Assembly: GCF_009674685.1 (NCBI RefSeq)
Contig: NZ_WKJI01000001.1
Span: 1,364,001 to 1,428,000, forward strand
DNA from: Pedobacter puniceum
Lineage (GTDB): Bacteria; Bacteroidota; Bacteroidia; Sphingobacteriales; Sphingobacteriaceae
Length of the DNA: 64,000 bases
Direction: 5' to 3'
The translations under genes were made by a program, and so were the position numbers. The notes beneath the pieces are model-generated. The model was not told the DNA's origin. It ran no database searches and saw only the letters and a program-made list of their open reading frames with translations. The number at the start of each line of letters is the position of its first letter. Position 1 is the stretch's first letter. Of the stretch, positions 1 to 64,000 are shown one piece after another.

Positions 1-62
1 TAAAAAATCCGTATTACGGTAGTCAGATGCTTACCTGCGGTTCTGTAAAAAAAGAATTTTAA
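1..62 (+). CDS. C-terminal end of a DUF3347-like copper-associated protein (partial)
   Basis: Only the last 19 codons and the stop are inside the window. The frame reads KNPYYGSQMLTCGSVKKEF and ends at TAA 60-62. The NPYYG..ML.CG pattern resembles the C-terminus of DUF3347 domains, which sit alone or on CusB-like efflux adaptors in Bacteroidota copper clusters. The next gene starts 1 bp after this stop, so the two are almost certainly co-transcribed. The family call is from memory of the motif and rests on very few residues. Confidence 0.45.
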   Translation, partial: KNPYYGSQMLTCGSVKKEF

Positions 63-63
63 A

Positions 64-513
64 ATGAACAGAGTATTAAAGATAATATTAGCAATAGTGC
101 TGTTTATTTTTATTGCAATTCAATTTTATCAGCCTGCCCTTAATGTAGATAAAGGGCAGGTTTACACAACAGATTTTACCCAATTCTATAAAATGCCTGT
201 TCAAGTAAAAGCGATGTTTCAAACCTCTTGCTACGATTGCCATAGCAACAATACCAACTATGTTTGGTACGATTACATACAGCCCGCAAGAGCATTGGTA
301 GAGAGCCATATCAAAAACGCAAAAGAAGATTTGAATTTCAATGAATGGGGTACATACTCAAATAGGAAACAAGAAAGATTATTAAACTCAATCAAAGAAC
401 AAATAGAAACGAAGCAAATGCCCCTGTCCTCATATACACTGATGCACAAAGATGCAAAACTGAATGACGAGCAAATCAAAACATTAACCGACTGGCTAAA
501 AGAACAGGAATAA
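64..513 (+). CDS. Haem-binding domain protein (Haem_bd type, c-type CxxCH)
   Basis: The 149-aa protein has an N-terminal hydrophobic anchor (residues 5-22) and a single c-type haem motif, C56-Y-D-C59-H60, followed by an aromatic stretch (NYVWYDYIQPA) typical of the Haem_bd family. The rest is helical and charged. It is probably anchored in the inner membrane with the haem domain in the periplasm, and may pass electrons for copper or other redox chemistry; no substrate can be named. It starts 1 bp after the preceding stop and ends 22 bp before the multicopper oxidase, so the three genes look like one copper-resistance operon. The start is the first ATG and directly gives the signal anchor. Confidence 0.8.
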   Translation: MNRVLKIILAIVLFIFIAIQFYQPALNVDKGQVYTTDFTQFYKMPVQVKAMFQTSCYDCHSNNTNYVWYDYIQPARALVESHIKNAKEDLNFNEWGTYSNRKQERLLNSIKEQIETKQMPLSSYTLMHKDAKLNDEQIKTLTDWLKEQE

Positions 514-535
514 GTTTCATTAATAAAATATCAAA

Positions 536-2806
536 ATGAATATACCCATAAATAGTAAAAGGAGATTGTTGCAAGCGGTATTTATACTGCTGTGTTCGCA
601 ATCCGTTTTTGCACAAAAAGTAGTGAGATATGAGCTGTATGTAAAAGATACGCTTGTAAACTATGCAGGCAAAGAAAAAAGAGCTATTGCCGTAAATGGA
701 CAAATACCAATGCCTACACTTACTTTCACAGAAGGCGATACAGCCGAAATAGTAGTCCATAACCAATTAAAAGAAAGTACCTCGCTCCATTGGCACGGTG
801 TGTTCCTACCTAATAAAGAAGATGGTGTGCCGTGGCTGACACAAAAACCTATTAAGGCAGGTACAACTTATACCTATCGTTTTCCGATTATCCAACACGG
901 AACGCATTGGTATCATTCCCATTCAGGTTTGCAGGAGCAAATTGGAATGTATGGCAGTTTTGTAATGAAAAAACGTAATGACGATAAAACCTTTAGAAAA
1001 GGAATTGATGATTTGCCGACCGTACCCATCATTTTAAGCGAATGGACAAACCTAAATCCCGATAACATTAACCGCATGTTGCATAATGCCAATGATTGGG
1101 CTGCGATAAAAAAGAACGCTACACAGTCCTACGCGGAAGCAATCAGGGAGGGGCATTTCAAAACCAAATTGACCAACGAATGGAAACGGATGTTGGCAAT
1201 GGACGTAAGCGATGTGTATTATGACAAAATATTAATCAACGGAAATCATACTACCGATTTAAAAACAGTTGATGGCAAAACACTAAAAGCGGGAGATAAA
1301 GTAAGATTAAGAGTGTCAAACGGCGGAGCATCATCCTATTTTTGGTTACGATATGCAGGCGGTAAAATTACAGTAGTAGCCAATGATGGGAATGATGTAG
1401 AGCCAGTAGAAGTAGATAGATTAATCATTGCGGTTTCCGAAACTTATGATATAGTGGTAACAATTCCTGACGATGGAGTTGCCTACGAGTTTTTAGCCAC
1501 AACCGAAGACCGAACACAATCGGCAAGCTATTTTGTAGGCAATGGCGTCAAACAGTTAATATCGCCGCTCCCAAGATTGAAATATTTTGAGGGGATGAAG
1601 ATGATGAACGATATGATGAAGATGAACGGCGATTTGGATGATATGGGTATGAAAATGAGCCTGAACCAAATGGATATGAATGTGGTAATGTATCCCGAAA
1701 TTACTGGAGAGGCTAAACCTAAAGAAGACCATAGCGGGCACAATATGAATATGGATAATGACCCCAACCGTTACAATGCAAATGCTTTGGGAGAAATAAA
1801 AACACTGAATTATGCAATGTTACAATCTCCTTACAATACAGAACTTCCTAAGGATGCTCCGGTCAAAGAATTGAAGTTTACCCTTACGGGAAATATGAAC
1901 CGATATGTATGGAGTATGGATAATAAAATACTTTCTGAAACCGATAAAATACCCGTAAAAAAAGGAGAAATTTTACGAATTACCATATATAACAACTCAA
2001 TGATGCGCCACCCGATGCACCTGCACGGTTTCGATTTCAGGGTAATCAACGGTAAAGGCGAAAAATCACCACTCAAAAATGTTTTGGATATTATGCCGAT
2101 GGAAACAGATACTATTGAGTTTTTAGCTAATGAAGAAGGAGATTGGTTTTTCCACTGCCACATCCTTTATCATATGATGTCGGGGATGAATAGGGTATTT
2201 GCTGTTGACGATTATCAAAATCCATATTTGCCCAACAAAAAACAAGCCTACAATAAATTGCAGAGAGAAAGCAATATGCCGCACTTTATGGCACAGAATG
2301 ATTTTGCAACCAATGGAAACGATGGCGAAGCAATGTTTCAAAATGCAAGATGGAGTTTAGGTACAGAATGGCGTTTAGGCTACAATGATATGCACGGTTA
2401 CGAAGTGGAAACGCATTTGGGAAGATATATCGGTAAAATGCAATGGTTTATGCCGTTTATAGGCTTTGACTGGCGCTACCGAAGAATGGGAATAGACGAA
2501 CAAGAGAAGAACCTGTTCGGGCAAAAGAATGAAAAAGATACACGTAGAGCTTTAAGTTTAGGTTTTATGTACACTTTGCCAATGCTGGTTAATTTTCAGG
2601 CAGAAGTATATCACGATGGAATTGTACGATTGTCGTTGATGCGTGAGGATATTCCTATCTCAAAAAGATTAAGAGGTGGTTTTATGGTCAACACCGATAA
2701 GGAATTTATGGGAGAGCTTAGGTATATTATCAATAAAAATATAAATCTCCGTACCCATTATGATAGCGATATGGGTTTTGGAGCCGGGCTTGCGTTGACA
2801 TATTAA
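536..2806 (+). CDS. Multicopper oxidase fused to a CopB-like outer-membrane barrel domain
   Basis: This 756-aa protein has a Sec signal (residues 9-26, SVFA-Q) and the four copper motifs of multicopper oxidases: HWHG at 85-88, HWYHSHS at 124-130, HPMHLHG near 488-495 and HCHILYHM near 540. A Met/His-rich linker (about 350-420, with many MxxM and a DHSGHNMNM stretch) matches copper-binding segments of CopA/PcoA. The expected role is periplasmic oxidation of Cu(I). After the last copper motif about 170 extra residues follow (about 585-756), with alternating aromatic and charged strands (SLGTEWRLGYNDMHGYEVE, GAGLALTY end) that look like CopB/PcoB beta-barrel strands. It is the last gene of the copper operon and is followed by a hairpin. 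The oxidase call is firm; the barrel call is inferred from strand pattern. Confidence 0.88.
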   Translation: MNIPINSKRRLLQAVFILLCSQSVFAQKVVRYELYVKDTLVNYAGKEKRAIAVNGQIPMPTLTFTEGDTAEIVVHNQLKESTSLHWHGVFLPNKEDGVPWLTQKPIKAGTTYTYRFPIIQHGTHWYHSHSGLQEQIGMYGSFVMKKRNDDKTFRKGIDDLPTVPIILSEWTNLNPDNINRMLHNANDWAAIKKNATQSYAEAIREGHFKTKLTNEWKRMLAMDVSDVYYDKILINGNHTTDLKTVDGKTLKAGDKVRLRVSNGGASSYFWLRYAGGKITVVANDGNDVEPVEVDRLIIAVSETYDIVVTIPDDGVAYEFLATTEDRTQSASYFVGNGVKQLISPLPRLKYFEGMKMMNDMMKMNGDLDDMGMKMSLNQMDMNVVMYPEITGEAKPKEDHSGHNMNMDNDPNRYNANALGEIKTLNYAMLQSPYNTELPKDAPVKELKFTLTGNMNRYVWSMDNKILSETDKIPVKKGEILRITIYNNSMMRHPMHLHGFDFRVINGKGEKSPLKNVLDIMPMETDTIEFLANEEGDWFFHCHILYHMMSGMNRVFAVDDYQNPYLPNKKQAYNKLQRESNMPHFMAQNDFATNGNDGEAMFQNARWSLGTEWRLGYNDMHGYEVETHLGRYIGKMQWFMPFIGFDWRYRRMGIDEQEKNLFGQKNEKDTRRALSLGFMYTLPMLVNFQAEVYHDGIVRLSLMREDIPISKRLRGGFMVNTDKEFMGELRYIINKNINLRTHYDSDMGFGAGLALTY

Positions 2807-2822
2807 AGGGTATTAGCTGGAT

Positions 2823-2851
2823 GATGCCTAAATCTGACAGATTTAGGCATC
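2823..2851 (+). terminator. Hairpin terminator after the copper operon
   Basis: A perfect 12-bp stem, GATGCCTAAATC and its complement, closes a 5-base loop 17 bp after the multicopper oxidase stop. The downstream tract (TCTATTAG) is only weakly T-rich, so termination may be partial. It separates the copper operon from the RteC-like gene. Confidence 0.7.
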
Positions 2852-2883
2852 TCTATTAGTAAACCAAATTTTAAGACTTCAAA

Positions 2884-3702
2884 ATGAACAAATTTTATAC
2901 AGAAACACTTTATAAGCTGGAAACAGAAATCGACGAATTAGAAATTGAAGCTGATTGCCCAATCCAAAGGATAGAAACCGTTATACATATAATTGTTGAA
3001 TACTTATCAGAATTAAAAAGGTACGTTCTGAAACGAGGCTTTAAAAACACAGAAGAAGAAATCCAATTTTTCAAACATCAGAAGCCTGCCATTGTTTCAA
3101 AACTAATTTATTACAATGCTATTTATAAAATAGAAAGCAAAAAGCCAAATGAAAAAAAATCTGCAAGAAAATACTTCAATACCGAATTGAAGAAACTCAA
3201 AAGATTTTTTGACAATAATCTTGAATTTTATAAATATTACCGCACCAACAATACCTTTATTGATGACCAACTATTTGTGCGGGGAAAGTATGACATTAAG
3301 CTAAATTTAGATACCATTTATTTTGAAACGGACCATTCCTTTTCTACCATTGCCGATTACAAAGTAGCTAAGATACTGGCGAACGATTTAATTCAAGTCT
3401 ATCTCGAAGACCAGCTAAATAATAAACAATATAAAAAAGTAAATAATAAATCTCTTTTGAGCTGGACAGCAAGCAAAACAGCGTTAACCGAATTGATTTA
3501 TGCACTCCATTCGCAGGGCGCATTTGGCAACACAGATATAATATCCATCACTAAAACATTTGAAAGTACATTTAATATTAATTTAGGCGATTTCTATCAT
3601 ACATTTATGGAACTTAAAGCAAGAAAAATAAACCGTACCAAATTTCTTGACAGCCTAAAAGAAAGCCTGCTTAAAAAAATGGACGAAGAGGACGAAATGT
3701 AA
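2884..3702 (+). CDS. rteC: RteC-family regulatory protein (first copy)
   Basis: The 272-aa sequence is a full-length RteC-type protein. The N-terminal half is helical and charged. The C-terminal half holds the conserved blocks RGKYDIKLNLDTIYFETDHS, DYKVAKILANDLIQVYL, W.ASKTALTELIYALHSQG and NRTKFLDSLKESLLKKMDE. In CTnDOT, RteC is a DNA-binding activator of the excision operon. This copy lies between the copper operon and the methyltransferase-helicase gene, to which it is convergent with only 9 bp between stops. It is clearly diverged from the second copy at 24528-25373. Whether it still controls excision or serves another promoter cannot be told. No signal or membrane segment is visible. Confidence 0.85.
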   Translation: MNKFYTETLYKLETEIDELEIEADCPIQRIETVIHIIVEYLSELKRYVLKRGFKNTEEEIQFFKHQKPAIVSKLIYYNAIYKIESKKPNEKKSARKYFNTELKKLKRFFDNNLEFYKYYRTNNTFIDDQLFVRGKYDIKLNLDTIYFETDHSFSTIADYKVAKILANDLIQVYLEDQLNNKQYKKVNNKSLLSWTASKTALTELIYALHSQGAFGNTDIISITKTFESTFNINLGDFYHTFMELKARKINRTKFLDSLKESLLKKMDEEDEM

Positions 3703-3711
3703 TAAGCATTC

Positions 3712-6700
3712 TTATAAGACCCCACGAGGCAAATGAATACCTTTTGTCCGTACAATATTCTCCGAATTGTTTGCCGTTTGCTTTTGTTTCTCGACCTGCT
3801 CCGCTGGTTCTTCTTTCGTTTCCGGAGTAATAGACAACTGTATCTTCCGTTCAACGGCAGCCAGTTCCGTTTTGAGTTCACTCAATCGGTTTTCTTTAGA
3901 CCACGAACCGTTTACCACTTCCTGAAGAACAGGTAAATCTTTTTGTATTTCCGCTATTTTCTTTTTTTCCTGTTCGATATAGCCGGGCAATTTCTCCAGT
4001 GCATTAAGGAAGTTCGTAGCAGCCAGCTTTTCATCTTTGGCGATGATACCGTTGTTATAGGTGTATTTGATATTGCCCTCGCCCTGCACCAAAAAACGGT
4101 TAACCCGTATATCCACGCCCTCTTTTTCGGACATTTCGGTTTTTACCAAGAGCTGAAACCCGTAAAGGCTTCCTATTTCTTCATAATCTCCGCCTGTACG
4201 GGCTTTGTCCGAAAGGTGGTTGAGCTTTGCACCGATTAGTTTTATATCCACATTGGGCGGTAACCCGTCCAACCGTACAGGATTTGCGATTGTGCCATCC
4301 GAATGTTTTTGTATGCGTTGCTGTAAGTTTTCCCAGTCAAGGCTCATTCGGTTCAAGCGTGATTGCGTACTATCCAGCAATTCCGTAAAATCTTCCAGCT
4401 TATATTTGGCACTGAATTTAGAACGGTTGAACGCCTGTTTTTCACTTTCCAATCCGGCAATCTGTTTTTCTAATTTGGCTTTATCCAAAAGGTCAGTATT
4501 TCCCGAAAGGATAGCCACATATTCCGAAAAGTTCATTCCCGATTTTTCGTCCATACTGCCCTCGTCAATGGTACGTTTGCCGAGGTTATTGTTTTTCAAT
4601 TGGTCTATAAAAAGTTGTTTGTTGTACAACAGGTTGAACTTGTAGCTATCTAATGATTTTTCTACGGCATAGATAATCACATCTACTTTGTTCTCTGCAA
4701 AGAACTTGGCAATTTCATTGCCTTTACGAACAGCTCTGCCATCCCTTTGAGCAAGGTCACTTGGTCGCCACGGTGTGTCCAGGTGATGAACCGCAACAGC
4801 TCTTTTCTGTGCATTGACACCTGTACCCAACATACTTGTAGAACCGAACAGCACACGGATTTTGCCCTCGTTCATTCCTTTGATAAGTTCCTTGCGTTGC
4901 TTATCATTTTTAGCCTCCTGTATAAACCGTACTTCGTGTGCAGGGATGCCGTGGTCTTCCACGAGCTTGCGTTTGATTTCGGAGTACACATTCCATTCGC
5001 CCGACTTGTAGGTTCCCAAATCGGAGAAAACGAACTGTGTTCCTTTCTGTGCGTTGTATTGGTTGTAATATTTGGCAATGTTTGCCGCACAATGCGAAGC
5101 CTTATTATCGGGGTGGTCATCATACGCACCGCTTACCATACGCATATCGAGCGACATCTTACGGGCGTAGTCCGTAGCGATGAGCATTTTTGCTTTTTCT
5201 TCGCTTTGACTTAGCGGAGGTCTGCCCAACAGTTCTGCATTTCCTGTTTTAGCAAACTCCATTAGCTTTTTAATAAAATCTTCCTGGTCGGGAGTAGGCG
5301 GTATATTATACAACACCTCGTTCTTGTTAGGGCGGTCAATGCCAATATCTTTTGCCGTTCGGTAATCCGTGATTTCCGAGTAGAATTGGGCAAGCTCCGG
5401 TACTTTGATAAAGTAGCGGAAACGTTCTTTTGCCACGATATTATTAGCAACCGAAAACTCGTAATCGGTCGTTTTTCTTGCATAAATAGCTGCCCAGGCA
5501 TCAAAAGAGTGAATACCTTGTTTTTCCAATGCTCTTGGTCGCAAGTATTTGAACAATAGGTATAATTCGGTAAGCGAATTACTGATAGTTGTTCCCGAAA
5601 GGAAAGTTGCTCCCATATCCGCATTAATGCGTTCCTGAATGGTACGGATAGCAAAAAGTAGGTTCAATGCCTTTTGGCTGCCGTCCACATTGCCTAATCC
5701 GGCAACCCTTGTATGCCGTGTATTGAACATCAGGTTTTTGAATTGGTGGCTTTCGTCCACAAACAAATGGTCAATGCCCATCATCTTAAAATCCACTACA
5801 TCATCTTTGCGGTTTTCAATATCGTGTTGCAGGGTTTTGAGCTTCACTTCGAGGTTCTCTTTCCGCTTAATTACTCCGGCAAGCATTCCCCTTGTAACTT
5901 CCTTGCCTTGCGATTGCAGGGCATCGAGGTTACGCTCTACGCTGTCCAATTCGATTTCGAGTATTTCCTTTTGAATTTCGGGCGACTGCGGTATCATACC
6001 AAATTGGTCGTGTGTGAGGATTACACAATCCCAATCGTTGTTTTTAATATCCCCGAAAATTCGCAAGCGTTTTTGGGGCGTAAAATCTTCTTTGCCCGGA
6101 AACAGGATTTTAGCGTGTGGATAGGCAGTGCGGTAGGCTTCGGCAATTTCGTGAACATTGCTTTTCAGCCCGATAATCATCGGTTTGTGTGCCAATCCCA
6201 AACGTTTCATTTCCTGTGCTGCGGTACACATCACAAGGGTTTTTCCTGCACCTACTTCGTGGTCACAAATTGCCCCGTTGTTCAGCTTTATCATCCAAAC
6301 GGTGTCCTTTTGGCTTGAATACAGGTCTTCAATGCCCAATGCCTTACGGTCTAATCCCGGAAAGTCCTGATGCGTTCCGTCATAATTTGGTCGGACAAAG
6401 CAGTTAAACGTATCGTTGTATTGGTCGGTCAGCCTGTTTTTAAACTCATCGTTTTGAGCGTGGAGCCATTCGGTAAAGGCGGTACGGATTTCGTCAATCT
6501 TGGTGTTCGCCATTTGTATGGCTTCCATATCCCGTACTTTGGCCTCTTGGTCGCCAACCTTAATTTTCTTGGTAATATCAGGCGTGGTATTGACAAGGGC
6601 GTGTTTGAGCAGGGCAATCCCGTCAAACGTTCTACTTTCAGCTTTGACAGCGTATTTTTCCCATATATGCAAATTCTTACGGTCGCACTTTACTGAAAAG

Positions 6701-9123
6701 TCATCGGAGCTTTCAGAGTAATGAACCAGTACGTCCGTATCAAAAAGATGTGAAGCAAAACGGGCATAAATGCCTGTGGGTATCCAGCGTTCTCCCAAAT
6801 TAAAATCGAGTTCCTCAAATTCGATACGCCTTGGTCGGGCTTCTTCTATGACTGTAAGGCTTGCTTTGGCTTCGGCATCATCGGGATTGCGTTCGAGATA
6901 CGCTTTGACCTCTTGGGCTTTCTCTACTACATTCCCTGCAATCCAGCGTTCGGATATTTCATATTCCTTTTGCAGAGGATTGTAGTAAATACGACCGTGC
7001 AATGCTTCTTTCAAAGCATCGTCCGTCATACCGCTGATTTCGGACATATACTCCAAATCCACGCTTCCGTATTTGTTCAGCGAAGCCGCTAACGCTTCTT
7101 CGGGATTGTCCGTTGCTATTGTTAAGGTGGAGAAACTTACAGGACGGCTGAATATATCCGCCTTGTGGGTTACGCCACCAACGACACGCTCCAAATAAGG
7201 GATTTCCTTGCCGGAGCTATCCGTTTTGATGAGCTTGATATTATCTGCACTGTTGAGATTGCCGTACTTTTTGACAAACGCATCATAAAGGCGGTTAAGG
7301 TTTTCCCGTTCTTCCTTGTGTTCGGTCTGAAACTTTGCCTCTTTATTGTAAAGCTCTTGGTAAACATCACGTACAGCAATGTACGCTTCGGCTCTTGCTT
7401 TCTGTAAGGTCGGTAAAGCTAAAGGGTGGAAAACTGCCGTACCGTCTGATGTATCTACATCTTGCAGATGACCGACCCAACCATTATCCACAACAAGACA
7501 ATCGTTACGGTGGTACGATTGCAGTTCGCCACTATAAGGAGCAGGTTCGGGAATAGTATTGGGAACGGCTGGTTGAGCAGCTTGGCCATTCCCGTTTATT
7601 CCCGAAAACAGGTCGCCGATGGCTTCTTGTTTTTTACCGTTGGTTGATGTGCTTCCGTTGGTAGTTCTATTGGTAATCGGAGGCGTATAAGGTTGCTGCA
7701 TCGCACTGAACAAGTCGGTCTGGCGATTTATTGCACCTCTTCTTTTGTTGGTGCTTTGCCTTTTAACTTGTGTCGTTCTTTTGGGTGGAGCAGCAACCAT
7801 TACAGGCTCGTCCACATTTTCAAACAAGTCGAAAATGCTTAGTTGCTTTAATTCCTGCGGACTTTCCCGATTGATTATAGGAACAGATAAAGGTTGTATT
7901 TCCGGCTGAATGGTTACAGGTTCGATAACGGGAGGTGTTATTGGAGTTTGTGTAACAAGTTCATCGTTCCTTTCGCCTTTGTACAAACCTAAATTCAGGT
8001 GCTTTCCAAAATCTTCGGAAAGCATTTGTTTTAAATCTTTGGCAATTCCCTCTACGCCTCCTTTATGCGTATAGATTAGTGCAGGTTGTCCGTAAGGGTC
8101 AGTATCTAATTTCTGGTCGGTATAAACAATTCTTGTGCTGTCCAGAAATAGCGTATTACCAGGCGTATTGTATTCCGTTTGCTTGCTTTGGCAAAACAGT
8201 TCTTCTACTTCGGTCAGGTTTTGTTTTGCCGTATTCTTTTGCAGGATAATCAAATCACTACCGACTTCGGTACCGGCATATTCTGTAAACAGGTTGTTGG
8301 GTAAGCGGACAACTGAAACCAGATTATTATCCTGCATCAACGCCCTGCGTATCGGCTCGTTCTTCGGGCTGTTTAAAATGCCCTGTGAAGTAATGTAAGC
8401 CAATAAACCGCCCTCACGGAGCATATCAGCACCTTTCAGAAAGAAGTAATTGTGTATGCTTCGGGCAGCCTGTACTTTTGCCGTGTCTTTGCTTCGGGAA
8501 TAGGAAAGGTCAAAAACGGAAGTATCTCCAAACGGTATGTTGCTGGCGATTACATCATAGCTGTTTTGTTCCTTTTCGGGAATTTCCTCAAAGCCACTTA
8601 CACGGATATTGCTTTCGGGATAAAGCTGCTTTAAAATCTTGCCTGTGAGCAAATCCTTTTCATAGGCGGTAACACTGGCTTTTTGATTTTCTGAAAAGGA
8701 TTGTACGAATGAGCCGATACCTGCGGAGGGTTCGAGAAATTTATCAATGTTCAGACCGCTATCACGCAAGGTTGCGGAAATAGTATCTATGACCTGTGGC
8801 GGTGTATAAAAAGCCGTCAGTACAGAGCTTTTCATACTGTCCACATACCTGCGGTATTGCTTTTCGTCTTCGGAATTTTCTTTGAGTAGCTGATGTAGTT
8901 CCTGCGTAATCGGGAAAAGGTCGTGTTCCGTTTTTCTCCAATTATTGATGTCTATTTCATTTGCTATGGGGTTCAGAACGAATTTAAGACCGCCAAAGCC
9001 GCTGTATTGCATCATTAGCAGTCTTTCGCCTACGGTGGCTTGTCGTTTCTCCTTTTCTAGTTTAAAAGCAATTCGTAGGGCATCAATATTCTGTTGGAGA
9101 TGTTGCTTCTTACTGAAGCCCAT
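3712..9123 (-). CDS. Giant N6-adenine methyltransferase and SF2 helicase fusion of conjugative elements
   Basis: At 1803 aa this is the largest protein of the element. The N-terminal third is a class I methyltransferase: motif [10 protein letters not shown] at 131-139 and motif IV NIPF at 195-198 (a variant of the usual NPPF/Y). A low-complexity Pro/Thr/Asn linker (about 395-530) follows. The second half is an SF2/SNF2-like helicase with Walker A EVGAGKT near 955-962, DESH near 1122 and motif [10 protein letters not shown] near 1459, then a charged coiled-coil tail. Such proteins are regular backbone genes of Bacteroidota conjugative elements; their function is not established. The layout resembles the DarB antirestriction protein of phage P1, which suggests protection of incoming DNA. 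It overlaps the upstream DUF1896 gene by 14 bp. Confidence 0.88.
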
Positions 9124-9547
9124 TTTCGGCTATCCATATGGCGATGGTTCCCGTTATTTCGCTATAGAGCAGGTCGTACTCTGTTTTATAAGCGAAATCA
9201 TCCGTTAGTTTGTAGCCGGAGAAAATAGGCTCACAAACAGTGAACATTTTTAGGGCAAACGGTCGCAGTTCCTCGTCCGCCATTATGGTATCGAACTCAT
9301 TGCAGACTACCTGAAATACTGTATCGAATTTGGAGAAGTGCAAGCCCTCAAAAAGAATGTAATTGGCTATATCGTTGCATTGCTCAACTGCATTTCCCGA
9401 ACTAAAAGCACCCTCGTAGGCATCGGCAGCCCACGATGAACGTTGCTCAATAAATTTTTGGTCGTTTGCTTTTTCGGGAAAGCTGGCGTTTAATAATTCT
9501 TGCAGCCGTAACCTGAAGTACGATAGGTCTTTTTGTTGTGTAGCCAT
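9110..9547 (-). CDS. DUF1896 family protein
   Basis: This 145-aa acidic soluble protein matches the DUF1896 family: the opening [20 protein letters not shown], a central [32 protein letters not shown] and an aromatic C-terminus are characteristic. It has no signal peptide. The family always travels with the large methyltransferase-helicase in Bacteroidota elements, and here the 3' end overlaps that gene by 14 bp, pointing to translational coupling and a shared role. No biochemical function is known. The start is the first ATG downstream of an AT-rich promoter region. Confidence 0.82.
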
Positions 9548-9561
9548 ACTATAATTTTGTT

Positions 9562-9651
9562 TATAATTTTACTTGAAGCTTAAAATTATAACAGTAGATA
9601 AGAGCCTTTAAAAACGTGGCAGGCTTTGGCTTTGAGAGGTAGGATTTGGCT
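9562..9651 (-). promoter_or_regulatory. Promoter region of the DUF1896/methyltransferase-helicase operon
   Basis: Read toward the gene, two TTGGCT elements lie at 9646-9651 and 9626-9631, exactly 20 bp apart. Closer to the gene an inverted repeat TATAATTTT/AAAATTATA spans about 9562-9590 and contains a -7-like TAATTTTA (consensus TAnnTTTG, one mismatch). The TTGGC elements recur upstream of the excision operons at 23.5 and 24.3 kb. Seen in sequence; regulatory meaning is inferred. Confidence 0.45.
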
Positions 9652-9726
9652 TAAACATAATAGACGAAGCAACCGAATACAGATTGGTTTTGACTAAATT
9701 TGACGATAAACAATACGGTGAAGAAT

Positions 9727-9996
9727 ATGGCTAAAAAGGATTTTGAGAATAAGAAACCAAACAACATTGCAGAATATATAAACCTGGCAAATGAAATATC
9801 TGACTACCAGAGCAGATTGAAAGCAATAGGCTTCCTTTCAAAGCATAGGTGCTTTGAAAGGAAAAAGGAATTGTATCGTTTGATGAAAACGGATAGAATA
9901 TTTGAAGTTAAGGAGGAAGCCTTTAGAGCATTGCAAAATTTTGGCGAAGATGTTAAATTGACCAAAAAAAGAAAGGAAAGCCAGTTAAAACTATAA
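9727..9996 (+). CDS. Small HEAT-repeat-like protein, probably frameshifted at its 3' end
   Basis: The 89-aa frame (MAKKDFENKKPNN...) has paired helices with the pattern SRLKAIGFLSKHR..ERKKELYRLMKTD..FEVKEEAFRALQNFGE, as in HEAT-type repeats. The ATG at 9727 is preferred over the upstream TTG at 9700 because GGTGAAGA lies just before it. The frame ends soon after an A7 run at 9964-9970. The -1 frame continues without a stop through KPVKTINDKLSILHNSFNGD and on to TGA at 10087-10089. This second stretch reads like real protein, so the gene is probably a longer one broken by a homopolymer indel. It stands alone between the divergent DUF1896 gene and the metal cassette. Function unknown. Confidence 0.55.
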   Translation: MAKKDFENKKPNNIAEYINLANEISDYQSRLKAIGFLSKHRCFERKKELYRLMKTDRIFEVKEEAFRALQNFGEDVKLTKKRKESQLKL

Positions 9997-10144
9997 ATGA
10001 CAAACTTTCGATTTTGCACAATTCGTTTAATGGCGACCCTTATACATTAACAGATTTAAAAATAAAATTTAAAGATTTATATCCCTGATAGATGCAATTA
10101 AAATAATCTGAAACTTTGCAATCCGATTGCACAAATTATTTTTC

Positions 10145-10152
10145 TATATTTG
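10145..10152 (+). promoter_or_regulatory. Bacteroidota -7 promoter element of the metal cassette
   Basis: TATATTTG matches the TAnnTTTG -7 consensus exactly. The ATG of the next gene lies only 8 bases after it, so transcription would start at or within a few bases of the start codon, giving a nearly leaderless mRNA. No well-spaced -33 TTTG is visible; TTG at 10127 is 15 bases upstream. Confidence 0.5.
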
Positions 10153-10159
10153 TATTCTA

Positions 10160-10486
10160 ATGAAATGGTTTCTCACGATATGTTCTTTTTACCTGATGGT
10201 ACTTGCAGCATTGCCTTGTAGCGATGCAAGCAATCTGTGTGAAGATACCGCTCCTAAAATTGAAACCGCCCAAACTCACGACCACAACCAGGATAGCAAC
10301 GATAAATGTAGTCCTTTTTGCTATTGTAATTGCTGTAGCATAAGTATTGCTACTTACCATTTCAAAACTTTTGAAATCGAGCGCCCTAGACCCGCTTTTA
10401 TCGATAAAAAAATTACACTTCGTGATTTTACTTTGATTTCCTTCTACTCGGGGAGTATCTGGCATCCGCCCAAGTTTACTGTTTAA
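10160..10486 (+). CDS. Small exported Cys/His-rich protein (DUF6660-like) at the head of the efflux cassette
   Basis: The 108-aa protein begins MKWFLTICSFYLMVLAALPC, a Sec-type signal. The mature part holds a metal-ligand-like segment with THDHNQDSNDKCSPFCYCNCC (about residues 48-70), then a basic, aromatic C-terminus ending IWHPPKF. Such short Cys/His-rich exported proteins occur directly before CzcA-type pumps in Bacteroidota and are annotated as DUF6660. A periplasmic metal-binding or sensing role is plausible but not shown. An in-frame TTG at 10127 would lengthen it by 11 residues; the ATG at 10160 is preferred because it begins the signal peptide. The efflux pump gene follows after about 240 bp. 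Confidence 0.6.
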   Translation: MKWFLTICSFYLMVLAALPCSDASNLCEDTAPKIETAQTHDHNQDSNDKCSPFCYCNCCSISIATYHFKTFEIERPRPAFIDKKITLRDFTLISFYSGSIWHPPKFTV

Positions 10487-10726
10487 TTTTTGCAGATTTT
10501 CTTAATGCTATTGAAAGCTTATTGCAAGCCTCGTTAAGCCGTATGCCTTTTATTGTTTTTACGGTATTTTCAACGCATTTGCGGGTGTTTTATGTGTTGT
10601 CTTTAAACATTTGTTTATAGAATAATTACAGACATTATTCACTTCATTCAATAGTTATTGGATTATCTGTTGGCTTCTGATTACAAGAAGCAAGAATTTA
10701 TTTGTCAAAAATTTAAACAGATATAC
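10487..10726 (+). promoter_or_regulatory. Intergenic region upstream of the pump gene, with an inverted repeat
   Basis: No gene is seen in this 240-bp AT-rich gap. A perfect inverted repeat GCTTCT-N7-AGAAGC lies at 10673-10691, followed after 3 bases by TTTATTTG at 10695-10702 (one mismatch to TAnnTTTG). The two together could be an operator and -7 element for the pump operon. Only the sequence pattern supports this. Confidence 0.3.
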
Positions 10727-13700
10727 GTGTTAGATAACATCATAAAATTCAGTATCAAGAACAAGCTTGTCGTTGGTATAATGACCTTGTTGCTCATCAT
10801 TTGGGGAGTGTGGAGTGCCACAAAACTTCCCATTGATGCCGTACCCGATATAACTAATAATCAGGTACAAATTATTACCGTTTGTCCTACATTGGCAGGG
10901 CAGGAAGTGGAACAGTTGGTTACATTTCCCATAGAACAAAGTATTGCAAACCTTCCCGATTTGGAAGAAACCCGAAGCATTTCAAGGTTCGGGCTTTCGG
11001 TCATTACTGTGGTGTTTAATGATGATGTGGACATTTATTTTGCCCGACAACTTGTCAATGAAAAATTGAAAGAAGCCGAACAAAACATTCCACAAGGAAT
11101 AGGAACGCCCGAACTAGCACCAGTAAGCACAGGACTGGGCGAAGTTTATCAATACATTTTACACCCGAAAAAAGGGAGCGAAAACAAATACAACGCCAAA
11201 GACCTGCGAACTATGCAGGATTGGATTGTTGCCCGTCAACTAAGGGGAACACCGGGTATTGCCGAAGTGAACAGTTTTGGTGGCGAACTAAAACAATACG
11301 AAGTAGCCGTAAACCCAAATCGTTTAAAGTCACTGGGTATAAGTGTTACGGATATTTTCAACGCTCTTGAAAAAAATAATCAAAATACTGGTGGAGCATA
11401 CATTGACAAAAAGCCAAATGCTTATTTTATACGAGGTATTGGTTTTGTTACGTCATTAGAAGATATTAGAAACATAGCGGTAAAAAACGTTACTGGGAGC
11501 GTGCCTATTTTCATAAAAGATGTTGCTAAAGTTCAGTTTGGAGAGGCGGTTCGCTATGGAGCAATGACTTACAATGGAGAAGTTGATGCTGTTGGTGGTG
11601 TGGTAATGATGCTCAAAGGCGAAAACAGTAACGAAGTAGTAAATCGCATCAAAGAAAAGTTACCCATTATTCAAAAATCACTACCTGATGATGTGGTGAT
11701 TGAGCCTTATTTGGACCGAACCGATTTGGTTGGCAGAGCTATTAGTACCGTTCAAAAGAATTTGATTGAGGGCGCATTGATAGTTATTTTCGTATTGGTG
11801 CTGTTTTTAGGCAATTTACGAGCGGGATTGATTGTTGCTTCTGCCATCCCTTTGTCGATGCTATTTGCATTGGGAATGATGAAAGTCTTCGGGGTAAGTG
11901 CCAACCTTATGAGCCTGGGTGCGATAGATTTTGGACTGATTGTAGATGGTGCTGTTATAGTTGTGGAAGCAACCTTGCATCATTTAGGTTTAAGAAAATC
12001 GACACAAAGGTTATCGCAACAGGAAATGGATAGCGAAGTATTTACGTCCGCTTCCAAAATCCGTACTAGTGCAGCGTTTGGAGAAATCATTATCCTAATC
12101 GTTTACATTCCGATACTTACCTTATCAGGTGTTGAAGGCAAAATGTTTACGCCAATGGCTCAAACAGTCGGTTTTGCAATTTTCGGAGCATTGATTTTAT
12201 CCTTAACCTATATTCCGATGATGTGTGCTTTGTTCCTGTCTAAAAAGCCATCGCACAAAGAAACTATTTCGGATAAAATGATGAATTGGCTACAAAGAAA
12301 ATATCAACCGTTATTGGAAAAAGCCATCGATATAAAATATTGGTTAGTGGGTATTACAGTTGCCGTATTTGCTTTTAGTCTTTTCTTATTTAGTCGAATG
12401 GGTGGTGAATTCATACCACAATTGCAGGAAGGAGATTTTGCATTCCACTGCATTTTGCCACAAGGCAGTTCATTGAGCCAAAGTATTGAAACTTCTATGC
12501 AAGCTTCAAGAATTATTAAAGAGTTTGATGAAGTAAAAATGGTTGTTGGCAAGACCGGTGCAGCAGAAGTTCCAACTGACCCAATGCCTCCCGAAGCTAC
12601 CGATATGATGATATTACTCAAACCTCAAAGCGAATGGGAAAGCGGTAGAAGTTATGATGAATTAGCAGACGCCATCAGCGAAAAACTAGAAGCGATACCT
12701 GGTGTGTTTTTTGAAAAGAACCAGCCGATACAAATGCGTTTCAATGAATTGATGACTGGTATCAGGCAAGATGTTGCAGTGAAAATATTTGGAGAAAATT
12801 TAGATACACTGGCTTTGAATGCTGATAAAGTAAGCAAGGTCATTCAAACAGTACAAGGGGCCACTGCTCCGCAAGTAGAACGAGTAAGCGGATTGCCTCA
12901 AATCAATGTAGAGTACGACCGAACACGGCTCGCCAATTATGGAATAAATATAGAAGAGGTTAACAATGTACTAAGCACTGCATTTGCGGGAAAAAAAGCT
13001 GGGTTGGTTTATGAAAATGAAAGGCGATTTGACTTAGTTGTACGGTTGGACAGTATATATAGAACCGACATAGAGGATGTAAATAACCTGATGATACCAA
13101 CTTCAACTGGCAATCAAATTCCATTATCGCAAGTAGCAAGGATTGATTATAAATTAGGACCAGCACAGATAAGCCGTGATGATGGTAAACGCAGAATTGT
13201 AATTGGGTTTAACGTTGCAGGCAGGGATGTGCAAAGTGTGGTAGAAGAAATTCAACAAAAATTAAATACACAAGTAAAATTACCGCCGGGTTATTATTTC
13301 ACCTATGGCGGCCAGTTTGAAAATTTACAGGAAGCCAGCAACCGATTAATGATTGCCGTTCCCGTTTCGTTGTTGTTGATTTTCGTATTGCTCTATTTTA
13401 CTTTCCGTTCCTTCAAGCAGGCAGGTTTAATATTTACCGCAATTCCAATGAGTGCCATTGGTGGTATATTGGCTTTATTGCTTCGTGGTATGCCTTTCAG
13501 CATTAGTGCAGGGATTGGTTTTATCGCATTGTTTGGTGTTGCCGTACTCAATGGAATTGTATTGATAGGGACTTTCAACCAACTGGAAAAAGAAGGAATG
13601 AAAGATGTCTTTAAAAGAGTAATTGAAGGAACTAAAATCCGTTTGCGACCGGTTTTGATGACGGCAACCGTTGCAAGTTTAGGATTTTTGCCAATGGCAT

Positions 13701-15094
13701 TGAGCAGCAGTGCAGGTGCAGAAGTTCAAAAGCCTTTAGCAACCGTAGTTATTGGAGGACTGGTTACAGCAACTTTCCTGACGCTGTTTGTACTACCGTT
13801 GCTCTACATCATTTTTAATTCAAAAATTAATTTAAAAAGAAAATCGCAAGTGAAACCAATTGCAACCATCATTGTATTGCTGCTATCATTGGCAGGCTTT
13901 ACAGCAAATGCGCAAACACAAAATCTATCAAGTGTTGATGATGCGATAAATATTGCACTTCAAAATAATAAAACCATAAAAGCTTCAGATTTAGAAATTG
14001 ATGCCAGCAAAGCTTTGAAAAAGACAGCCGGAGAATTACCTAAATTAGATTTTAATGCACAATTGGGACAATACAATAGTATGAAATTCGACCAGTCTTT
14101 TCAGATGTCGCAAACCATTCCTTTTCCTTCACTATTCGGAGCAAAAAAAGAATTGATTAATGCTGAAATAAAAGGCAAAGAATTGCAGAAAAACTTGAGT
14201 GTTTTAGAATTGAAAAATCAGGTGCGTACATATTATTATCAAATTTTATACTTGCAACACAATCAAAAACAATTGCAAGAACTAGACAGTTTGTACAATA
14301 ATTTCATAAGTATTGCAGAGCTTCGTTATAAAACTGGCGACACCAAAAAAGTGGACATCAGCACAGCGGAAGCTAAGAAAGGCGAAATCAATTTATTGCT
14401 AAAACAAAATGGAGTGTTCTTATCCAATGCCGTTGCCAATCTGAAAACATTGATGAACACAAAAGACGATTTTACCATTGCAGAAAACGGAATATTTCAA
14501 CCTTTGCAAATTTCTAATTTATTGGATAATGATGCAGTAGCCAATCACCCTGCTATTCAATCCTTATATCAGGATGCGGTTATTGCAGAACAGACCAAAA
14601 AGGTAGAACGTTCGAAAGGTTTACCCGATTTTACGATTGGCTACGTCAATCAGTCTTTAATTGGTTTTCAAAATGTGAATGGAACAGAGAAATTTTTCAA
14701 TGGTGGAAACCGGTTTAATTCTGTAAATATCGGTATTGCAATACCAATTACTTACGGTGCTACCAAAGCCAGGATTAAATCTTTGGATTACAGGAAACAA
14801 GCCGCTGAAGCCAATGCTCAACAGCAACAGAAAACATTGACAACGCAAATGCAGAATGCTTTGCAACAATATCAGCAAGATATGCAGCAATACAATTATT
14901 TTCAGCAGGAAGCTTTACCTAATGCTAAGGACATTGTATCGGCAGCACAATTGGGTTACAAAACGGGCGACATCGGTTATGTAGAATATCTTTTTGCCTT
15001 GCAAACCGCAACCGATATTCAGTTGAATTACCTCAAAAGTATTCAGCAGGTAAACCAGTCTGTAATCAATATTTATTCATTCATCAATCAATAA
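10727..15094 (+). CDS. czcA: CzcA-type heavy-metal RND pump fused to a CzcC/TolC-like outer-membrane factor
   Basis: The N-terminal ~1035 residues are a heavy-metal RND permease: the first helix is followed by KLPIDAVPDITNNQVQI, and the fourth helix carries LGAIDFGLIVDGAVIVVE (near 397-414), the DFG...D signature of CzcA/CnrA/NccA-type Zn/Co/Cd/Ni pumps rather than CusA. It would use the proton gradient to export divalent cations. After the last permease helix comes a signal-like segment ending TANAQ (about 1045-1062). The remaining ~390 residues are a TolC-family factor with two helical-hairpin halves (SSVDDAINIALQNNKTIKA; AAQLGYKTGDIGYVEYLFALQ). Such fusions are known in Bacteroidota. GTG at 10727 is chosen because it gives the usual LDNIIKFSIKNK start; an in-frame TTG at 10658 is unlikely. 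CzcB follows 6 bp later. Confidence 0.88.
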   Translation: MLDNIIKFSIKNKLVVGIMTLLLIIWGVWSATKLPIDAVPDITNNQVQIITVCPTLAGQEVEQLVTFPIEQSIANLPDLEETRSISRFGLSVITVVFNDDVDIYFARQLVNEKLKEAEQNIPQGIGTPELAPVSTGLGEVYQYILHPKKGSENKYNAKDLRTMQDWIVARQLRGTPGIAEVNSFGGELKQYEVAVNPNRLKSLGISVTDIFNALEKNNQNTGGAYIDKKPNAYFIRGIGFVTSLEDIRNIAVKNVTGSVPIFIKDVAKVQFGEAVRYGAMTYNGEVDAVGGVVMMLKGENSNEVVNRIKEKLPIIQKSLPDDVVIEPYLDRTDLVGRAISTVQKNLIEGALIVIFVLVLFLGNLRAGLIVASAIPLSMLFALGMMKVFGVSANLMSLGAIDFGLIVDGAVIVVEATLHHLGLRKSTQRLSQQEMDSEVFTSASKIRTSAAFGEIIILIVYIPILTLSGVEGKMFTPMAQTVGFAIFGALILSLTYIPMMCALFLSKKPSHKETISDKMMNWLQRKYQPLLEKAIDIKYWLVGITVAVFAFSLFLFSRMGGEFIPQLQEGDFAFHCILPQGSSLSQSIETSMQASRIIKEFDEVKMVVGKTGAAEVPTDPMPPEATDMMILLKPQSEWESGRSYDELADAISEKLEAIPGVFFEKNQPIQMRFNELMTGIRQDVAVKIFGENLDTLALNADKVSKVIQTVQGATAPQVERVSGLPQINVEYDRTRLANYGINIEEVNNVLSTAFAGKKAGLVYENERRFDLVVRLDSIYRTDIEDVNNLMIPTSTGNQIPLSQVARIDYKLGPAQISRDDGKRRIVIGFNVAGRDVQSVVEEIQQKLNTQVKLPPGYYFTYGGQFENLQEASNRLMIAVPVSLLLIFVLLYFTFRSFKQAGLIFTAIPMSAIGGILALLLRGMPFSISAGIGFIALFGVAVLNGIVLIGTFNQLEKEGMKDVFKRVIEGTKIRLRPVLMTATVASLGFLPMALSSSAGAEVQKPLATVVIGGLVTATFLTLFVLPLLYIIFNSKINLKRKSQVKPIATIIVLLLSLAGFTANAQTQNLSSVDDAINIALQNNKTIKASDLEIDASKALKKTAGELPKLDFNAQLGQYNSMKFDQSFQMSQTIPFPSLFGAKKELINAEIKGKELQKNLSVLELKNQVRTYYYQILYLQHNQKQLQELDSLYNNFISIAELRYKTGDTKKVDISTAEAKKGEINLLLKQNGVFLSNAVANLKTLMNTKDDFTIAENGIFQPLQISNLLDNDAVANHPAIQSLYQDAVIAEQTKKVERSKGLPDFTIGYVNQSLIGFQNVNGTEKFFNGGNRFNSVNIGIAIPITYGATKARIKSLDYRKQAAEANAQQQQKTLTTQMQNALQQYQQDMQQYNYFQQEALPNAKDIVSAAQLGYKTGDIGYVEYLFALQTATDIQLNYLKSIQQVNQSVINIYSFINQ

Positions 15095-15100
15095 GTACAA

Positions 15101-16372
15101 ATGAAATTTAATATAAATAAAATCACGTTGATAGCAGCGATAGCTGTTTTAATGTTAACTTTTTCTGCCTGCAAAAATGATAAGCCAGCCGAAGATAAAT
15201 CTGCCGAAACCAAAACTGCAGGGAAAGAAGAAGCCGCCCACGAAGATGAAACAGCAGCCATTGCCACACTTACCGAAGAACAAATAAAAACAGTAGGCAT
15301 CCAATTAGGCGCAATAGAACACAAGGAATTGACAGCGACCATCAAAGCAAATGGAAATTTGAAAGTTCCTAATAACAACAAAGCCAACGCCACTTCTTTG
15401 TACGGAGGTGTGATAAAATCGCTGAAAGTTCAAATCGGAGATTATGTAAGAAAAGGTCAGGTAATTGCTACTATTGCCAATCCGCAGTTTATACAATTGC
15501 AGGAAGAATATCTTACCATTGGAAGTAAAATTACTTTTGCCGAGCAAGAAGTGCAACGCCAACAGGAACTGAATGCAGGCAATGCCGGCGCTTTGAAAAA
15601 TTTGCAAAACTCAACTGCCGAGCTCAAAGCGCTTCGCACACGAAAAGCATCATTGCAACAGCAAATACAGCTTATGGGCATTAATCCAAATTCAATCTCA
15701 AACAGCAATTTGAAATCGGCATTGTTGGTTACAAGCCCATTGAACGGAACGATAAGTAATTTGTATGCCACAATAGGCAGTTATGTTGATGCTTCTTCGC
15801 CAGTTGCCGAAATTGTTGACAACACTTCATTGCATTTGGATTTACAGGTTTTTGAAAAAGATTTGCCACAGGTAAAAGTAGGACAAACCATTCATTTTAC
15901 TTTAACCAATAATCCTACAACAGAGTATGATGCTACGGTTTTCAGCATCGGTTCATCCTTTGAAAATGAGAGCAAAACCATTGCCGTTCACTGCCGTGTA
16001 AATGGCAATAAAAGCGGTTTAATTGATGGAATGAACATCACAGGAATTGTAAGCCTCAATAACGTAACAACGCCTTCTGTACCTAACGATGCGATTGTAA
16101 ATGCCGATGGCAAATATTACATTTTTGTACAAACAGATAAAGAAGTAGAAGTGCATCACGAAGAAGGCGAAAAAGAGGGCGAAGAAAAAGACCATAAAGA
16201 AGATAAAACCGCCAAAAATTTTGAAAAAGTAGAAGTGCTGAAAGGCGTATCTGATATGGGTTATACCGCAGTAACATTTTTAAATCAAATTCCTGCCGAT
16301 GCAAAAATTGTAGTAAAAGGAGCATTTTTCGTAAATGCAAAATTGAGCAATGCAGGTGGTCACGAACATTAA
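15101..16372 (+). CDS. czcB: CzcB-like periplasmic adaptor lipoprotein of the RND efflux system
   Basis: This 423-aa protein has a lipoprotein signal (LMLTFSAC, Cys24) and is a membrane-fusion adaptor. It shows the lipoyl-like halves (GGVIKSLKVQIGDYVRKGQVIATI and SPLNGTISNLYATIGSYVDASSPVAEI) around a coiled-coil hairpin (about 140-200), then beta-barrel and membrane-proximal domains. Near residues 347-367 a His/Glu/Lys-rich insertion (HHEEGEKEGEEKDHKEDK) could bind metal, and the last residues (GGHEH) add two more His. It bridges the CzcA permease and the CzcC-like channel. The gene lies between the pump gene (6-bp gap) and the CzcN-like gene (12-bp gap), so the cassette is an operon. Confidence 0.88.
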   Translation: MKFNINKITLIAAIAVLMLTFSACKNDKPAEDKSAETKTAGKEEAAHEDETAAIATLTEEQIKTVGIQLGAIEHKELTATIKANGNLKVPNNNKANATSLYGGVIKSLKVQIGDYVRKGQVIATIANPQFIQLQEEYLTIGSKITFAEQEVQRQQELNAGNAGALKNLQNSTAELKALRTRKASLQQQIQLMGINPNSISNSNLKSALLVTSPLNGTISNLYATIGSYVDASSPVAEIVDNTSLHLDLQVFEKDLPQVKVGQTIHFTLTNNPTTEYDATVFSIGSSFENESKTIAVHCRVNGNKSGLIDGMNITGIVSLNNVTTPSVPNDAIVNADGKYYIFVQTDKEVEVHHEEGEKEGEEKDHKEDKTAKNFEKVEVLKGVSDMGYTAVTFLNQIPADAKIVVKGAFFVNAKLSNAGGHEH

Positions 16373-16384
16373 AAATTGAACGAT

Positions 16385-16984
16385 ATGATTTGGTTGAAAT
16401 TTTATTTGCCATTGTATTTGGTGTTGTATATGATGGTAGCTTTTGTGCTACCATCATATCGCACTTACAAGCAAACAGGCATCAACCCCGTAAAATTTGG
16501 CAAAACGGATAATGCACACGACTATATCGGATTTGTGATGAAAATATTGATAGCATTGCTTTTCGTAGCTGTTTTCATTTATTCATTCAGTGATAATGTT
16601 TATCAATATTTAGTGCCGATTTCTTATTTAATGAAAGATTTATTTTTAATAATCGGATTAATTCTGATACACCTTTCATTACTATGGATTTCGGTGGCCC
16701 AATATCAAATGAGTTACAGTTGGCGAATTGGTATTGATGAAAGCAATAAAACCGAATTAATCACAAAAGGACTGTTTTCCTATAGCCGGAACCCAATTTT
16801 CTTAGGAATGATAATCAGTGTTGGGGGAATATTTTTTATACTGCCCAATGCACTTACATTTTTTCTGATGCTTTCAACTTATATCGTTATCCAAATTCAG
16901 ATAAGACAGGAAGAAGAATTTTTGAAAAAACAACACGGAGAACAATATTTAATTTATAAAAAAACAACTAAAAGGCTATTCTAA
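16385..16984 (+). CDS. CzcN-like membrane methyltransferase (isoprenylcysteine carboxyl methyltransferase family)
   Basis: The 199-aa integral membrane protein has about five hydrophobic segments and a C-terminal ICMT/PEMT-type block: TKGLFSYSRNPIFLGM, then QIRQEEEFLKKQHGEQYLIYKK, which bind S-adenosylmethionine in this family. Members named CzcN or NccN accompany Czc/Ncc pumps in Cupriavidus, where they affect metal resistance by an unclear mechanism. The position here, between czcB and a P-type ATPase gene, fits that. ATG 16385 is chosen over the TTG at 16376. The stop overlaps the ATPase start by one base (TAATG), so translation is probably coupled. Confidence 0.72.
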   Translation: MIWLKFYLPLYLVLYMMVAFVLPSYRTYKQTGINPVKFGKTDNAHDYIGFVMKILIALLFVAVFIYSFSDNVYQYLVPISYLMKDLFLIIGLILIHLSLLWISVAQYQMSYSWRIGIDESNKTELITKGLFSYSRNPIFLGMIISVGGIFFILPNALTFFLMLSTYIVIQIQIRQEEEFLKKQHGEQYLIYKKTTKRLF

Positions 16985-19023
16985 TGGAACACAAACATAA
17001 ATACGATGCACAAGGCAAACAGCTTTGTTGCACAGCACAAGAAGAAAAAATATATACCGATGCCAATGCTAAAAAATTATTAGAAAAGCATCACGACGAC
17101 GATGGACATAATCACGAACACAGTGACGATGACGGTCATAACCACGGGAGTACGGACAAATCTACGTTTCAAATGTTTTTACCAGCCATTATCAGCTTTG
17201 TATTGCTGATGATAGCCATTGCTTTTGACAATTGGTTTCCACAATCCTGGTTCACAGGTTGGGTTAGAGTTATTTGGTACATTGTTGCCTATGCACCGGT
17301 TGGATTTCCTGTAATCAAGGAAGCATTTGAAAGCATTCGCAAAAGCGATGTATTTTCAGAATTTTTATTGATGAGTATTGCCACCATTGGAGCTTTTGCG
17401 ATTGGCGAATATCCCGAAGGTGTAGCCGTAATGTTGTTTTATGCCGTTGGCGAAGTATTCCAGACTTTAGCCGTGACAAGAGCCAAAGCCAACATCAAAA
17501 CTTTGCTCGACCAAAGACCTGATGAAGTAACGATTTTAGAAAACAACCAATCCAAAACTGTAAAAGCAGAAAGTGTAAACATCGGTACTATCATTCAATT
17601 AAAACCCGGAGAAAAATTAGGATTGGACGGAGAATTATTGTCCGAAACCGCTTCATTCAACACAGCAGCATTGACCGGAGAAAGCAAGCCTGACACCAAA
17701 ACAAAAGGCGAAACTGTATTGGCGGGAATGATAAATTTAAATACAGTAGCACAAGTAAAAGTAACGACTGCTTATACTGATAGCAAACTTTCTAAAATTT
17801 TAGAATTGGTACAAAACGCCACAGCACAAAAAGCACCGACAGAATTATTCATTCGGAAATTCGCGAAAATCTATACACCGATTGTTGTTTTATTGGCAGT
17901 GCTTATTACCATTGTTCCTTACTTTTTTGTTGATAATTATGTGTTCAGTCAATGGTTGTATAGAGCATTGGTGTTTTTGGTTATTTCTTGTCCTTGTGCT
18001 TTGGTTATCAGCATTCCTTTAGGGTATTTTGGTGGAATTGGTGCAGCTTCTAAAAATGGAATTTTATTTAAAGGAAGCAACTTTTTAGATGTACTTGCAG
18101 CTATTAAAAATGTAGTAATGGATAAAACCGGTACGATGACAGAAGGCGTTTTCAAAGTACAGGAAGTGATTTTAAAACCAGAATTCAATAAAGACGAAAT
18201 TCTGAAATTGGTAAATGCATTAGAAAGTCAAAGCACACATCCCGTTGCAACTGCCATTCATCAGTATGTAGGCGAAATTGATAATTCCATAAAATTAGAA
18301 AACACAGAAGAAATAGCAGGTCACGGTTTGAAAGCTACCGTAAACGAAAAAGAATTATTGGTAGGTAATTTCAAATTGATGGATAAGTTCAGTATCAGTT
18401 ATGATTTAGACCCAAGCACAATCGTGTACACGCTAATAGCCATTGCTTACAATGGTAAATTTGCAGGCTACATCACCATTGCCGACAGCATCAAAGAAGA
18501 TGCACAGCTAACCATTGATAAATTAAAAGCATTAGGTGTAAAAACTACAATGCTAAGCGGAGATAAAAACACCGTGGTAAAATTTGTTGCTGATAAATTA
18601 GGAATTAATAATGCCTTTGGCGATTTATTGCCGGAAGACAAAGTAAACAAGGTAAGAGAAATCAAAGTGAAAAGCGAAACCGTAGCATTTGTGGGCGATG
18701 GTGTGAACGATGCTCCTGTTGTAGCATTGAGTGATGTAGGTATTGCGATGGGTGGTTTGGGAAGCGATGCCACTATTGAAACTGCCGATGTGGTTATTCA
18801 GGATGATAAACCAAGCAAAATCCCGATGGCAATTAATATCGGAAAACAGACCAAGAAAATAGTTTGGCAGAATATCATTTTAGCATTTGTGGTAAAAGGG
18901 ATTGTGCTCATTTTAGGAGCAGGTGGTTTAGCCACTATGTGGGAAGCCGTTTTTGCAGACGTAGGGGTAGCATTATTGGCAATTTTAAACGCTGTACGAA
19001 TACAACGGATGAAATTTGATTAA
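16984..19023 (+). CDS. Heavy-metal P1B-type ATPase (ZntA/CadA-like)
   Basis: The 679-aa protein exports divalent metal from the cytoplasm using ATP. It carries the metal-site CPC in SCPCALVISIPLG (near 335), the phosphorylation site DKTGTMTEG (near 380), a HP-type SQSTHPVATAI segment and GDGVNDAPVVALSDVGIAMG (near 572). The CPC with downstream features suits Zn/Cd/Pb ATPases better than copper ones, but specificity is inferred. Instead of a classical HMA domain the N-terminus has a His/Asp-rich stretch (about residues 36-58, with repeated DDGHNH), likely a metal-binding region. It is the last gene of the cassette, coupled to the CzcN-like gene, and convergent with the ORF6N gene 37 bp away. 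Confidence 0.9.
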   Translation: MEHKHKYDAQGKQLCCTAQEEKIYTDANAKKLLEKHHDDDGHNHEHSDDDGHNHGSTDKSTFQMFLPAIISFVLLMIAIAFDNWFPQSWFTGWVRVIWYIVAYAPVGFPVIKEAFESIRKSDVFSEFLLMSIATIGAFAIGEYPEGVAVMLFYAVGEVFQTLAVTRAKANIKTLLDQRPDEVTILENNQSKTVKAESVNIGTIIQLKPGEKLGLDGELLSETASFNTAALTGESKPDTKTKGETVLAGMINLNTVAQVKVTTAYTDSKLSKILELVQNATAQKAPTELFIRKFAKIYTPIVVLLAVLITIVPYFFVDNYVFSQWLYRALVFLVISCPCALVISIPLGYFGGIGAASKNGILFKGSNFLDVLAAIKNVVMDKTGTMTEGVFKVQEVILKPEFNKDEILKLVNALESQSTHPVATAIHQYVGEIDNSIKLENTEEIAGHGLKATVNEKELLVGNFKLMDKFSISYDLDPSTIVYTLIAIAYNGKFAGYITIADSIKEDAQLTIDKLKALGVKTTMLSGDKNTVVKFVADKLGINNAFGDLLPEDKVNKVREIKVKSETVAFVGDGVNDAPVVALSDVGIAMGGLGSDATIETADVVIQDDKPSKIPMAINIGKQTKKIVWQNIILAFVVKGIVLILGAGGLATMWEAVFADVGVALLAILNAVRIQRMKFD

Positions 19024-19060
19024 GTAATATAAAACTTCGGAAAACTTCAGAAGGATTTGC

Positions 19061-19942
19061 TTATTGTTTGTTCAGGATTTGAAGCATTCTACCCACTTCA
19101 ATATCCATTCTCGAAAAGGCAAACCATTTTTTGCCCAGGTCTTTTAGTGAAGCCCCGATATGATACAGCTCCGTTTGGTCTATTATTAAAAAGCGGTCGT
19201 GAGCATCGGAAAAAATCTCTATTTCAATGGGAGGATATTGGCTGTTATACCGTTGCACATCCAGCCTTAGCTGATTGCTGATGCTTTTGGTATAGATGGT
19301 GGCAGTTACATGGGCATTACGTTTTCCTAATAAGGTTAAAACTGTATCATCCACGTAATTATCCAGCAGTATAATGGAGATTTTTGCACTTCGCACAATA
19401 TCAGACACAAAGGCGTAGGCATCAAAAACCTGCCCGTTGTAAAAGATACCTTTTTCGCTGTGGAGCTTATCGCTTTCCAAAGCCTTAAAAAGCTCTTCAA
19501 ATTTTTGGTCTGCTTCTAATTGCTTTAATTCAATATTATCCAAACGATGAAACAAAGCGGCATTGCTGATAAGCATTCTACGCATTTCCACAAAGGCTTC
19601 CATAATTCCAACACTGACTTTAACCGCTATATCTGAACGGAGTATAGCAGAAGCCATTGCGACCCCTTGTTCGGTAAAAACATAGGGCAGATAACGTCTT
19701 CCGCCGTAGTTCAAACTTGAGGTTCCAATTTGGAACCTCAAGTTTTCAACTTCCTCTTCGGTCAGTTGAAAGCAAAAAGAAACGGGAAACCTTTCAATAT
19801 TTCTTTTTACGGCTTTATTGAGGTTCTTTGTTTCTACCTGATATAAGGAAGCGAGGTCGCTATCCAGCATCACTTGCTTGCCACGTATGGTATATATAAG
19901 GTTCCTGATTTCCATCGGGCTAATGGTAGGTTTATTTTCCAT
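19061..19942 (-). CDS. ORF6N domain protein with a C-terminal phospholipase-D-like region
   Basis: The 293-aa protein starts at MENKPTISPMEIRN. Residues about 10-95 are an ORF6N domain (IRGKQVMLDSDLASLYQVETKNLNKAVKRNIERFP), a phage-type DNA-binding module. The C-terminal part contains AHDRFLIIDQTELYHIG, a HxRxxxxD pattern like one half of a PLD catalytic motif. It overlaps the end of topB by 11 bp, so it is the last gene of the excision operon. The longer frame from 19975 would overlap topB by 44 bp and is less likely. Such proteins are frequent in Bacteroidota genomes and mobile elements; their role is unknown, with DNA binding likely. Confidence 0.75.
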   Translation of the reverse strand: MENKPTISPMEIRNLIYTIRGKQVMLDSDLASLYQVETKNLNKAVKRNIERFPVSFCFQLTEEEVENLRFQIGTSSLNYGGRRYLPYVFTEQGVAMASAILRSDIAVKVSVGIMEAFVEMRRMLISNAALFHRLDNIELKQLEADQKFEELFKALESDKLHSEKGIFYNGQVFDAYAFVSDIVRSAKISIILLDNYVDDTVLTLLGKRNAHVTATIYTKSISNQLRLDVQRYNSQYPPIEIEIFSDAHDRFLIIDQTELYHIGASLKDLGKKWFAFSRMDIEVGRMLQILNKQ

Positions 19943-22025
19943 TACTTTTGTAGCTTTTATTTTTAGCAAATTCAAAAGAGGTTGTACAATCCTCTTTCAA
20001 TACAATATACGCATCGAATTTCTTACCTGCCTTGCTTTTCATTCCTTTGATGAGTGAAGTTTTCTTTTTATTGACAAGGCTTTCAATATCGGCTATGCCG
20101 ATTTGTACGCCACACACATTACGGAACTGTACCCAATTACAAGCCTCATCTGGACATTTCACAATTTTATCACGGATAATGAGTTGTTGGCTTGTGCATT
20201 TCGGGCAAACCAATTTAGGCAGGTTGTTTTGGGCAATGGAAGTTTGCAACAATTCATTGGTAATAGAGAAAGCATAAGTTTCCATTTCTTTTTGAAAAGT
20301 TCCTGCATCCACTTCGTTGTTTTCGATTTTCTGCAATGCGAGTTCCCATTCGGCGGTCATTGCCACGTCTGCAATTTTGCGGTCTTTGACCAATTCATAT
20401 ACCTGCAATCCCTTTTCAGTCGGTATTAAGGATTTTTTTTCTCTTTGGATATAATTACGGGTAAACAAGGTTTCGATTATTGCGGCTCTTGTAGCCGGAG
20501 TGCCGATACCTATATTTTGTAAAGCCTTGCGTTCCTCTTCATTTGCGATTTCCTTTCCTACACTTTCCATGGCCGACAAAAGCCCCGCTTCGGTATAAAG
20601 CACCGGCGGCTTGGTTTTCTTTTCGAGAACGGAGGCTTCTTTTATTTTGAGTTCATCGCCTTTTTTCAGTTCGGGTAAATCCTGTACAGGTTCGGTATCA
20701 TCATCAGAGAAACTGCCTTTAATGGAACGCCAGCCAGCTTCTATAATCTTACAGCCTTTTGCGGTAAAATCGTAATGCAATACCTGTAAACCTACATCCG
20801 TTATCTCCTTAATACAGGCTTGTGAAAGAGCTTCGAGCAACCGAAAGGCAATCATATCATAAACGGCATTTTCCTTTGCGTTCAATGCTGACGGGATTTT
20901 GTCTGTAACCAATAATCCGTGGTGGTCGGTAACACGCAAATCATTCACGATACGTTTATTGAAACGTCCCCATTTCATTTTTGATATGGCTTGCTTGCAA
21001 GTTTCCCTATCCTGCAAGGCCCTCACGAGGTTGGGAATTTCTGCCCACATATCTTCAGGAATGTATTTGCTTCCGGTACGTGGGTAAGTGATAAACTTCT
21101 TTTCGTAAAGGCTTTGGGCAATGTTGAGCGTTTCTTCGGCAGAAAGGTTCAATTTTTTATTGGCTTCCTTTTGCAATCCGGTAAGGTCTAACAATAAAGG
21201 GGGTTGTTCTGTAACGCTTTTGGTTTCTACTGATGTAATTGTTGCCGTTTCGCTTCGCTGAATGGCTTTCAACGCATCATCGGCAAGTTTTTGGTCTTCC
21301 CATTTGGTTTTGGAAAGGCTTTTAAAATCTATCAACTCTTTATCATGCGATAACTGTATCTGCCAATATTTCTTTACCGAGAAATTCTTGTTTTCCAAAT
21401 ACCTTTTGCATATCAAAGCCAATGTAGGCGTTTGCACTCTTCCGAGCGAATAGATGCCATTTCCTGCGGCAATACTCAACGCCTGTGTAGCATTTATGCC
21501 CACAAGCCAATCGGCTCGGCTTCTGCTTTGTGCCGCCTGATGCAATCCGTCAAATGCTGCCCCGTCTTTTAGATTGTCAAAGCCTTGCTTGATGGCTTTT
21601 TCAGTAAGCGAACTTATCCAAAGGCGCTCAAAGGGCTTATTGCATTTCAGGTATTCGTAAATGTACCTGAAAATGAGTTCGCCCTCACGCCCTGCATCGG
21701 TTGCAACGATAATGCTGCTACTTTGCTTAAATAGCTGTTCAATAACTTTCAGTTGCTTTAATGCACCTGTATCAGCGGTATAACCTTTTTCTTTTTTTAC
21801 TTTCCGGACGGTCAGCAAAAAAGGGTTGGGGAGTATTGGCAAAGCAGCTTTGTCAAACCCTGAAATTCCGTAATCTTCGGGCATTCCCAATCCTATTAAA
21901 TGACCGAATGCCCATGTAACAAAATAGCCATTACCTGTCAGGTAACCTTCCTTTTTATCAGATGCTCCTACAAGTCCAGCTATTTCCCTCGCTACGCTTG
22001 GTTTTTCTGCAATGATTGTTTTCAT
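19932..22025 (-). CDS. topB: DNA topoisomerase III, in the position of CTnDOT exc
   Basis: The 697-aa type IA topoisomerase opens with the Toprim motif EKPSVAREIAGLVG and has TDAGREGELIFRYIYEYLK near 110-128. The active tyrosine is in FITYPRTGSKYIPEDMW near 312; the usual YPRTDS is YPRTGS here. A C-terminal zinc-ribbon with CPKC and CPDEAC lies near 603-625. In CTnDOT the equivalent Exc protein is a topoisomerase encoded at the end of the excision operon. The order here (rteC, two HTH genes, DUF3945, topB) is the same. The gene begins 6 bp after the DUF3945 stop. It is probably a backbone gene rather than the housekeeping topoisomerase. Confidence 0.9.
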   Translation of the reverse strand: MKTIIAEKPSVAREIAGLVGASDKKEGYLTGNGYFVTWAFGHLIGLGMPEDYGISGFDKAALPILPNPFLLTVRKVKKEKGYTADTGALKQLKVIEQLFKQSSSIIVATDAGREGELIFRYIYEYLKCNKPFERLWISSLTEKAIKQGFDNLKDGAAFDGLHQAAQSRSRADWLVGINATQALSIAAGNGIYSLGRVQTPTLALICKRYLENKNFSVKKYWQIQLSHDKELIDFKSLSKTKWEDQKLADDALKAIQRSETATITSVETKSVTEQPPLLLDLTGLQKEANKKLNLSAEETLNIAQSLYEKKFITYPRTGSKYIPEDMWAEIPNLVRALQDRETCKQAISKMKWGRFNKRIVNDLRVTDHHGLLVTDKIPSALNAKENAVYDMIAFRLLEALSQACIKEITDVGLQVLHYDFTAKGCKIIEAGWRSIKGSFSDDDTEPVQDLPELKKGDELKIKEASVLEKKTKPPVLYTEAGLLSAMESVGKEIANEEERKALQNIGIGTPATRAAIIETLFTRNYIQREKKSLIPTEKGLQVYELVKDRKIADVAMTAEWELALQKIENNEVDAGTFQKEMETYAFSITNELLQTSIAQNNLPKLVCPKCTSQQLIIRDKIVKCPDEACNWVQFRNVCGVQIGIADIESLVNKKKTSLIKGMKSKAGKKFDAYIVLKEDCTTSFEFAKNKSYKSNGK

Positions 22026-22031
22026 ACTTGA

Positions 22032-23507
22032 TTACCTTTTTACGCCTTTGGATTTTGCAGGAGCTTTCGGCTTTTCCTGTTGTTCCTGCTGTTGTTTGTT
22101 TTTCGGTCTTTGCTGTCCCGACTTCAAAGGCTCATTGATGTTTTTAGTTGCTTCGTTGGTCTTGCCCTCCGAATTGACGGCAGTTTGCGTTTTATGGGCT
22201 TCGGTGGGTTTTACCCTTTCTTTATATTGATTAGGAAACTCAAAGTCTGTTTTTCCGGTATCTTTGTTGAAAGTGATATAGCCATTGTACGTTTGTCCTT
22301 TCTTATCAACCAGCCCTGCCATATAAACGGTTTGTCCGGCTTTGAAATCCTTATGCTGCTCATCGGTCAGTTCTTTACCTCTGAATGTTTTTGGAGCTTC
22401 CTGCGGCTGGTTTTGCTGATTGTTTTGTTGATTGTTTTGGGTTTGACCGTTGTTTTGGATTTGCCTGTTGGAGTTATTGCGGTCAAAAAGGAACTCTACA
22501 TAACGCTTATCAGCATTGAGCTGTACCGTTGCCGAGAACTCCGTTCCTTTCGTGGAAATCATAGCGTCTAACTTTAGCGGTTTACCCTCCATTAGAGTTT
22601 GCTTCTGCTCATCATTCAGCTTTACGCCTTTAATTTCATCGGGAATTTTTATGAAATCCGTCCGTAAGGCTATCACATCATTGGTTAGCCTATCTATGCT
22701 GATAATGGACGGCATCAGTTCGCCAGTTTTAGAATTGATCAGGTTAACCACACGCCCCATATTACCCGTTTCGAGCAGGTTCTTTTTGTCTTCATCGGTA
22801 AACTTGTGTCCGAAAAACTCAAAATGTAGGTTGGGTTCTTTTTTGATACCGTGTATTGCTACGATAACATTTCCATCTTCGGCTTGCTGTAAAGACAATC
22901 GGGCATCTGTACGAAGAACAGAACCTCCGAAATTAACGCCTATCGGCAAAAGTTCATTGGTTTTATAACCTCGTAACAAAGGGTCAAGCAGGTTTCTTTT
23001 TTCAAGGTATTCCTTGCTTAATCCGAGGTTTTTCATTGTGTCCCAATCAATCTGCTCCGGTTTGTAGCGGTACTCGCTGGCTTCCGGTGTTGTTTGTGTT
23101 GTTGCCATATTTTTTTGATTTTCTTGTTTCTTATCCTGTTGCGGTTCTGTTTTTACTTCGTGTTCTTTCATCACTTTTTCACCTTCGGGAGTAGGCTTAT
23201 CTACCTGCTTTTGCATTTCCTGTGCTTTTTCAATTGCAATAGGTGCAGGCACTTTGAAGAATGAAAAATTGGTAGGGTTCTTTAACTGGCTGAAAAAATT
23301 AGAGAAGAAGTTGGAAAAGAAATCGCCGCTTTTATCCACCCGCATAAACTGGTTTTGGTTTTTCTTGGTGGGGTCAACGGTTTCCATTTTCCCATTCTCG
23401 TCAATACTCTTTACGGCTTGGATTTTCATTTTTTCTTTATCCAGCACCAATAATATGTCCGATAACTGTTCGGGCATTTCCTGTTTCTTTGTGGTTTCTT
23501 CGCTCAT
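22032..23507 (-). CDS. DUF4099/DUF3945 protein, CTnDOT orf3 equivalent
   Basis: This 491-aa hydrophilic protein has no signal. The N-terminal ~100 residues (LSDILLVLDKEKMKIQAVKSIDENG) resemble DUF4099. A Gln/Glu-rich linker follows. Residues about 145-330 are the DUF3945 core (DWDTMKNLGLSKEYLEKRNLLDPLLRGYKTNELLPI). An Asn/Gln-rich low-complexity stretch (about 350-375) leads to a repeated module with KGKELTDEQHKDFKAGQTVYMAGL, then a basic Lys/Gln tail. It is encoded between the small HTH genes and topB, as orf3 is in CTnDOT. Its role is unknown. Confidence 0.8.
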   Translation of the reverse strand: MSEETTKKQEMPEQLSDILLVLDKEKMKIQAVKSIDENGKMETVDPTKKNQNQFMRVDKSGDFFSNFFSNFFSQLKNPTNFSFFKVPAPIAIEKAQEMQKQVDKPTPEGEKVMKEHEVKTEPQQDKKQENQKNMATTQTTPEASEYRYKPEQIDWDTMKNLGLSKEYLEKRNLLDPLLRGYKTNELLPIGVNFGGSVLRTDARLSLQQAEDGNVIVAIHGIKKEPNLHFEFFGHKFTDEDKKNLLETGNMGRVVNLINSKTGELMPSIISIDRLTNDVIALRTDFIKIPDEIKGVKLNDEQKQTLMEGKPLKLDAMISTKGTEFSATVQLNADKRYVEFLFDRNNSNRQIQNNGQTQNNQQNNQQNQPQEAPKTFRGKELTDEQHKDFKAGQTVYMAGLVDKKGQTYNGYITFNKDTGKTDFEFPNQYKERVKPTEAHKTQTAVNSEGKTNEATKNINEPLKSGQQRPKNKQQQEQQEKPKAPAKSKGVKR

Positions 23508-23522
23508 ATTCTGAAAATTTTA

Positions 23523-23605
23523 AAAGTTCACTGCCGAATGTAAAATAAGCGTTGGCGGTATTGCTCAATTTGGCACTCAAAGGCAGTCTTTGGCGTTCAT
23601 TGGCG
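23523..23605 (-). promoter_or_regulatory. Internal promoter region before the DUF3945-topB genes with TTGGC repeats
   Basis: Read toward DUF3945, TACATTCG (close to TAnnTTTG) is followed by GC and AGTGAACTTT. The same AGTGAACTTT is found 14 bases before the first HTH gene at 24291-24300. Upstream lie four TTGGC(A/G) copies on the plus strand at 23552, 23570, 23590 and 23600, the last two a tandem 10-bp repeat TTGGCGTTCA that runs into the 3' end of the second HTH gene. Suggests a separately controlled orf3-exc promoter. Confidence 0.45.
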
Positions 23606-23606
23606 T

Positions 23607-23897
23607 TCATTTTGAGGGCGGGTTAAAGCTCTCTCTAATGAACTGATGTACATCAGATAGCTTGTAATACAATTTCCCGCTTATGGTATAATACGGTAAC
23701 TTCCCGATGGAGCGATACCGTTGCAGGGAACGGTTACTGATTTTTAGCATTTGTAGTAAATCCTGGTTATCCAGCAATTCCTCGCCATCTATGCTATTGC
23801 GTTTCTTTTGCAACTCATTTATATTGTCGCCCAGCATATCAAGACGGCCCATCAGGCGTTCCATCCACGCTAAAAATTCCATTCTGTCAATATTCAT
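23607..23897 (-). CDS. Small helix-turn-helix protein in the xis2d position
   Basis: The 96-aa protein has an N-terminal helical part (FLAWMERLMGRLDMLGDNINELQKK) and a MerR/excisionase-like winged HTH (LLDNQDLLQMLKISNRSLQRYRSIGKLPYYTISGKLYYKLSDVHQFI, about 40-87). In CTnDOT two such small proteins, Xis2c and Xis2d, are recombination directionality factors that bend DNA during excision. The size and the place between the other HTH gene and DUF3945 fit Xis2d. The 3' end lies in a TTGGCGTTCA repeat. The assignment is by position and fold type. Confidence 0.75.
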   Translation of the reverse strand: MNIDRMEFLAWMERLMGRLDMLGDNINELQKKRNSIDGEELLDNQDLLQMLKISNRSLQRYRSIGKLPYYTISGKLYYKLSDVHQFIRESFNPPSK

Positions 23898-23923
23898 AGG
23901 GATATACTTTTAGGGGGTCATAC

Positions 23924-24277
23924 CTATTTTTTATCTGTCTTTAGCTTTCTGCCTTTTTCGATATAGCTTTTCCCTTTTGCCATAAGCTCCTGCACAAACT
24001 CATCACTGCTCTGTATCGCATTGGCATTGAGCATATCCTTAATTGCTCCTATGGTGTAGAAATATTGACCGTAGATTTTTGAATAAGCAATCTCGCCTTT
24101 GGTGCGCATACGCCATAAGGTCTTTTCGCTGATGTGCAGGTATTGGCATACCTCGTGGTTATTGAGCCACAGGTCATCATAGTTGGTGTCGTCCAATCTT
24201 TTCAGGTAATCGGCAATGGCATTAATACGGCTGTTTAGCTGTTGCCACGCTTCTTCTTCAATGGTTATTATTTTCAT
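23924..24277 (-). CDS. Small helix-turn-helix protein in the xis2c position
   Basis: This 117-aa protein is first in the excision operon. An N-terminal coil (WQQLNSRINAIADYLKRLD) precedes a DNA-binding domain of excisionase type (LWLNNHEVCQYLHISEKTLWRMRTKGEIAYSKIYGQYFYTIGAIKDML, about 37-84), then a basic tail (KGRKLKTDKK). It is paralogous in layout to the 96-aa gene 26 bp downstream, matching the Xis2c/Xis2d pair of CTnDOT. It would bind att DNA together with the integrase, which is not in the window. Confidence 0.75.
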   Translation of the reverse strand: MKIITIEEEAWQQLNSRINAIADYLKRLDDTNYDDLWLNNHEVCQYLHISEKTLWRMRTKGEIAYSKIYGQYFYTIGAIKDMLNANAIQSSDEFVQELMAKGKSYIEKGRKLKTDKK

Positions 24278-24464
24278 TGCACAGCTTTTTAAAGTTCACT
24301 ATGCAAAATTGTTAAAGGTGGCAGTGTTTGTCTGCCAAGCCTTGCCAATTGGTTTGGCGGTTTTTTGAAAATTTTTACAATTAGGGAAAATCGCTGTTTA
24401 ATAAGGGTTTGGAGGCATTGGGGATATTTTGTAATGCAGTTTTGCCAACATTTGCCAATTGGCA
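24278..24464 (-). promoter_or_regulatory. Control region of the excision operon with phased TTGGC/GCCAA repeats
   Basis: Two clusters are seen on the plus strand. The gene-proximal one has TGCCAA at 24333 and 24343 and TTGGCG at 24354. The distal one has TGCCAA at 24443 and 24453, with TTGGCA at 24459 forming the palindrome TGCCAATTGGCA (24453-24464). Spacing is 10-11 bp. Read toward the gene, a -7-like CAATTTTG (24302-24309 region) precedes AGTGAACTTT. In CTnDOT, RteC binds inverted half-sites upstream of the xis2c promoter, so these are good RteC-site candidates. Function is inferred. Confidence 0.5.
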
Positions 24465-24473
24465 GATATGGGC

Positions 24474-24503
24474 AAAGAAAAAGCAGTACATTTTGTGTAC
24501 TGC
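24474..24503 (-). terminator. Intrinsic terminator after rteC
   Basis: Read on the minus strand a perfect 8-bp stem (GCAGTACA/TGTACTGC, 24483-24503) with a 5-base loop is followed by TTTTTCTTT. It lies 25 bp after the rteC stop and separates rteC from the excision operon. Confidence 0.75.
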
Positions 24504-24527
24504 TCTGAACATACCGTTTTAACTTAG

Positions 24528-25373
24528 CTAAAGGTCTTTATCCATATATTCTTCGAGTGATATTTTGAGATGGTCTAAAAATGCCGTCCGGGAACCTGCC
24601 CTTGTTTTCATTCGGTGGAAAGAGTGATGTATATCGTTTAAGGGAGTTCGGAATAGGACTTGAAAAATCAAAGCTAATTTTCGGATGCCTATTTTTCCGT
24701 GTGCAATGGAATTTGAAGCATAAAGTGCATATATCAGTTCGATAAGAGCATTTTGAGAATTTGTCCACGAAATATCTTTGTGTGTATCTCCGTTTATTAA
24801 AACGGTATCGGGATTTTTTTCGGGATTTATTTTGGTAAGCAAAAAAGTATAAAGTAATTCATTCGCTATAATATGGGCTATTTTGTTATCATAATATGTA
24901 GAAAAACTAAGGTCAATTTCAAATACGCCACTCTTTAATCCATCGTGGTAATTGACTTTTCCGAGCCTGAAATAACTATGGTCACGGTCTATCCTGCCAG
25001 TCCGATAATACCTGTAAAAATCCTCATTGCAAATACTTTCTTTGTATTCTGATTTGAGGGTTTTTAATAGGTTCTCAAAATAGCTTTGATGTATTTTGCC
25101 ATTGCTAACGGGGCAGGTAGTTTCGATACGGAAGACTTTGTTATAGTAAATGAGCTTTCCTAAGATTTGTGGTTTGATGTTCTTGAAAAAGTCAATTTCT
25201 TGCTGCTCATTTGTAAATCCATCCTGTAAAACTTTTGCTTTTATGTTACACAGCATTTCATTTAGAAACAAGGTCATTTGGTAAGCCTCTTCCGTTGTTT
25301 GCATCATTTGGGAAGAAAGTTTATCTTCTTGATGTCTGATTTGCGTTAATAATTTACTCAACACGATTTCCAT
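24528..25373 (-). CDS. rteC: RteC-family regulatory protein (second copy) next to the excision operon
   Basis: The 281-aa protein has the RteC blocks FFKNIKPQILGKLIYYNKVFRIET, FRLGKVNYHDGLKSGVFEIDLSFSTYYDNKIAHIIANELL, W.NSQNALIELIYALYASN and a basic C-terminus with SRTAFLDHLKISLEEYMD. In CTnDOT RteC activates the excision operon, and this copy is directly upstream of that operon on the same strand, so it is the likely activator. It is clearly diverged from the copy at 2884-3702 and shares only the block structure. Start is ATG at 25373; a lone TGCCAA at 25431 lies upstream. No -7 element is obvious. Confidence 0.85.
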   Translation of the reverse strand: MEIVLSKLLTQIRHQEDKLSSQMMQTTEEAYQMTLFLNEMLCNIKAKVLQDGFTNEQQEIDFFKNIKPQILGKLIYYNKVFRIETTCPVSNGKIHQSYFENLLKTLKSEYKESICNEDFYRYYRTGRIDRDHSYFRLGKVNYHDGLKSGVFEIDLSFSTYYDNKIAHIIANELLYTFLLTKINPEKNPDTVLINGDTHKDISWTNSQNALIELIYALYASNSIAHGKIGIRKLALIFQVLFRTPLNDIHHSFHRMKTRAGSRTAFLDHLKISLEEYMDKDL

Positions 25374-25473
25374 AGCATAGTCTTTTAGAGGTTCTCACTA
25401 TTTGTTTCGGAGTTGCAACTGTTGTTGATATGCCAAAATTTGGGAATAATATTGAAACCAATATCACAGGCTC

Positions 25474-25495
25474 CCCACAGTGTGGGTTTTTTTTT
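25474..25495 (+). terminator. Terminator-like hairpin with T9 tail
   Basis: CCCAC-AGT-GTGGG is followed at once by nine T. It would stop plus-strand transcription, yet no plus-strand gene lies to its left before the metal cassette at 19 kb. Confidence 0.55.
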
Positions 25496-25521
25496 CAAAG
25501 ATTTTTCTATTCGCACGAATG

Positions 25522-25559
25522 ATAAAAGGGTAAAGCACCAATGTACTTTACCCTTTTAT
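25522..25559 (+). terminator. Strong intrinsic terminator with no matching upstream gene
   Basis: A perfect 14-bp stem (ATAAAAGGGTAAAG and complement) closes a 10-base loop and is followed by TTTTT on the plus strand. The genes to the left are on the minus strand, so it may be the leftover terminator of a gene separated from it by element insertion. Confidence 0.7.
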
Positions 25560-25562
25560 TTT

Positions 25563-25572
25563 TTATATTTGC
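25563..25572 (+). other. Candidate attachment-core sequence, also a -7 promoter element
   Basis: TTATATTTGC differs in one base from GTAnnTTTGC, the core shared by CTnDOT ends and its target sites as I recall it. The same bases give TATATTTG, a perfect -7 promoter match (25564-25571), so promoter use is an equally good reading. Confidence 0.3.
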
Positions 25573-25596
25573 AGTATTGATTTACAAGGTAATCGA

Positions 25597-25707
25597 ATGA
25601 AAGCAAGTGCAGTAAGCACCATTACTAAATCGTTACCGATAGAGTTTCCCTCTCTTGTAAACTACTATTTATTAGCCACTTTGGGCTATATTAATCTTTT
25701 TTTTTAA
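25597..25707 (+). CDS. Short 36-codon frame, possibly a gene fragment
   Basis: ATG at 25597 follows the -7-like TATATTTG by 26 bases and opens a frame reading MKASAVSTITKSLPIEFPSL and then a hydrophobic end before TAA. It looks protein-like, with an ordered composition, but I do not recognise it. It may be the truncated start of a gene cut by rearrangement at the element boundary, or a chance frame. The last codons run into a T-rich tract. Confidence 0.25.
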   Translation: MKASAVSTITKSLPIEFPSLVNYYLLATLGYINLFF

Positions 25708-25737
25708 AAAATCTTTAAAAGCCCTTTAAATAGTATT

Positions 25738-26343
25738 TTAAGGTAGGTAAATAAAGACTAACATTGCAGCGCCAGCCATTTGATTTTTTAAAATTTGGAT
25801 GGCATTAAATGTGGTGTTGTAAATGGTACGTATAGAAACAGACATGATAGCGGCTACTTCTGCCGGACTTAAGTTATTATAGTAAAGCAAGAAGATAACC
25901 TCTTTTTGTTTATGGCTTAAGCTTTTTAAAGCATCAATAAGTTTCTTCTTATTCTCGGTATCTAGCTCTTTTAAAACTAGTACATCTTCATTAGAAGGCG
26001 ATAATCCAAAATCATGCTCGTTTAAATTTTCTTCTTGTGTAAACTTGGCTGTTTTACTATGTTCTCTTAAAACTTTGTTTCTTAAAGATTTTACTAAATA
26101 ATTTTTAACAGAAGCTGGCGCAGAAAGATTCTCTTTATTTTTCCAAAGAGATGTAAATAAATCATGAATGGCGTCTTTAACCAATTCTTTATCGGTACTA
26201 ATTTTACAGCCGTACCTAAATAATAATGCCGAGTATGTTTTATAGAAATATGCATAAGCCAACTTATCTCCTTCCTTGAATTTTATCCAAAGAACAAGTT
26301 CATTATCTACCTCTACAGATTCAAATCTTCCTTCTACCTTCAT
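25738..26343 (-). CDS. ECF-type RNA polymerase sigma-70 factor (FecI-like)
   Basis: The 201-aa protein has sigma region 2 (LAYAYFYKTYSALLFRYG, then ELVKDAIHDLFTSLWKNKENL, about 28-75) and region 4 with a helix-turn-helix (LSHKQKEVIFLLYYNNLSPAEVAAIMSVSIRTIYNTTFNAIQILK, about 143-188). It belongs to the FecI-like ECF group common in Bacteroidota, where a FecR anti-sigma gene and SusCD usually follow. Here no FecR is present; the 3' side runs straight into the mobile-element boundary. It may still direct polysaccharide genes, but nothing in the sequence proves this. The gene itself looks intact. Confidence 0.88.
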   Translation of the reverse strand: MKVEGRFESVEVDNELVLWIKFKEGDKLAYAYFYKTYSALLFRYGCKISTDKELVKDAIHDLFTSLWKNKENLSAPASVKNYLVKSLRNKVLREHSKTAKFTQEENLNEHDFGLSPSNEDVLVLKELDTENKKKLIDALKSLSHKQKEVIFLLYYNNLSPAEVAAIMSVSIRTIYNTTFNAIQILKNQMAGAAMLVFIYLP

Positions 26344-26506
26344 TTAGTAAACCGAAAAAACAAATACTTATATAAAAAGGCTGAAAATAAAATACGAATG
26401 GTACGCTTCAGCTATAATTGGTTATTCAATTATAAGCAAAATATTTTTAAAATGTTAAATACACACTTATTTATTTTTTTATTTTTTTTTGAGATTAAAA
26501 TATTGT

Positions 26507-26536
26507 CCGGAAGATGCGCCTTAGTACATCTTTCGG
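26507..26536 (-). terminator. Hairpin after the PL4 lyase gene
   Basis: Read on the minus strand, CCGAAAGATG pairs with CATCTTCCGG over a 10-base loop (one wobble pair), 13 bp after the PL4 stop. No T tract follows directly, so it may act as a 3' stabiliser or a weak terminator. The rest of the 206-bp gap to the sigma gene shows nothing clear. Confidence 0.45.
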
Positions 26537-26549
26537 AAGAAAAATCATA

Positions 26550-29500
26550 TTACTGTATAAATAACTTTCTAACTTCGATAAAATCGTTAGCCTTTATTTG
26601 TAATAAATAGTTACCTGGGGCTAGTTGTTTATCAAAGTTTATTTGATAATTACCTGTAGAATTTTTGTTAAAGGACTGTTTTAAAACCACACTTCCTGTT
26701 AAACTAGTTAAGGTTAATTCTACTTGATGGTAAGAAATGTCTTTAAGCGTGATATTAATTTTTTCTGTTACTGGGTTAGGATAAACATGAACTTTTACAT
26801 CATCATATAAAGAAAAATTAACCACTTTAATACCTTTCTCTGATGATAATCCATTAAAATCGTATTGTATAAGTTTGTAATAGTTTAGGCCGTTAAGCGG
26901 ATTTTTATCTGTAAAATTATAATCGCTTCTAGCATGAGTATTACCTTTTCCATCAATAAAACCTATGCTAGTGAAATGGATACCATCAGCAGATCTTAGA
27001 ATTTCGAACTTCTGGTTGTTTTGTTCTGAAGAAGTTGCCCAGCTTAATATAGTCGTGTTACTTTGAGCTTTTGCGTTAAAGCTGATTAACTCGATAGGTA
27101 AAGTCATGCTAGCATCGCCTTCTAAACTGATGTAATCATACATGATATGGTTACCATAACTAGATGTTGAAGGCATTAATAAGGTAATAGTATTTGCCCC
27201 TACCCTAAGTTTATTCATAGGAATATCTACCACTTGTATGGAGTATTTAGCATGGTTAGACTGTCTTAAAAAAGCATTACCACCACCCAAAGGAGGGTAA
27301 AAATTAATAGGTGTTGAGGATTCGTTATTTACATAAATCCATTGTTGTGCATGGTCTGAGCTGGCATAAGCAATGGTTAATTTGGCATTCCCTGTTGTTG
27401 GGATACCACTTGGTAAATTAAAATTTAAACGCCATTTCCATGATGATTCTACCGTACCATCGGCCTTAAAATAAGGCGAATGTACATAAGGCAGAGCTGT
27501 TGACCAGTTTTTGCTGGCTACATTATACTCTATAGGATTACTAAATGTTACTCTAAATTTATCTTGTACATAGCCTTCTGAATAATCAAAATCTCCAAAT
27601 TTATATTCTGCAGCGGTACGGTCTGGCACACCTATTTCCCAAATTAAACTTCCATTTGTTCTAGGTATTGTCCAAACGATATTACCTAAATTTGTTGTGT
27701 TATTAGCCGTTACGGTGATATTAGCTACTGAAAATTCTCCGGTAACACCATTACTAAAAGCAAATAAGGTATAAGTTCCGGGTCTTACATGTTTAATATC
27801 AAAATTACCAGAGGCATCGGTTTTAACCCAATATTGGTAATTTTCTTCTTCAAATTGCCATTGTCCGTTTGAGTCGTCACTTAATTGGGTTACTCCTATC
27901 CAAGCATTAGCACCAGTAATTTGTGGTTTATAGGGGTCATTAATAGAGAAATTACCTATTATATTTCCTCTTTGGTTTGCCAAAGGATATTGCGGGGTAT
28001 TGGTAAGCCAAGCATATGGCCATTGTGCTTTTTCAATGGCAGCTCTTGCTTTAGCATCTGCCCAGTTTAGCTCGGCAGTAGATTTATTAGAAGTATACAA
28101 CAAATAAGGCCCATAGATTTTAGACCAAGCTTCGCCTTGTTTTATCACAAAACCTTTAGAGTTATAATGTACCCCGTTCATACAAATATGGATAATACCA
28201 GCAGCGGCATTTAAATCGTGATGGGTTGGACCGCTGTTAAAATACTCGTGACTACCAAATACAGCCCAGCTACCAATGTTATTAACATCGCTACCAAAAC
28301 CATAAGCGGGTAATTCTATCAATGGCTCGCTATACTGATATTTACCATCGTATTTACCTGCTCTAACGCCAGCGTTTATTTTTATAATTTCTGCAATACC
28401 TGTTGGTGTTGCCGTAGCATAATCGGCAACAGAAGGCATTTTCCATTTCTTTACATCATTAACAAAAATGTTTTCTGCTAAATAATCTGTCCCGTTATTG
28501 GCAATCCACATCACTTGTCGCCACGAGCCTAAATCAAAATCCGGATAGCTAGCTTTATGTTCTAGAATAGAATACGTATATAAACCGCTATCGTTCTTTT
28601 TAAGTACGTAATGTATATCGGCATCACAAGGGGTAACATTGCTACCAGGAGTGTATGGTCTTTTAAAGGATACATCAATATAATCTGCAGTTTCTTCTTT
28701 TACAGAAAAAGTAGCTCCAAATATAGTTTCAAAACCTTTGGAAGAAGTAAAATCATAATAAGCACTTATTTTATTTCCTGTTTGCGCTATGGTTTCTACG
28801 CCATTTACTTTCATAGATAAGATATTGCTTGTTCTCTTATCTATTTTAGCCTCCACAATACCATTATTTAAAATGATGTAACTGGTATATTCTCTTAAAA
28901 GACTGTTTGGATTTTGAGGGATGGTAGCTGTTGTTCTAGTACCATCAAAAGTTACAGATAAAGTTTTCCCTGCAGGAAAAGTTATTTTACCATTGGTAAT
29001 ATGGGTTTGTAAAGCAGCAACTTTATCTCCGGTAACAATTAATCGGCCTATGCCGCTAATAAAGATAGAACCATTGGCACCAATGTTAACATTACCTGTA
29101 ACATCTACCGTACCGTCGTTAATATTTAAAATACCTATTGGGTTTGCTGTACCCGTAGCAACTTCTAAATTAGTACCTACATAAATGGTACCGCCTGTTA
29201 CATTTGCAGTAGCATTTCCTCCAACGCCGTTTCCTACATAGAAAATATACCTACTATACATAGCACCACCATTTACTTGTAAAGTAGCTGTGGCCTCTTT
29301 ACCCAAGAAAACATTATTTCTAATATTAAAGCTAGCAGGTGCATTTAAAGTAATATTGCCATTTAAATAAGAACTATTCCATGGAATAAGATTTCCATTT
29401 ATGGTAATATTAGCACTAGCAGTAGTATTAAAATAGTTTGGTCTGTAACTTACATTGCTTGCGTTACCACCACTTTGTATTGGGTTATTTGGATTTCCTG

Positions 29501-29690
29501 CACCAATAACCATGGTATGAGCTTGCATATCTGCAAAGTTGATGGCTGTATTAGACCAGTTATTAGCGTTATAAAAATCGGTACTGGTGCCACCAACCCA
29601 ATTGTATGTAATTTGCGCAAACAGCTTAACGTTAATAAACAAGAAAATGAATGTGTAAAATAGTGTAGTTTTTGTAAAGTTTAATTTCAT
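26550..29690 (-). CDS. PL4 rhamnogalacturonan lyase with N-terminal beta-helix repeats and type IX sorting domain
   Basis: The 1046-aa protein begins with a signal peptide (residues 7-25, LFAQ). Residues about 30-260 are Asn/Gly/Thr-rich repeats (NWSNTAINF, GGTIYVGTNLEV, GILNINDGTVDVTGNVNIGANGS) resembling beta-helix passenger repeats. About 275-570 is the PL4 catalytic domain, followed by a fibronectin-like domain (GNIIGNFSINDP on, near 577) and a galactose-binding-like domain (DFDYSEGYVQDKF on, near 690-860), the normal PL4 order. A second fibronectin-like segment and a sorting domain (VYPNPVTEKINI near 967 to ...VRKLFIQ) end it. It would cleave the Rha-GalA backbone by beta-elimination at the cell surface. 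It is a single-gene unit; the GntR-like gene ends 171 bp upstream. Confidence 0.85.
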   Translation of the reverse strand: MKLNFTKTTLFYTFIFLFINVKLFAQITYNWVGGTSTDFYNANNWSNTAINFADMQAHTMVIGAGNPNNPIQSGGNASNVSYRPNYFNTTASANITINGNLIPWNSSYLNGNITLNAPASFNIRNNVFLGKEATATLQVNGGAMYSRYIFYVGNGVGGNATANVTGGTIYVGTNLEVATGTANPIGILNINDGTVDVTGNVNIGANGSIFISGIGRLIVTGDKVAALQTHITNGKITFPAGKTLSVTFDGTRTTATIPQNPNSLLREYTSYIILNNGIVEAKIDKRTSNILSMKVNGVETIAQTGNKISAYYDFTSSKGFETIFGATFSVKEETADYIDVSFKRPYTPGSNVTPCDADIHYVLKKNDSGLYTYSILEHKASYPDFDLGSWRQVMWIANNGTDYLAENIFVNDVKKWKMPSVADYATATPTGIAEIIKINAGVRAGKYDGKYQYSEPLIELPAYGFGSDVNNIGSWAVFGSHEYFNSGPTHHDLNAAAGIIHICMNGVHYNSKGFVIKQGEAWSKIYGPYLLYTSNKSTAELNWADAKARAAIEKAQWPYAWLTNTPQYPLANQRGNIIGNFSINDPYKPQITGANAWIGVTQLSDDSNGQWQFEEENYQYWVKTDASGNFDIKHVRPGTYTLFAFSNGVTGEFSVANITVTANNTTNLGNIVWTIPRTNGSLIWEIGVPDRTAAEYKFGDFDYSEGYVQDKFRVTFSNPIEYNVASKNWSTALPYVHSPYFKADGTVESSWKWRLNFNLPSGIPTTGNAKLTIAYASSDHAQQWIYVNNESSTPINFYPPLGGGNAFLRQSNHAKYSIQVVDIPMNKLRVGANTITLLMPSTSSYGNHIMYDYISLEGDASMTLPIELISFNAKAQSNTTILSWATSSEQNNQKFEILRSADGIHFTSIGFIDGKGNTHARSDYNFTDKNPLNGLNYYKLIQYDFNGLSSEKGIKVVNFSLYDDVKVHVYPNPVTEKINITLKDISYHQVELTLTSLTGSVVLKQSFNKNSTGNYQINFDKQLAPGNYLLQIKANDFIEVRKLFIQ

Positions 29691-29861
29691 AAATGGTTAT
29701 TGGTTAAATTTTATAAACCATTTTAAAATATAACACACCGAGTTCTTAAGTATAGAGATACTAAGTTTTAGTGTTTAGGTTTTTGGTTTATAAAGGCTTA
29801 TCTAATGTAAAAACTACATTTTTCAACCGCATCCTGCCCCATCATGATGAAAGAGAAAGAA
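29691..29861 (-). promoter_or_regulatory. Upstream region of the PL4 gene with a degenerate CAGGA repeat
   Basis: Toward the gene the sequence reads CATGATGGGGCAGGATGCGG (29827-29846), CATGA then CAGGA at a 10-bp step. TAGTTTTT (7 of 8 to TAnnTTTG) begins 30 bases after the first repeat. It resembles the CAGGA-N5-CAGG sites of other units, but spacing differs by some 7 bases, so support is weaker. Confidence 0.4.
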
Positions 29862-30893
29862 TTATAAAGAAGGCCTAAGGGTTACATAAAATGGAACAGC
29901 ATGATGTTCTTGCTTATTGGTTTTAATCATTTCGGCGGTTAAATTTCCCATCAATTTAAAATCTGTAGATATGGTGGTAATACCATTTAACAAGAGTTTT
30001 TTTAGAGGTGTTTCATTGTAGGATATTAAACCTACATCTTTACCTAATACTAAATCTAAAGAAATGATATTCTCTATTAAAGTAACCAAATCATCCTCCA
30101 TTAAATTGATATAAACTTCGCCAGCATTTATAGGCTCTTGTTTTATATCGCTAACAATAACATGATTAAAAGCATATTGCTGACAAAATCTTATAAAGCC
30201 ATGAACTATTTCTTTTGGGAAGTAACTCTTTTTAGGAAATAATAATTTAATAGTATTGTATTTACTTAATTGCTCATTTAACTCGGTTAAAGCATTATAA
30301 ATATCCTTCTCAAAATTCTCATAAACAGCACCATAAGAGCCTTCTACGCCATATACCTTCTTATCCAGTAAAATCAATTTCTCTTTAGGTAACTGATTGA
30401 TGATTTCATAAGCATTCTCGCCACCTTCTAAAAAATGGGGAGCTATTACGAAATGAGAATAATCTGTTCTTCTGTTTAGGATGAGCTTTTTAAAGATGGT
30501 AAAATCATTATTATAGATATAAAAATCTACGGCAGCATCTGGACCTAAAGCGGCTACAAATGCATCGTAAATCATTTTCTTATGTACCGAAAGCTTATTA
30601 AAAAGCAAAAATACCTTTATTTTCTTTTTAAAATTTGTATTACCAACATAATAACCTCTACCAGGAACAGATACTATGACGCCCAACTTTTTCAGGTATT
30701 TATAACCTCTTTCTGTGGTATCTCTTGATATTTCTAAGACATAACTCAACTCATTAATAGAAGGCAAAACATCATCTTTTTTTAGATGGTTGTTTTCTAT
30801 AGCTGAAATGATAGCGTTGCTTAACTGTAAGTATTTTGGCGTTGCAGAGTATTCATCTACTTGAAGAAATTTATATAAATCGGTTGGTTTCAT
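29862..30893 (-). CDS. GntR-family regulator with a periplasmic-binding-like sensor domain
   Basis: The 343-aa protein has an N-terminal winged helix of GntR type (ISAIENNHLKKDDVLPSINELSYVLEISRDTTERGYKYLKKLGVI, about 28-78, followed by VPGRGYYVG) and a C-terminal domain (about 92-343, with SHFVIAPHF, KLILLDKKV and DVGLISYNETPLKKLL) like LacI/ribose-binding domains. It has no signal and acts in the cytoplasm, probably binding a sugar such as rhamnose or a galacturonate product. It is the last gene of the GH105-GH31-rhaM-GH43 operon, starting 2 bp after the GH43 stop, so it may autoregulate that operon. Ligand and targets are not shown by sequence. Confidence 0.85.
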   Translation of the reverse strand: MKPTDLYKFLQVDEYSATPKYLQLSNAIISAIENNHLKKDDVLPSINELSYVLEISRDTTERGYKYLKKLGVIVSVPGRGYYVGNTNFKKKIKVFLLFNKLSVHKKMIYDAFVAALGPDAAVDFYIYNNDFTIFKKLILNRRTDYSHFVIAPHFLEGGENAYEIINQLPKEKLILLDKKVYGVEGSYGAVYENFEKDIYNALTELNEQLSKYNTIKLLFPKKSYFPKEIVHGFIRFCQQYAFNHVIVSDIKQEPINAGEVYINLMEDDLVTLIENIISLDLVLGKDVGLISYNETPLKKLLLNGITTISTDFKLMGNLTAEMIKTNKQEHHAVPFYVTLRPSL

Positions 30894-30895
30894 AC

Positions 30896-31837
30896 TTATT
30901 CTACCGTTTTAACATTCAACAACTTTTGTAATTCTTCTTCGGTGATGTTTAAAATAGAGCCATGCCTAATACCTTTAGGCAAATTTATTTTGTATGATAT
31001 GTCTTCCCAGTTTTCTAAATCTTTAGAGATTAAGGCTCCGTACTGTTTTAAGGTATATTTATCGAAATAAACTATCCAATTACCTTGGTGCTTAAAAGCT
31101 GTTGGCCCTTCTGCCCAATAATTGCCAGTAAAAGGTTTACTAGCCGCACTGTAAGGACCGGTTATTTTCTTACTGTAAGCGATTTTTAAATTCTTTTGAA
31201 CAGGCTCTCTAGTTTCATCCTTCAGAAACATAACGTAACGCTTTCCATCTTTTACTATAGAAGCATCAATAACATTAAAACCGGGCTCGTACAATAAACG
31301 CGTTGGGCTAAAGGTTTTAAAGTCTTTGGTTAAGGTATAATACATGCGATGATTATAACCACTTTCTTTTTCTGAGGCTGTTTCTAAAAACTTACCTTTT
31401 ATTGTTGTTGCCCAATAAATCATGTATTGCTTTTTCTTGGCATCGTAAGTAATTTCTGGTGCCCAACAGTTTCTAGCGCCTTCTTCATGCGCCATAACCG
31501 GAATAGCTATTTGCGGAGACCAATGAATTAAATCTGTTGATGATGCATAACCAATGGTTTTATCTGTCCAACTAACTGTCCACACCATATGAAACTTACC
31601 ATCTGCCCCTCTAATGATGCATGGGTCTCGCATTAATTTATCTTTAGATACTTCTGGTTTCAGAAAAGATTCATCGTTTTTTAAGGCTTGCCAAGTTAAA
31701 CCATCTCGGCTGTAAGCCAAATGCAAACCATCTTGTCCGTTGTTTTTAAAGTAGGAGAATAAATAAACCGTATTCTTTTCTTGCGCTTGAATAGCCAATG
31801 AAAGAAGAAGCATCAATAAAATAAGAATCCTTTTCAT
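30896..31837 (-). CDS. GH43-like glycoside hydrolase
   Basis: The 313-aa protein has a signal peptide (MKRILILLMLLLSLAIQAQ) and a five-bladed beta-propeller pattern with the GH43 acidic motifs: MRDPCIIRG (about residue 73), NCWAPEITYD (about 119) and YWAEGPTAFK (about 230). The family removes arabinose, xylose or galactose side chains; specificity is not clear here. The rest of the pectin locus makes arabinan or galactan side-chain trimming likely. ATG 31837 is chosen because the longer frame starts at a TTG and overlaps rhaM. It begins 4 bp after rhaM and ends 2 bp before the GntR gene. Confidence 0.78.
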   Translation of the reverse strand: MKRILILLMLLLSLAIQAQEKNTVYLFSYFKNNGQDGLHLAYSRDGLTWQALKNDESFLKPEVSKDKLMRDPCIIRGADGKFHMVWTVSWTDKTIGYASSTDLIHWSPQIAIPVMAHEEGARNCWAPEITYDAKKKQYMIYWATTIKGKFLETASEKESGYNHRMYYTLTKDFKTFSPTRLLYEPGFNVIDASIVKDGKRYVMFLKDETREPVQKNLKIAYSKKITGPYSAASKPFTGNYWAEGPTAFKHQGNWIVYFDKYTLKQYGALISKDLENWEDISYKINLPKGIRHGSILNITEEELQKLLNVKTVE

Positions 31838-31841
31838 ATGC

Positions 31842-32150
31842 TTAATCAAGATGAAAAACCTGTTTTAAAGGAATACTTACCGGAGAATTATCCGGATTGG
31901 TTTCCATAATATCTGCCATGTAAGCCCACCATTTTTGTACTATTGCAGTTGAGCCTAAATCTTGCGATGATGAACCCGATTGTTGTTGTACAGCAAATAG
32001 CGTATTAGTGGCTTCTTCTAAAAATATCGAGTAATCACTTATCCCGTTATCTTTTAAGAGCTGAGCTAATTCTGGCCAAATCTCATCATGTCTTTTCTTA
32101 TACTCTGCTTCGCAGCCAGGTTTTAATTTCATTGCAAATGCTATTTTCAT
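31842..32150 (-). CDS. rhaM: L-rhamnose mutarotase
   Basis: The 102-aa protein is a typical Rha[29 protein letters not shown] with the catalytic His near 21, then [18 protein letters not shown] and [14 protein letters not shown]. It interconverts alpha and beta anomers of L-rhamnose in the cytoplasm (no signal), feeding rhamnose catabolism. It sits between the GH31 and GH43 genes in one operon, strong evidence that the locus releases rhamnose, as expected for rhamnogalacturonan. Confidence 0.92.
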
Positions 32151-32172
32151 ATGATTTAGCTAAGCTTAATTT

Positions 32173-34581
32173 TTATTGAATAACTACCTCAAAAGCGCCA
32201 CTGGCTTCTAGCATAACATAGTTTTTGCTGTTATCATACTTCCAGCTGCTTAGTGGTAATTCTTGATTATTGACTTTAACTGATGTTGGTTTTTGTTTAA
32301 AACCATAAACCTGTAATTGAAATTGCTGAGCTATTGGCTGATAATCGCCTACAGGCTTAGCTACAATAATTTTTACAGCATCTTTTAACTCTTCTGAAGT
32401 GATTTTGGTTGTAGCAAATTTTCCTTTTTGATAGTCTAAAGTTTTACCATCATCCTCATACAAATTAAATTCTGATTTCCCTGATGGATAAACCGCTAGC
32501 GTGATATTTTTAACAGCTTGCTCATCGGTATATTTCATATCTTGTTGCATAGGGATAATGCCTCCACCTCTTACAAAAAGCGGAATGGTATCTAAAGGAG
32601 CAACCACGTGTATGTACTGAGAACCAGAAATTTTCTTACCTGTCCAGTAGTTATACCAATTGCCTTTCGGCAGATATAAAGAGCGTGTTTTGGCAGCTTT
32701 AATAGTTATCGGGCAAACCATTAAATTATCCCCAAGAAGATATTGATCATCTATGTTATAAGTATTAACATCATCCTGATGGTTTAATACCAAAGCCCTC
32801 ATCATAGGGATACCCGTTTGATGATTTTGATACATACTTGCGTACAGATAGGGCAATAAACGGTAGCGTAACTTATCGTAATTTCTAAAATTACGAAGTG
32901 CATCTTCGCCATAGTTCCAAGGTTCTTTATAACCCGGATGATCCATCCCAAAAACCAAAGCAACCGGACTTAACATCCCAAATTGTACCCATCTGATATA
33001 CAATTCTGGATCTGCAGGGTGCTCAAAACCACCCATGCAATGTGCCCAATTACTCACTCCGGATAAACCGATATTTAAACCCGCTTTAATAACCGGAGCA
33101 AAATATTGCCACTCGCTAGGCCAATCTCCAGCAAAAATAAATGGATAGCGCTGTATGCCTGCATAACCTTCGCGGGTTTGGTTTAGGCCTCTTATTTTGT
33201 TTAACTCTTGAAACTTCTCGTAAGGAGCTTTTGCATAAGCTATAGGGAAAATGTTGTGTAAGCGTTCTGCTTCTTGCCCTGTTGGGCCAACCTTATCACT
33301 TTCGTTTGCTTTATGACCAAAGGCACTTCCCTCATCTGTTTTAAGAAACATGGCACCTTGTTTGGCTACACGCATAACGCCGTTTTCCCACCACCAATCG
33401 ACAGCTTTTTTATCAAAAAAGTTTACAAATTCGCCCGGCTTACCATCTTCTGGATAGGTAAAACCTTTTTTACGGGCTTGGTCTAAAAGGTTTAGTTTTT
33501 TAGCATTATCAAAACGCGGGCGTAGGTGTAAACCCACCATTTTATAATCCATCGCATAAATGCTATCAAACATGGCTTTAGGATTCTTGAAGGTCTCTCT
33601 CCACTCGAAAGTGGTAGCACCCTTACCACCATTTTCGCCAAATAAACGCCAGGTTGAATCTAACCAAATGATATCTGCAGGTATATTTTGCTGACGAAGT
33701 TTTTGTGCCAAAGCTATTACATATTGGGTGCTTGTCATTTCTTCATGCCCCCAAGTACCACCGCTATAAGTACCTACATGTAAGCCCAAAGCAAATTTAG
33801 GCATCAACGGTGCTTTACCTGTTATGCTGGTATAATCCTGAATTAAAGAAGGGAAACTAGGGCCATAGATGAAGTAATAATCTAACTCACCATTTTCTGG
33901 GGCAAAGCTGTATTGATTTGGATTGCTAGCACCCATATCCCAATTAGAAGCATAGGAAGTATGTAAATAAATACCATAACCTTTGGTACTCATGAAAAAA
34001 GTAACCGGGCAGTAATTGGCTTCTAAAACATTATAAGCACCAACTTCATGCGGTAAACCTTCGCCTCTACCCACATTTAACCTTAGCTTTTTACCCTTGC
34101 GGTCTAAAAAATCCATTCTTTCGCCAAAACCAAAAAAATGCTCGTTAGCTTGCATGGTTTTGGTAATGGTTTTTGCTTCGCCTTTTATTTGCGCTGGTAA
34201 AGCATCTTCATTAATAAGTAAACCTTTATGGTTATAAACTTTGATTAAAAATGGAGATTTCTGAATTTCTAGCTTTAAACTATCAGAATTAATGGTGATT
34301 TTGTTTTGATTTTCTACATGGTTAAACTGTACTGTAGACCAATTGTAATTATTAACCATGTAATTTTCTTGAGCTGCAAAAGCGCCATTAGCACTGTATC
34401 TTACTCTGAAAATTTTAGGCGAACAAAACTCTATTTTAATAGTAGCGCCGTTTTGTTGAAAGGTAAACTCGTTTCCCTTTTTTATAATAGTTTCTATTGC
34501 TCTCTCCTGAGACAGTACCGAAGTACTGCCCAGAAAGAAAACACTTAGAAAAATGATTAGAAAATTCTTTTTAATCAGCAT
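32173..34581 (-). CDS. GH31 alpha-glycosidase
   Basis: The 802-aa protein has a Sec signal (ending STSVLSQ, about 24) and the GH31 layout: N-terminal beta-sandwich, a barrel with ADIIWLDSTWRLF, the nucleophile region MFLKTDEGSAFG near 415 and the acid/base region GDWPSEWQYF near 484, then C-terminal beta domains. GH31 enzymes hydrolyse alpha-xylosidic, alpha-glucosidic or alpha-galactosidic bonds; which applies here cannot be told. It overlaps the GH105 stop by one base (TAATG) and is 22 bp upstream of rhaM, so it belongs to the GH105 operon. Confidence 0.88.
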   Translation of the reverse strand: MLIKKNFLIIFLSVFFLGSTSVLSQERAIETIIKKGNEFTFQQNGATIKIEFCSPKIFRVRYSANGAFAAQENYMVNNYNWSTVQFNHVENQNKITINSDSLKLEIQKSPFLIKVYNHKGLLINEDALPAQIKGEAKTITKTMQANEHFFGFGERMDFLDRKGKKLRLNVGRGEGLPHEVGAYNVLEANYCPVTFFMSTKGYGIYLHTSYASNWDMGASNPNQYSFAPENGELDYYFIYGPSFPSLIQDYTSITGKAPLMPKFALGLHVGTYSGGTWGHEEMTSTQYVIALAQKLRQQNIPADIIWLDSTWRLFGENGGKGATTFEWRETFKNPKAMFDSIYAMDYKMVGLHLRPRFDNAKKLNLLDQARKKGFTYPEDGKPGEFVNFFDKKAVDWWWENGVMRVAKQGAMFLKTDEGSAFGHKANESDKVGPTGQEAERLHNIFPIAYAKAPYEKFQELNKIRGLNQTREGYAGIQRYPFIFAGDWPSEWQYFAPVIKAGLNIGLSGVSNWAHCMGGFEHPADPELYIRWVQFGMLSPVALVFGMDHPGYKEPWNYGEDALRNFRNYDKLRYRLLPYLYASMYQNHQTGIPMMRALVLNHQDDVNTYNIDDQYLLGDNLMVCPITIKAAKTRSLYLPKGNWYNYWTGKKISGSQYIHVVAPLDTIPLFVRGGGIIPMQQDMKYTDEQAVKNITLAVYPSGKSEFNLYEDDGKTLDYQKGKFATTKITSEELKDAVKIIVAKPVGDYQPIAQQFQLQVYGFKQKPTSVKVNNQELPLSSWKYDNSKNYVMLEASGAFEVVIQ

Positions 34582-35723
34582 TATTTACCTCCAAGTTTAT
34601 ACATCTCGGCACCAGCCAAAAGAAAACATCCTAAGCCATAATCTTCAAAATCAGGCATGCTGGTATAGGTTACCGGCTGCCCATCTTTAGGCTCTTTGCC
34701 TGTACCTTGTACATATCCTAAAAATCCGTTTGGATGTACTGCTTTGGTTACCATGGCATTCCATGCTTTATTGATAACCGGTAAATAAGTTGCTTTGTCT
34801 AACAAACCGTTATTAATGCCATAGGCCATTCCGTAAACAAAAAGGGCTGTACCTGTAGTTTCTGGACCACCAAAATTATTTGGATCATTTAAACTCACAT
34901 TCCAAAAACCATCTTCTCTTTGCAAAGGCACTAAGGCTTTCATCATTTCTAAATAAGTCTTTAGGTATTCTTCACGATGAGGGCCATCTTTAGGCATAAT
35001 ATCTAAAACCCTAACCAAAGCTGCTACTACCCATCCGTTACCACGACTCCAATAGCAATCATCGCCATTAGGCTCTTTATAAGGCGGAACAAAATCTTTA
35101 TCTCTCCACCATAAACCTTCTTTAGCATTATACAAACCGCCACCTTCTACTTCTTTGGTGTGCATGTACATTTTATACATATACTCGAAATAAGCTGGAT
35201 TTTTCTCTAAAACACCTAGTTTAGCAAATACTGGCATTGCCATTTGAATAGCATCAATCCATGTCCAATCGTTTACTTTACCAGATGCCATCATTAAATC
35301 CATAGAGGCTTTAATATCTTTAATGCGCTCAGGTTTTTTATCGATATAATACAAATCAATATAAGTTTGACCGCATGCTTGATCATCCCCATTACGGGTT
35401 TTAATACCGTTTCTTAATCCCCATTTATGTTTTTCGCCCCATTCTACTGCATAATCATAATATTTTGGATTTTTATCTATCTGATAAAGCGCCATTAAAC
35501 CTTCATAATAAACCGCTCTAGTCCAGATATTACTTGGTCTTAAAACATTGGTAAAAATAGGCTTGTATGGGTCTGGCCATTTGTTCATGAAGTAAGCATT
35601 TGTAGAACGCATTACTTTTAGGATTTCTTCTTTTTGAGCTTTTCTTTGCTTTTGTGCAGCACAAGAAGAAAACACCATAACAGCCAAGCCGAGGATAAAA
35701 ATTTTTAATAGGGATTTAGACAT
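34581..35723 (-). CDS. GH105 unsaturated rhamnogalacturonyl hydrolase lipoprotein
   Basis: The 380-aa protein starts with a lipoprotein signal (MVFSSC, Cys21), then a helical (alpha/alpha)6 barrel. WIDAIQMAMPVF (Asp157) matches the catalytic Asp of YteR/YesR-type GH105, and NGDDQACGQTYIDLYY (111-126) resembles the substrate-site region. It removes the unsaturated galacturonyl end left by PL4, PL9 and PL11 lyases. It heads the GH105-GH31-rhaM-GH43-GntR operon. A CAGGA direct repeat lies 149 bp upstream of its ATG, behind the terminator of the preceding GH2 operon. Confidence 0.88.
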   Translation of the reverse strand: MSKSLLKIFILGLAVMVFSSCAAQKQRKAQKEEILKVMRSTNAYFMNKWPDPYKPIFTNVLRPSNIWTRAVYYEGLMALYQIDKNPKYYDYAVEWGEKHKWGLRNGIKTRNGDDQACGQTYIDLYYIDKKPERIKDIKASMDLMMASGKVNDWTWIDAIQMAMPVFAKLGVLEKNPAYFEYMYKMYMHTKEVEGGGLYNAKEGLWWRDKDFVPPYKEPNGDDCYWSRGNGWVVAALVRVLDIMPKDGPHREEYLKTYLEMMKALVPLQREDGFWNVSLNDPNNFGGPETTGTALFVYGMAYGINNGLLDKATYLPVINKAWNAMVTKAVHPNGFLGYVQGTGKEPKDGQPVTYTSMPDFEDYGLGCFLLAGAEMYKLGGK

Positions 35724-36025
35724 GATTGTATATTTTATAATCGTTAATTATTGATTTGCACAAAAAATCATCAACTTTTAGTCTTTAAGAATAAAGGCCA
35801 ATAAAATTTAGCGACAAAATTGTATAACTGGTTTTCTCTGCGATGTTAAGGAAATATAAAATGGACAGCAACCTGCTGTGTCCTGTTTGATGGTAAAAAA
35901 ACTCGTTTTAAACCATAAAAACCTTGATAATTAAATTTCAAGGTTTTTATGATAGGTGTTTAAGGTTATTTTTTGGGAAAGGAACGAAAATTAATTTATG
36001 ATAACATCCTACAAAAAAATAAAAA
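35724..36025 (-). promoter_or_regulatory. Intergenic region with terminator, CAGGA operator and long leader of the GH105 operon
   Basis: From the GH2 stop this 302-bp gap holds the bidirectional terminator at 35915-35950, then the direct repeat CAGGACACAGCAGG at 35872-35885, itself followed by TTGCTGTCC, giving an extra GGACA/TGTCC inverted repeat. A -7-like TAACATCG begins 37 bases after the repeat start, and about 110 bases of untranslated leader follow. No gene is seen. Confidence 0.6.
35915..35950 (-). terminator. Intrinsic terminator after the PL11-to-GH2 operon
   Basis: A perfect 12-bp stem ATAAAAACCTTG and its complement (12-base loop) has T-rich arms on both strands and lies 75 bp beyond the GH2 stop, directly before the CAGGA site. 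Confidence 0.75.
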
Positions 36026-38920
36026 TTATTTGATTTTCGGTTTTAGCTCATCAGGGCTGTCTTTGGTGTAGGTATCAAAAACTTGTTTAGAGCTTGTTTT
36101 AAAAATATCTTCTATTAAATGGATATCTAACTCATGTTCGGGTTTAAAATCAGCAGATTGCATATAACGTTGTAAGCTATAAAAAAGCTGACGAGCCGCA
36201 GGCTGATTAATACCAGTTTGTGGTGATAAATTTGCACTAGACACTATGATTTTACCATTTCCTACTTTGGCTTCAAAAAGCATGGCTAATCTTCTATTCA
36301 TAAACCAAGTATCAATGGGTTGAATAAGAGGTTTAAAATTAACAGGAAAATCTTCCAAATGCATTACTTGTGTTTTATTCACAATTTCCCACCATTGTAT
36401 ATCACTATGATAATCTGTTGGAAAATGATGATAAGCTGGATGCTTTGGATTAAGCAAAATTCCTAACGTATGAGGCGGACGCATTTTAAACCACGATGTA
36501 TTCCAAAAAACTGGAGTAAAATTTTGGATAACTTCTTTACCTTTTATAATACTTCCTGAAGCATTTAAGAAAACATTACCGCCTTGATGCAATACTTTCT
36601 TAGCCTGCTCATCTAATACCGTTGTATAATAAAAACTAGGTTTTGTAGTAGGTAATGCACTTGGATAAACCCAAATATTCCAATTATTACTAAAACTAGT
36701 TGCTTCTATACTTATCTCGTAAGTGAGCTTGGTAGCTTGAGTAATTGATTTTAATGGAAAACTAATTTTTCCGAGATGATTAAAACCGTAATTTATTTGT
36801 TGATTATTGAGCCTTTGGGTAAAGATAACTTCCCCATCATCTGTTTTAAGGGTTACTAAGACAGTTTGATTGATTAAGGGCTTTTCTCCATAATGTGATA
36901 CATCTACCGTAGCGTTAAATACCTCATCGTGATGATAAATAAATTTAGGTACTTGAGTGAGTGCTACTGTTGTATTACAAAAGCGAGTAAAATCTTTAGC
37001 GCTGGCATAACCTTTTTCTTCCCAAAAAGCATTTAAAACGCCAACAAGTGCTGTGCCTTGTCCAGAATAATCATTTAATCCTAAAAGTTGAAAGCCTGAA
37101 TAGCCTGGTGTTCTTAAAGCCTTTTCAATCTCGTTTTTATAACAAAGTAATTGCAGTTTTCCAGAAGCCATCAAAAAATCATTTGCTTGGTTTAGCATAT
37201 GATGGTCTGCCAAATCTTCTTTAAACAACTCTAGGTTTTTAGCTTGGAAAGCACCCCTATATTTTGGTATTTCTGTAAAATCTGGAAAAACACAATACTG
37301 CCCCATTTCATGTGCCACAAAAGGTACTTTAAACTGCGTAATTTGCTTTTCGTAAGTACTTTCACTTTCAGGTAACTTATTCCAAGCTAAGCCTCTTGCT
37401 CCTGCCCTAACCATAAACTCATTATTAGGTATTACAGGCCAGCTACCACCTACAGAAGCACCTGTATAAAGTTTTCTGGCATCTTTAGCCTTCCAATATT
37501 CATTAAATTTAGTAAGGTATTCTACCTGTTTGCCACTAGGCTCGTTACCATAAGCCATCATACAAAATGAAGCGTAATTACCGTAAAAATCATCCATACG
37601 GTTGGTTTCATCATAAATGTATTGGTCTATAGGTTTACCATTTCCTAAAGAACTACCGTGGTTTGCCCAACTTGGCCCTTCTGGTTGTAGGTAAAAACCC
37701 ATTTTATCTGCTGCTTTAAAAGCGGCTTCTGGCGGACAATAAGAATGAAAACGCATATGGTTTAAACCAAATGATTTACAAATCTTAAAGACTTTTATCC
37801 ATGCTTCTTCATCCATTGGGGCATATCCCGTTAAGGGAAAAACACAATTTTCTGCTGTACCACGTAGAAAAACTGGTCGGTTATTGATATAAAAATCTTT
37901 TCCTCTGGTTTCAAACTTGCGCATACCAAAAGTTACTGTTTTGGTATCCTGTTCATTTTTAAAAAGAGTATTCACTTTTAACTCATATAAAGCCGGATTA
38001 AATTCATCCCACCATAAAAAATCATCGCCCATAGGCAACTCTATGCTTACAGTATCTTGATTTTTCTTGAGATTATAGCTAATTGATAAAACGCTCTTTT
38101 GCTTTGGTTGGGTACTATTAAAACTGTTGGCTTCTAAATGAATAGTACCTTTTTGTTTAAAATTATCTGCATTTAAAGCCACCTTCACTATTGCCATTTT
38201 TTTATCTGGCTGTGGATAAACTTGAACATTAGTGATAGAAACTAAATCTTTTGCTTGAAGCTCTATTTTACCTACAACGCCATTCCAGTTACCTTGTGTA
38301 TGGTCTGTAATACTATGAGAATCTGGGCCAACGTTAATTTCTTTAACCCTATTATCAATACGTAAGGTAATGGTATGTTTGCCGGGTTTTAATGGCTTTT
38401 CTAAAGTATAAACATGAGGTGCTACTAAGCTATTTTGCATTCCTATTTGCTTATCATCCACAAATAAAACGGTTTCTGTGTGGGCTCTTTCTAAAAAAAG
38501 ACTTATTCTTTTATGCTTCCATTTTTCTGGTACAATTACCTCTTTTTGATACCAAACGGCACCTAAATAATGTTTTTTAGGTGTTAGCCAAAAAGGAATT
38601 TTAATATTATTTGGCTGCCTATATTTTGCTAATCGCGGATGAAAATAAAAAGAACTATCGTAAATACTGCCTGTCCATTTGGTAGTTAAAGTAATTGGAT
38701 TACCTATATTTTGCTCATTTAAAGAACCTGGTAGTTGTAGCTCTTTATTGAATTTTTGAAGATACCATTTTTCATTTTCGCCTTTATCATTGGGATCTAA
38801 ACGGTATTTCCACTGACCGGCTAAAGAAACAACTTTTTCATTTTCTGGTCCATTAAAACTTAAAGAAAGTAAGCCAGCAACAATAAAAAAGAAAAATAAA
38901 GAATTGAATTTAGCACTCAT
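36026..38920 (-). CDS. GH2 family glycoside hydrolase (964 aa)
   Basis: The protein has a signal peptide (FIVAGLLSLSFNGPEN) and GH2 order: sugar-binding jelly roll (about 30-220), immunoglobulin-like domain, TIM barrel with LNHMRFHSYCPPEAAFKAADKMGFYLQPEGP, acid/base MAYGNEPSG near 457 and a nucleophile-type VAHEMGQY near 537. C-terminal beta domains end with a helical tail. GH2 includes beta-galactosidase, beta-glucuronidase and beta-mannosidase; this divergent type lacks a clear specificity signature. It is the last gene of the PL11 operon, 9 bp after the sulfatase, and a terminator follows 75 bp on. Confidence 0.8.
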   Translation of the reverse strand: MSAKFNSLFFFFIVAGLLSLSFNGPENEKVVSLAGQWKYRLDPNDKGENEKWYLQKFNKELQLPGSLNEQNIGNPITLTTKWTGSIYDSSFYFHPRLAKYRQPNNIKIPFWLTPKKHYLGAVWYQKEVIVPEKWKHKRISLFLERAHTETVLFVDDKQIGMQNSLVAPHVYTLEKPLKPGKHTITLRIDNRVKEINVGPDSHSITDHTQGNWNGVVGKIELQAKDLVSITNVQVYPQPDKKMAIVKVALNADNFKQKGTIHLEANSFNSTQPKQKSVLSISYNLKKNQDTVSIELPMGDDFLWWDEFNPALYELKVNTLFKNEQDTKTVTFGMRKFETRGKDFYINNRPVFLRGTAENCVFPLTGYAPMDEEAWIKVFKICKSFGLNHMRFHSYCPPEAAFKAADKMGFYLQPEGPSWANHGSSLGNGKPIDQYIYDETNRMDDFYGNYASFCMMAYGNEPSGKQVEYLTKFNEYWKAKDARKLYTGASVGGSWPVIPNNEFMVRAGARGLAWNKLPESESTYEKQITQFKVPFVAHEMGQYCVFPDFTEIPKYRGAFQAKNLELFKEDLADHHMLNQANDFLMASGKLQLLCYKNEIEKALRTPGYSGFQLLGLNDYSGQGTALVGVLNAFWEEKGYASAKDFTRFCNTTVALTQVPKFIYHHDEVFNATVDVSHYGEKPLINQTVLVTLKTDDGEVIFTQRLNNQQINYGFNHLGKISFPLKSITQATKLTYEISIEATSFSNNWNIWVYPSALPTTKPSFYYTTVLDEQAKKVLHQGGNVFLNASGSIIKGKEVIQNFTPVFWNTSWFKMRPPHTLGILLNPKHPAYHHFPTDYHSDIQWWEIVNKTQVMHLEDFPVNFKPLIQPIDTWFMNRRLAMLFEAKVGNGKIIVSSANLSPQTGINQPAARQLFYSLQRYMQSADFKPEHELDIHLIEDIFKTSSKQVFDTYTKDSPDELKPKIK

Positions 38921-38929
38921 AGTTCATGA

Positions 38930-40528
38930 TTAAGGCTTCTTTTTATCTAACAATTCAAAAGGAATAACACCTGTATCTTGTGCCCATTCTTGATACAAAA
39001 CAGCCATTTCTTTTACTTTATCAGAAAATTGTGAAGCAAGGTTTTGCTGCTCAGCCCGGTCTTTAGATAAATCATACAATTCCCATTGGTTTGCAGGGTA
39101 GTTAGATACCAATTTCCATGAGCCAACTCTAACAGCCCTGTTACCTTCATGCTCAAAAAACAAAGCTTTATGCCCTTCCCATTTCTTTTTCTGAAAAACA
39201 GGAACTAAACTTTTGCCACTTGTAGGTACAATCTTATTACCCCGATAGCTTTCGGGATAATTTACTCTGGCTAAAGCCAAACAGGTACTCATTATATCTA
39301 TAATATGTGCTGGCTGATGGTTAATTTGAGGTTTTATCCATTTTGGACCGTAAGCTATAAAAGGTGTTGCTGTACCACCCTCGTACTCCCAATGTTTAAA
39401 AGAACGAAAGGGTGTGTTGCTTACATGAGCACCCCAAAAACCATAAGCTGTAAACGATGAAGGATTTGATGCTGGCATTTTAGATGCTTCAATAATTTGA
39501 GGTGTAAAACCATTAGCATTGATATTTTCATGACTTGCACCATTATCAGATAGGAACATAAAAACGGTATTCTCATCTTCCCCTATTTCTTTTAGCTCGG
39601 CTTTAAGCTTACCAATATTTTTATCCATACGATAAATCATAGCTGCATAAACAGCCATTTTATCATCCCAATCTTCTTTTTCTTTTTGCGATAAGCTATT
39701 CCAATCTGGTAAATTAGTATCTCTAGGAGATAGTTTTTGGTTAGCCGAGATGATACCCAATTGTTTCTGCTTTTGAAAACGCTGTTCTCTTAAAACATCC
39801 CAACCTTGCATAAACTTACCTTTAAATAAAGCTATATCTTCTGGTAAGGCATGTAAAGGCCAATGCGGCGCTTGATAAGCTAGGTATAAAAAGAAAGGTT
39901 GTTTAGGGTCTTTTCTTTCTTTGATAAATTTAATGGCAAAATCTGTATAAGCATTGGTAGAATAATAACCCTCGGGAGTTTGATACTGGTCTTCGCTTAA
40001 AGCTATGGTAAGTTTTTGGTTTGGACGATAAGGTCTGTTCTCGAAATAGCTATTAGCACCATCAATTAAACCAAAATATTTATCGAAACCTCTTTTAGTG
40101 GGCCAATTTTCTTTTGCTTGCCCAATATGCCATTTACCAGCCATAAAAGTTGCATAACCATTGGTTTTTAAAGCCTCGGCTATGGTAACACAGTTTCTGT
40201 TTAAATAACCTTGATAAGCTGGCTGAGGTCTGGTATTCACCATATCACCTACACCTGCTTGATGCTGATATAATCCTGTCATTAAAGAAGCCCGAGTTGG
40301 ACAGCAACGAGAAGCGTTATAAAAATTTGTCATTTTTAAACCTTCCTTAGCCATTTCATCTAAAACCGGAGTTTCTATTTCTGAGCCAAAACTGCCCAAA
40401 TCAGAAAAACCCATATCATCAGCCAAAATTAAAATGATATTGGGGCGTTTCTGAGCTTTAATTTGTTGAGCAAACACCTCGCTTACAGCTATTAAACTAA
40501 AAAATAATAGAGACAAAAATCTATTCAT
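38930..40528 (-). CDS. Family S1 sulfatase
   Basis: The 532-aa protein has a signal peptide (AVSEVFAQ) and the S1 alkaline-phosphatase fold: LADDMGFSDLGSFGSE with metal-binding Asp37/38, then the modification site C75-C-P77-T-R79 (CxPxR), where Cys75 becomes formylglycine, followed by ASLMTGLYQHQAGVG. HWGP-type and GASHEN motifs appear later. It cleaves sulfate esters; as it sits in a pectic locus the substrate is unexpected, since pectin is usually not sulfated. It is 42 bp after the first CE12 gene and 9 bp before GH2, in the PL11 operon. No formylglycine-generating enzyme is in the window. Confidence 0.87.
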   Translation of the reverse strand: MNRFLSLLFFSLIAVSEVFAQQIKAQKRPNIILILADDMGFSDLGSFGSEIETPVLDEMAKEGLKMTNFYNASRCCPTRASLMTGLYQHQAGVGDMVNTRPQPAYQGYLNRNCVTIAEALKTNGYATFMAGKWHIGQAKENWPTKRGFDKYFGLIDGANSYFENRPYRPNQKLTIALSEDQYQTPEGYYSTNAYTDFAIKFIKERKDPKQPFFLYLAYQAPHWPLHALPEDIALFKGKFMQGWDVLREQRFQKQKQLGIISANQKLSPRDTNLPDWNSLSQKEKEDWDDKMAVYAAMIYRMDKNIGKLKAELKEIGEDENTVFMFLSDNGASHENINANGFTPQIIEASKMPASNPSSFTAYGFWGAHVSNTPFRSFKHWEYEGGTATPFIAYGPKWIKPQINHQPAHIIDIMSTCLALARVNYPESYRGNKIVPTSGKSLVPVFQKKKWEGHKALFFEHEGNRAVRVGSWKLVSNYPANQWELYDLSKDRAEQQNLASQFSDKVKEMAVLYQEWAQDTGVIPFELLDKKKP

Positions 40529-40570
40529 GACGATAAGAGGTTTACGATATGGATACCCTAATTTAGTTTA

Positions 40571-41353
40571 TCATTTTAGGTATTTAGCTAAATTTAAACC
40601 TTTAGTAGTTTTAATACCATCTGCTACTTTTTTAGCGTTAAACTTTGCGCCTTCTTCTATGGTGTGGGTATTATCTTTTGGCCCAAAATAAAGTTGATTT
40701 ACTTTACCAGTACCTAGGGCATCATATTCATGGGCGATAAGCTTATTTAAATCAATAAAAAAAGCATTTTCTTGTTCTGCCGCAGCTTTTGCCCAAAGCG
40801 CATACTCGGCCCGGTTTACCTTAGCATCTTTCCATGCATTTCTGGGTACTAAAGAGCAAACAATAGGAATAGCACCTTTGGCTTTTGTTTCTTTTATAAA
40901 TTGCCTGATATACCAACCATAAGTGTAAACCACTTCTTGTTTTTTTAAGATAGGATTATAAATTTCTTTACTCTCATCACCATTCCCGCGGATGGTTCCT
41001 CTGGCTCTAGCGGTATCATCTAAAGGGCTGCTATCATTATGCCCAAACTGCATGATAACATAATCTCCAGGTTTTAACTTTACCAAAACGCTATCCCACA
41101 AACCTTTAGACCTAAAAGTTCTGGAACTTGTGCCGCCAAGCGCATGGTTTTCTATGTTGATTTTATTGCTATCAAAAAAATCGGGAAGGAAATGACCCCA
41201 ACCCCATAAACCACCAGCACCATTATCTCTACCATTTTTTACGGTAGAATCGCCAATGAGAAATAAAGTAGGTTTATCTGCTTTTTTAAGCGCTAAACAT
41301 GAAACAGCTAGTACTAAGACAAGAAGTAATAAGATTTTATATTTTTTGAACAT
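40571..41353 (-). CDS. CE12-like rhamnogalacturonan acetylesterase (lipoprotein)
   Basis: The 260-aa SGNH esterase starts with a lipoprotein-like signal (VLAVSC, Cys19). Its blocks are FLIGDSTVKNG with Ser36, GGTSSRTF, FGHNDSSP and a C-terminal DNTHT with the catalytic Asp-His pair. CE12 enzymes remove acetyl groups from galacturonate in rhamnogalacturonan, letting lyases act. It is a paralogue of the next gene upstream, with 2 bp between them; anchor type differs (lipoprotein versus Sec signal). Confidence 0.85.
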   Translation of the reverse strand: MFKKYKILLLLVLVLAVSCLALKKADKPTLFLIGDSTVKNGRDNGAGGLWGWGHFLPDFFDSNKINIENHALGGTSSRTFRSKGLWDSVLVKLKPGDYVIMQFGHNDSSPLDDTARARGTIRGNGDESKEIYNPILKKQEVVYTYGWYIRQFIKETKAKGAIPIVCSLVPRNAWKDAKVNRAEYALWAKAAAEQENAFFIDLNKLIAHEYDALGTGKVNQLYFGPKDNTHTIEEGAKFNAKKVADGIKTTKGLNLAKYLK

Positions 41354-41355
41354 GA

Positions 41356-42123
41356 TTATTTAATTAAGAATTTTTTCAATCTCTTTTCTGATGATGCTTT
41401 AATACCTTCTACAATAGATAGCGCATTAATTCTTGCACCTTCTTTATTGGTATGGGTATGATCGCCTGCAAAGAAATCTTTCACTTTATCTGGCCCTAAA
41501 GCATCATATTTATCAGCAGTTATAGCATTTAAATCAATAAAAGTAACATCTTCTTCTTGCGCTACTGTTTTTGCCCATAAACCAAAATCCTTATCTACAC
41601 GTTTCACTTTTCCATTAGCCCATTGGTTACGTGGTATCATAGATAAAACAATAGGAATAGCACCTTTAGCTTTACTTTCTGTGATGAACTTTCTGAGGTA
41701 ATAACCATGCGTATGAACGGTTTCTACAGTTCCGTCTTTCCAGGTAAGGTTAACGGTCTCTTCGCCAGTGCCACGTAAAACACCACGATAACCTGCTTTA
41801 GAAGTATCGGGTTTACTACCATCATTATGTCCAAATTGCATTAAAACATAATCTCCTGGCTGTAAACTATTTACAACTTTCTCCCAACGTTGTTCTTTAA
41901 CAAAAGTACGGGTGCTTCTGCCTGCCATAGCGTGGTTTTTAATAGTTACTTTGGTAGAATCAAAAAAAGTTGGTAAAAGACTACCCCAACCCCACTGGGC
42001 TTTATCATTATTTCTTACGGTAGAATCGCCAATTAAATAAATGGTTGGCTTATCTTGAGGTTTAAAAGCAATTAAAATGGCAAAAAAACTGGCTAATAAA
42101 AAAGCAAACTTTTTCATCTTCAT
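41356..42123 (-). CDS. CE12-like rhamnogalacturonan acetylesterase (second copy)
   Basis: The 255-aa protein has a Sec-type signal without lipobox (FAFLLASFFAILIAF) and SGNH motifs YLIGDSTVRNN (Ser34), AGRSTRTF, FGHNDGSK and AGDHTHTNKEG. It parallels the downstream 260-aa esterase over its whole length and probably arose by tandem duplication, then diverged. Different acetyl positions or locations for the two are possible. It is separated from the GH43-like gene by 3 bp in the same operon. Confidence 0.85.
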   Translation of the reverse strand: MKMKKFAFLLASFFAILIAFKPQDKPTIYLIGDSTVRNNDKAQWGWGSLLPTFFDSTKVTIKNHAMAGRSTRTFVKEQRWEKVVNSLQPGDYVLMQFGHNDGSKPDTSKAGYRGVLRGTGEETVNLTWKDGTVETVHTHGYYLRKFITESKAKGAIPIVLSMIPRNQWANGKVKRVDKDFGLWAKTVAQEEDVTFIDLNAITADKYDALGPDKVKDFFAGDHTHTNKEGARINALSIVEGIKASSEKRLKKFLIK

Positions 42124-42126
42124 ACG

Positions 42127-43128
42127 TTAAGGTTTATTTAGGTTTAAGTTGAGGTAAACAGGTGCGTTTCTATCACAAGTGATGATGCCGTTTTCGTATT
42201 TTAACTCGGCAACTTGTATGCTGCTTCTTCTTTGTTCATAAGTATCTTTCCCTTTATTTTCTGGGGTTTTGCCTGGGTGAGTAAAGTAAAAAACATAAGC
42301 TTTATCACCTCTTACTACAACATCGGGGTGACCACCTATAACGCCATCATCTACACCTGTACCAGGCTTTTCTAGTATGTTTTCTGCTTGTTTTTTCCAG
42401 TTGAGTAAATCTGTTGAAGCGTAAATTCCTAACCCACGCCACATATCTACCACCATCCAATATTTATTTTTCCATTTAAAAACTTTAGGTCCCTCGCCAC
42501 GGGTGGCAAGTGCTTTGCCTTTATCTGTCCAGTTGTATAAATCCTTACTATCTGCATAATAAACAGATTTACCATCGTTTTCATTATTATACCACATACG
42601 CCATCCGCCTTCAGGCAAAGGAAAAACACAGGCATCAATAACTTTATCTTTAGCAAGTTGAAGCTTACTTTCAAATTTCCAATCTAGCAAATTGGTACTG
42701 GTAAGGTGAAGTATATATCTTGGATGTTGCCAATCTTTAAAAATACCGGGCACATAGGTTAAATACATATGGTAAAGCCCTTGATGTTCTATAACCTCTG
42801 GTGCCCAATGGGTATAATCAGCATCTCTATAATTGATATTAGCAGTATCTAAATAGTTCCATTTAGCACCGTTTACAGATTCTGCAATACCTATTCTGGT
42901 ACCATGTACCCAAGTTACTCCGTCTAAATTTGAAGCATTTGCTCTTCTGTTGGTGTAAAACATAAGCCATTTTTGGGTGTTTTTATTAAAGATAAGCACC
43001 GGATCTGCAGCACCGTCAAAAATAGGGTCTCTAAAAAGTGGTTTATCTGCCTGTTTTAATTTGTTTTTTTGAACAAAACAGGATGAGAAACTTAGTATAA
43101 TTATTAAAAAGCTTAAATAACGAACCAT
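42127..43128 (-). CDS. GH43-like beta-propeller glycosidase lipoprotein
   Basis: The 333-aa protein has a lipobox (SFSSC, Cys17). The fold is a five-bladed propeller with acidic motifs DGAADPVLIF, THWAPEVIEHQGLYHMYLTY and RGEGPKVFKWKNKYWMV, as in GH43/GH32-type hydrolases. It is distant from the other GH43-like gene at 30896-31837 and could represent a different subfamily. It would trim side chains of the pectic substrate. The start overlaps the GH28 stop by one base (TAATG), implying coupled translation. Confidence 0.7.
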   Translation of the reverse strand: MVRYLSFLIIILSFSSCFVQKNKLKQADKPLFRDPIFDGAADPVLIFNKNTQKWLMFYTNRRANASNLDGVTWVHGTRIGIAESVNGAKWNYLDTANINYRDADYTHWAPEVIEHQGLYHMYLTYVPGIFKDWQHPRYILHLTSTNLLDWKFESKLQLAKDKVIDACVFPLPEGGWRMWYNNENDGKSVYYADSKDLYNWTDKGKALATRGEGPKVFKWKNKYWMVVDMWRGLGIYASTDLLNWKKQAENILEKPGTGVDDGVIGGHPDVVVRGDKAYVFYFTHPGKTPENKGKDTYEQRRSSIQVAELKYENGIITCDRNAPVYLNLNLNKP

Positions 43129-44660
43129 TAATATGAGATTAGTTTAGAGTCAATAATTTTAAAATCTGGTTTGTTATTGTCTACTGTTTTAATATCCTTG
43201 AAGACGATTTGCTCACCATTTTTAATTCTGATAATGGTTTGAGCTGGTAAGTTCAAATCTTCAAAAAGGATATTTCTTGTATAATGCTTTTCGTCTTCAA
43301 AACCATTAATATCAATTAAAACTTTTCCTATTTCTGCTTTCGATAAATCTAGGTTTGAGAACTCCATATCGCTAAACTGAGCTAAAACTGGAGCTGCCTC
43401 ACCATCATTATTATAATTAACTGCGGTATATAAAGTTATTTTAAGTAACTCACAATCTTTAACAATTACATTTTTTACATAACCACCTCGATCTTTAGTA
43501 GCTTTTATTTGTAAACCGTGGTTTAAGTTTCCAATTTTACAATCCTGAATAAAAACATCGCTCACTCCACCAGACATCTCACTGCCTATAGCTAAAGAAT
43601 GCCCTTTAATGAAATTACAATCGGTAATGCGAATATTTTTTGTTGGCCTACCTACATAATAGCCTTCCGGATTTTTACCTGATTTAATTGCAATACAATC
43701 ATCTCCAGTAGAAAAATCACAATTAAAAATATAAGAATCAGTAGAGGAATCAGGGTCTACACCATCGCCATTTCTTGCTGTACTTATAATATTCAAATCA
43801 TGTAAGGTAATTTGATTACTATAGATATAGTGTATTGTCCAACAAGGAGCATTCTCTATTTTCAAACCCTGAATATTGATGTTTTGACCATTCATGATAC
43901 AAATTAACCTTCCTCTGCTTCTTAAACCATTTGCATCTATCATGGCTTTACCCAAAGGAGAACCACCTCCGCTAATGGTGCCCTCACCAGCGATACTTAA
44001 ATTACGTACATGATATATTTCTTTTCTATCTAACTTACCTGCATTAATTAAGCTAGCAAAGGTTTCCATTTCCCAACCTTCAAATCGGTTGAGGATAAAT
44101 GGTTTATAATCATTAATTTCCTTAGTACCTTTTAAGACACCTCCTTTAGCGATGTATAATGTCATATCACTTTTAAGATATAGAGCCCCACTTAGAAATT
44201 CACCTGCGGGGATATAAACAGTACCGCCTTTTGAACAAGCATTAATGGCCTTTTGTATGGCTAATGTATTTTTTGTTTTTCCATCGCCAATTGCTCCAAA
44301 ATCTAAAACATTATAGGTTCTACCTTTTTTTAATGTTTTACAAGTTATTTGATTGCTGGCTGATGACAAACTACCATCAACATTTTTAGCCAAAATATAA
44401 AAGGTATGCTTACTATCCGGACTTAAATTCTTAATGGTATAATTTGTTTTTGATGATTCGCCAATCAATTTTCCGTCCATGTAAATACCATAACTTTTAG
44501 TGCTTTGATAGTCAATAGGTTTATCCCATAAAAGAGTTATTGTAGTGGAAGTTATACTTGCTTGTGGTGCAAATAGATTTCTAACTGCTGAATTTGAAGC
44601 AAAGGAAGAATTTATAAAGCAAAATAAAATAAAGGATAAGCTAATTCGTCTAAGTATCAT
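43128..44660 (-). CDS. GH28 polygalacturonase with N-terminal fibronectin-like domain
   Basis: The 510-aa protein has a signal peptide (CFINSSFAS), a fibronectin III-like domain (about 25-112: SITSTTITLLWDKP, TNYTIKNLSPDSKHTFYILAKN) and a right-handed beta-helix with complete GH28 motifs: NGDGVDPDSS near 300, STGDDCIAIKSG near 318, KGHSLAIGSEMSGG near 353 with His, and LQIKATKDRGG near 383. It hydrolyses alpha-1,4 galacturonic or alpha-1,2 galacturonyl-rhamnose bonds. It follows PL11 by 21 bp and is coupled to the GH43-like gene. Confidence 0.9.
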   Translation of the reverse strand: MILRRISLSFILFCFINSSFASNSAVRNLFAPQASITSTTITLLWDKPIDYQSTKSYGIYMDGKLIGESSKTNYTIKNLSPDSKHTFYILAKNVDGSLSSASNQITCKTLKKGRTYNVLDFGAIGDGKTKNTLAIQKAINACSKGGTVYIPAGEFLSGALYLKSDMTLYIAKGGVLKGTKEINDYKPFILNRFEGWEMETFASLINAGKLDRKEIYHVRNLSIAGEGTISGGGSPLGKAMIDANGLRSRGRLICIMNGQNINIQGLKIENAPCWTIHYIYSNQITLHDLNIISTARNGDGVDPDSSTDSYIFNCDFSTGDDCIAIKSGKNPEGYYVGRPTKNIRITDCNFIKGHSLAIGSEMSGGVSDVFIQDCKIGNLNHGLQIKATKDRGGYVKNVIVKDCELLKITLYTAVNYNNDGEAAPVLAQFSDMEFSNLDLSKAEIGKVLIDINGFEDEKHYTRNILFEDLNLPAQTIIRIKNGEQIVFKDIKTVDNNKPDFKIIDSKLISY

Positions 44661-44681
44661 AGAATAAAAAAGTTAATGATT

Positions 44682-46547
44682 TTAATTTTTTAGTTTAATA
44701 AAAGGTTTAGGCGCTGGTTTCATCCCTTTACCCATATAAAAGCCTGTGTGAGGTGGTTGGTTATAGCCAACATTTTGCCAAGCAATGCTTAAACGGTAAT
44801 GCGGGTCATGCATTAGGGTATATTGTCTTATAGAGGTAGGGATAGTTGTGGTATAGATGCGTAGTTCTTTATTATCAGCGCTACGAAGGATGAGTTCTTC
44901 TCGCCAATCGCCTAAAATATCAGCAGATAATGAGGGGGTAGATTTTGTACCATTGTTAGACACAGCACCATCGGCAGTGAAAATTCTGCCTTTGCCATAT
45001 TTCTCTATATAATTTCCATTAAGGAGTTCTCTGCTTAAATCGCCATCCCAATAAATTAAAAAATTAGTTGAGCGAGGTGCCAAACCTATTTTTTCTCCTT
45101 TTATCGTATATAAATCTGGAGAACCAGACCACCACATTTGAGCACCTACTCTTGTGGTATCAATATTTGCAGCTACGCCTCTACCAATATCCTCGTTATC
45201 AGCAGATTTAAATAAAATTTTACCTGTAGCAGCTTCATAAAGGGCAACACCAGGACCAGTAGTACCTTCTTCTATTTCATGTACACCAAATACCTCTAAG
45301 CCGGGATGATCAGGATCTAAATCGCTTACATGAAGGGCGTCTCCGTGTCTTAAACCTGTTGAGTATAAACCTTTACCGTTATCATCAACCACCATAGCGC
45401 CAAAAACAATCTCATCTTTCCCGTCTTGGTCTACATCAGCAACAGATAAATTATGATTTCCCATCCCTGAGAAAGGATTTTTACCATCTTTAGAATCAAA
45501 CACCCACCTAGAGCTTAGTTTTCCTTCTCTAAAATCAAAAGCGGCTAAAACGGTTCTGCCATAATAGCCTCTACCCATTACCAAACTTGGGCGCTGTCCA
45601 TCTAAATATGCTACACAAGCAGTAAATCTGTCTACTCTATTTCCCGTCCTATCATTACCGCCATTTCCACCAACACCACCCCAGGCACCAATATCTCCTC
45701 TTGAAGGAATATAATCTACTGTAGCTAAGGCTTCGCCTGTTTTACCACTAAATATGGTTAAAAACTCAGGACCTGATAAAATTTTACCATAAGTAGGCGC
45801 TCTTTTATTTAAGGTGTCTCGCCAATCTGCCTGAGCATCGCCAATAACTTTTCCTTTCCCATCTGTAGTGCCATCTGCTGTTTTACAAGCAAATTCGGCT
45901 ATGCCATCACCATCTAAATCATATACCATAAACTGGGTGTAATGAGCGCCTTCTCTGATGTTTTTTCCGAGATTAATTTCCCAAAGAAAAGTACCATCAG
46001 ACTTATATGCTTGAAAGATGGGGGGATCTGTTAAACCTGCCGAGCTATTATCTCTGCCCCTACCAGATTGATGTAAAATAAAATCATATTGGCCATCGCC
46101 ATCTAAATCTCCAACAGATAAATCATTAGGAACGTAACCCGTGATATTTTTTAAAGGGATAGACAAATAAGGTTTTTCTTCGGCGTTAGCGGCAATGGTA
46201 AATTCGCCTTTTTCTGTTTGTTCTTTTTTGTTAATAATACTTTTAACAAACCATGTATTTACTTTGGTTTCTTTAGCTGTAGAATCTATAATACAAGTAG
46301 CGCCTGTTATAGGTTTAGCATTTATTTTAACAGGCTGTTCATCACCAGATTTTCTGTAAACATTAAAAGCTACATCAGGCGCATCGGTACCTAAAACACG
46401 CCAACTCACAAAATAATGATGATTACCCTTATAAATAGCCACTACACCGCGGTCTAGTGCCTCCATTTGCCTTTGTGCAAACAAGAAATTTATGGTAGCA
46501 AAAAGAAATACATGCAGTAAAAAATATTTTTTTAGACGTATAGTCAT
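44682..46547 (-). CDS. PL11 rhamnogalacturonan lyase
   Basis: The 621-aa protein has a signal peptide (LFATINFLFAQ) and is a PL11 enzyme of YesW/YesX type. RQMEALDRGVVAIYKGNHHYFVSWRVLGTD marks the N-terminal domain; the eight-bladed propeller carries calcium-binding loops DLDGDGQYDFILHQ, DLDGDGIAEFACKTADGT, DVDQDGKDEIVFGA and DLDPDHPGLEVFGVHE. It cleaves the rhamnogalacturonan backbone by beta-elimination using calcium. It heads the minus-strand operon PL11-GH28-GH43-CE12-CE12-sulfatase-GH2 and is divergent from the PL9 gene over a 171-bp shared control region. It lacks a type IX domain. Confidence 0.92.
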   Translation of the reverse strand: MTIRLKKYFLLHVFLFATINFLFAQRQMEALDRGVVAIYKGNHHYFVSWRVLGTDAPDVAFNVYRKSGDEQPVKINAKPITGATCIIDSTAKETKVNTWFVKSIINKKEQTEKGEFTIAANAEEKPYLSIPLKNITGYVPNDLSVGDLDGDGQYDFILHQSGRGRDNSSAGLTDPPIFQAYKSDGTFLWEINLGKNIREGAHYTQFMVYDLDGDGIAEFACKTADGTTDGKGKVIGDAQADWRDTLNKRAPTYGKILSGPEFLTIFSGKTGEALATVDYIPSRGDIGAWGGVGGNGGNDRTGNRVDRFTACVAYLDGQRPSLVMGRGYYGRTVLAAFDFREGKLSSRWVFDSKDGKNPFSGMGNHNLSVADVDQDGKDEIVFGAMVVDDNGKGLYSTGLRHGDALHVSDLDPDHPGLEVFGVHEIEEGTTGPGVALYEAATGKILFKSADNEDIGRGVAANIDTTRVGAQMWWSGSPDLYTIKGEKIGLAPRSTNFLIYWDGDLSRELLNGNYIEKYGKGRIFTADGAVSNNGTKSTPSLSADILGDWREELILRSADNKELRIYTTTIPTSIRQYTLMHDPHYRLSIAWQNVGYNQPPHTGFYMGKGMKPAPKPFIKLKN

Positions 46548-46580
46548 GTAGTTTTTTTATAAAGTATAATTGGTAGCTCC

Positions 46581-46623
46581 AAAATATAAATTTAAAAGGA
46601 TGCAGGCATCATGCACCATCCTG
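46581..46623 (-). promoter_or_regulatory. Operator and -7 element of the PL11 operon
   Basis: On the minus strand CAGGATGGTG and CATGATGCCT are repeats at 10-bp steps starting at 46623, then GCATCC. The same stretch has an inverted AGGATG/CATCCT (46597-46602, 46617-46622). TATATTTT then GG at 46581-46588 is one base off a -7; it starts 35 bases after the repeat start. The leader to the PL11 ATG is short. Confidence 0.55.
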
Positions 46624-46650
46624 AAAAGCTCTTATTAATTATTTACTTAT

Positions 46651-46665
46651 CAGGATGAAACAGGA
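46651..46665 (+). promoter_or_regulatory. CAGGA direct-repeat operator of the PL9 gene
   Basis: CAGGATGAAACAGGA is two perfect CAGGA half-sites 10 bp apart. A -7-like ACAATTTG begins 36 bases after the first base (46687-46694), matching the spacing at other units. The ATG at 46665 lies inside the repeat, which argues that translation begins at 46719 instead. Confidence 0.6.
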
Positions 46666-46718
46666 TGATTAATCTCTTGATTATTGACAATTTGCTTCAA
46701 CCAATTGTTAAATTTCTC

Positions 46719-48347
46719 ATGTTTATAAAAACACCAAAATACTTCCTCATTCTAGTATTGAGTTTATTTTATGCACAAAGCTTTGCCGCTAAATATTATG
46801 TTGCACCCAATGGTAGTGATACCAATACAGGAACGATAAACTCGCCTTTTTTAAGTATCCAAAGATCACAAGATGCTGTAAGCGCTGGTGATACGGTATA
46901 TGTACGTGGCGGGACTTACATGATGACGGAAAGCCAAATTGCTTTAAAATCTAGCATTTTTGCTTATGTAACTTACCTTAATAAAAGCGGAACAGCTGGA
47001 AAAATGATTAAATATTGGGCCTACCCCGGAGAGAAACCCGTATTTAATTACAGCAATGTTAAACCTGCAAATTACCGGGTACATGCCTTTGAAGTTGTTG
47101 GCTCTTATATCCATTTAAAAGGTTTAGAAGTTGTGGGTGTACAGGTTACTATTCTTACCCATACTCAATCTATTTGTTTTGAAAACCAAGGGAGTTATAA
47201 CATTTATGAACAGCTAAGTATGCATGACGGACAAGCTATTGGCTTTTACTTAACCAAAGGTTCTAATAACTTAATTTTAAACTGCGATGCTTATAATAAT
47301 CATGATAATGTATCAGGAAATAAATTAGGCGGTAATACTGATGGTTTTGGTAATCATCCATCATCTGCAGCGCACACAAATAATATTTTTAGAGGTTGCC
47401 GAGCTTGGTTTAATAGTGATGATGGTTATGATTGTATTAGTGCCGAAGCGCCTACTGTATTTGAAAACTGCTGGGCCTTTTATAATGGATATTCAACAAA
47501 TTTCACCAGCTTAGGCGATGGAAATGGCTTTAAAGTTGGTGGTTATGGTTCTTCTCCACTTAGTAATTTACCAGCCATAATCCCCAGAAACACTACAAAA
47601 TCTTGTTTAGCTGTTAAAAATAAAGCTAATGGCTTTTATGCTAACCACCACTTGGCTGGTAATTATTGGTACAACAATACCGCTTATCAAAATGGTAATA
47701 ATTACAATATGCTTAATAGAAAAGCTGCTAATAGTACCGATTATTTGACTGATGTACCTGGCTATGACCATGTGATGAAAAACAATTTGGGTTTTGCGGC
47801 TAGAAGCAGTGAGACTACACAGATAGATGCACCAAAGTGCGATTTAACTTTTAACTATTTCACTTTGCCTGTTACCGTTAGTAGTAGTGATTTTGTAAGT
47901 TTAGACCTAGCACAACTAACCCAACCGAGAAAAGAAAACGGCGATTTACCCGATATTAATTTTATGAAATTAGTTTCTGGAAGCGATTTAATTGATGTTG
48001 GTATTGATATTGGGATTGCTTTTGAAGGTGCTAAACCAGATTTAGGCTATAGAGAGTTTAAATCTATTACCACCGGAATAGAAAAATACCCTACTTATAA
48101 AGGCTTTAAATTATATCCAAACCCAAGTCAGGATTCGTTAAACATAACTTTACCCAACCAAAGTGAAACTGTTGTTTTAAAGGTTTTTAGTATGGATGGT
48201 AAATGTGTAAAAGAGGAGACTTTAACTATCAAAGAGCATATACGAATAGATATTTCTAAACTAGCTCAGGGTTCTTACATCTTAAACCTAAGTTTAAAAA
48301 AGAACAATGCCACTTTAGTTAGTACAAAGTTTATCAAGAACTTATAA
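46719..48347 (+). CDS. PL9-like pectate/rhamnogalacturonan lyase with type IX sorting domain
   Basis: The 542-aa protein starts with a signal peptide (YFLILVLSLFYAQSFA). The right-handed beta-helix has PL9 features: KYYVAPNGSDTNTGT at the mature N-terminus, NTDGFGNH near 206, FRGCRAWFNSDDGYDCI near 229 and GNGFKVGG near 270, where the Lys fits the catalytic base of PL9. The end is a type IX sorting domain (LYPNPSQDSLNI from about 464), so it is probably surface-exposed or secreted. PL9 members cleave homogalacturonan or rhamnogalacturonan by beta-elimination. It is the only plus-strand gene of the locus. A frame from 46665 exists but that ATG is within the operator. Confidence 0.85.
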   Translation: MFIKTPKYFLILVLSLFYAQSFAAKYYVAPNGSDTNTGTINSPFLSIQRSQDAVSAGDTVYVRGGTYMMTESQIALKSSIFAYVTYLNKSGTAGKMIKYWAYPGEKPVFNYSNVKPANYRVHAFEVVGSYIHLKGLEVVGVQVTILTHTQSICFENQGSYNIYEQLSMHDGQAIGFYLTKGSNNLILNCDAYNNHDNVSGNKLGGNTDGFGNHPSSAAHTNNIFRGCRAWFNSDDGYDCISAEAPTVFENCWAFYNGYSTNFTSLGDGNGFKVGGYGSSPLSNLPAIIPRNTTKSCLAVKNKANGFYANHHLAGNYWYNNTAYQNGNNYNMLNRKAANSTDYLTDVPGYDHVMKNNLGFAARSSETTQIDAPKCDLTFNYFTLPVTVSSSDFVSLDLAQLTQPRKENGDLPDINFMKLVSGSDLIDVGIDIGIAFEGAKPDLGYREFKSITTGIEKYPTYKGFKLYPNPSQDSLNITLPNQSETVVLKVFSMDGKCVKEETLTIKEHIRIDISKLAQGSYILNLSLKKNNATLVSTKFIKNL

Positions 48348-48356
48348 TTTAAAATA

Positions 48357-48394
48357 GTGAAGGTTTTATTAAAACATCTTTTTAAAACCTTCAC
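48357..48394 (+). terminator. Shared hairpin between convergent PL9 and 708-aa genes
   Basis: GTGAAGGTTTTA pairs perfectly with TAAAACCTTCAC over 12 bp (14-base loop). The right arm lies in the last codons of the minus-strand 708-aa gene. T-rich tracts are weak, but the place between two stops 21 bp apart suggests bidirectional termination. Confidence 0.6.
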
Positions 48395-50495
48395 TTCTAA
48401 CTTTCCAAGTACCGTCTTTTGGAAAGCCTATATTTGGCGTTTCGTGGCCATCCCAACCGGCGCACATCAAAGCTATTGCTGTTAATAAACCTCCGTTTCC
48501 GGGAAGATAAATTCTTAATCTATCATCTTGATAATTATGACCATTTACCAAATAAGTATTGGTCTTTATAGGCATCAATAAAGCATCTATAGCTTTATTT
48601 GGCATACCTAAGCGGGTTGCTGTCATGGCAGTCATCGGAAAATCCCAACCCCAGGTATCATTCCAAGTCCAGTCTTTTAGGATAAGCTCAAAAGTATTTT
48701 TCATGATGCTTGTATCCACCATACCTGTTTGTGGCAACATTCCAAAAGCACCTAAAACAGAAGGATGATCGGTTTTATATTTTGGGTTGGTATAAGAATC
48801 TATTGCACTTTCTGTAGCTAGATAAACATGGTTTTGAACGGGTAGAGGCGCTAGGTTATTCATCACCATATTCCACTTTTCATTTTCGGGTAAGCCTAAG
48901 CGTTTCCTCCAAGTTTGAGCAGTTTGTAAAGCCCATTTCCAATAACAAAGTTCATAGGTAGGATTAAAAGTTTCCTCGGCTTTAAAACGTTCTTGTGCGG
49001 GTATCAAAACCGGGCCTAAATCGTACTTTTTTGTTTTGGGATTTAGATGTGCAAAAGAAGCCATAAAATCTGCGGTAGCAAACACTAAATCTTTATAACG
49101 ATGTAAGATGCTATCACTAGGTTTATCTCTGTACAATAACTCGATAAAAGTAATGGGATGCGGCTGTTGCCAAATTAACATAGCACCAACACTAGAAGGC
49201 ACCTCGGCACCTTCATTATCTGTCATTTTTTGCCACCTCACACCATCAAAACCTTGCCTTGTGGCGATAGCTTTTGCAGTGTCTTTTACTTTGAAATACC
49301 AATCGGTACTTTTTCTTAAAATATCTGCCCTTCCCCACAAAGCAAAATGTACCGCATGCCACCAGTGCATTTCTAGATGGGGTTTTCCAAACCAACTATT
49401 ATAAGTTAGGCCAGTTTCTTGTGGTGGATAATTACCAGCACATTGTATTTTAGTAAGGTATTGAGATAAAATAACTCTTCTCTCCAATTCTTTGGCTCTG
49501 ATATCGGTACTGCCAGAAAAATCTACTGTGGCACCACTTTGCCAAAAGTTTTCCCAAGCGTATAAGTTGCTTTTCTTTAACTCTTGAAAAGCTATGGGTT
49601 TAAAATCATTTGTTTGAGAAAATCTTACAGAAAGCTCAAATGAAGCTATTGATGTAGCCGGACTTAAAACAAATTCATGCTTATTTTGCTCTTTCAATTG
49701 TGCTTTACCGCTCCAATCTAAACTTGTAAAATAGCTACTTCCTTGTAATTGATGCTTGATAGAAGATGTAGAAATAGTTTTCTTAACTATTTGAGTTTGA
49801 TGTTTTTCTGCCTCACCGTAATAATTGCCAACATCTATCCATTCACCATTTGGATATGGAAATTTCAATCTTACTTTTAACCGCCCTTTAGTAATTAAAG
49901 CAGATTGAACACTCACCAAAACACCATCTTCATTTTGGTTAGCAATGGTTTTAACCTGCACTTTTTCCCCATCAACTTCATATAAAGAGCTAATGGTTCC
50001 TGTATACATGTTTAATTCCTGATGGATACTTTTTATAGCAGAAATACCGAGTTCTTTACCTAATTTATCATAAAATACAAAGCCTAAATTACCTAGTTGT
50101 AAACGGTGTTTATTTTGTCTAAACCAATCAGATGCTTGTTTAGCTTTCGCCGATGTATTGTTTTGAACAGCATAAGTAACCGTTCTACCATATTGCTGAT
50201 AGGCTTTAAAACTATCTTCTAATTGATGACCCGCTGTATTTTTAAAACTATCCCATGCCCATTCTGCCTGTGTACCAAGTGGCACACCTTCAGCATAAAA
50301 ATCCGGAAAAGTTTGTAAGCCGGTAACATCAACCGTCATCGCAAATTTGCCATTACCAACAGTTAAAGAAGCTAAAGCGTCTGCATGTTCTATTTTTACG
50401 GTATGACGCTCTACCAGAGCTTTACGATCTATTTTTTGTGCATACAGAGCAGAACCACAAAACAAGAGAACAGTTATATAAAAGAATTTCATCAT
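48369..50495 (-). CDS. Unrecognised exported enzyme, probable (alpha/alpha)-barrel glycosidase or lyase
   Basis: I do not recognise the family of this 708-aa protein. It has a signal peptide (FYITVLLFCGSALYAQ). The N-terminal half is beta-rich (DALASLTVGNGKFAMTVDVTGLQTFPDFY). The second half is helical with Trp/His-rich blocks suggestive of a six-hairpin barrel: YNSWFGKPHLEMHWWHAVHFALWGR (near 375), EGAEVPSSVGAMLIWQQPHPITF, AEETFNPTYELCYWKWALQTAQTWRKRLG (near 520) and DWTWNDTWGWDFPMTAMTATRLG (near 635). This is the layout of clan GH-L-like enzymes. The Glu/Asp in these blocks are candidate catalytic residues. It begins directly after the GH28 stop and ends the GH106-GH2-GH28 operon, so its substrate is probably a pectic oligosaccharide. 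Confidence 0.6.
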   Translation of the reverse strand: MMKFFYITVLLFCGSALYAQKIDRKALVERHTVKIEHADALASLTVGNGKFAMTVDVTGLQTFPDFYAEGVPLGTQAEWAWDSFKNTAGHQLEDSFKAYQQYGRTVTYAVQNNTSAKAKQASDWFRQNKHRLQLGNLGFVFYDKLGKELGISAIKSIHQELNMYTGTISSLYEVDGEKVQVKTIANQNEDGVLVSVQSALITKGRLKVRLKFPYPNGEWIDVGNYYGEAEKHQTQIVKKTISTSSIKHQLQGSSYFTSLDWSGKAQLKEQNKHEFVLSPATSIASFELSVRFSQTNDFKPIAFQELKKSNLYAWENFWQSGATVDFSGSTDIRAKELERRVILSQYLTKIQCAGNYPPQETGLTYNSWFGKPHLEMHWWHAVHFALWGRADILRKSTDWYFKVKDTAKAIATRQGFDGVRWQKMTDNEGAEVPSSVGAMLIWQQPHPITFIELLYRDKPSDSILHRYKDLVFATADFMASFAHLNPKTKKYDLGPVLIPAQERFKAEETFNPTYELCYWKWALQTAQTWRKRLGLPENEKWNMVMNNLAPLPVQNHVYLATESAIDSYTNPKYKTDHPSVLGAFGMLPQTGMVDTSIMKNTFELILKDWTWNDTWGWDFPMTAMTATRLGMPNKAIDALLMPIKTNTYLVNGHNYQDDRLRIYLPGNGGLLTAIALMCAGWDGHETPNIGFPKDGTWKVRSEGFKKMF

Positions 50496-51920
50496 TTAAA
50501 AATCTACTTTGATAGATTTTTCGACTTTTACTTTTGAGTTATCTTTTGCTTTAATGATGATGTTTTTAAGTATCCAATCTTTAGCATAAGTTACAGCACC
50601 AGCCATTTCAACTTCCAAATTAATATTGGTGAAAGTAAAGTTCTCTACCGGCGAGCCTTCTAAACCCGCAACATTAAACGCTCTTTTAATACCCACACCT
50701 TGTACATTGCTAACATGGATATTCCTGAAAACCGGGATGCCTTTTTCAGCAGGCTCTACCCTATTTAGCATTTTTTGCCAATGTACAGGCACTTCTTCAT
50801 ACTTGTATTCTTTTGGTAAGGTAGAATAGCTGTAAGTAGGATTCCAATTTTTACCAATTTGGAAGGCAACGGTTACGCTATCCATTTTTAAGTTTTTGAG
50901 GTAGATGTTTTCTACACCACCACCACGTGTTAAAGCAGATTTGATGCTTACCCCATTTGAAGTACCTAAGCCAGTTAAATTTTTGGCTAAGATATTTCTA
51001 ATCATCCCTGAGGTTTCGCTACCAAAAGTGATTAAGCCTGCACCACGCCTTGCAATATTATTTTGGATAACCACATATTCTGTTGGGCGATTTACCCTTA
51101 AACCATCCCAATCTCTACCGGCTTTTAAGCAAAAATTATCATCATTACAGTCGATATCACAATTTTGTACCAATACCCACGATGAAGAATCAATATCAAC
51201 ACCATCTGTACTTGGGCCTTTACCTTTGGTATTATTTCTAATGATTAAACCATCAACCGTTACATAAGTACTGTATAAAACTTGTACACTCCAAAAGCCG
51301 GCTTCAAGAATTTTAAAGCTTTTCAATTCTATATTTTGGCTGCTTTGCACCAATACGGTTCTTGGTCTTTTAGCATCGTAATCTACAATCCATCGTAAAC
51401 CTTTAGGTTCATAGGCTTTACGCATGCTCCAATATAAATCCCAAAAAACTTTTCCTCTTCCGTTAATAACACCGTTACCCGTAATAGCAGCATTTTTTTG
51501 CTCTATAATATTTACCAGAGCTGCTGGCCATTTCATCTCCATACCTGCAATACGAGTATCAATTAAAGGGTAATCTTCTATATTTTGGCTACCTATAAGT
51601 TCTACATCGGCATCAATCATCAATTTAACACCACTTTTAACAAATAGAGAACCTGTAAGGTATTTACCAGGTAATAATTTAACCACACCGCCACCTGCTT
51701 TTTCGCAAGCATCTATAGCTTGTTGTATAGCTTTGGTACTTAAAAAAGTTGTATCGGCTTTTGCACCATAAGTATTGGCTATAAACTCTTGTTTCTTAAA
51801 TTTTAATTTAGGAGAACCTACTTTTTTTACCCAAGACGGGTCTTTTTCTCCGGCTAAAGCCAAAAAACTTAAAGATAAAAAAGCTAGTAACGTATATATT
51901 TTGATGATATTGATTTTCAT
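50496..51920 (-). CDS. GH28-like protein lacking the usual catalytic-site His
   Basis: The 474-aa protein has a Sec signal (LLAFLSLSFLALAGE) and a beta-helix of GH28 type: FIANTYGAKADTTFLSTKAIQQAID, GPSTDGVDIDSSSWVLVQNCDIDCNDDNFCLKAGRDWDG (245-270) and VSIKSALTRGGG (near 335). The GDD motif is NDD. The block that is GHG.S in classic polygalacturonases reads GAGLITFGSETSG, without His. It may thus be a different branch, for example acting on another uronic linkage, or altered in activity. It starts 22 bp after the GH2 gene and touches the 708-aa gene. Confidence 0.82.
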   Translation of the reverse strand: MKINIIKIYTLLAFLSLSFLALAGEKDPSWVKKVGSPKLKFKKQEFIANTYGAKADTTFLSTKAIQQAIDACEKAGGGVVKLLPGKYLTGSLFVKSGVKLMIDADVELIGSQNIEDYPLIDTRIAGMEMKWPAALVNIIEQKNAAITGNGVINGRGKVFWDLYWSMRKAYEPKGLRWIVDYDAKRPRTVLVQSSQNIELKSFKILEAGFWSVQVLYSTYVTVDGLIIRNNTKGKGPSTDGVDIDSSSWVLVQNCDIDCNDDNFCLKAGRDWDGLRVNRPTEYVVIQNNIARRGAGLITFGSETSGMIRNILAKNLTGLGTSNGVSIKSALTRGGGVENIYLKNLKMDSVTVAFQIGKNWNPTYSYSTLPKEYKYEEVPVHWQKMLNRVEPAEKGIPVFRNIHVSNVQGVGIKRAFNVAGLEGSPVENFTFTNINLEVEMAGAVTYAKDWILKNIIIKAKDNSKVKVEKSIKVDF

Positions 51921-51942
51921 TATTAAAGTTTAAATTCTGCTA

Positions 51943-54789
51943 TTAATCTGTTAAAATATTCACCTTAGGCATCACAAAATTGTTTGGCTTGTCTGATGGT
52001 TCTAAACCGAAAAAGAAGTATAAAGTACGTTTTTGTTCACCTGCAAATTCATTCATTTCTCCGGCTGGGCCGTACATCTGCGGACGAGGTGTAATTCTTA
52101 AACCCAATTTACTTCCCACGGCTGGTATACCTTCTAGAAAAGAAATATCGCCAACAGGCAAAGCTGGATGTGGCTGAATGCCAGATAAACCATAAAAATC
52201 AAACAACCTTACAAACAAATCTTCTTGTGGCGTAGCAATGGTAAATTTCCCCTCTACGGTATTCATCTGCAACCAAGTGATATTTGAGTAATAACCTTTA
52301 AACTCCGGAAAAACCCACGGAGCAGAACCTGTTTGGGTATTGTTATTAAAATTCTCCCATGTATTATAGGTAACACCTTGTAAACGGTTTTTCCAAACCC
52401 TAAAAGGCCCTTTGCCTAAAAATTTAGCTCCTAAAACATAATTTTCAGGGTAATTGAAGCTGATACCCGCAAAAGGATACTTTCCGTTTAAAGCAAAACT
52501 ATAATCCATTTGTAGCCAACCACTTGGGTACATCGTATATGTTACGGTTTTCATATCGCCGGTATATTGTACTTCTATTATGGCTTTATCTCCTTCTTCG
52601 CGGTATGCTATTTTAGCGAAAGTAGCATTACCACTTACTAAAACTGGCCCATTTCCAAAAGATATAGCTGCGCTTTTATCATTGGCCAATCCTATCAATC
52701 TACCTGTGTTTTTACAAAAGCTTACGCTGATTTCGCCACCTTTTAAAGTAATTAAGCTATCTTTTTCTGTAACTGTTGCTTTTGCGCTTAACTTAGTTTT
52801 TAACAGCGGATTAATAAGGTTTTCATTGGTTTGGATTTTCCATACCCAACGGTAAATTTCCTCGCCATGTTGGTCTTTTGCAGTAAGGGCTAAAGCCTGA
52901 TAGCTTTTCCAATCGGCCGGTAAAGGAATTTGGAAGCTACCTTTTTCAAATGGTTCTAAGTTTGGCGCTATGGCAGTACCACTTTTTAAAACTTTATAAC
53001 CTGCTGTTTTATCTTCCGGAAGGTTAAAATTTAACAATTCCCAGCTTAGTTTGCAGGTATTTAAGTTGGTGAAATTGTATCGGTTTTCTACCTCAATTTT
53101 ACCATCAAAATTGGTTGGGAGTTTTTGAAGCACTATTTTAAAAGGCGAGTATATTTCTTTGATAGCATTGTAACTCCCCTCTTTTTCGCGGTGTGGCCCC
53201 AATAAACCATCCGGGGCATTTACGCCATTGGCATCTAACATCCCATTTCTATCGGTACGTACAATGGCTTCATCGGCGAAAGCCCAAATAAAACCGCCCG
53301 CACCTTTTTTGGCGTTCCAGTGTAAATCCCACATATCAGACAAACCGGCAGCACCAGCACCATCATCTTGTGCATGCATAAATTCTGTTGGCATGTAAAT
53401 GTTGGTATCGGCAAGTATTTTTTGAGTACTGTTATAATCTTCATAATGGTTACAATCTATACCATTAATGGCATTACCAGGCCTATGGTGGCCATGAATA
53501 ACCGTACGTTTTGATAAATCATACTTAGCATAATCATCAATCAAACTAAAGTTATGACCACCTTCATTTCCATTGCTCCAAAATAAAATAGATGGATGAT
53601 TAGCATCTCTTATCACCATTTCTTTTACCAAAGGCTCGCCAGCTTTTGTACTGTATGCTTTTTGCCAACCTGCTAATTCATCTAAAACATATAAACCTAA
53701 GGAATCACAATAGTTTAAGAAAGCTTTATCTGGCGGATAGTGCGAGCATCTTACAGCATTCATATTCATACCTTTGATTAGTTTCACATCTTCTAAATCT
53801 AATCTGGCATTTACACTTCTACCCGTTTCTGGCCACCAAACATGCCTGTTAACACCTTTTAACTTGATTTTCTTACCATTAACATAAATACCATCTTGCT
53901 TTCTTACCTCAATAGTTCTGAAACCAAACCTATCTTGTGTTTGATGAATGGTTTTACCTGCTTGGCGTATATAGGTTTTCACCTGATAAAGGTGTGGTGT
54001 TTCTGCTGTCCATAAAGCCGGATTTTTAACTGTTGTTTTTAGTGTAACAACAGAATCTGCTTGCTTATTAATTTGCTTTGCAGAACCTATGGTATGGCCT
54101 TTTAAATCGCTAATTTCTGCAACTATTTCTGCACCTTTTACAGGATTTTTAAGGTGTACATTCATAGCAAAACTACCATCCGCTTTAGCGTCTATAGCTG
54201 TCCAATCTATATGTTGCTTTGGCGATGCAGCTAAGTAAACCGGACGATAAATACCTCCAAAAATCCAATAATCTGCTAAACGCTCTGCATTGTTTACAGA
54301 GTTATCTGCAGACATTTTACTTACCGTAACTTCTAATAAATTAGCTTGACCATATTTTAGCTTATCGCTGATATTATATTTAAATCTATAAAAAGAACCT
54401 TGATGAATTGCCCCGGCAGATTTACCATTAACCTTCACTTCAGTATCTGTCATAGAGCCTTCAAAAACGATGTAAACATCTTTCCCTTTCCATGCTGCTG
54501 GTACAGTAAACTGATGCTTATACAAGCCCTTTTCATCGGCAAAACGAAAGTTTTTACCGTATGTAACATAATCTCTTCCGTAATTATATTCGCCAAAACC
54601 TTGTTGCTCCCAATGACCTGGAACGTTAATTTTTGTCCAAAAACCTGCTTTTCTACCTCCGGTACACCAAAAATCCCAAGCTACAGTTTGCTCATTATCT
54701 TTACCAGACAAGTATTGGATTTGCGTTTGCATTTGTGCAAAGCTTTGTAAAGCGCAAAAGGTTAAAAAGCATAAAAATAAGTTCTTCAT
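51943..54789 (-). CDS. GH2 beta-galactosidase-like enzyme (948 aa)
   Basis: A signal peptide (LCFLTFCALQSFAQ) precedes a LacZ-like domain order: jelly roll (NVPGHWEQQGFGEYNYGRDYVTY), Ig-like domain, TIM barrel with GVNRHVWWPETGRSVNARLDLEDVKLIKGMNMNAVRCSHYPPD, acid/base in WSNGNEGGHN near 407, nucleophile in PTEFMHAQDDGAG near 468, then the beta-galactosidase small-chain-like C-terminal domain (ITLKGGEISVSFCKNTGRLIGL on). It likely removes beta-linked galactose from pectic galactan chains. It follows GH106 by 12 bp in the operon. Confidence 0.85.
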   Translation of the reverse strand: MKNLFLCFLTFCALQSFAQMQTQIQYLSGKDNEQTVAWDFWCTGGRKAGFWTKINVPGHWEQQGFGEYNYGRDYVTYGKNFRFADEKGLYKHQFTVPAAWKGKDVYIVFEGSMTDTEVKVNGKSAGAIHQGSFYRFKYNISDKLKYGQANLLEVTVSKMSADNSVNNAERLADYWIFGGIYRPVYLAASPKQHIDWTAIDAKADGSFAMNVHLKNPVKGAEIVAEISDLKGHTIGSAKQINKQADSVVTLKTTVKNPALWTAETPHLYQVKTYIRQAGKTIHQTQDRFGFRTIEVRKQDGIYVNGKKIKLKGVNRHVWWPETGRSVNARLDLEDVKLIKGMNMNAVRCSHYPPDKAFLNYCDSLGLYVLDELAGWQKAYSTKAGEPLVKEMVIRDANHPSILFWSNGNEGGHNFSLIDDYAKYDLSKRTVIHGHHRPGNAINGIDCNHYEDYNSTQKILADTNIYMPTEFMHAQDDGAGAAGLSDMWDLHWNAKKGAGGFIWAFADEAIVRTDRNGMLDANGVNAPDGLLGPHREKEGSYNAIKEIYSPFKIVLQKLPTNFDGKIEVENRYNFTNLNTCKLSWELLNFNLPEDKTAGYKVLKSGTAIAPNLEPFEKGSFQIPLPADWKSYQALALTAKDQHGEEIYRWVWKIQTNENLINPLLKTKLSAKATVTEKDSLITLKGGEISVSFCKNTGRLIGLANDKSAAISFGNGPVLVSGNATFAKIAYREEGDKAIIEVQYTGDMKTVTYTMYPSGWLQMDYSFALNGKYPFAGISFNYPENYVLGAKFLGKGPFRVWKNRLQGVTYNTWENFNNNTQTGSAPWVFPEFKGYYSNITWLQMNTVEGKFTIATPQEDLFVRLFDFYGLSGIQPHPALPVGDISFLEGIPAVGSKLGLRITPRPQMYGPAGEMNEFAGEQKRTLYFFFGLEPSDKPNNFVMPKVNILTD

Positions 54790-54801
54790 CTTGATGAAAT
54801 G

Positions 54802-57654
54802 TTAGGGCTTAAAATGAGTTAAAGGAATTAAAGAAACCTGACTGGTTAAACCAGAAGGCTTTGGTTGCCAATTTTTAGCAGTAAATAAACCATCGGCACC
54901 GCGGTTTTCTGGCAACCTTGATGACATATTGATATTGTAGAATATCTTATAATTCTGGTTGGTTTTATCCATCCATGATGCTCTGTTTGCCATACCATTA
55001 GCCACCTGAATTTCTAAAACATTCTTTTTCTGGATTTTAGCCGATGGAATTTCTAACTTATAATCTGGACCTATTAAAGTAGCCAATAACTCGCCGTTAA
55101 GGGTAACTTTAGCGCTTTGCTCTACCTTGCCTAAGTCTAGCAAATAAAAATCGGCTTTAGCTTTTGGCTGTTTAAATGAAGTGGTATAAGCGGCTGTTCC
55201 AGAGAATTTTTCGTAATCTGCACCGTTTACGGTCCAAGATTTTAATTCTTTTAAAACTAAAGGCTGAGGTAAAACAGGTCCGCCTTTAATGAACGTTACT
55301 TTCCACTCGTTACCTAGCGGGATAGCTTTTCCTGCTGCTTTAGCATAAGGATAGCTAGTTTCATTAATCTCATTATCAAAAGTTTGTAGGATGCAGCTTT
55401 CGCCTTTCTTCAACTGTAAATAAACTTGTGTGTTTTTATTATCCTGACGGATAGCTGCGTAACCTTTCTCGCCAGTCATCGGGTTAAATAATGCTACGCT
55501 ATTGGCTTTGGTATTGATATTTACCCAAGTATCTACAGCTGCTGCACTTTCATTTAAAATGAAATAATATTTACCACCTTCGTAAGACCTACGTATGGTT
55601 GATAAACCTTGAGCCTTCATGGTTTCTGCTTTTATCTGCGCAGCATCCATTAAAGCAGGTATTTCATCGCTTATTATAATGCTTCCTTTACCCACCAAGG
55701 CTCTCTTAAATTTACCGTTTTGCTGAAATTGAAGTAAACCCAAAGCATCTTTAAAAGCCTTTTGTCTTTCTGCTAAGTTTGCTAAGCCCGGAACATCTTG
55801 TGGTAAGCTTTTGTAAAATGTAATATTAGCGCCAGCATCGGCAAGTTTTAACAATTGCTGAATGGTTTCTAAAGGCATAAACTCGGCAGCAGGCACTAAA
55901 ATAGTTTTATAGCTTACATCGGCCGTTTTAATTTGGTTGTTAGCAACGCTTGTAGCTAATATTTGCTTATCTGAAATATAATCAAAGGCATAACCGCTTT
56001 TATTTAAGCTGGTAGCAACATGTTCAAAAGGTGTATTTTTAAAGCCATGTTCTATACCATCATAATGTCTGATGATAGCCTTTTCTCTTTCTGCATAAGA
56101 ATCTGCCATAGGCAAATACAAGAGAATATCATTATCTGCTTTTCCTTTTTGTAAGAAAGATTGAGAACGAGCCACATAGTTGTTTAAAGCCGAAAAATCA
56201 TCCCAAAAACTATTGTTTGGCGTAAAATGAACAGCTGCATAAAATATCCACCCCGGCCAAGCAGCATCTTTTGGAGTATAATTAGCACCATGATAAAAAT
56301 TATGGTTGATACCACCAAGTAGAAATACATCTAAAGCTTTTTTAACATCGCTAAGACTAGACAAGAAATGGTCGTTTTCCCATGTTGCCGCTTCTGATGA
56401 GGATAATAATTTACCCGTTACATGTGCCGCAGATGAAGCAAATTTTACTCTTAAAATATCTGTTCCTTCTGCTTCAGGGATATCTGTTGCAGCATATAAA
56501 TCTAAAATATTAGCTGGCGAACCATGTGCTTGATTACGGATAAGTTTACCTTTTCCTTGCGCCCATTTATGCCAAGCTTCTGTATAATTTTCTAGCAAAA
56601 GATCTGATATGGTTTGACGATAATCTATCAAAACTCTGGTTGCTTGCAGTTTATCATCTGTAGCACCAAAAAGAGCTGGAAGAAAATTCCTTAAATCATA
56701 ACCTCTTCTGGTTTTAAACTCGGTAAGGAAATCTGGTGTCCAACTGGCTTCGCCAAAAGCATCATCAACCTCGTAAGAATCATTAAAAAATGCTCTCAGA
56801 TAAGATAAATCATAACCGTTAAAGGCTTTATCAAAATAGCTTAAATAATTATTGGTTGCTTTTAAAGAAAAATGGTCTATGGCATAACCCTCGCCTCCGG
56901 GGCCGGCTCTTTCAACCATTTTACCATGTAAACCTTGGAAAAGTGCATATAAAGTCCAGTTGCCTTTACCTTTTGGAGCCGTCCAGTTTAATTGCCCTTG
57001 TTGGTCTAGCTTATCGGTTAAATCTAAAATTTCTCCCTTGGTAGAGTAACCCATTAAAGCTTGAGCTTTAAGTTTTTTAGGATACCTCACCTGATCAAAA
57101 GCATGTAATTGCAGGTTTTCATTAGCCGTAATAGGTTCTTTTATTTTATCGATACTGATTTTCTCTCCCACAATTCTTAAAACAGTTTTTTGGTCGAAAA
57201 AAACAGGTGTATTTAATTTTTCGCCCTCTTTTAGGTTATAAGTTTGATGAGCAAAATATTTACTAGCGTCTTCATCTTTAACCCAAGGACCGCCAAATGG
57301 CCAGCCAGATGCTTGAGCCATATCTATACCTAAATCTAGCTTTTTGGCTGTTTTTAAGGTATAAGTTAGCATATCCATCCATTTTGGTGATGTGAAATTG
57401 ATAAACTTACTTTCTTGTCCTTTTACGCCATAAATTGGAGTAATTTCTAAACCACCTAAACCAGCTTTTTGGTATTGATTTAACATCCACGAAAGGTTGG
57501 CTGTATCTACAGCGCTACCCTCCCACCACCATCTTGTCCATGGTTTTGTTTGTTGGGTAATTTGTGGCCATGTTGGTTGGTTCTGCGCAAATAATGGAGA
57601 TAATGCGCCACTAAAAAATAAGGCTAAAGCAATTTTCTTGTATGTTTTTTTCAT
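54802..57654 (-). CDS. GH106 alpha-L-rhamnosidase
   Basis: The 950-aa protein has a signal peptide (FSGALSPLFAQ) and the GH106 N-terminus TWPQITQQTKPWTRWWWEGSAVDTANL with LEITPIYGVKG and ASGWPFGGPWV in the barrel. A C-terminal galactose-binding-like domain contains PKAKADFYLLDLGKVEQSAKVTLNGE and NGMANRASWMDK. GH106 enzymes hydrolyse alpha-L-rhamnose from rhamnogalacturonan ends. It heads the operon GH106-GH2-GH28-708 aa. A CAGGA-N5-CAGGA repeat lies 147 bp upstream of its ATG. Confidence 0.9.
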   Translation of the reverse strand: MKKTYKKIALALFFSGALSPLFAQNQPTWPQITQQTKPWTRWWWEGSAVDTANLSWMLNQYQKAGLGGLEITPIYGVKGQESKFINFTSPKWMDMLTYTLKTAKKLDLGIDMAQASGWPFGGPWVKDEDASKYFAHQTYNLKEGEKLNTPVFFDQKTVLRIVGEKISIDKIKEPITANENLQLHAFDQVRYPKKLKAQALMGYSTKGEILDLTDKLDQQGQLNWTAPKGKGNWTLYALFQGLHGKMVERAGPGGEGYAIDHFSLKATNNYLSYFDKAFNGYDLSYLRAFFNDSYEVDDAFGEASWTPDFLTEFKTRRGYDLRNFLPALFGATDDKLQATRVLIDYRQTISDLLLENYTEAWHKWAQGKGKLIRNQAHGSPANILDLYAATDIPEAEGTDILRVKFASSAAHVTGKLLSSSEAATWENDHFLSSLSDVKKALDVFLLGGINHNFYHGANYTPKDAAWPGWIFYAAVHFTPNNSFWDDFSALNNYVARSQSFLQKGKADNDILLYLPMADSYAEREKAIIRHYDGIEHGFKNTPFEHVATSLNKSGYAFDYISDKQILATSVANNQIKTADVSYKTILVPAAEFMPLETIQQLLKLADAGANITFYKSLPQDVPGLANLAERQKAFKDALGLLQFQQNGKFKRALVGKGSIIISDEIPALMDAAQIKAETMKAQGLSTIRRSYEGGKYYFILNESAAAVDTWVNINTKANSVALFNPMTGEKGYAAIRQDNKNTQVYLQLKKGESCILQTFDNEINETSYPYAKAAGKAIPLGNEWKVTFIKGGPVLPQPLVLKELKSWTVNGADYEKFSGTAAYTTSFKQPKAKADFYLLDLGKVEQSAKVTLNGELLATLIGPDYKLEIPSAKIQKKNVLEIQVANGMANRASWMDKTNQNYKIFYNINMSSRLPENRGADGLFTAKNWQPKPSGLTSQVSLIPLTHFKP

Positions 57655-57839
57655 AATCTAGTAATCGAAGCAGTTAAAACAGCGATATAAAAACGCTAAA
57701 GGTTTCATCATCAAGCTTGTGGCTTTACAAGCTTATTTAATGCTTTGATAATTGGTTAAAATCTATTTTTCTAAAATAGGCTATTTAAAACATTTACCTA
57801 TCCTGTTGTGTCCTGAAAAAAGAAATATTAGTTATTACA
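57655..57839 (-). promoter_or_regulatory. Operator, promoter and structured leader of the GH106 operon
   Basis: On the minus strand CAGGACACAACAGGA (57801-57815) is a direct repeat of CAGGA at 10 bp. TATTTTAG (57771-57778) starts 37 bases after the first base, close to TAnnTTTG. About 110 bases of leader hold a hairpin AAGCTTGT/ACAAGCTT (57713-57734). No T tract follows that hairpin. Confidence 0.6.
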
Positions 57840-60677
57840 CTAATTAGTTTCTGGCATTAAACCATAAGCTTTAGGATGCTCTTTTAGGCTTATTAAAACC
57901 CTATCAAACATAATTTCTGGGTCTAAGGCCATTATTTCTAATCGGTGTTTACCAGGTTTTAAATCATCAAAAACAAAAGTTTTAACAGCATTGTTACGCA
58001 ATACATTTTCTTTCCACTCGGTACTTCTTCCTTGCACCTCAAAATTTTTAATTTGCCATGCGCCACCATCAATTCTAACAGCATATTTTAAACTAAACAG
58101 ATTATTTAATGGATGCGTGGGGATGGTAAAAACATCAACTTTGGCTTTCGCCGATGTGGTATTCATAAAATTGTAAGATAAAATCATACTGTCTTGGGCA
58201 GTAACTAAATGATGGTAAAAATTACTTTTGATAACGCTACCCGCATAACCTAAACCATCTATTTTCTCCCATTTAAAGCTGTTGGTTTCTCTTTTAGAAG
58301 TATAATTTACCGCGTAGATAGAAATAAACCCATTTTGCTCAGTAAAAGTATCTTTTACTTTAGGTTGTGGATGACAAACTAATTGAAGCGTTTTTACACC
58401 CAAATTGGTTTGCAGTTTTAGATATGCTACTTGTCTTTCTTGCTTTAACTGTGCAACATCTGGCTTAAACCAAATTCTTATTTCTTTAGTTGATGATGAA
58501 AGGTTTCCTGTAGCTTGAGATACCTTAAGCCACTTTGGGATTTCTAAAAATTGCCATGATAAAGTGACAGCCTGTTTCAAGAAGATATCTAAGAAAGTAG
58601 AATCTGATGCTTTACTATATAGAATAGGAAAACTTATGGTATCGGCTTGATGGGTTGGTGCTGTACCTTCAACATGAAGCCCCCACGCTTCTGAACTTGT
58701 TGTGTTAAGTGTAGTTTTTGATTTTGGCAAATCAAAAACTGGTAAACCGCGTGGTTGCGCATGCATCATGCCTTTCCATTTACCTGCGCTTAAAGAATCG
58801 TTATAAAATTTGGTGAGTTGGTGGATGTTATTAAAAGCTTTAGCAACAGAATCTTGATAAGATATAGCACTTAATCTGCCTTGTTGTTGATATAAAACGG
58901 CTTTATCATGATATAAGAATTTCTTATTCATTTCTGATGCAGCTAAAACCGGGTAGCTAATCAATTGGAAATAGGCGTCTTGAAGATGAGCAGGGATGTT
59001 TTTTTTAAGCTGCAAAACATCATGTACCAATTGCTGATATTGCTTTATTCTTTTTTGTCCTTCATCGCCATAAGCAAAATGATTGTATGCTGTTAGCTGA
59101 GTTGGCGTTGTGGGTTCTGTTTGGCTCCAGCCCATATATTCTGGCTTACGCTCAAAAGCCAATTGATAATATTTTTGTAGGATAGGATTTAGCTTTAGGG
59201 CAACATTGGCATTAAAAATCTGCTGGTACCATTGTTTTAAATGATTTTGTACATAAACTTGCTGATGAAATGGTGTAATATCATAAGCCATATCTAAAAA
59301 CAATTGTGTTTGATACTCGGCCGGTTTAATATCGCCAACATTTAATATCCAAATACTTTTAGCTTCATTACGGTAAGCTTTAAGCATTTCTTGATGAATT
59401 AAAGCAGGCGGAGTTGTACATAACCACAGATAATCATGCGGCCTACCCCAATAAGAAACATGATAGTAAACACCAGCACCACCTTTTCTCTTATTTTCAT
59501 CAGGATTACCTAGTCTTCTGATGTATCCGTAATTATCATCTGGCCAAACTAGGTTTACGTCATCCGGGACAGGCAAACCCTCATCATAAATATCTAAAAC
59601 CTCTTTATAAAGTGTTAAAGCTTGCGGAATAGCTTTTATATCTTTTTTTAAAGTATTTTTAAGCATATTCCTTTGAGCGGTAAATACATCACCTAAAACC
59701 TTAATGGCTTCTTTGTTATTCTTAATGCCCTCCATCCCACTATCATGTACGCCTCTTATTCCAAGGCTATAAATTGCGTTAATAGAAGTTGTTTCCTTAA
59801 TTCTTTTTTGCCAATAATCATTAATATTAAATGAATTATCAACATAATTAAAAGCACCCATGGCGTTTTTATCCCATTCGTCTACATTATTTCTGAGCAT
59901 GGGTTCTGCATGTGAAGAGCCAATGATTATTTCATATTGCTTAGCAATTTTTAAATTCTCAGGAATACTAAAAAAAGCTTTTGTTCCCGGATGCATGGCT
60001 GGCCAAATGGTATTTGCTTTAAGGCGTAGCAAAAGCTCGAAAATTTTAGCGTAGCTATTAGGTCCAATATTTTTTAAATTTTTATCGATGTTTTGCGCTG
60101 CCCAAGGCCTTAAGCCCCAGTCTTCATCGTTTAAGAAAATACCTCGGTATTTTACAGACGGCGTTTTAGAAATGGTATCCTTTATAGAAACACTTAATTG
60201 CTTTTTCTTTTGCGGGGTAACATCTGCCCAGTAATACCAAGGATGAATGCCTATCTTTTCAGAAATATGAAAAACACCATAAGCTAAACCTCTTGCATCG
60301 CTGCCGGTAATGATGAGTGCATCTTTAATTTTAGATGTTGGATTTTTTAACCTTTTGATGGCAAATATTTCAAACTGATTTTCGATTTCTTGGGGATAAT
60401 AATTTCTAAAGGCTTTAGCCTGAGCGTTTTTAACCTGGCCCAAAAGGATAACATTTCCTTTAGCCTGTTTGAGATGCTTATAAATGGGAGGTTTATAACC
60501 ACATACTGCTTCTATATCTTTAGCTAATAGGTTTGCCACAACAGCATCTAAAGTTGAATCTTTAGAATTACAAACTATACTTACTTGATTTTTAACACTA
60601 TATAAATCAAAATCTTGTGCTTTGATATAAAAACATAACACTGTAAGAATAAGAGATAAGAAATATTTTTTTGCCAT
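57840..60677 (-). CDS. GH115 alpha-glucuronidase
   Basis: The 945-aa protein starts at MAKKYFLSLILTVLCFYIKAQ, a signal peptide. GH115 features are GLAYGVFHISEKIGIHPWYYWADV, RGIFLNDEDWGLRPWAAQNI near 175, GVHDSGMEGIKNN, VWPDDNYGYIRRLG, GGAGVYYHVSYWGRPHDYLWL and a C-terminal domain near 800-945. The family removes terminal alpha-1,2-linked glucuronic acid from xylan or arabinogalactan. In a pectic locus, glucuronidated side chains or arabinogalactan are likely targets. The ATG at 60698 abuts a terminator tail, so 60677 is preferred. It is a single-gene unit between two CAGGA-bearing regions. Confidence 0.87.
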   Translation of the reverse strand: MAKKYFLSLILTVLCFYIKAQDFDLYSVKNQVSIVCNSKDSTLDAVVANLLAKDIEAVCGYKPPIYKHLKQAKGNVILLGQVKNAQAKAFRNYYPQEIENQFEIFAIKRLKNPTSKIKDALIITGSDARGLAYGVFHISEKIGIHPWYYWADVTPQKKKQLSVSIKDTISKTPSVKYRGIFLNDEDWGLRPWAAQNIDKNLKNIGPNSYAKIFELLLRLKANTIWPAMHPGTKAFFSIPENLKIAKQYEIIIGSSHAEPMLRNNVDEWDKNAMGAFNYVDNSFNINDYWQKRIKETTSINAIYSLGIRGVHDSGMEGIKNNKEAIKVLGDVFTAQRNMLKNTLKKDIKAIPQALTLYKEVLDIYDEGLPVPDDVNLVWPDDNYGYIRRLGNPDENKRKGGAGVYYHVSYWGRPHDYLWLCTTPPALIHQEMLKAYRNEAKSIWILNVGDIKPAEYQTQLFLDMAYDITPFHQQVYVQNHLKQWYQQIFNANVALKLNPILQKYYQLAFERKPEYMGWSQTEPTTPTQLTAYNHFAYGDEGQKRIKQYQQLVHDVLQLKKNIPAHLQDAYFQLISYPVLAASEMNKKFLYHDKAVLYQQQGRLSAISYQDSVAKAFNNIHQLTKFYNDSLSAGKWKGMMHAQPRGLPVFDLPKSKTTLNTTSSEAWGLHVEGTAPTHQADTISFPILYSKASDSTFLDIFLKQAVTLSWQFLEIPKWLKVSQATGNLSSSTKEIRIWFKPDVAQLKQERQVAYLKLQTNLGVKTLQLVCHPQPKVKDTFTEQNGFISIYAVNYTSKRETNSFKWEKIDGLGYAGSVIKSNFYHHLVTAQDSMILSYNFMNTTSAKAKVDVFTIPTHPLNNLFSLKYAVRIDGGAWQIKNFEVQGRSTEWKENVLRNNAVKTFVFDDLKPGKHRLEIMALDPEIMFDRVLISLKEHPKAYGLMPETN

Positions 60678-60700
60678 ATAGAAGTTGTAAATCATCATTT

Positions 60701-60754
60701 AAAAAAATAAAGGCCGCTTTAACAAAAACGACCTTTATTGGTGGCGGGAGCCAC
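60701..60754 (-). terminator. Terminator or attenuator hairpin in front of the GH115 gene
   Basis: Read on the minus strand GTGGC-N4-GCCAC (60741-60754) precedes AATAAAGGTCG/CGGCCTTTATT (60706-60739, 11-bp stem with one wobble), then a T tract. It ends 2 bp before ATG 60698. It could end susCD transcripts or attenuate the GH115 leader. Confidence 0.7.
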
Positions 60755-60814
60755 TCTTATTAAACCAATTTTAAATTATGCAAACGAGATAATATTGAAT
60801 TGCATAAGGAAACC

Positions 60815-60859
60815 CAAAACTAGCTTAATGAAACATCCTCTGCAACCTGTTGTGTCCTG
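60815..60859 (-). promoter_or_regulatory. CAGGA operator and perfect -7 element upstream of GH115
   Basis: CAGGACACAACAGG (60846-60859) starts 2 bp after the susD stop region on the minus strand. TAGTTTTG (60815-60822) matches TAnnTTTG exactly and starts 37 bases after the first C. Start of transcription near 60808 would give a leader that runs through the terminator. Confidence 0.6.
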
Positions 60860-60861
60860 TA

Positions 60862-62622
60862 TTAATCTAGTTTGAAAGGTAAATACCAATTATTAGGATC
60901 CAATAACTTATTTCTTACTGCTGTAGCATTAGGATTACCTTCTCTTAATAATTTGTTATATATTCTATCAGCAAGGAAAGCTGGCTCACCTCTTCTTCTG
61001 GCAATACGCATTAAATCTGCCCAACGGTTTCCTTCAAAGGCGGTTTCTAAACCTGCTTCTGTAATTAAATCGTTTTCTATGGTTAAGGTACTATCACCAA
61101 CTACGGTTCTTGCAGGTAAATTAGCTCTGTTTCTTAAACCGTTATGTCTATGCCAATTAGCTCTAAAGAAAGGAAAATCGCCAAATCTTGCATCAAAATC
61201 ATAAGGTGCAACATCAAAAGTTTGCTGAATATTGGTTACATCTCTACCAGAAACACCCGGATTTGGATCGTAAACGTTATTGATACCTGTATTTAAAAAG
61301 GCACCTGCAAGTTTATGTCTGTTATCGCGGTTTGCAGCTTCTGCAAAACGTAAATGTAAAGTTGCTGCTCTGTATAAAAACCAGTTACCTTCCTTTTCAA
61401 ATAAAACCTTAGGTGTTAAAGTTCTATCATCTAAATAATAATATAGATATTTCATGATAACTGGACGAGTTGGATTATCTTGAATAGAAAGTATTTTACG
61501 AGCATCGTAAGGAATACCATTTCTTTGAGTTTCTGAGTTCCAGTAGTGAATACCTTGTGCAGATGGCTTTAAAAGATATTTTCCACCGGCTACAGAAAAC
61601 AACTCGATAAATGGATTTTCTGGCTGAAAGTTTTTACTAAAAGGTAATGCCCATATCCACTCTTGGTTCCATAACTCGTCTCTGTTTCTTGCAAAAATAG
61701 ATTTCCAACCTTGGGTAACGCTGTTAATTAAAGCGGTAGCGTCTTGCTCTCTGAAACGAATATAGCCTACAGAAATATCATTATTAGTAGCTACTTCAGC
61801 AAATCTAACTTTATAAACATTATATCTATCGTTATCATTACCAGTGTTTTCAAAACTCGTCATTACGGCTTTATATGCTGTTGCAGCTGCTCTGTAATTA
61901 CCTTTCCACAGGTTTAAATCGCCAATTAAACATTGTTTATTGATGAAAAATTTAGCGGTTGAATATCCATCAACAGTAGTAATTAAAGAAGCATTATTAG
62001 CATAGGTATTTTTGTAAGGTAAGCCCTCTACAAAAGGAATAAGGATATCTAATAACTGATCGAAATTTACTCGTGGAAACTTATTGGTATCTTTTATATC
62101 ACTTAAATCTTCTAAAGGATCTGTAATATAAGGGATAGTACCAAAATGGATTCCTAATTGCAAATACACCCATGATCTTACACATGCAACATCAGAATAA
62201 CGCTGGTTGTATTGGTCTTGGGTAAATTTATTCTCCCTTAACATGATATCAAAATTGGCCAAGACATCATTACAATTTATGATAACTTCATAAAATGGCT
62301 TAGGGCTAATGTAAGGGTTAGAAGCGCTTACTTCGTGGTTGTTTATTTCTCTTAAGAAAGGATCTGAGTTTTCAGTAACCGTCATATAATCAGCCCTTAG
62401 CTCGTTTAAAATAACATACTGCTTGGCTAAATTCATCATTTTACCATAAACACCTAGTACGGCAGCATCGGCATCAAATACGTTCCTGTAATATTGCTCT
62501 TTAACTAATCTATCTTGTGGTTCTACTTCTAAAAATTTATTACAAGACACAGTGGTTAGCGCCAACATAGCCATTGCCGCATAGCTTAACCATTTTCTTT
62601 TATTGATTTTTAATTTCATCAT
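60862..62622 (-). CDS. SusD/RagB-type outer-membrane glycan-binding lipoprotein
   Basis: The 586-aa protein has a lipoprotein signal (ALTTVSC, Cys27) and the SusD start NKFLEVEPQDRLVKEQYY, followed by tetratricopeptide-like helices and the late ..AEAANRDNRHKLAGAFLNTGINNVYDPNPG region. The C-terminal EGNRWADLMRIARRRGEPAFLADRIYNKL and NNWYLPFKLD are family hallmarks. It binds oligosaccharides on the cell surface and hands them to the SusC porin encoded just upstream. The gap to SusC is 25 bp, so they are one operon. The large, charged loops suit an acidic pectic ligand but do not prove one. Confidence 0.93.
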   Translation of the reverse strand: MMKLKINKRKWLSYAAMAMLALTTVSCNKFLEVEPQDRLVKEQYYRNVFDADAAVLGVYGKMMNLAKQYVILNELRADYMTVTENSDPFLREINNHEVSASNPYISPKPFYEVIINCNDVLANFDIMLRENKFTQDQYNQRYSDVACVRSWVYLQLGIHFGTIPYITDPLEDLSDIKDTNKFPRVNFDQLLDILIPFVEGLPYKNTYANNASLITTVDGYSTAKFFINKQCLIGDLNLWKGNYRAAATAYKAVMTSFENTGNDNDRYNVYKVRFAEVATNNDISVGYIRFREQDATALINSVTQGWKSIFARNRDELWNQEWIWALPFSKNFQPENPFIELFSVAGGKYLLKPSAQGIHYWNSETQRNGIPYDARKILSIQDNPTRPVIMKYLYYYLDDRTLTPKVLFEKEGNWFLYRAATLHLRFAEAANRDNRHKLAGAFLNTGINNVYDPNPGVSGRDVTNIQQTFDVAPYDFDARFGDFPFFRANWHRHNGLRNRANLPARTVVGDSTLTIENDLITEAGLETAFEGNRWADLMRIARRRGEPAFLADRIYNKLLREGNPNATAVRNKLLDPNNWYLPFKLD

Positions 62623-62647
62623 TTCTATGCTAAAAATTCTTAAGTGG

Positions 62648-64000
62648 TTATAGTCCTAATTTGAAACCTAATTGGAAAGTTCTTACTTGTGGTACTAAAC
62701 CAATATCAACACCTTGAGCAAATAATGCCGAGTTAGCACTAAATTCTGGATCAAAACCTAAGTAGTTAGATACAGTAAACAAGTTATTGGCTGTTACATA
62801 AACTTTTGCTCCTTTAAAGATTTTACTTTTTACCGGTACATCGTAAGCTAAGGCTAGGGTTCTTAATCTTAAGTAAGAGCCGTCTTCTATCCAACGGTCA
62901 GAAAATTGTGCATTACCCATTGGGTCTCCCCAGTTTGCTCTTGGTGTATTGGTAATTTGGCCATCCGCTCTCCATCTGTTTAAAGCTACCTGAGTTTGGT
63001 TTTCATAACCAGACATTTTTTCTAAAGTATTTCTGGTACCGTTATAAACATCATTACCAATAGAGAAGTTAAAGAAGGCGTTTAAAGAGAATCTTTTATA
63101 TGTTAAAACGCTGTTAAACATCCCTACAAAATCTGGATTTGGGTTGCCAATAACTTGTCTGTCTAAATCATCAATCACATTGTCATTATTGGTATCAACA
63201 AAACGAACATCACCACCTTGGTAAGGCACTAAAGAAGCATTAGGTAATCTTCTTAATAATCCAGATGCGGCAGCATCTGCTTGAGTAGCAAAAATTCCGT
63301 TGCTTTTTAAACCATAAAACAAATTAGCATCTTGACCTTCTTTGGTGATAAAAGTAGCACCACCGAAATTGGTCACAAACTCTCCAGATGGCAAAGAAGT
63401 AATTTGGTTTTTATATCTAGAAATGCTTAAGCCTAAATCTAATTTTAGTTTAGATTTACCAATTACTCTGCTATTTGCAGTAACCTCAAAACCATTGGTT
63501 TTCATGGCTGCATTGTTGTTGATAGCAAAATCAAAACCAGTGAAAGCGTTTAAACCTTCAAATACAATCATGTTTGTGGTTTGGTTGTTATAGTAATCAA
63601 AAGTAAAGCTTAGTTTTTCTTTCAATAAAGCTACATCAAGCCCTATATTGGCTTTTTTAACGGTTTCCCATTGTAAGGCAGAGTTACCAATATTACCTCT
63701 TACTAAGCCTTGTACACCAATTAAGTTTTGAGATACATAGTATGATCTTGCAGCGTAATTACCAATATCATCATTACCGGTAATGCCATAAGAGGCTCTT
63801 AGTTTTAAGAAGTTTATAAATTTATTATTGGCCATAAAATTCTCTGAAGAAATTAGCCATGCTGCACCAACAGAAGGCATAAAGGCAAACTTATGCTGGC
63901 CAATTTTTATAGCACCATTATCGGCATCTTTTCCAAATCTGCTAGAACCATCTAAGGCAAGGTTTACAGAAAGGAAGTATTTATTCATTAAACCGTAATT
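62648..64000 (-). CDS. SusC/RagA TonB-dependent transporter, C-terminal part (runs off the window)
   Basis: The frame is open to the window edge (NYGLMNKYFLSVNLALDGSSRFG...), so only the last ~450 residues of a roughly 1000-residue barrel are seen. FMPSVGAAWLISSENFM, LRASYGITGNDDIGNYAARSYY, NNQTTNMIVFEGLNAFTGFDF, FNFSIGNDVYNGTRNTLEKMSG and VTANNLFTVSNYLGFDPEFSANSALFAQGVDIGLVPQVRTFQLGFKLGL are typical SusC strands. It imports pectic oligosaccharides in a TonB-dependent way. The plug domain and start are outside the window. Confidence 0.93.
   Translation of the reverse strand, partial: NYGLMNKYFLSVNLALDGSSRFGKDADNGAIKIGQHKFAFMPSVGAAWLISSENFMANNKFINFLKLRASYGITGNDDIGNYAARSYYVSQNLIGVQGLVRGNIGNSALQWETVKKANIGLDVALLKEKLSFTFDYYNNQTTNMIVFEGLNAFTGFDFAINNNAAMKTNGFEVTANSRVIGKSKLKLDLGLSISRYKNQITSLPSGEFVTNFGGATFITKEGQDANLFYGLKSNGIFATQADAAASGLLRRLPNASLVPYQGGDVRFVDTNNDNVIDDLDRQVIGNPNPDFVGMFNSVLTYKRFSLNAFFNFSIGNDVYNGTRNTLEKMSGYENQTQVALNRWRADGQITNTPRANWGDPMGNAQFSDRWIEDGSYLRLRTLALAYDVPVKSKIFKGAKVYVTANNLFTVSNYLGFDPEFSANSALFAQGVDIGLVPQVRTFQLGFKLGL

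Follow-up and report, generated by a model that had tools for sequence, protein, structure and literature searches.

Which regulator reads the word that recurs upstream of the genes of a pectin locus in Pedobacter puniceum, and does it act there as an activator? Control of polysaccharide loci in Bacteroidota is known mainly from gut Bacteroides, where HTCS, SusR and ECF regulators sense their signals outside the cytoplasm. Excerpts of PMC3878776 describe this regulation. The window analysed here is the whole 64,000-nucleotide stretch of the P. puniceum genome that carries the locus (Table 1). A sequence-only reading of it had proposed a shared direct-repeat operator of an activator.

A direct-repeat operator in the pectin locus

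The repeated operator word is real, and stronger than first described. The exact form CAGGA-N5-CAGGW occurs four times in the window, where dinucleotide shuffles predict 0.08, and nine times in the whole genome (3.90 Mb), with four matches in the window and three within 28 kb to its right. Six 18-base sites were found in the window, each composed of two CAKRAYR half-sites at 10 bp spacing. In a 122.5-kb region comprising the window and its right flank, the 18-base pattern was found nine times. The mirror-image control gave one match, and 30 shuffles in 1-kb blocks averaged 1.07. Eight sites remained, versus 0.07 per shuffle, once a −7 box scoring 4/5 or better was also required at +37.

All eight gaps longer than 100 bp between 29691 and 91329, the latter 27 kb beyond the window end, contain a site directed at the next gene (gaps delimited by rhaM and by ORFs no shorter than 110 aa). 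They hold ten sites in total, one of which (80269) has one pattern mismatch. The claim that the operator precedes most transcription units thus holds. The four exact sites had been placed correctly to within one base, and the degenerate PL11 and PL4 sites exist as well, the latter about five bases from its supposed position. At 60869, a further match (14/15) shares bases with the GH115 site in a shifted register. For PL9, whose listed ATG (46665) lies within the operator, translation more likely begins at an in-frame ATG further on (46719). The C7 site is followed by a 562-aa gene whose initial label, PL4-like, came from a 38% BLAST match; this label was dropped, as Pfam shows a secretion tail only. 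No prior description of the motif as a regulatory site was found in the literature searched.

Table 1. Genes and operator sites of the pectin locus (window coordinates)
Feature	Position	Strand	Details
PL4 rhamnogalacturonan lyase	26550–29690	−	
PL4 operator	29829–29846	−	CATGATGGGGCAGGATGC, hybrid CATGA/CAGGA half-sites; −7 box TACATTAG at 29802–29809
GntR-family regulator, 343 aa	29862–30893	−	winged helix and LacI/periplasmic-binding-like C-terminal domain; proposed site reader
rhaM, L-rhamnose mutarotase	31842–32150	−	PF05336, 6.4e-32; same unit as GntR
GH105 (Glyco_hydro_88)	34581–35723	−	first gene of the GntR unit
GH105-GH31-rhaM-GH43-GntR operator	35868–35885	−	CAGGACACAGCAGGTTGC; −7 box TAACATCG at 35841–35848
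PL11 rhamnogalacturonan lyase	44682–46547	−	
PL11 operator (and genes down to GH2)	46606–46623	−	CAGGATGGTGCATGATGC; −7 box TATTTTGG at 46579–46586
PL9 operator	46651–46668	+	CAGGATGAAACAGGATGA; weak −7 (3/5) CAATTTGC at +37, 46688–46695
PL9 (Pel9A-like)	46665–48347	+	
GH106 alpha-L-rhamnosidase	54802–57654	−	
GH106-GH2-GH28-708 aa operator	57798–57815	−	CAGGACACAACAGGATAG; −7 box TATTTTAG at 57771–57778
GH115	57840–60698	−	
GH115 operator	60842–60859	−	CAGGACACAACAGGTTGC; −7 box TAGTTTTG at 60815–60822
Exact CAGGA-N5-CAGGW matches	35871–35885; 46651–46665; 57801–57815; 60845–60859	−; +; −; −	

Spacing to the −7 box

In five of the six window sites (PL4, GH105, PL11, GH106 and GH115) a perfect Bacteroidetes −7 box starts at precisely +37, counted from the first C, within the 35–38 bases originally estimated; PL9, for which a −7-like element in that range had also been noted, reaches 3/5, and its poor box counts against an activating GntR protein. 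Across the P. puniceum genome and its relatives, 39 of 71 strict sites and 32 of 53 rhamnose-type sites (see below) have the full box at +37. At +36 and +38 it was found in one and three of the strict sites, respectively, and in none of the rhamnose-type sites. No column from +18 to +36 exceeds 0.25 bit across the 71 sites, in line with the reported absence of a good −33 element.

With TAnnTTTG set at −12 to −5, a numbering that follows excerpts of PMC9723704, the operator spans approximately −49 to −32 with its centre at about −40.5. It covers the place of the absent −33 element, a fixed position over the −35/−33 region as for a class II activator, and therefore fits activation. This supports the notion of a shared operator on one DNA face with activator-like placement beside a weak promoter. 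Downstream, CCAA was found in 44 of 71 sites (+45 to +100) versus 2 of 71 in the shorter stretch from +18 to +37; a leader element AACCAA is not claimed because the mirror word AACCA (38) is as frequent as ACCAA (34).

Co-occurrence of the motif with GntR

The association of the motif with GntR was surveyed in 150 relatives, 91 of them in the same family, and class-wide in 395 genomes. Among the 91, the CAGGA motif and a GntR orthologue (at least 50% identity) occur together in 36 genomes, the motif alone in 2, GntR alone in 11 and neither in 42 (Fisher, 4.7e-13). Adding the rhamnose-type motif changed these counts to 43, 3, 4 and 41 (1.2e-17), as 7 of the 11 GntR-only genomes have a rhamnose-type site. 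Of the 46 family genomes with either motif, 43 thus have a GntR orthologue, and no family genome with at least two strict sites lacks GntR. Among the three motif-only genomes, no −7 box accompanies the sites of G040 (2/5) and G070 (3/5), whereas the site of G065 scores 4/5. PL11 was considered as a confounder (PF21348, E ≤ 1e-60). All 17 positive family genomes have motif and GntR; since 21 more have the motif without PL11, the motif follows GntR rather than PL11.

Outside the family, the motif was found in 15 of 29 GntR-positive versus 47 of 351 GntR-negative genomes (p 4e-6). Site quality differs accordingly: of 26 sites from GntR-positive genomes, 19 have the −7 box at +37 and 23 are intergenic, whereas among 25 sites examined of the 51 in GntR-negative genomes the numbers are one and zero (p 2.8e-7 and 1.5e-11). 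The 26 were drawn from 29 such sites, omitting the strict sites of G121 and G291 and a second G111 site (L179), which has a 5/5 box. Including five sites of G024 and G048 gives 24 of 31 and 26 of 31. These two genomes belong to the same family and were scored GntR-negative in the family table; their GntR homologue is 43–44% identical, and CAGGATAG-type sites lie near it. The test put forward with the original proposal, whether related loci are enriched in the motif at equal spacing, thus came out positive.

The GntR protein and its link to the rhamnose operon

The winged helix of the GntR protein matches PF00392 with 29.2 bits (cut-off 27), and this domain was found in 42 of 42 A1 orthologues at E ≤ 1. 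All 42 members likewise match Peripla_BP_3 at E ≤ 1 (best value 3.4e-8), which indicates a LacI/periplasmic-binding-like sensor; P0001 alone gave 0.0056, below the curated cut-off, and profile A1 matched LacI-type chains weakly (0.004–0.08) in its C-terminal part. Among 35 gene families present in at least 5 of 80 GntR loci, GntR is the sole regulator. The 21 families unlabelled by references gave no regulator in Pfam, two of them without any match. No HTCS or AraC-type gene was found among the Pfam-scanned genes of the locus, which make up part of its ORFs. The sites are probably read by the GntR protein of the locus, which the sequence-only reading had left open, rather than by the AraC-like or HTCS protein that it preferred. 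GntR is the last gene of the GH105 unit, and would be autoregulated provided that the unit is one operon.

GntR orthologues adjoin an L-rhamnose operon, rhaT-rhaEW-rhaA-rhaK, and rha genes occur in 45 of 80 GntR loci. A site with −7 box precedes 37 of 42 rhaT genes in the 80 named loci, compared to one mirror-control site in 1.26 Mb, so that the regulator is linked to rhamnose catabolic genes and the motif is placed before them. RhaT (PF06379) and RhaM (PF05336) were confirmed on examples; the labels RhaA, RhaK, RhaEW and Lut are presumptive, with partial Pfam support for the three Rha labels (RhaA below cut-off). The rhamnose-type half-site CATRACAG and the CAGGWTGC variant are connected by the intermediate rhaT sites CATGATGGTACAGGACAG and CAGGATGGTACAGGACAG. 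In another family, a CAGGA-type site upstream of rhaT (L249, rhaT confirmed by Pfam) also bridges both variants. One rhamnose-type match (G000:C1:1279755), with a −7 box of 2/5, is taken as chance.

Proposed mechanism and alternative readings

We attribute the motif to an AraR-type GntR protein, a cytoplasmic L-rhamnose regulator and activator in Sphingobacteriaceae and some other Bacteroidia, with a probability of roughly 0.7. Two GntR monomers would occupy two tandem 8-bp half-sites, 10 bp apart on the same DNA face. These half-sites read CAGGWTGC in pectin loci and CATRACAG in front of the rhamnose operon, with hybrids of both also occurring. Rhamnose or a rhamnose catabolite is the predicted effector, and the loaded protein would recruit sigma-ABfr RNA polymerase to the TAnnTTnG −7 box in the manner of a class II activator. 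It may thereby turn on rhaT-rhaEW-rhaA-rhaK, the rhamnogalacturonan genes and, via the GH105-GH31-rhaM-GH43-GntR unit, itself. The broader statement, that the 10-bp repeat replaces the −33 element in one regulon of rhamnose catabolism and rhamnogalacturonan loci, with half-sites drifting between CATRACAG and CAGGWTGC by target at fixed geometry, is put forward with only slightly greater belief than doubt.

GntR proteins mostly repress, a general point that counts against this assignment and favours a different one: GntR could bind the repeat as a repressor over the −33 region, relieved by rhamnose or a catabolite, with the fixed spacing arising from a −33 TTG concealed within CAGGTTGC. Position +14 is indeed T in 79% of the 71 strict sites although the pattern permits A or T, giving TTG about 20 bp 5′ of the −7 box. 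Still, repression is unlikely, as the CATRACAG sites lack TTG and yet keep the spacing reported above, and many other-family sites of the CAGGATAG type lack it too. It appears improbable that the activator is an AraC-type or HTCS protein from elsewhere in the genome and GntR only a common neighbour. In Bacteroides, HTCS proteins are the assigned regulators of rhamnogalacturonan loci and AraC-type RhaR that of rhamnose genes, but the sites described are spaced by about 21 bp rather than 10 bp (PMC3878776 and PMC3870299, in excerpts). Furthermore, no second regulator family recurs in the 80 GntR loci, and the motif is found at the rhaT operon adjoining GntR. A DeoR-family RhaR would explain direct repeats of 10–11 bp period, as described for other bacteria in excerpts of PMC3870299, and 64 of the 150 relatives encode proteins of this family. 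This reading is contradicted, unless the protein is very divergent, by three genomes with motif and GntR (G001 with six strict sites, G012 and G034) in which no DeoR match was found (PF00455, E ≤ 1e-10), and is considered very improbable. Isolated in-ORF matches in GntR-negative genomes are what chance or base composition would give, but the shuffle, mirror and backward-pattern controls, the constant −7 spacing and the occupation of all eight larger gaps render this explanation of the motif next to negligible.

Several observations count against GntR as the reader. GntR proteins generally bind palindromes, according to excerpts of PMC5320631 and PMC4494728. The palindromic operator expected for an AraR-type protein was not found, the 71 and 53 sites being 10-bp direct repeats; an outer inverted repeat was seen by eye in the GH105 site only and is not general. 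In G065, a genome of 99% completeness, one site (L171) looks good, yet no GntR was found at E ≤ 1e-30. Conversely, GntR-positive G004, G010, G031 and G085 carry neither strict motif, and a strict site is absent from 14 of 29 other-family GntR-positive genomes. Forward matches occur in 47 of 351 GntR-negative genomes versus 16 of 395 for the backward control, those examined lying inside ORFs. Distant GntR paralogues (33–40% identity; 15 loci, L212–L226) show no comparable 10-bp repeat with −7 box. These loci, together with L227–L231 and L143 (46–52%), were scanned for co-variation, i.e. for any 10-bp repeat (7/8 identical) that has its −7 box at +37 and lies no more than 400 bp from a gene start. 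Two unconvincing matches (L218, L228) were obtained, and a true rhamnose-type site before lutA, 2–3 kb from the 52% GntR of G003 (L231). As no new half-site emerged, the scan neither supports nor refutes GntR as reader. P. puniceum also encodes two GntR paralogues, a 71% one adjoining the rhamnose operon of this genome and a 51% one, so that the pectin sites could be read by any of the copies. A regulator unlinked to the loci but distributed like GntR is also conceivable.

If GntR is the reader, a cytosolic regulator tied to a monosaccharide appears to control both a sugar pathway and polymer-degrading loci in Sphingobacteriaceae. The analysis yields a predicted regulon, a scannable motif with constant promoter geometry and a possible biosensor for rhamnose. 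It would also present a case of an AraR-like GntR protein acting as activator at direct repeats.

Comparison with known systems

The protein resembles AraR of Bacillus subtilis in domain order (winged helix plus LacI-like sensor) and in its sugar-linked locus, and profile A1 matches the arabinose-repressor wHTH chain 4egy (6.3e-8). AraR binds a palindrome and represses, whereas the repeat found here is direct, has a 10-bp period and is placed as for an activator. The geometry is shared with the PhoB pho box, an 11-bp direct repeat, and with class II CRP sites, where the activator site lies over −35 at constant distance to −10, albeit with different protein families and a different sigma factor.

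Direct-repeat binders are known as exceptions among GntR proteins, namely TauR, GabR, NagQ, NanR and FarR (excerpts of PMC4494728 and PMC5320631). The MocR-type activators TauR, GabR and PdxR combine a GntR winged helix with direct repeats and activation (PMC5320631, in excerpts); the 343-aa GntR differs in having no class I aminotransferase Pfam match. Its wHTH has PdxR as best NCBIfam match (8.6e-13, 48 bits, far under the cut-off of 320). By eye, the TauR repeats CTGGACYTAA look like CAGGAC.

DeoR-family RhaR shares the pathway and direct repeats of 10–11 bp (excerpts of PMC3870299) but is of another protein family, for which three genomes with the motif gave no match. Bacteroides HTCS_Rgu and AraC-type RhaR share the substrates rhamnogalacturonan and rhamnose as well as direct repeats, which lie on average 21 bp apart for HTCS, with 21-bp periodicity also for RhaR (PMC3878776 and PMC3870299, in excerpts). 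Unlike the arrangement proposed here, polysaccharide loci and rhamnose are under separate regulators there, as far as the excerpts of PMC3878776 describe. The same excerpts name FucR (BT1272) and ManR (BT2103) as Bacteroides GntR regulators of the fucose and mannose pathways, with which the P. puniceum protein shares its family, its phylum and a proposed role in sugar catabolism.

A direct repeat throughout the pectin locus

The window holds four copies of the exact repeat CAGGA-N5-CAGGW where 0.08 would be expected (10 against 3.3 with one mismatch), and the whole 3.90 Mb genome (G000) holds nine, against one for the pattern read backwards. The window spans C1:1364001-1428000 of this genome. 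Four of the nine lie in the window, three no more than 28 kb right of it, and two elsewhere (see table). With two mismatches allowed in the 18-base form, the genome holds 20 sites against two backwards.

Gene identities in and right of the window were taken from Pfam. The window encodes PL4, GntR, GH43, rhaM, GH31, GH105, GH2, a sulfatase and two SGNH esterases, followed by GH43, GH28, PL11, PL9, GH28, GH2, GH106, GH115 and SusD; a 708-aa protein that stands between PL9 and the second GH28, and the in-window portion of a SusC-like gene truncated by the end of the window, matched no Pfam family. The right flank encodes Fasciclin-domain proteins, TonB receptors (SusC-like) and SusD, an SGNH esterase, GH95, GH97, GH35, a BNR_4 protein and GH2. 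With ORFs of 110 aa or more and rhaM taken as genes, all eight intergenic gaps above 100 bp from 29691 to 91329 contain a site aimed at the downstream gene (10 sites, one per direction in two divergent gaps), which bears out the sequence-only reading that the repeat precedes most units of the pectin locus. No site was found in two short gaps within this stretch (76 and 79 bp) or in the gaps bordering it (26344-26549 and 95768-96150). The GntR gene comes last in a unit initiated by GH105 and would thus control its own expression should the unit form a single operon, as gene spacing suggests.

Some local features are listed in the table. The hairpin in the GH115 leader may be the terminator of SusD, situated past the GH115 promoter, or else act as an attenuator. 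The left part of the window (1-26343) resembles a mobile element and carries two RteC genes, a topoisomerase, a multicopper oxidase and genes of AcrB-type efflux and P-type ATPases.

Coordinates of sites and features (plain numbers are window positions; L, locus; C, contig; G, genome)
Feature	Position (strand)	Observation
Exact site	L012:10213 = G000:C1:1288213	Upstream of second PL11 gene; 4/5 -7 box at +37 by eye
Exact site	L013:10069 = G000:C7:11069 (11055 in the genome-wide count)	Upstream of secreted 562-aa protein; 4/5 -7 box at +37 by eye
PL9 start	46665-46719 (+)	Listed start overlaps operator
PL9 alternative ATG	46719	In frame; would give a normal-looking signal peptide; past predicted transcription start
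GH115 5' leader	60699-60810 (-)	Strong terminator-like hairpin and T run immediately before ORF
GH115 leader hairpin	60700-60808	Minimum -31.3 kcal/mol, z -5.2
Lone sigma-70-type gene	25738-26343	ECF-sized; adjoins PL4 at end of mobile-element-like part
GntR paralogue	G000:C3:152201-153226	71%
GntR paralogue	G000:C8:18400-19419	51%
Tandem sites	L248:4593-4677 (G125); L055 (G028); G067:C1:504282-504321	Two or three 18-base copies
Site in G065	L171:7358 (-)	4/5 -7 box; upstream of 890-aa gene
Sites before ECF-type sigma genes	L098:2296 (-, G086); L110:9792 (-, G088)	FecR-like genes next, by eye

Spacing to the promoter and proposed mode of action

A -7 box (T[AT]NN[AT]TNG, at least 4/5) begins 37 bases after the first C (+37) at eight of the nine full-pattern sites of the locus. 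The 35-38 bases or so anticipated for the -7-like element thus narrow to 37, except at PL9, which has a weak box. Among 150 relatives (own genome included), the strict pattern CAGGAYRNNNCAGGWTGC gave 114 sites in 41 genomes, with one backward match. Columns were analysed for the 71 of these sites whose flanking sequence had been retrieved by then, all of which passed the redundancy filter; the -7 box played no part in their choice. Outside the site and the first base that flanks it, the only columns above 0.25 bit were +37 (T 89%), +38 (A 76%), +41 (T 58% or A 34%), +42 (T 96%) and +44 (G 75%), which together form the -7 box, confirming the suspected lack of a good -33. The full box lies at +37 in 39 of the 71 sites, at +36 in one and at +38 in three, so that the predicted enrichment in related loci at the same spacing was indeed found. 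For 53 non-redundant sites of the rhamnose type described below, the count was 32 at +37 and none at +36 or +38. Some promoters carry tandem copies; two of the three in G125 have a box (at least 4/5) at +37.

With TAnnTTTG numbered -12 to -5, as in PMC9723704, the site spans -49 to -32 and is centred at -40.5. A class II activator calls for such a combination of rigid spacing, missing -33 signal and a centre close to -40.5, and we infer that GntR acts as an activator at these sites. A repressor would need one-base precision only if a -33 TTG formed part of the operator, but the rhamnose-type sites, without that TTG, still keep the spacing, which argues against repression.

Co-occurrence of GntR and the repeat

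The window GntR (P0001) was searched in the same 150 relatives, presence being at least 50% identity in the family table. Among the 91 genomes of the organism's family, 36 had both the CAGGA motif and GntR, two the motif only (G040, G065), 11 GntR only and 42 neither (p 4.7e-13). The GntR-only genomes are mostly explained by a variant repeat at their rhaT promoters, CATRACAG-N2-CATRACAG, with the -7 box likewise at +37; their GntR usually adjoins rhaT-rhaEW-rhaA-rhaK(-lutABC). A scan for this rhamnose-type form (CATRAYNGTNCATRACAG) found 34 sites in 29 of 150 genomes, with one backward match, and GntR is present in all 29 but G070. For either motif, the family counts become 43 both, three motif only, four GntR only and 41 neither (p 1.2e-17). 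The sites in G040 and G070 lack a -7 box; G065 (box 4/5, genome 99% complete), with no GntR match at E<=1e-30, is the one convincing exception. The source genome has two paralogues of the window GntR, and the 71% copy adjoins that genome's own rhaT-rhaEW-rhaA-rhaK operon, which has a CATGATGGTACATGACAG site.

In named species, the best 80 of 517 matching stretches, each with GntR by selection, span Pedobacter, Mucilaginibacter, Parapedobacter, Hufsiella, Pelobium, Arcticibacter, Sphingobacterium, Chitinophagaceae and others. These 80 loci hold 49 sites against one in the mirror control, and 45 have rhamnose genes. The commonest neighbours by family are RhaEW, RhaA and RhaK (44 loci each), RhaT (42), RhaM (17) and a Pfam-confirmed alpha-L-rhamnosidase (14); SusC follows in 12 loci and another rhamnosidase in 11. 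Site and -7 box occur at 37 of the 42 rhaT genes. Hybrid or fully CAGGA-type sites at some rhaT genes (CAGGATGGTACAGGACAG in Pedobacter sp. KBW06 and P. steynii) suggest that both forms belong to a single motif. Of 35 families found in at least five of the 80 loci, the 21 unlabelled ones were scanned with Pfam; none was a regulator, and two had no match.

An independent test covered 395 genomes across the class. The slightly relaxed pattern CAGGAYRNNNCAGGWTRS was present in 67 (backward control, 16) and GntR (E<=1e-60) in 37. Outside the family, the pattern occurred in 15/29 GntR-positive vs 47/351 GntR-negative genomes (p 4e-6), and site context tells the two groups apart. The GntR-positive sample comprised 26 of 29 other-family sites and five from same-family genomes with a 43-44% GntR; 24/31 had the -7 box at +37 and 26/31 were intergenic according to our ORF caller (19/26 and 23/26 minus the five). 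In a sample of 25 of the 51 sites from GntR-negative genomes the box was found once and no site was intergenic (26 vs 25 sites: p 2.8e-7 and 1.5e-11, respectively). In G125, from another family (GntR 43% identity), CAGGA-type sites precede Pfam-confirmed rhaT and adjoin rhaEW.

The repeat is thus a real, conserved operator-promoter module, which GntR probably binds, judging from these sequence comparisons. In two relatives the operator stands before ECF-type sigma factor genes, which suggests that GntR may control ECF-run loci through a cascade.

The proposed regulator and known systems

P0001 has an N-terminal GntR winged helix (PF00392). All 42 orthologues match a LacI-type sensor domain (Peripla_BP_3) at E<=1, with a best value of 3.4e-8; P0001 by itself matches weakly. 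The combination gives an AraR-type architecture. In NCBIfam, the winged helix scored best against MocR-type PdxR, far below cut-off; according to PMC5320631, direct repeats are frequent binding sites of MocR-type proteins, several of which activate transcription. The effector would be rhamnose or a catabolite, given a regulon of rhamnose transport, isomerase, kinase, aldolase, mutarotase and rhamnogalacturonan enzymes.

Titles and abstract openings of open-access papers among the matches listed describe neither such a motif nor a GntR rhamnose regulator in Sphingobacteriaceae. The literature drawn on also included PMC3878776, PMC5507952, PMC11253607, PMC4494728 and PMC7366714. The rhamnose regulators in the main text of PMC3870299, where "GntR" is absent, are of the AraC, DeoR and LacI families. 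The regulator type, a GntR-family sugar regulator, is already known; new are its proposed use of direct repeats at an activator position and a regulon that would span both rhamnose catabolism and rhamnogalacturonan loci.
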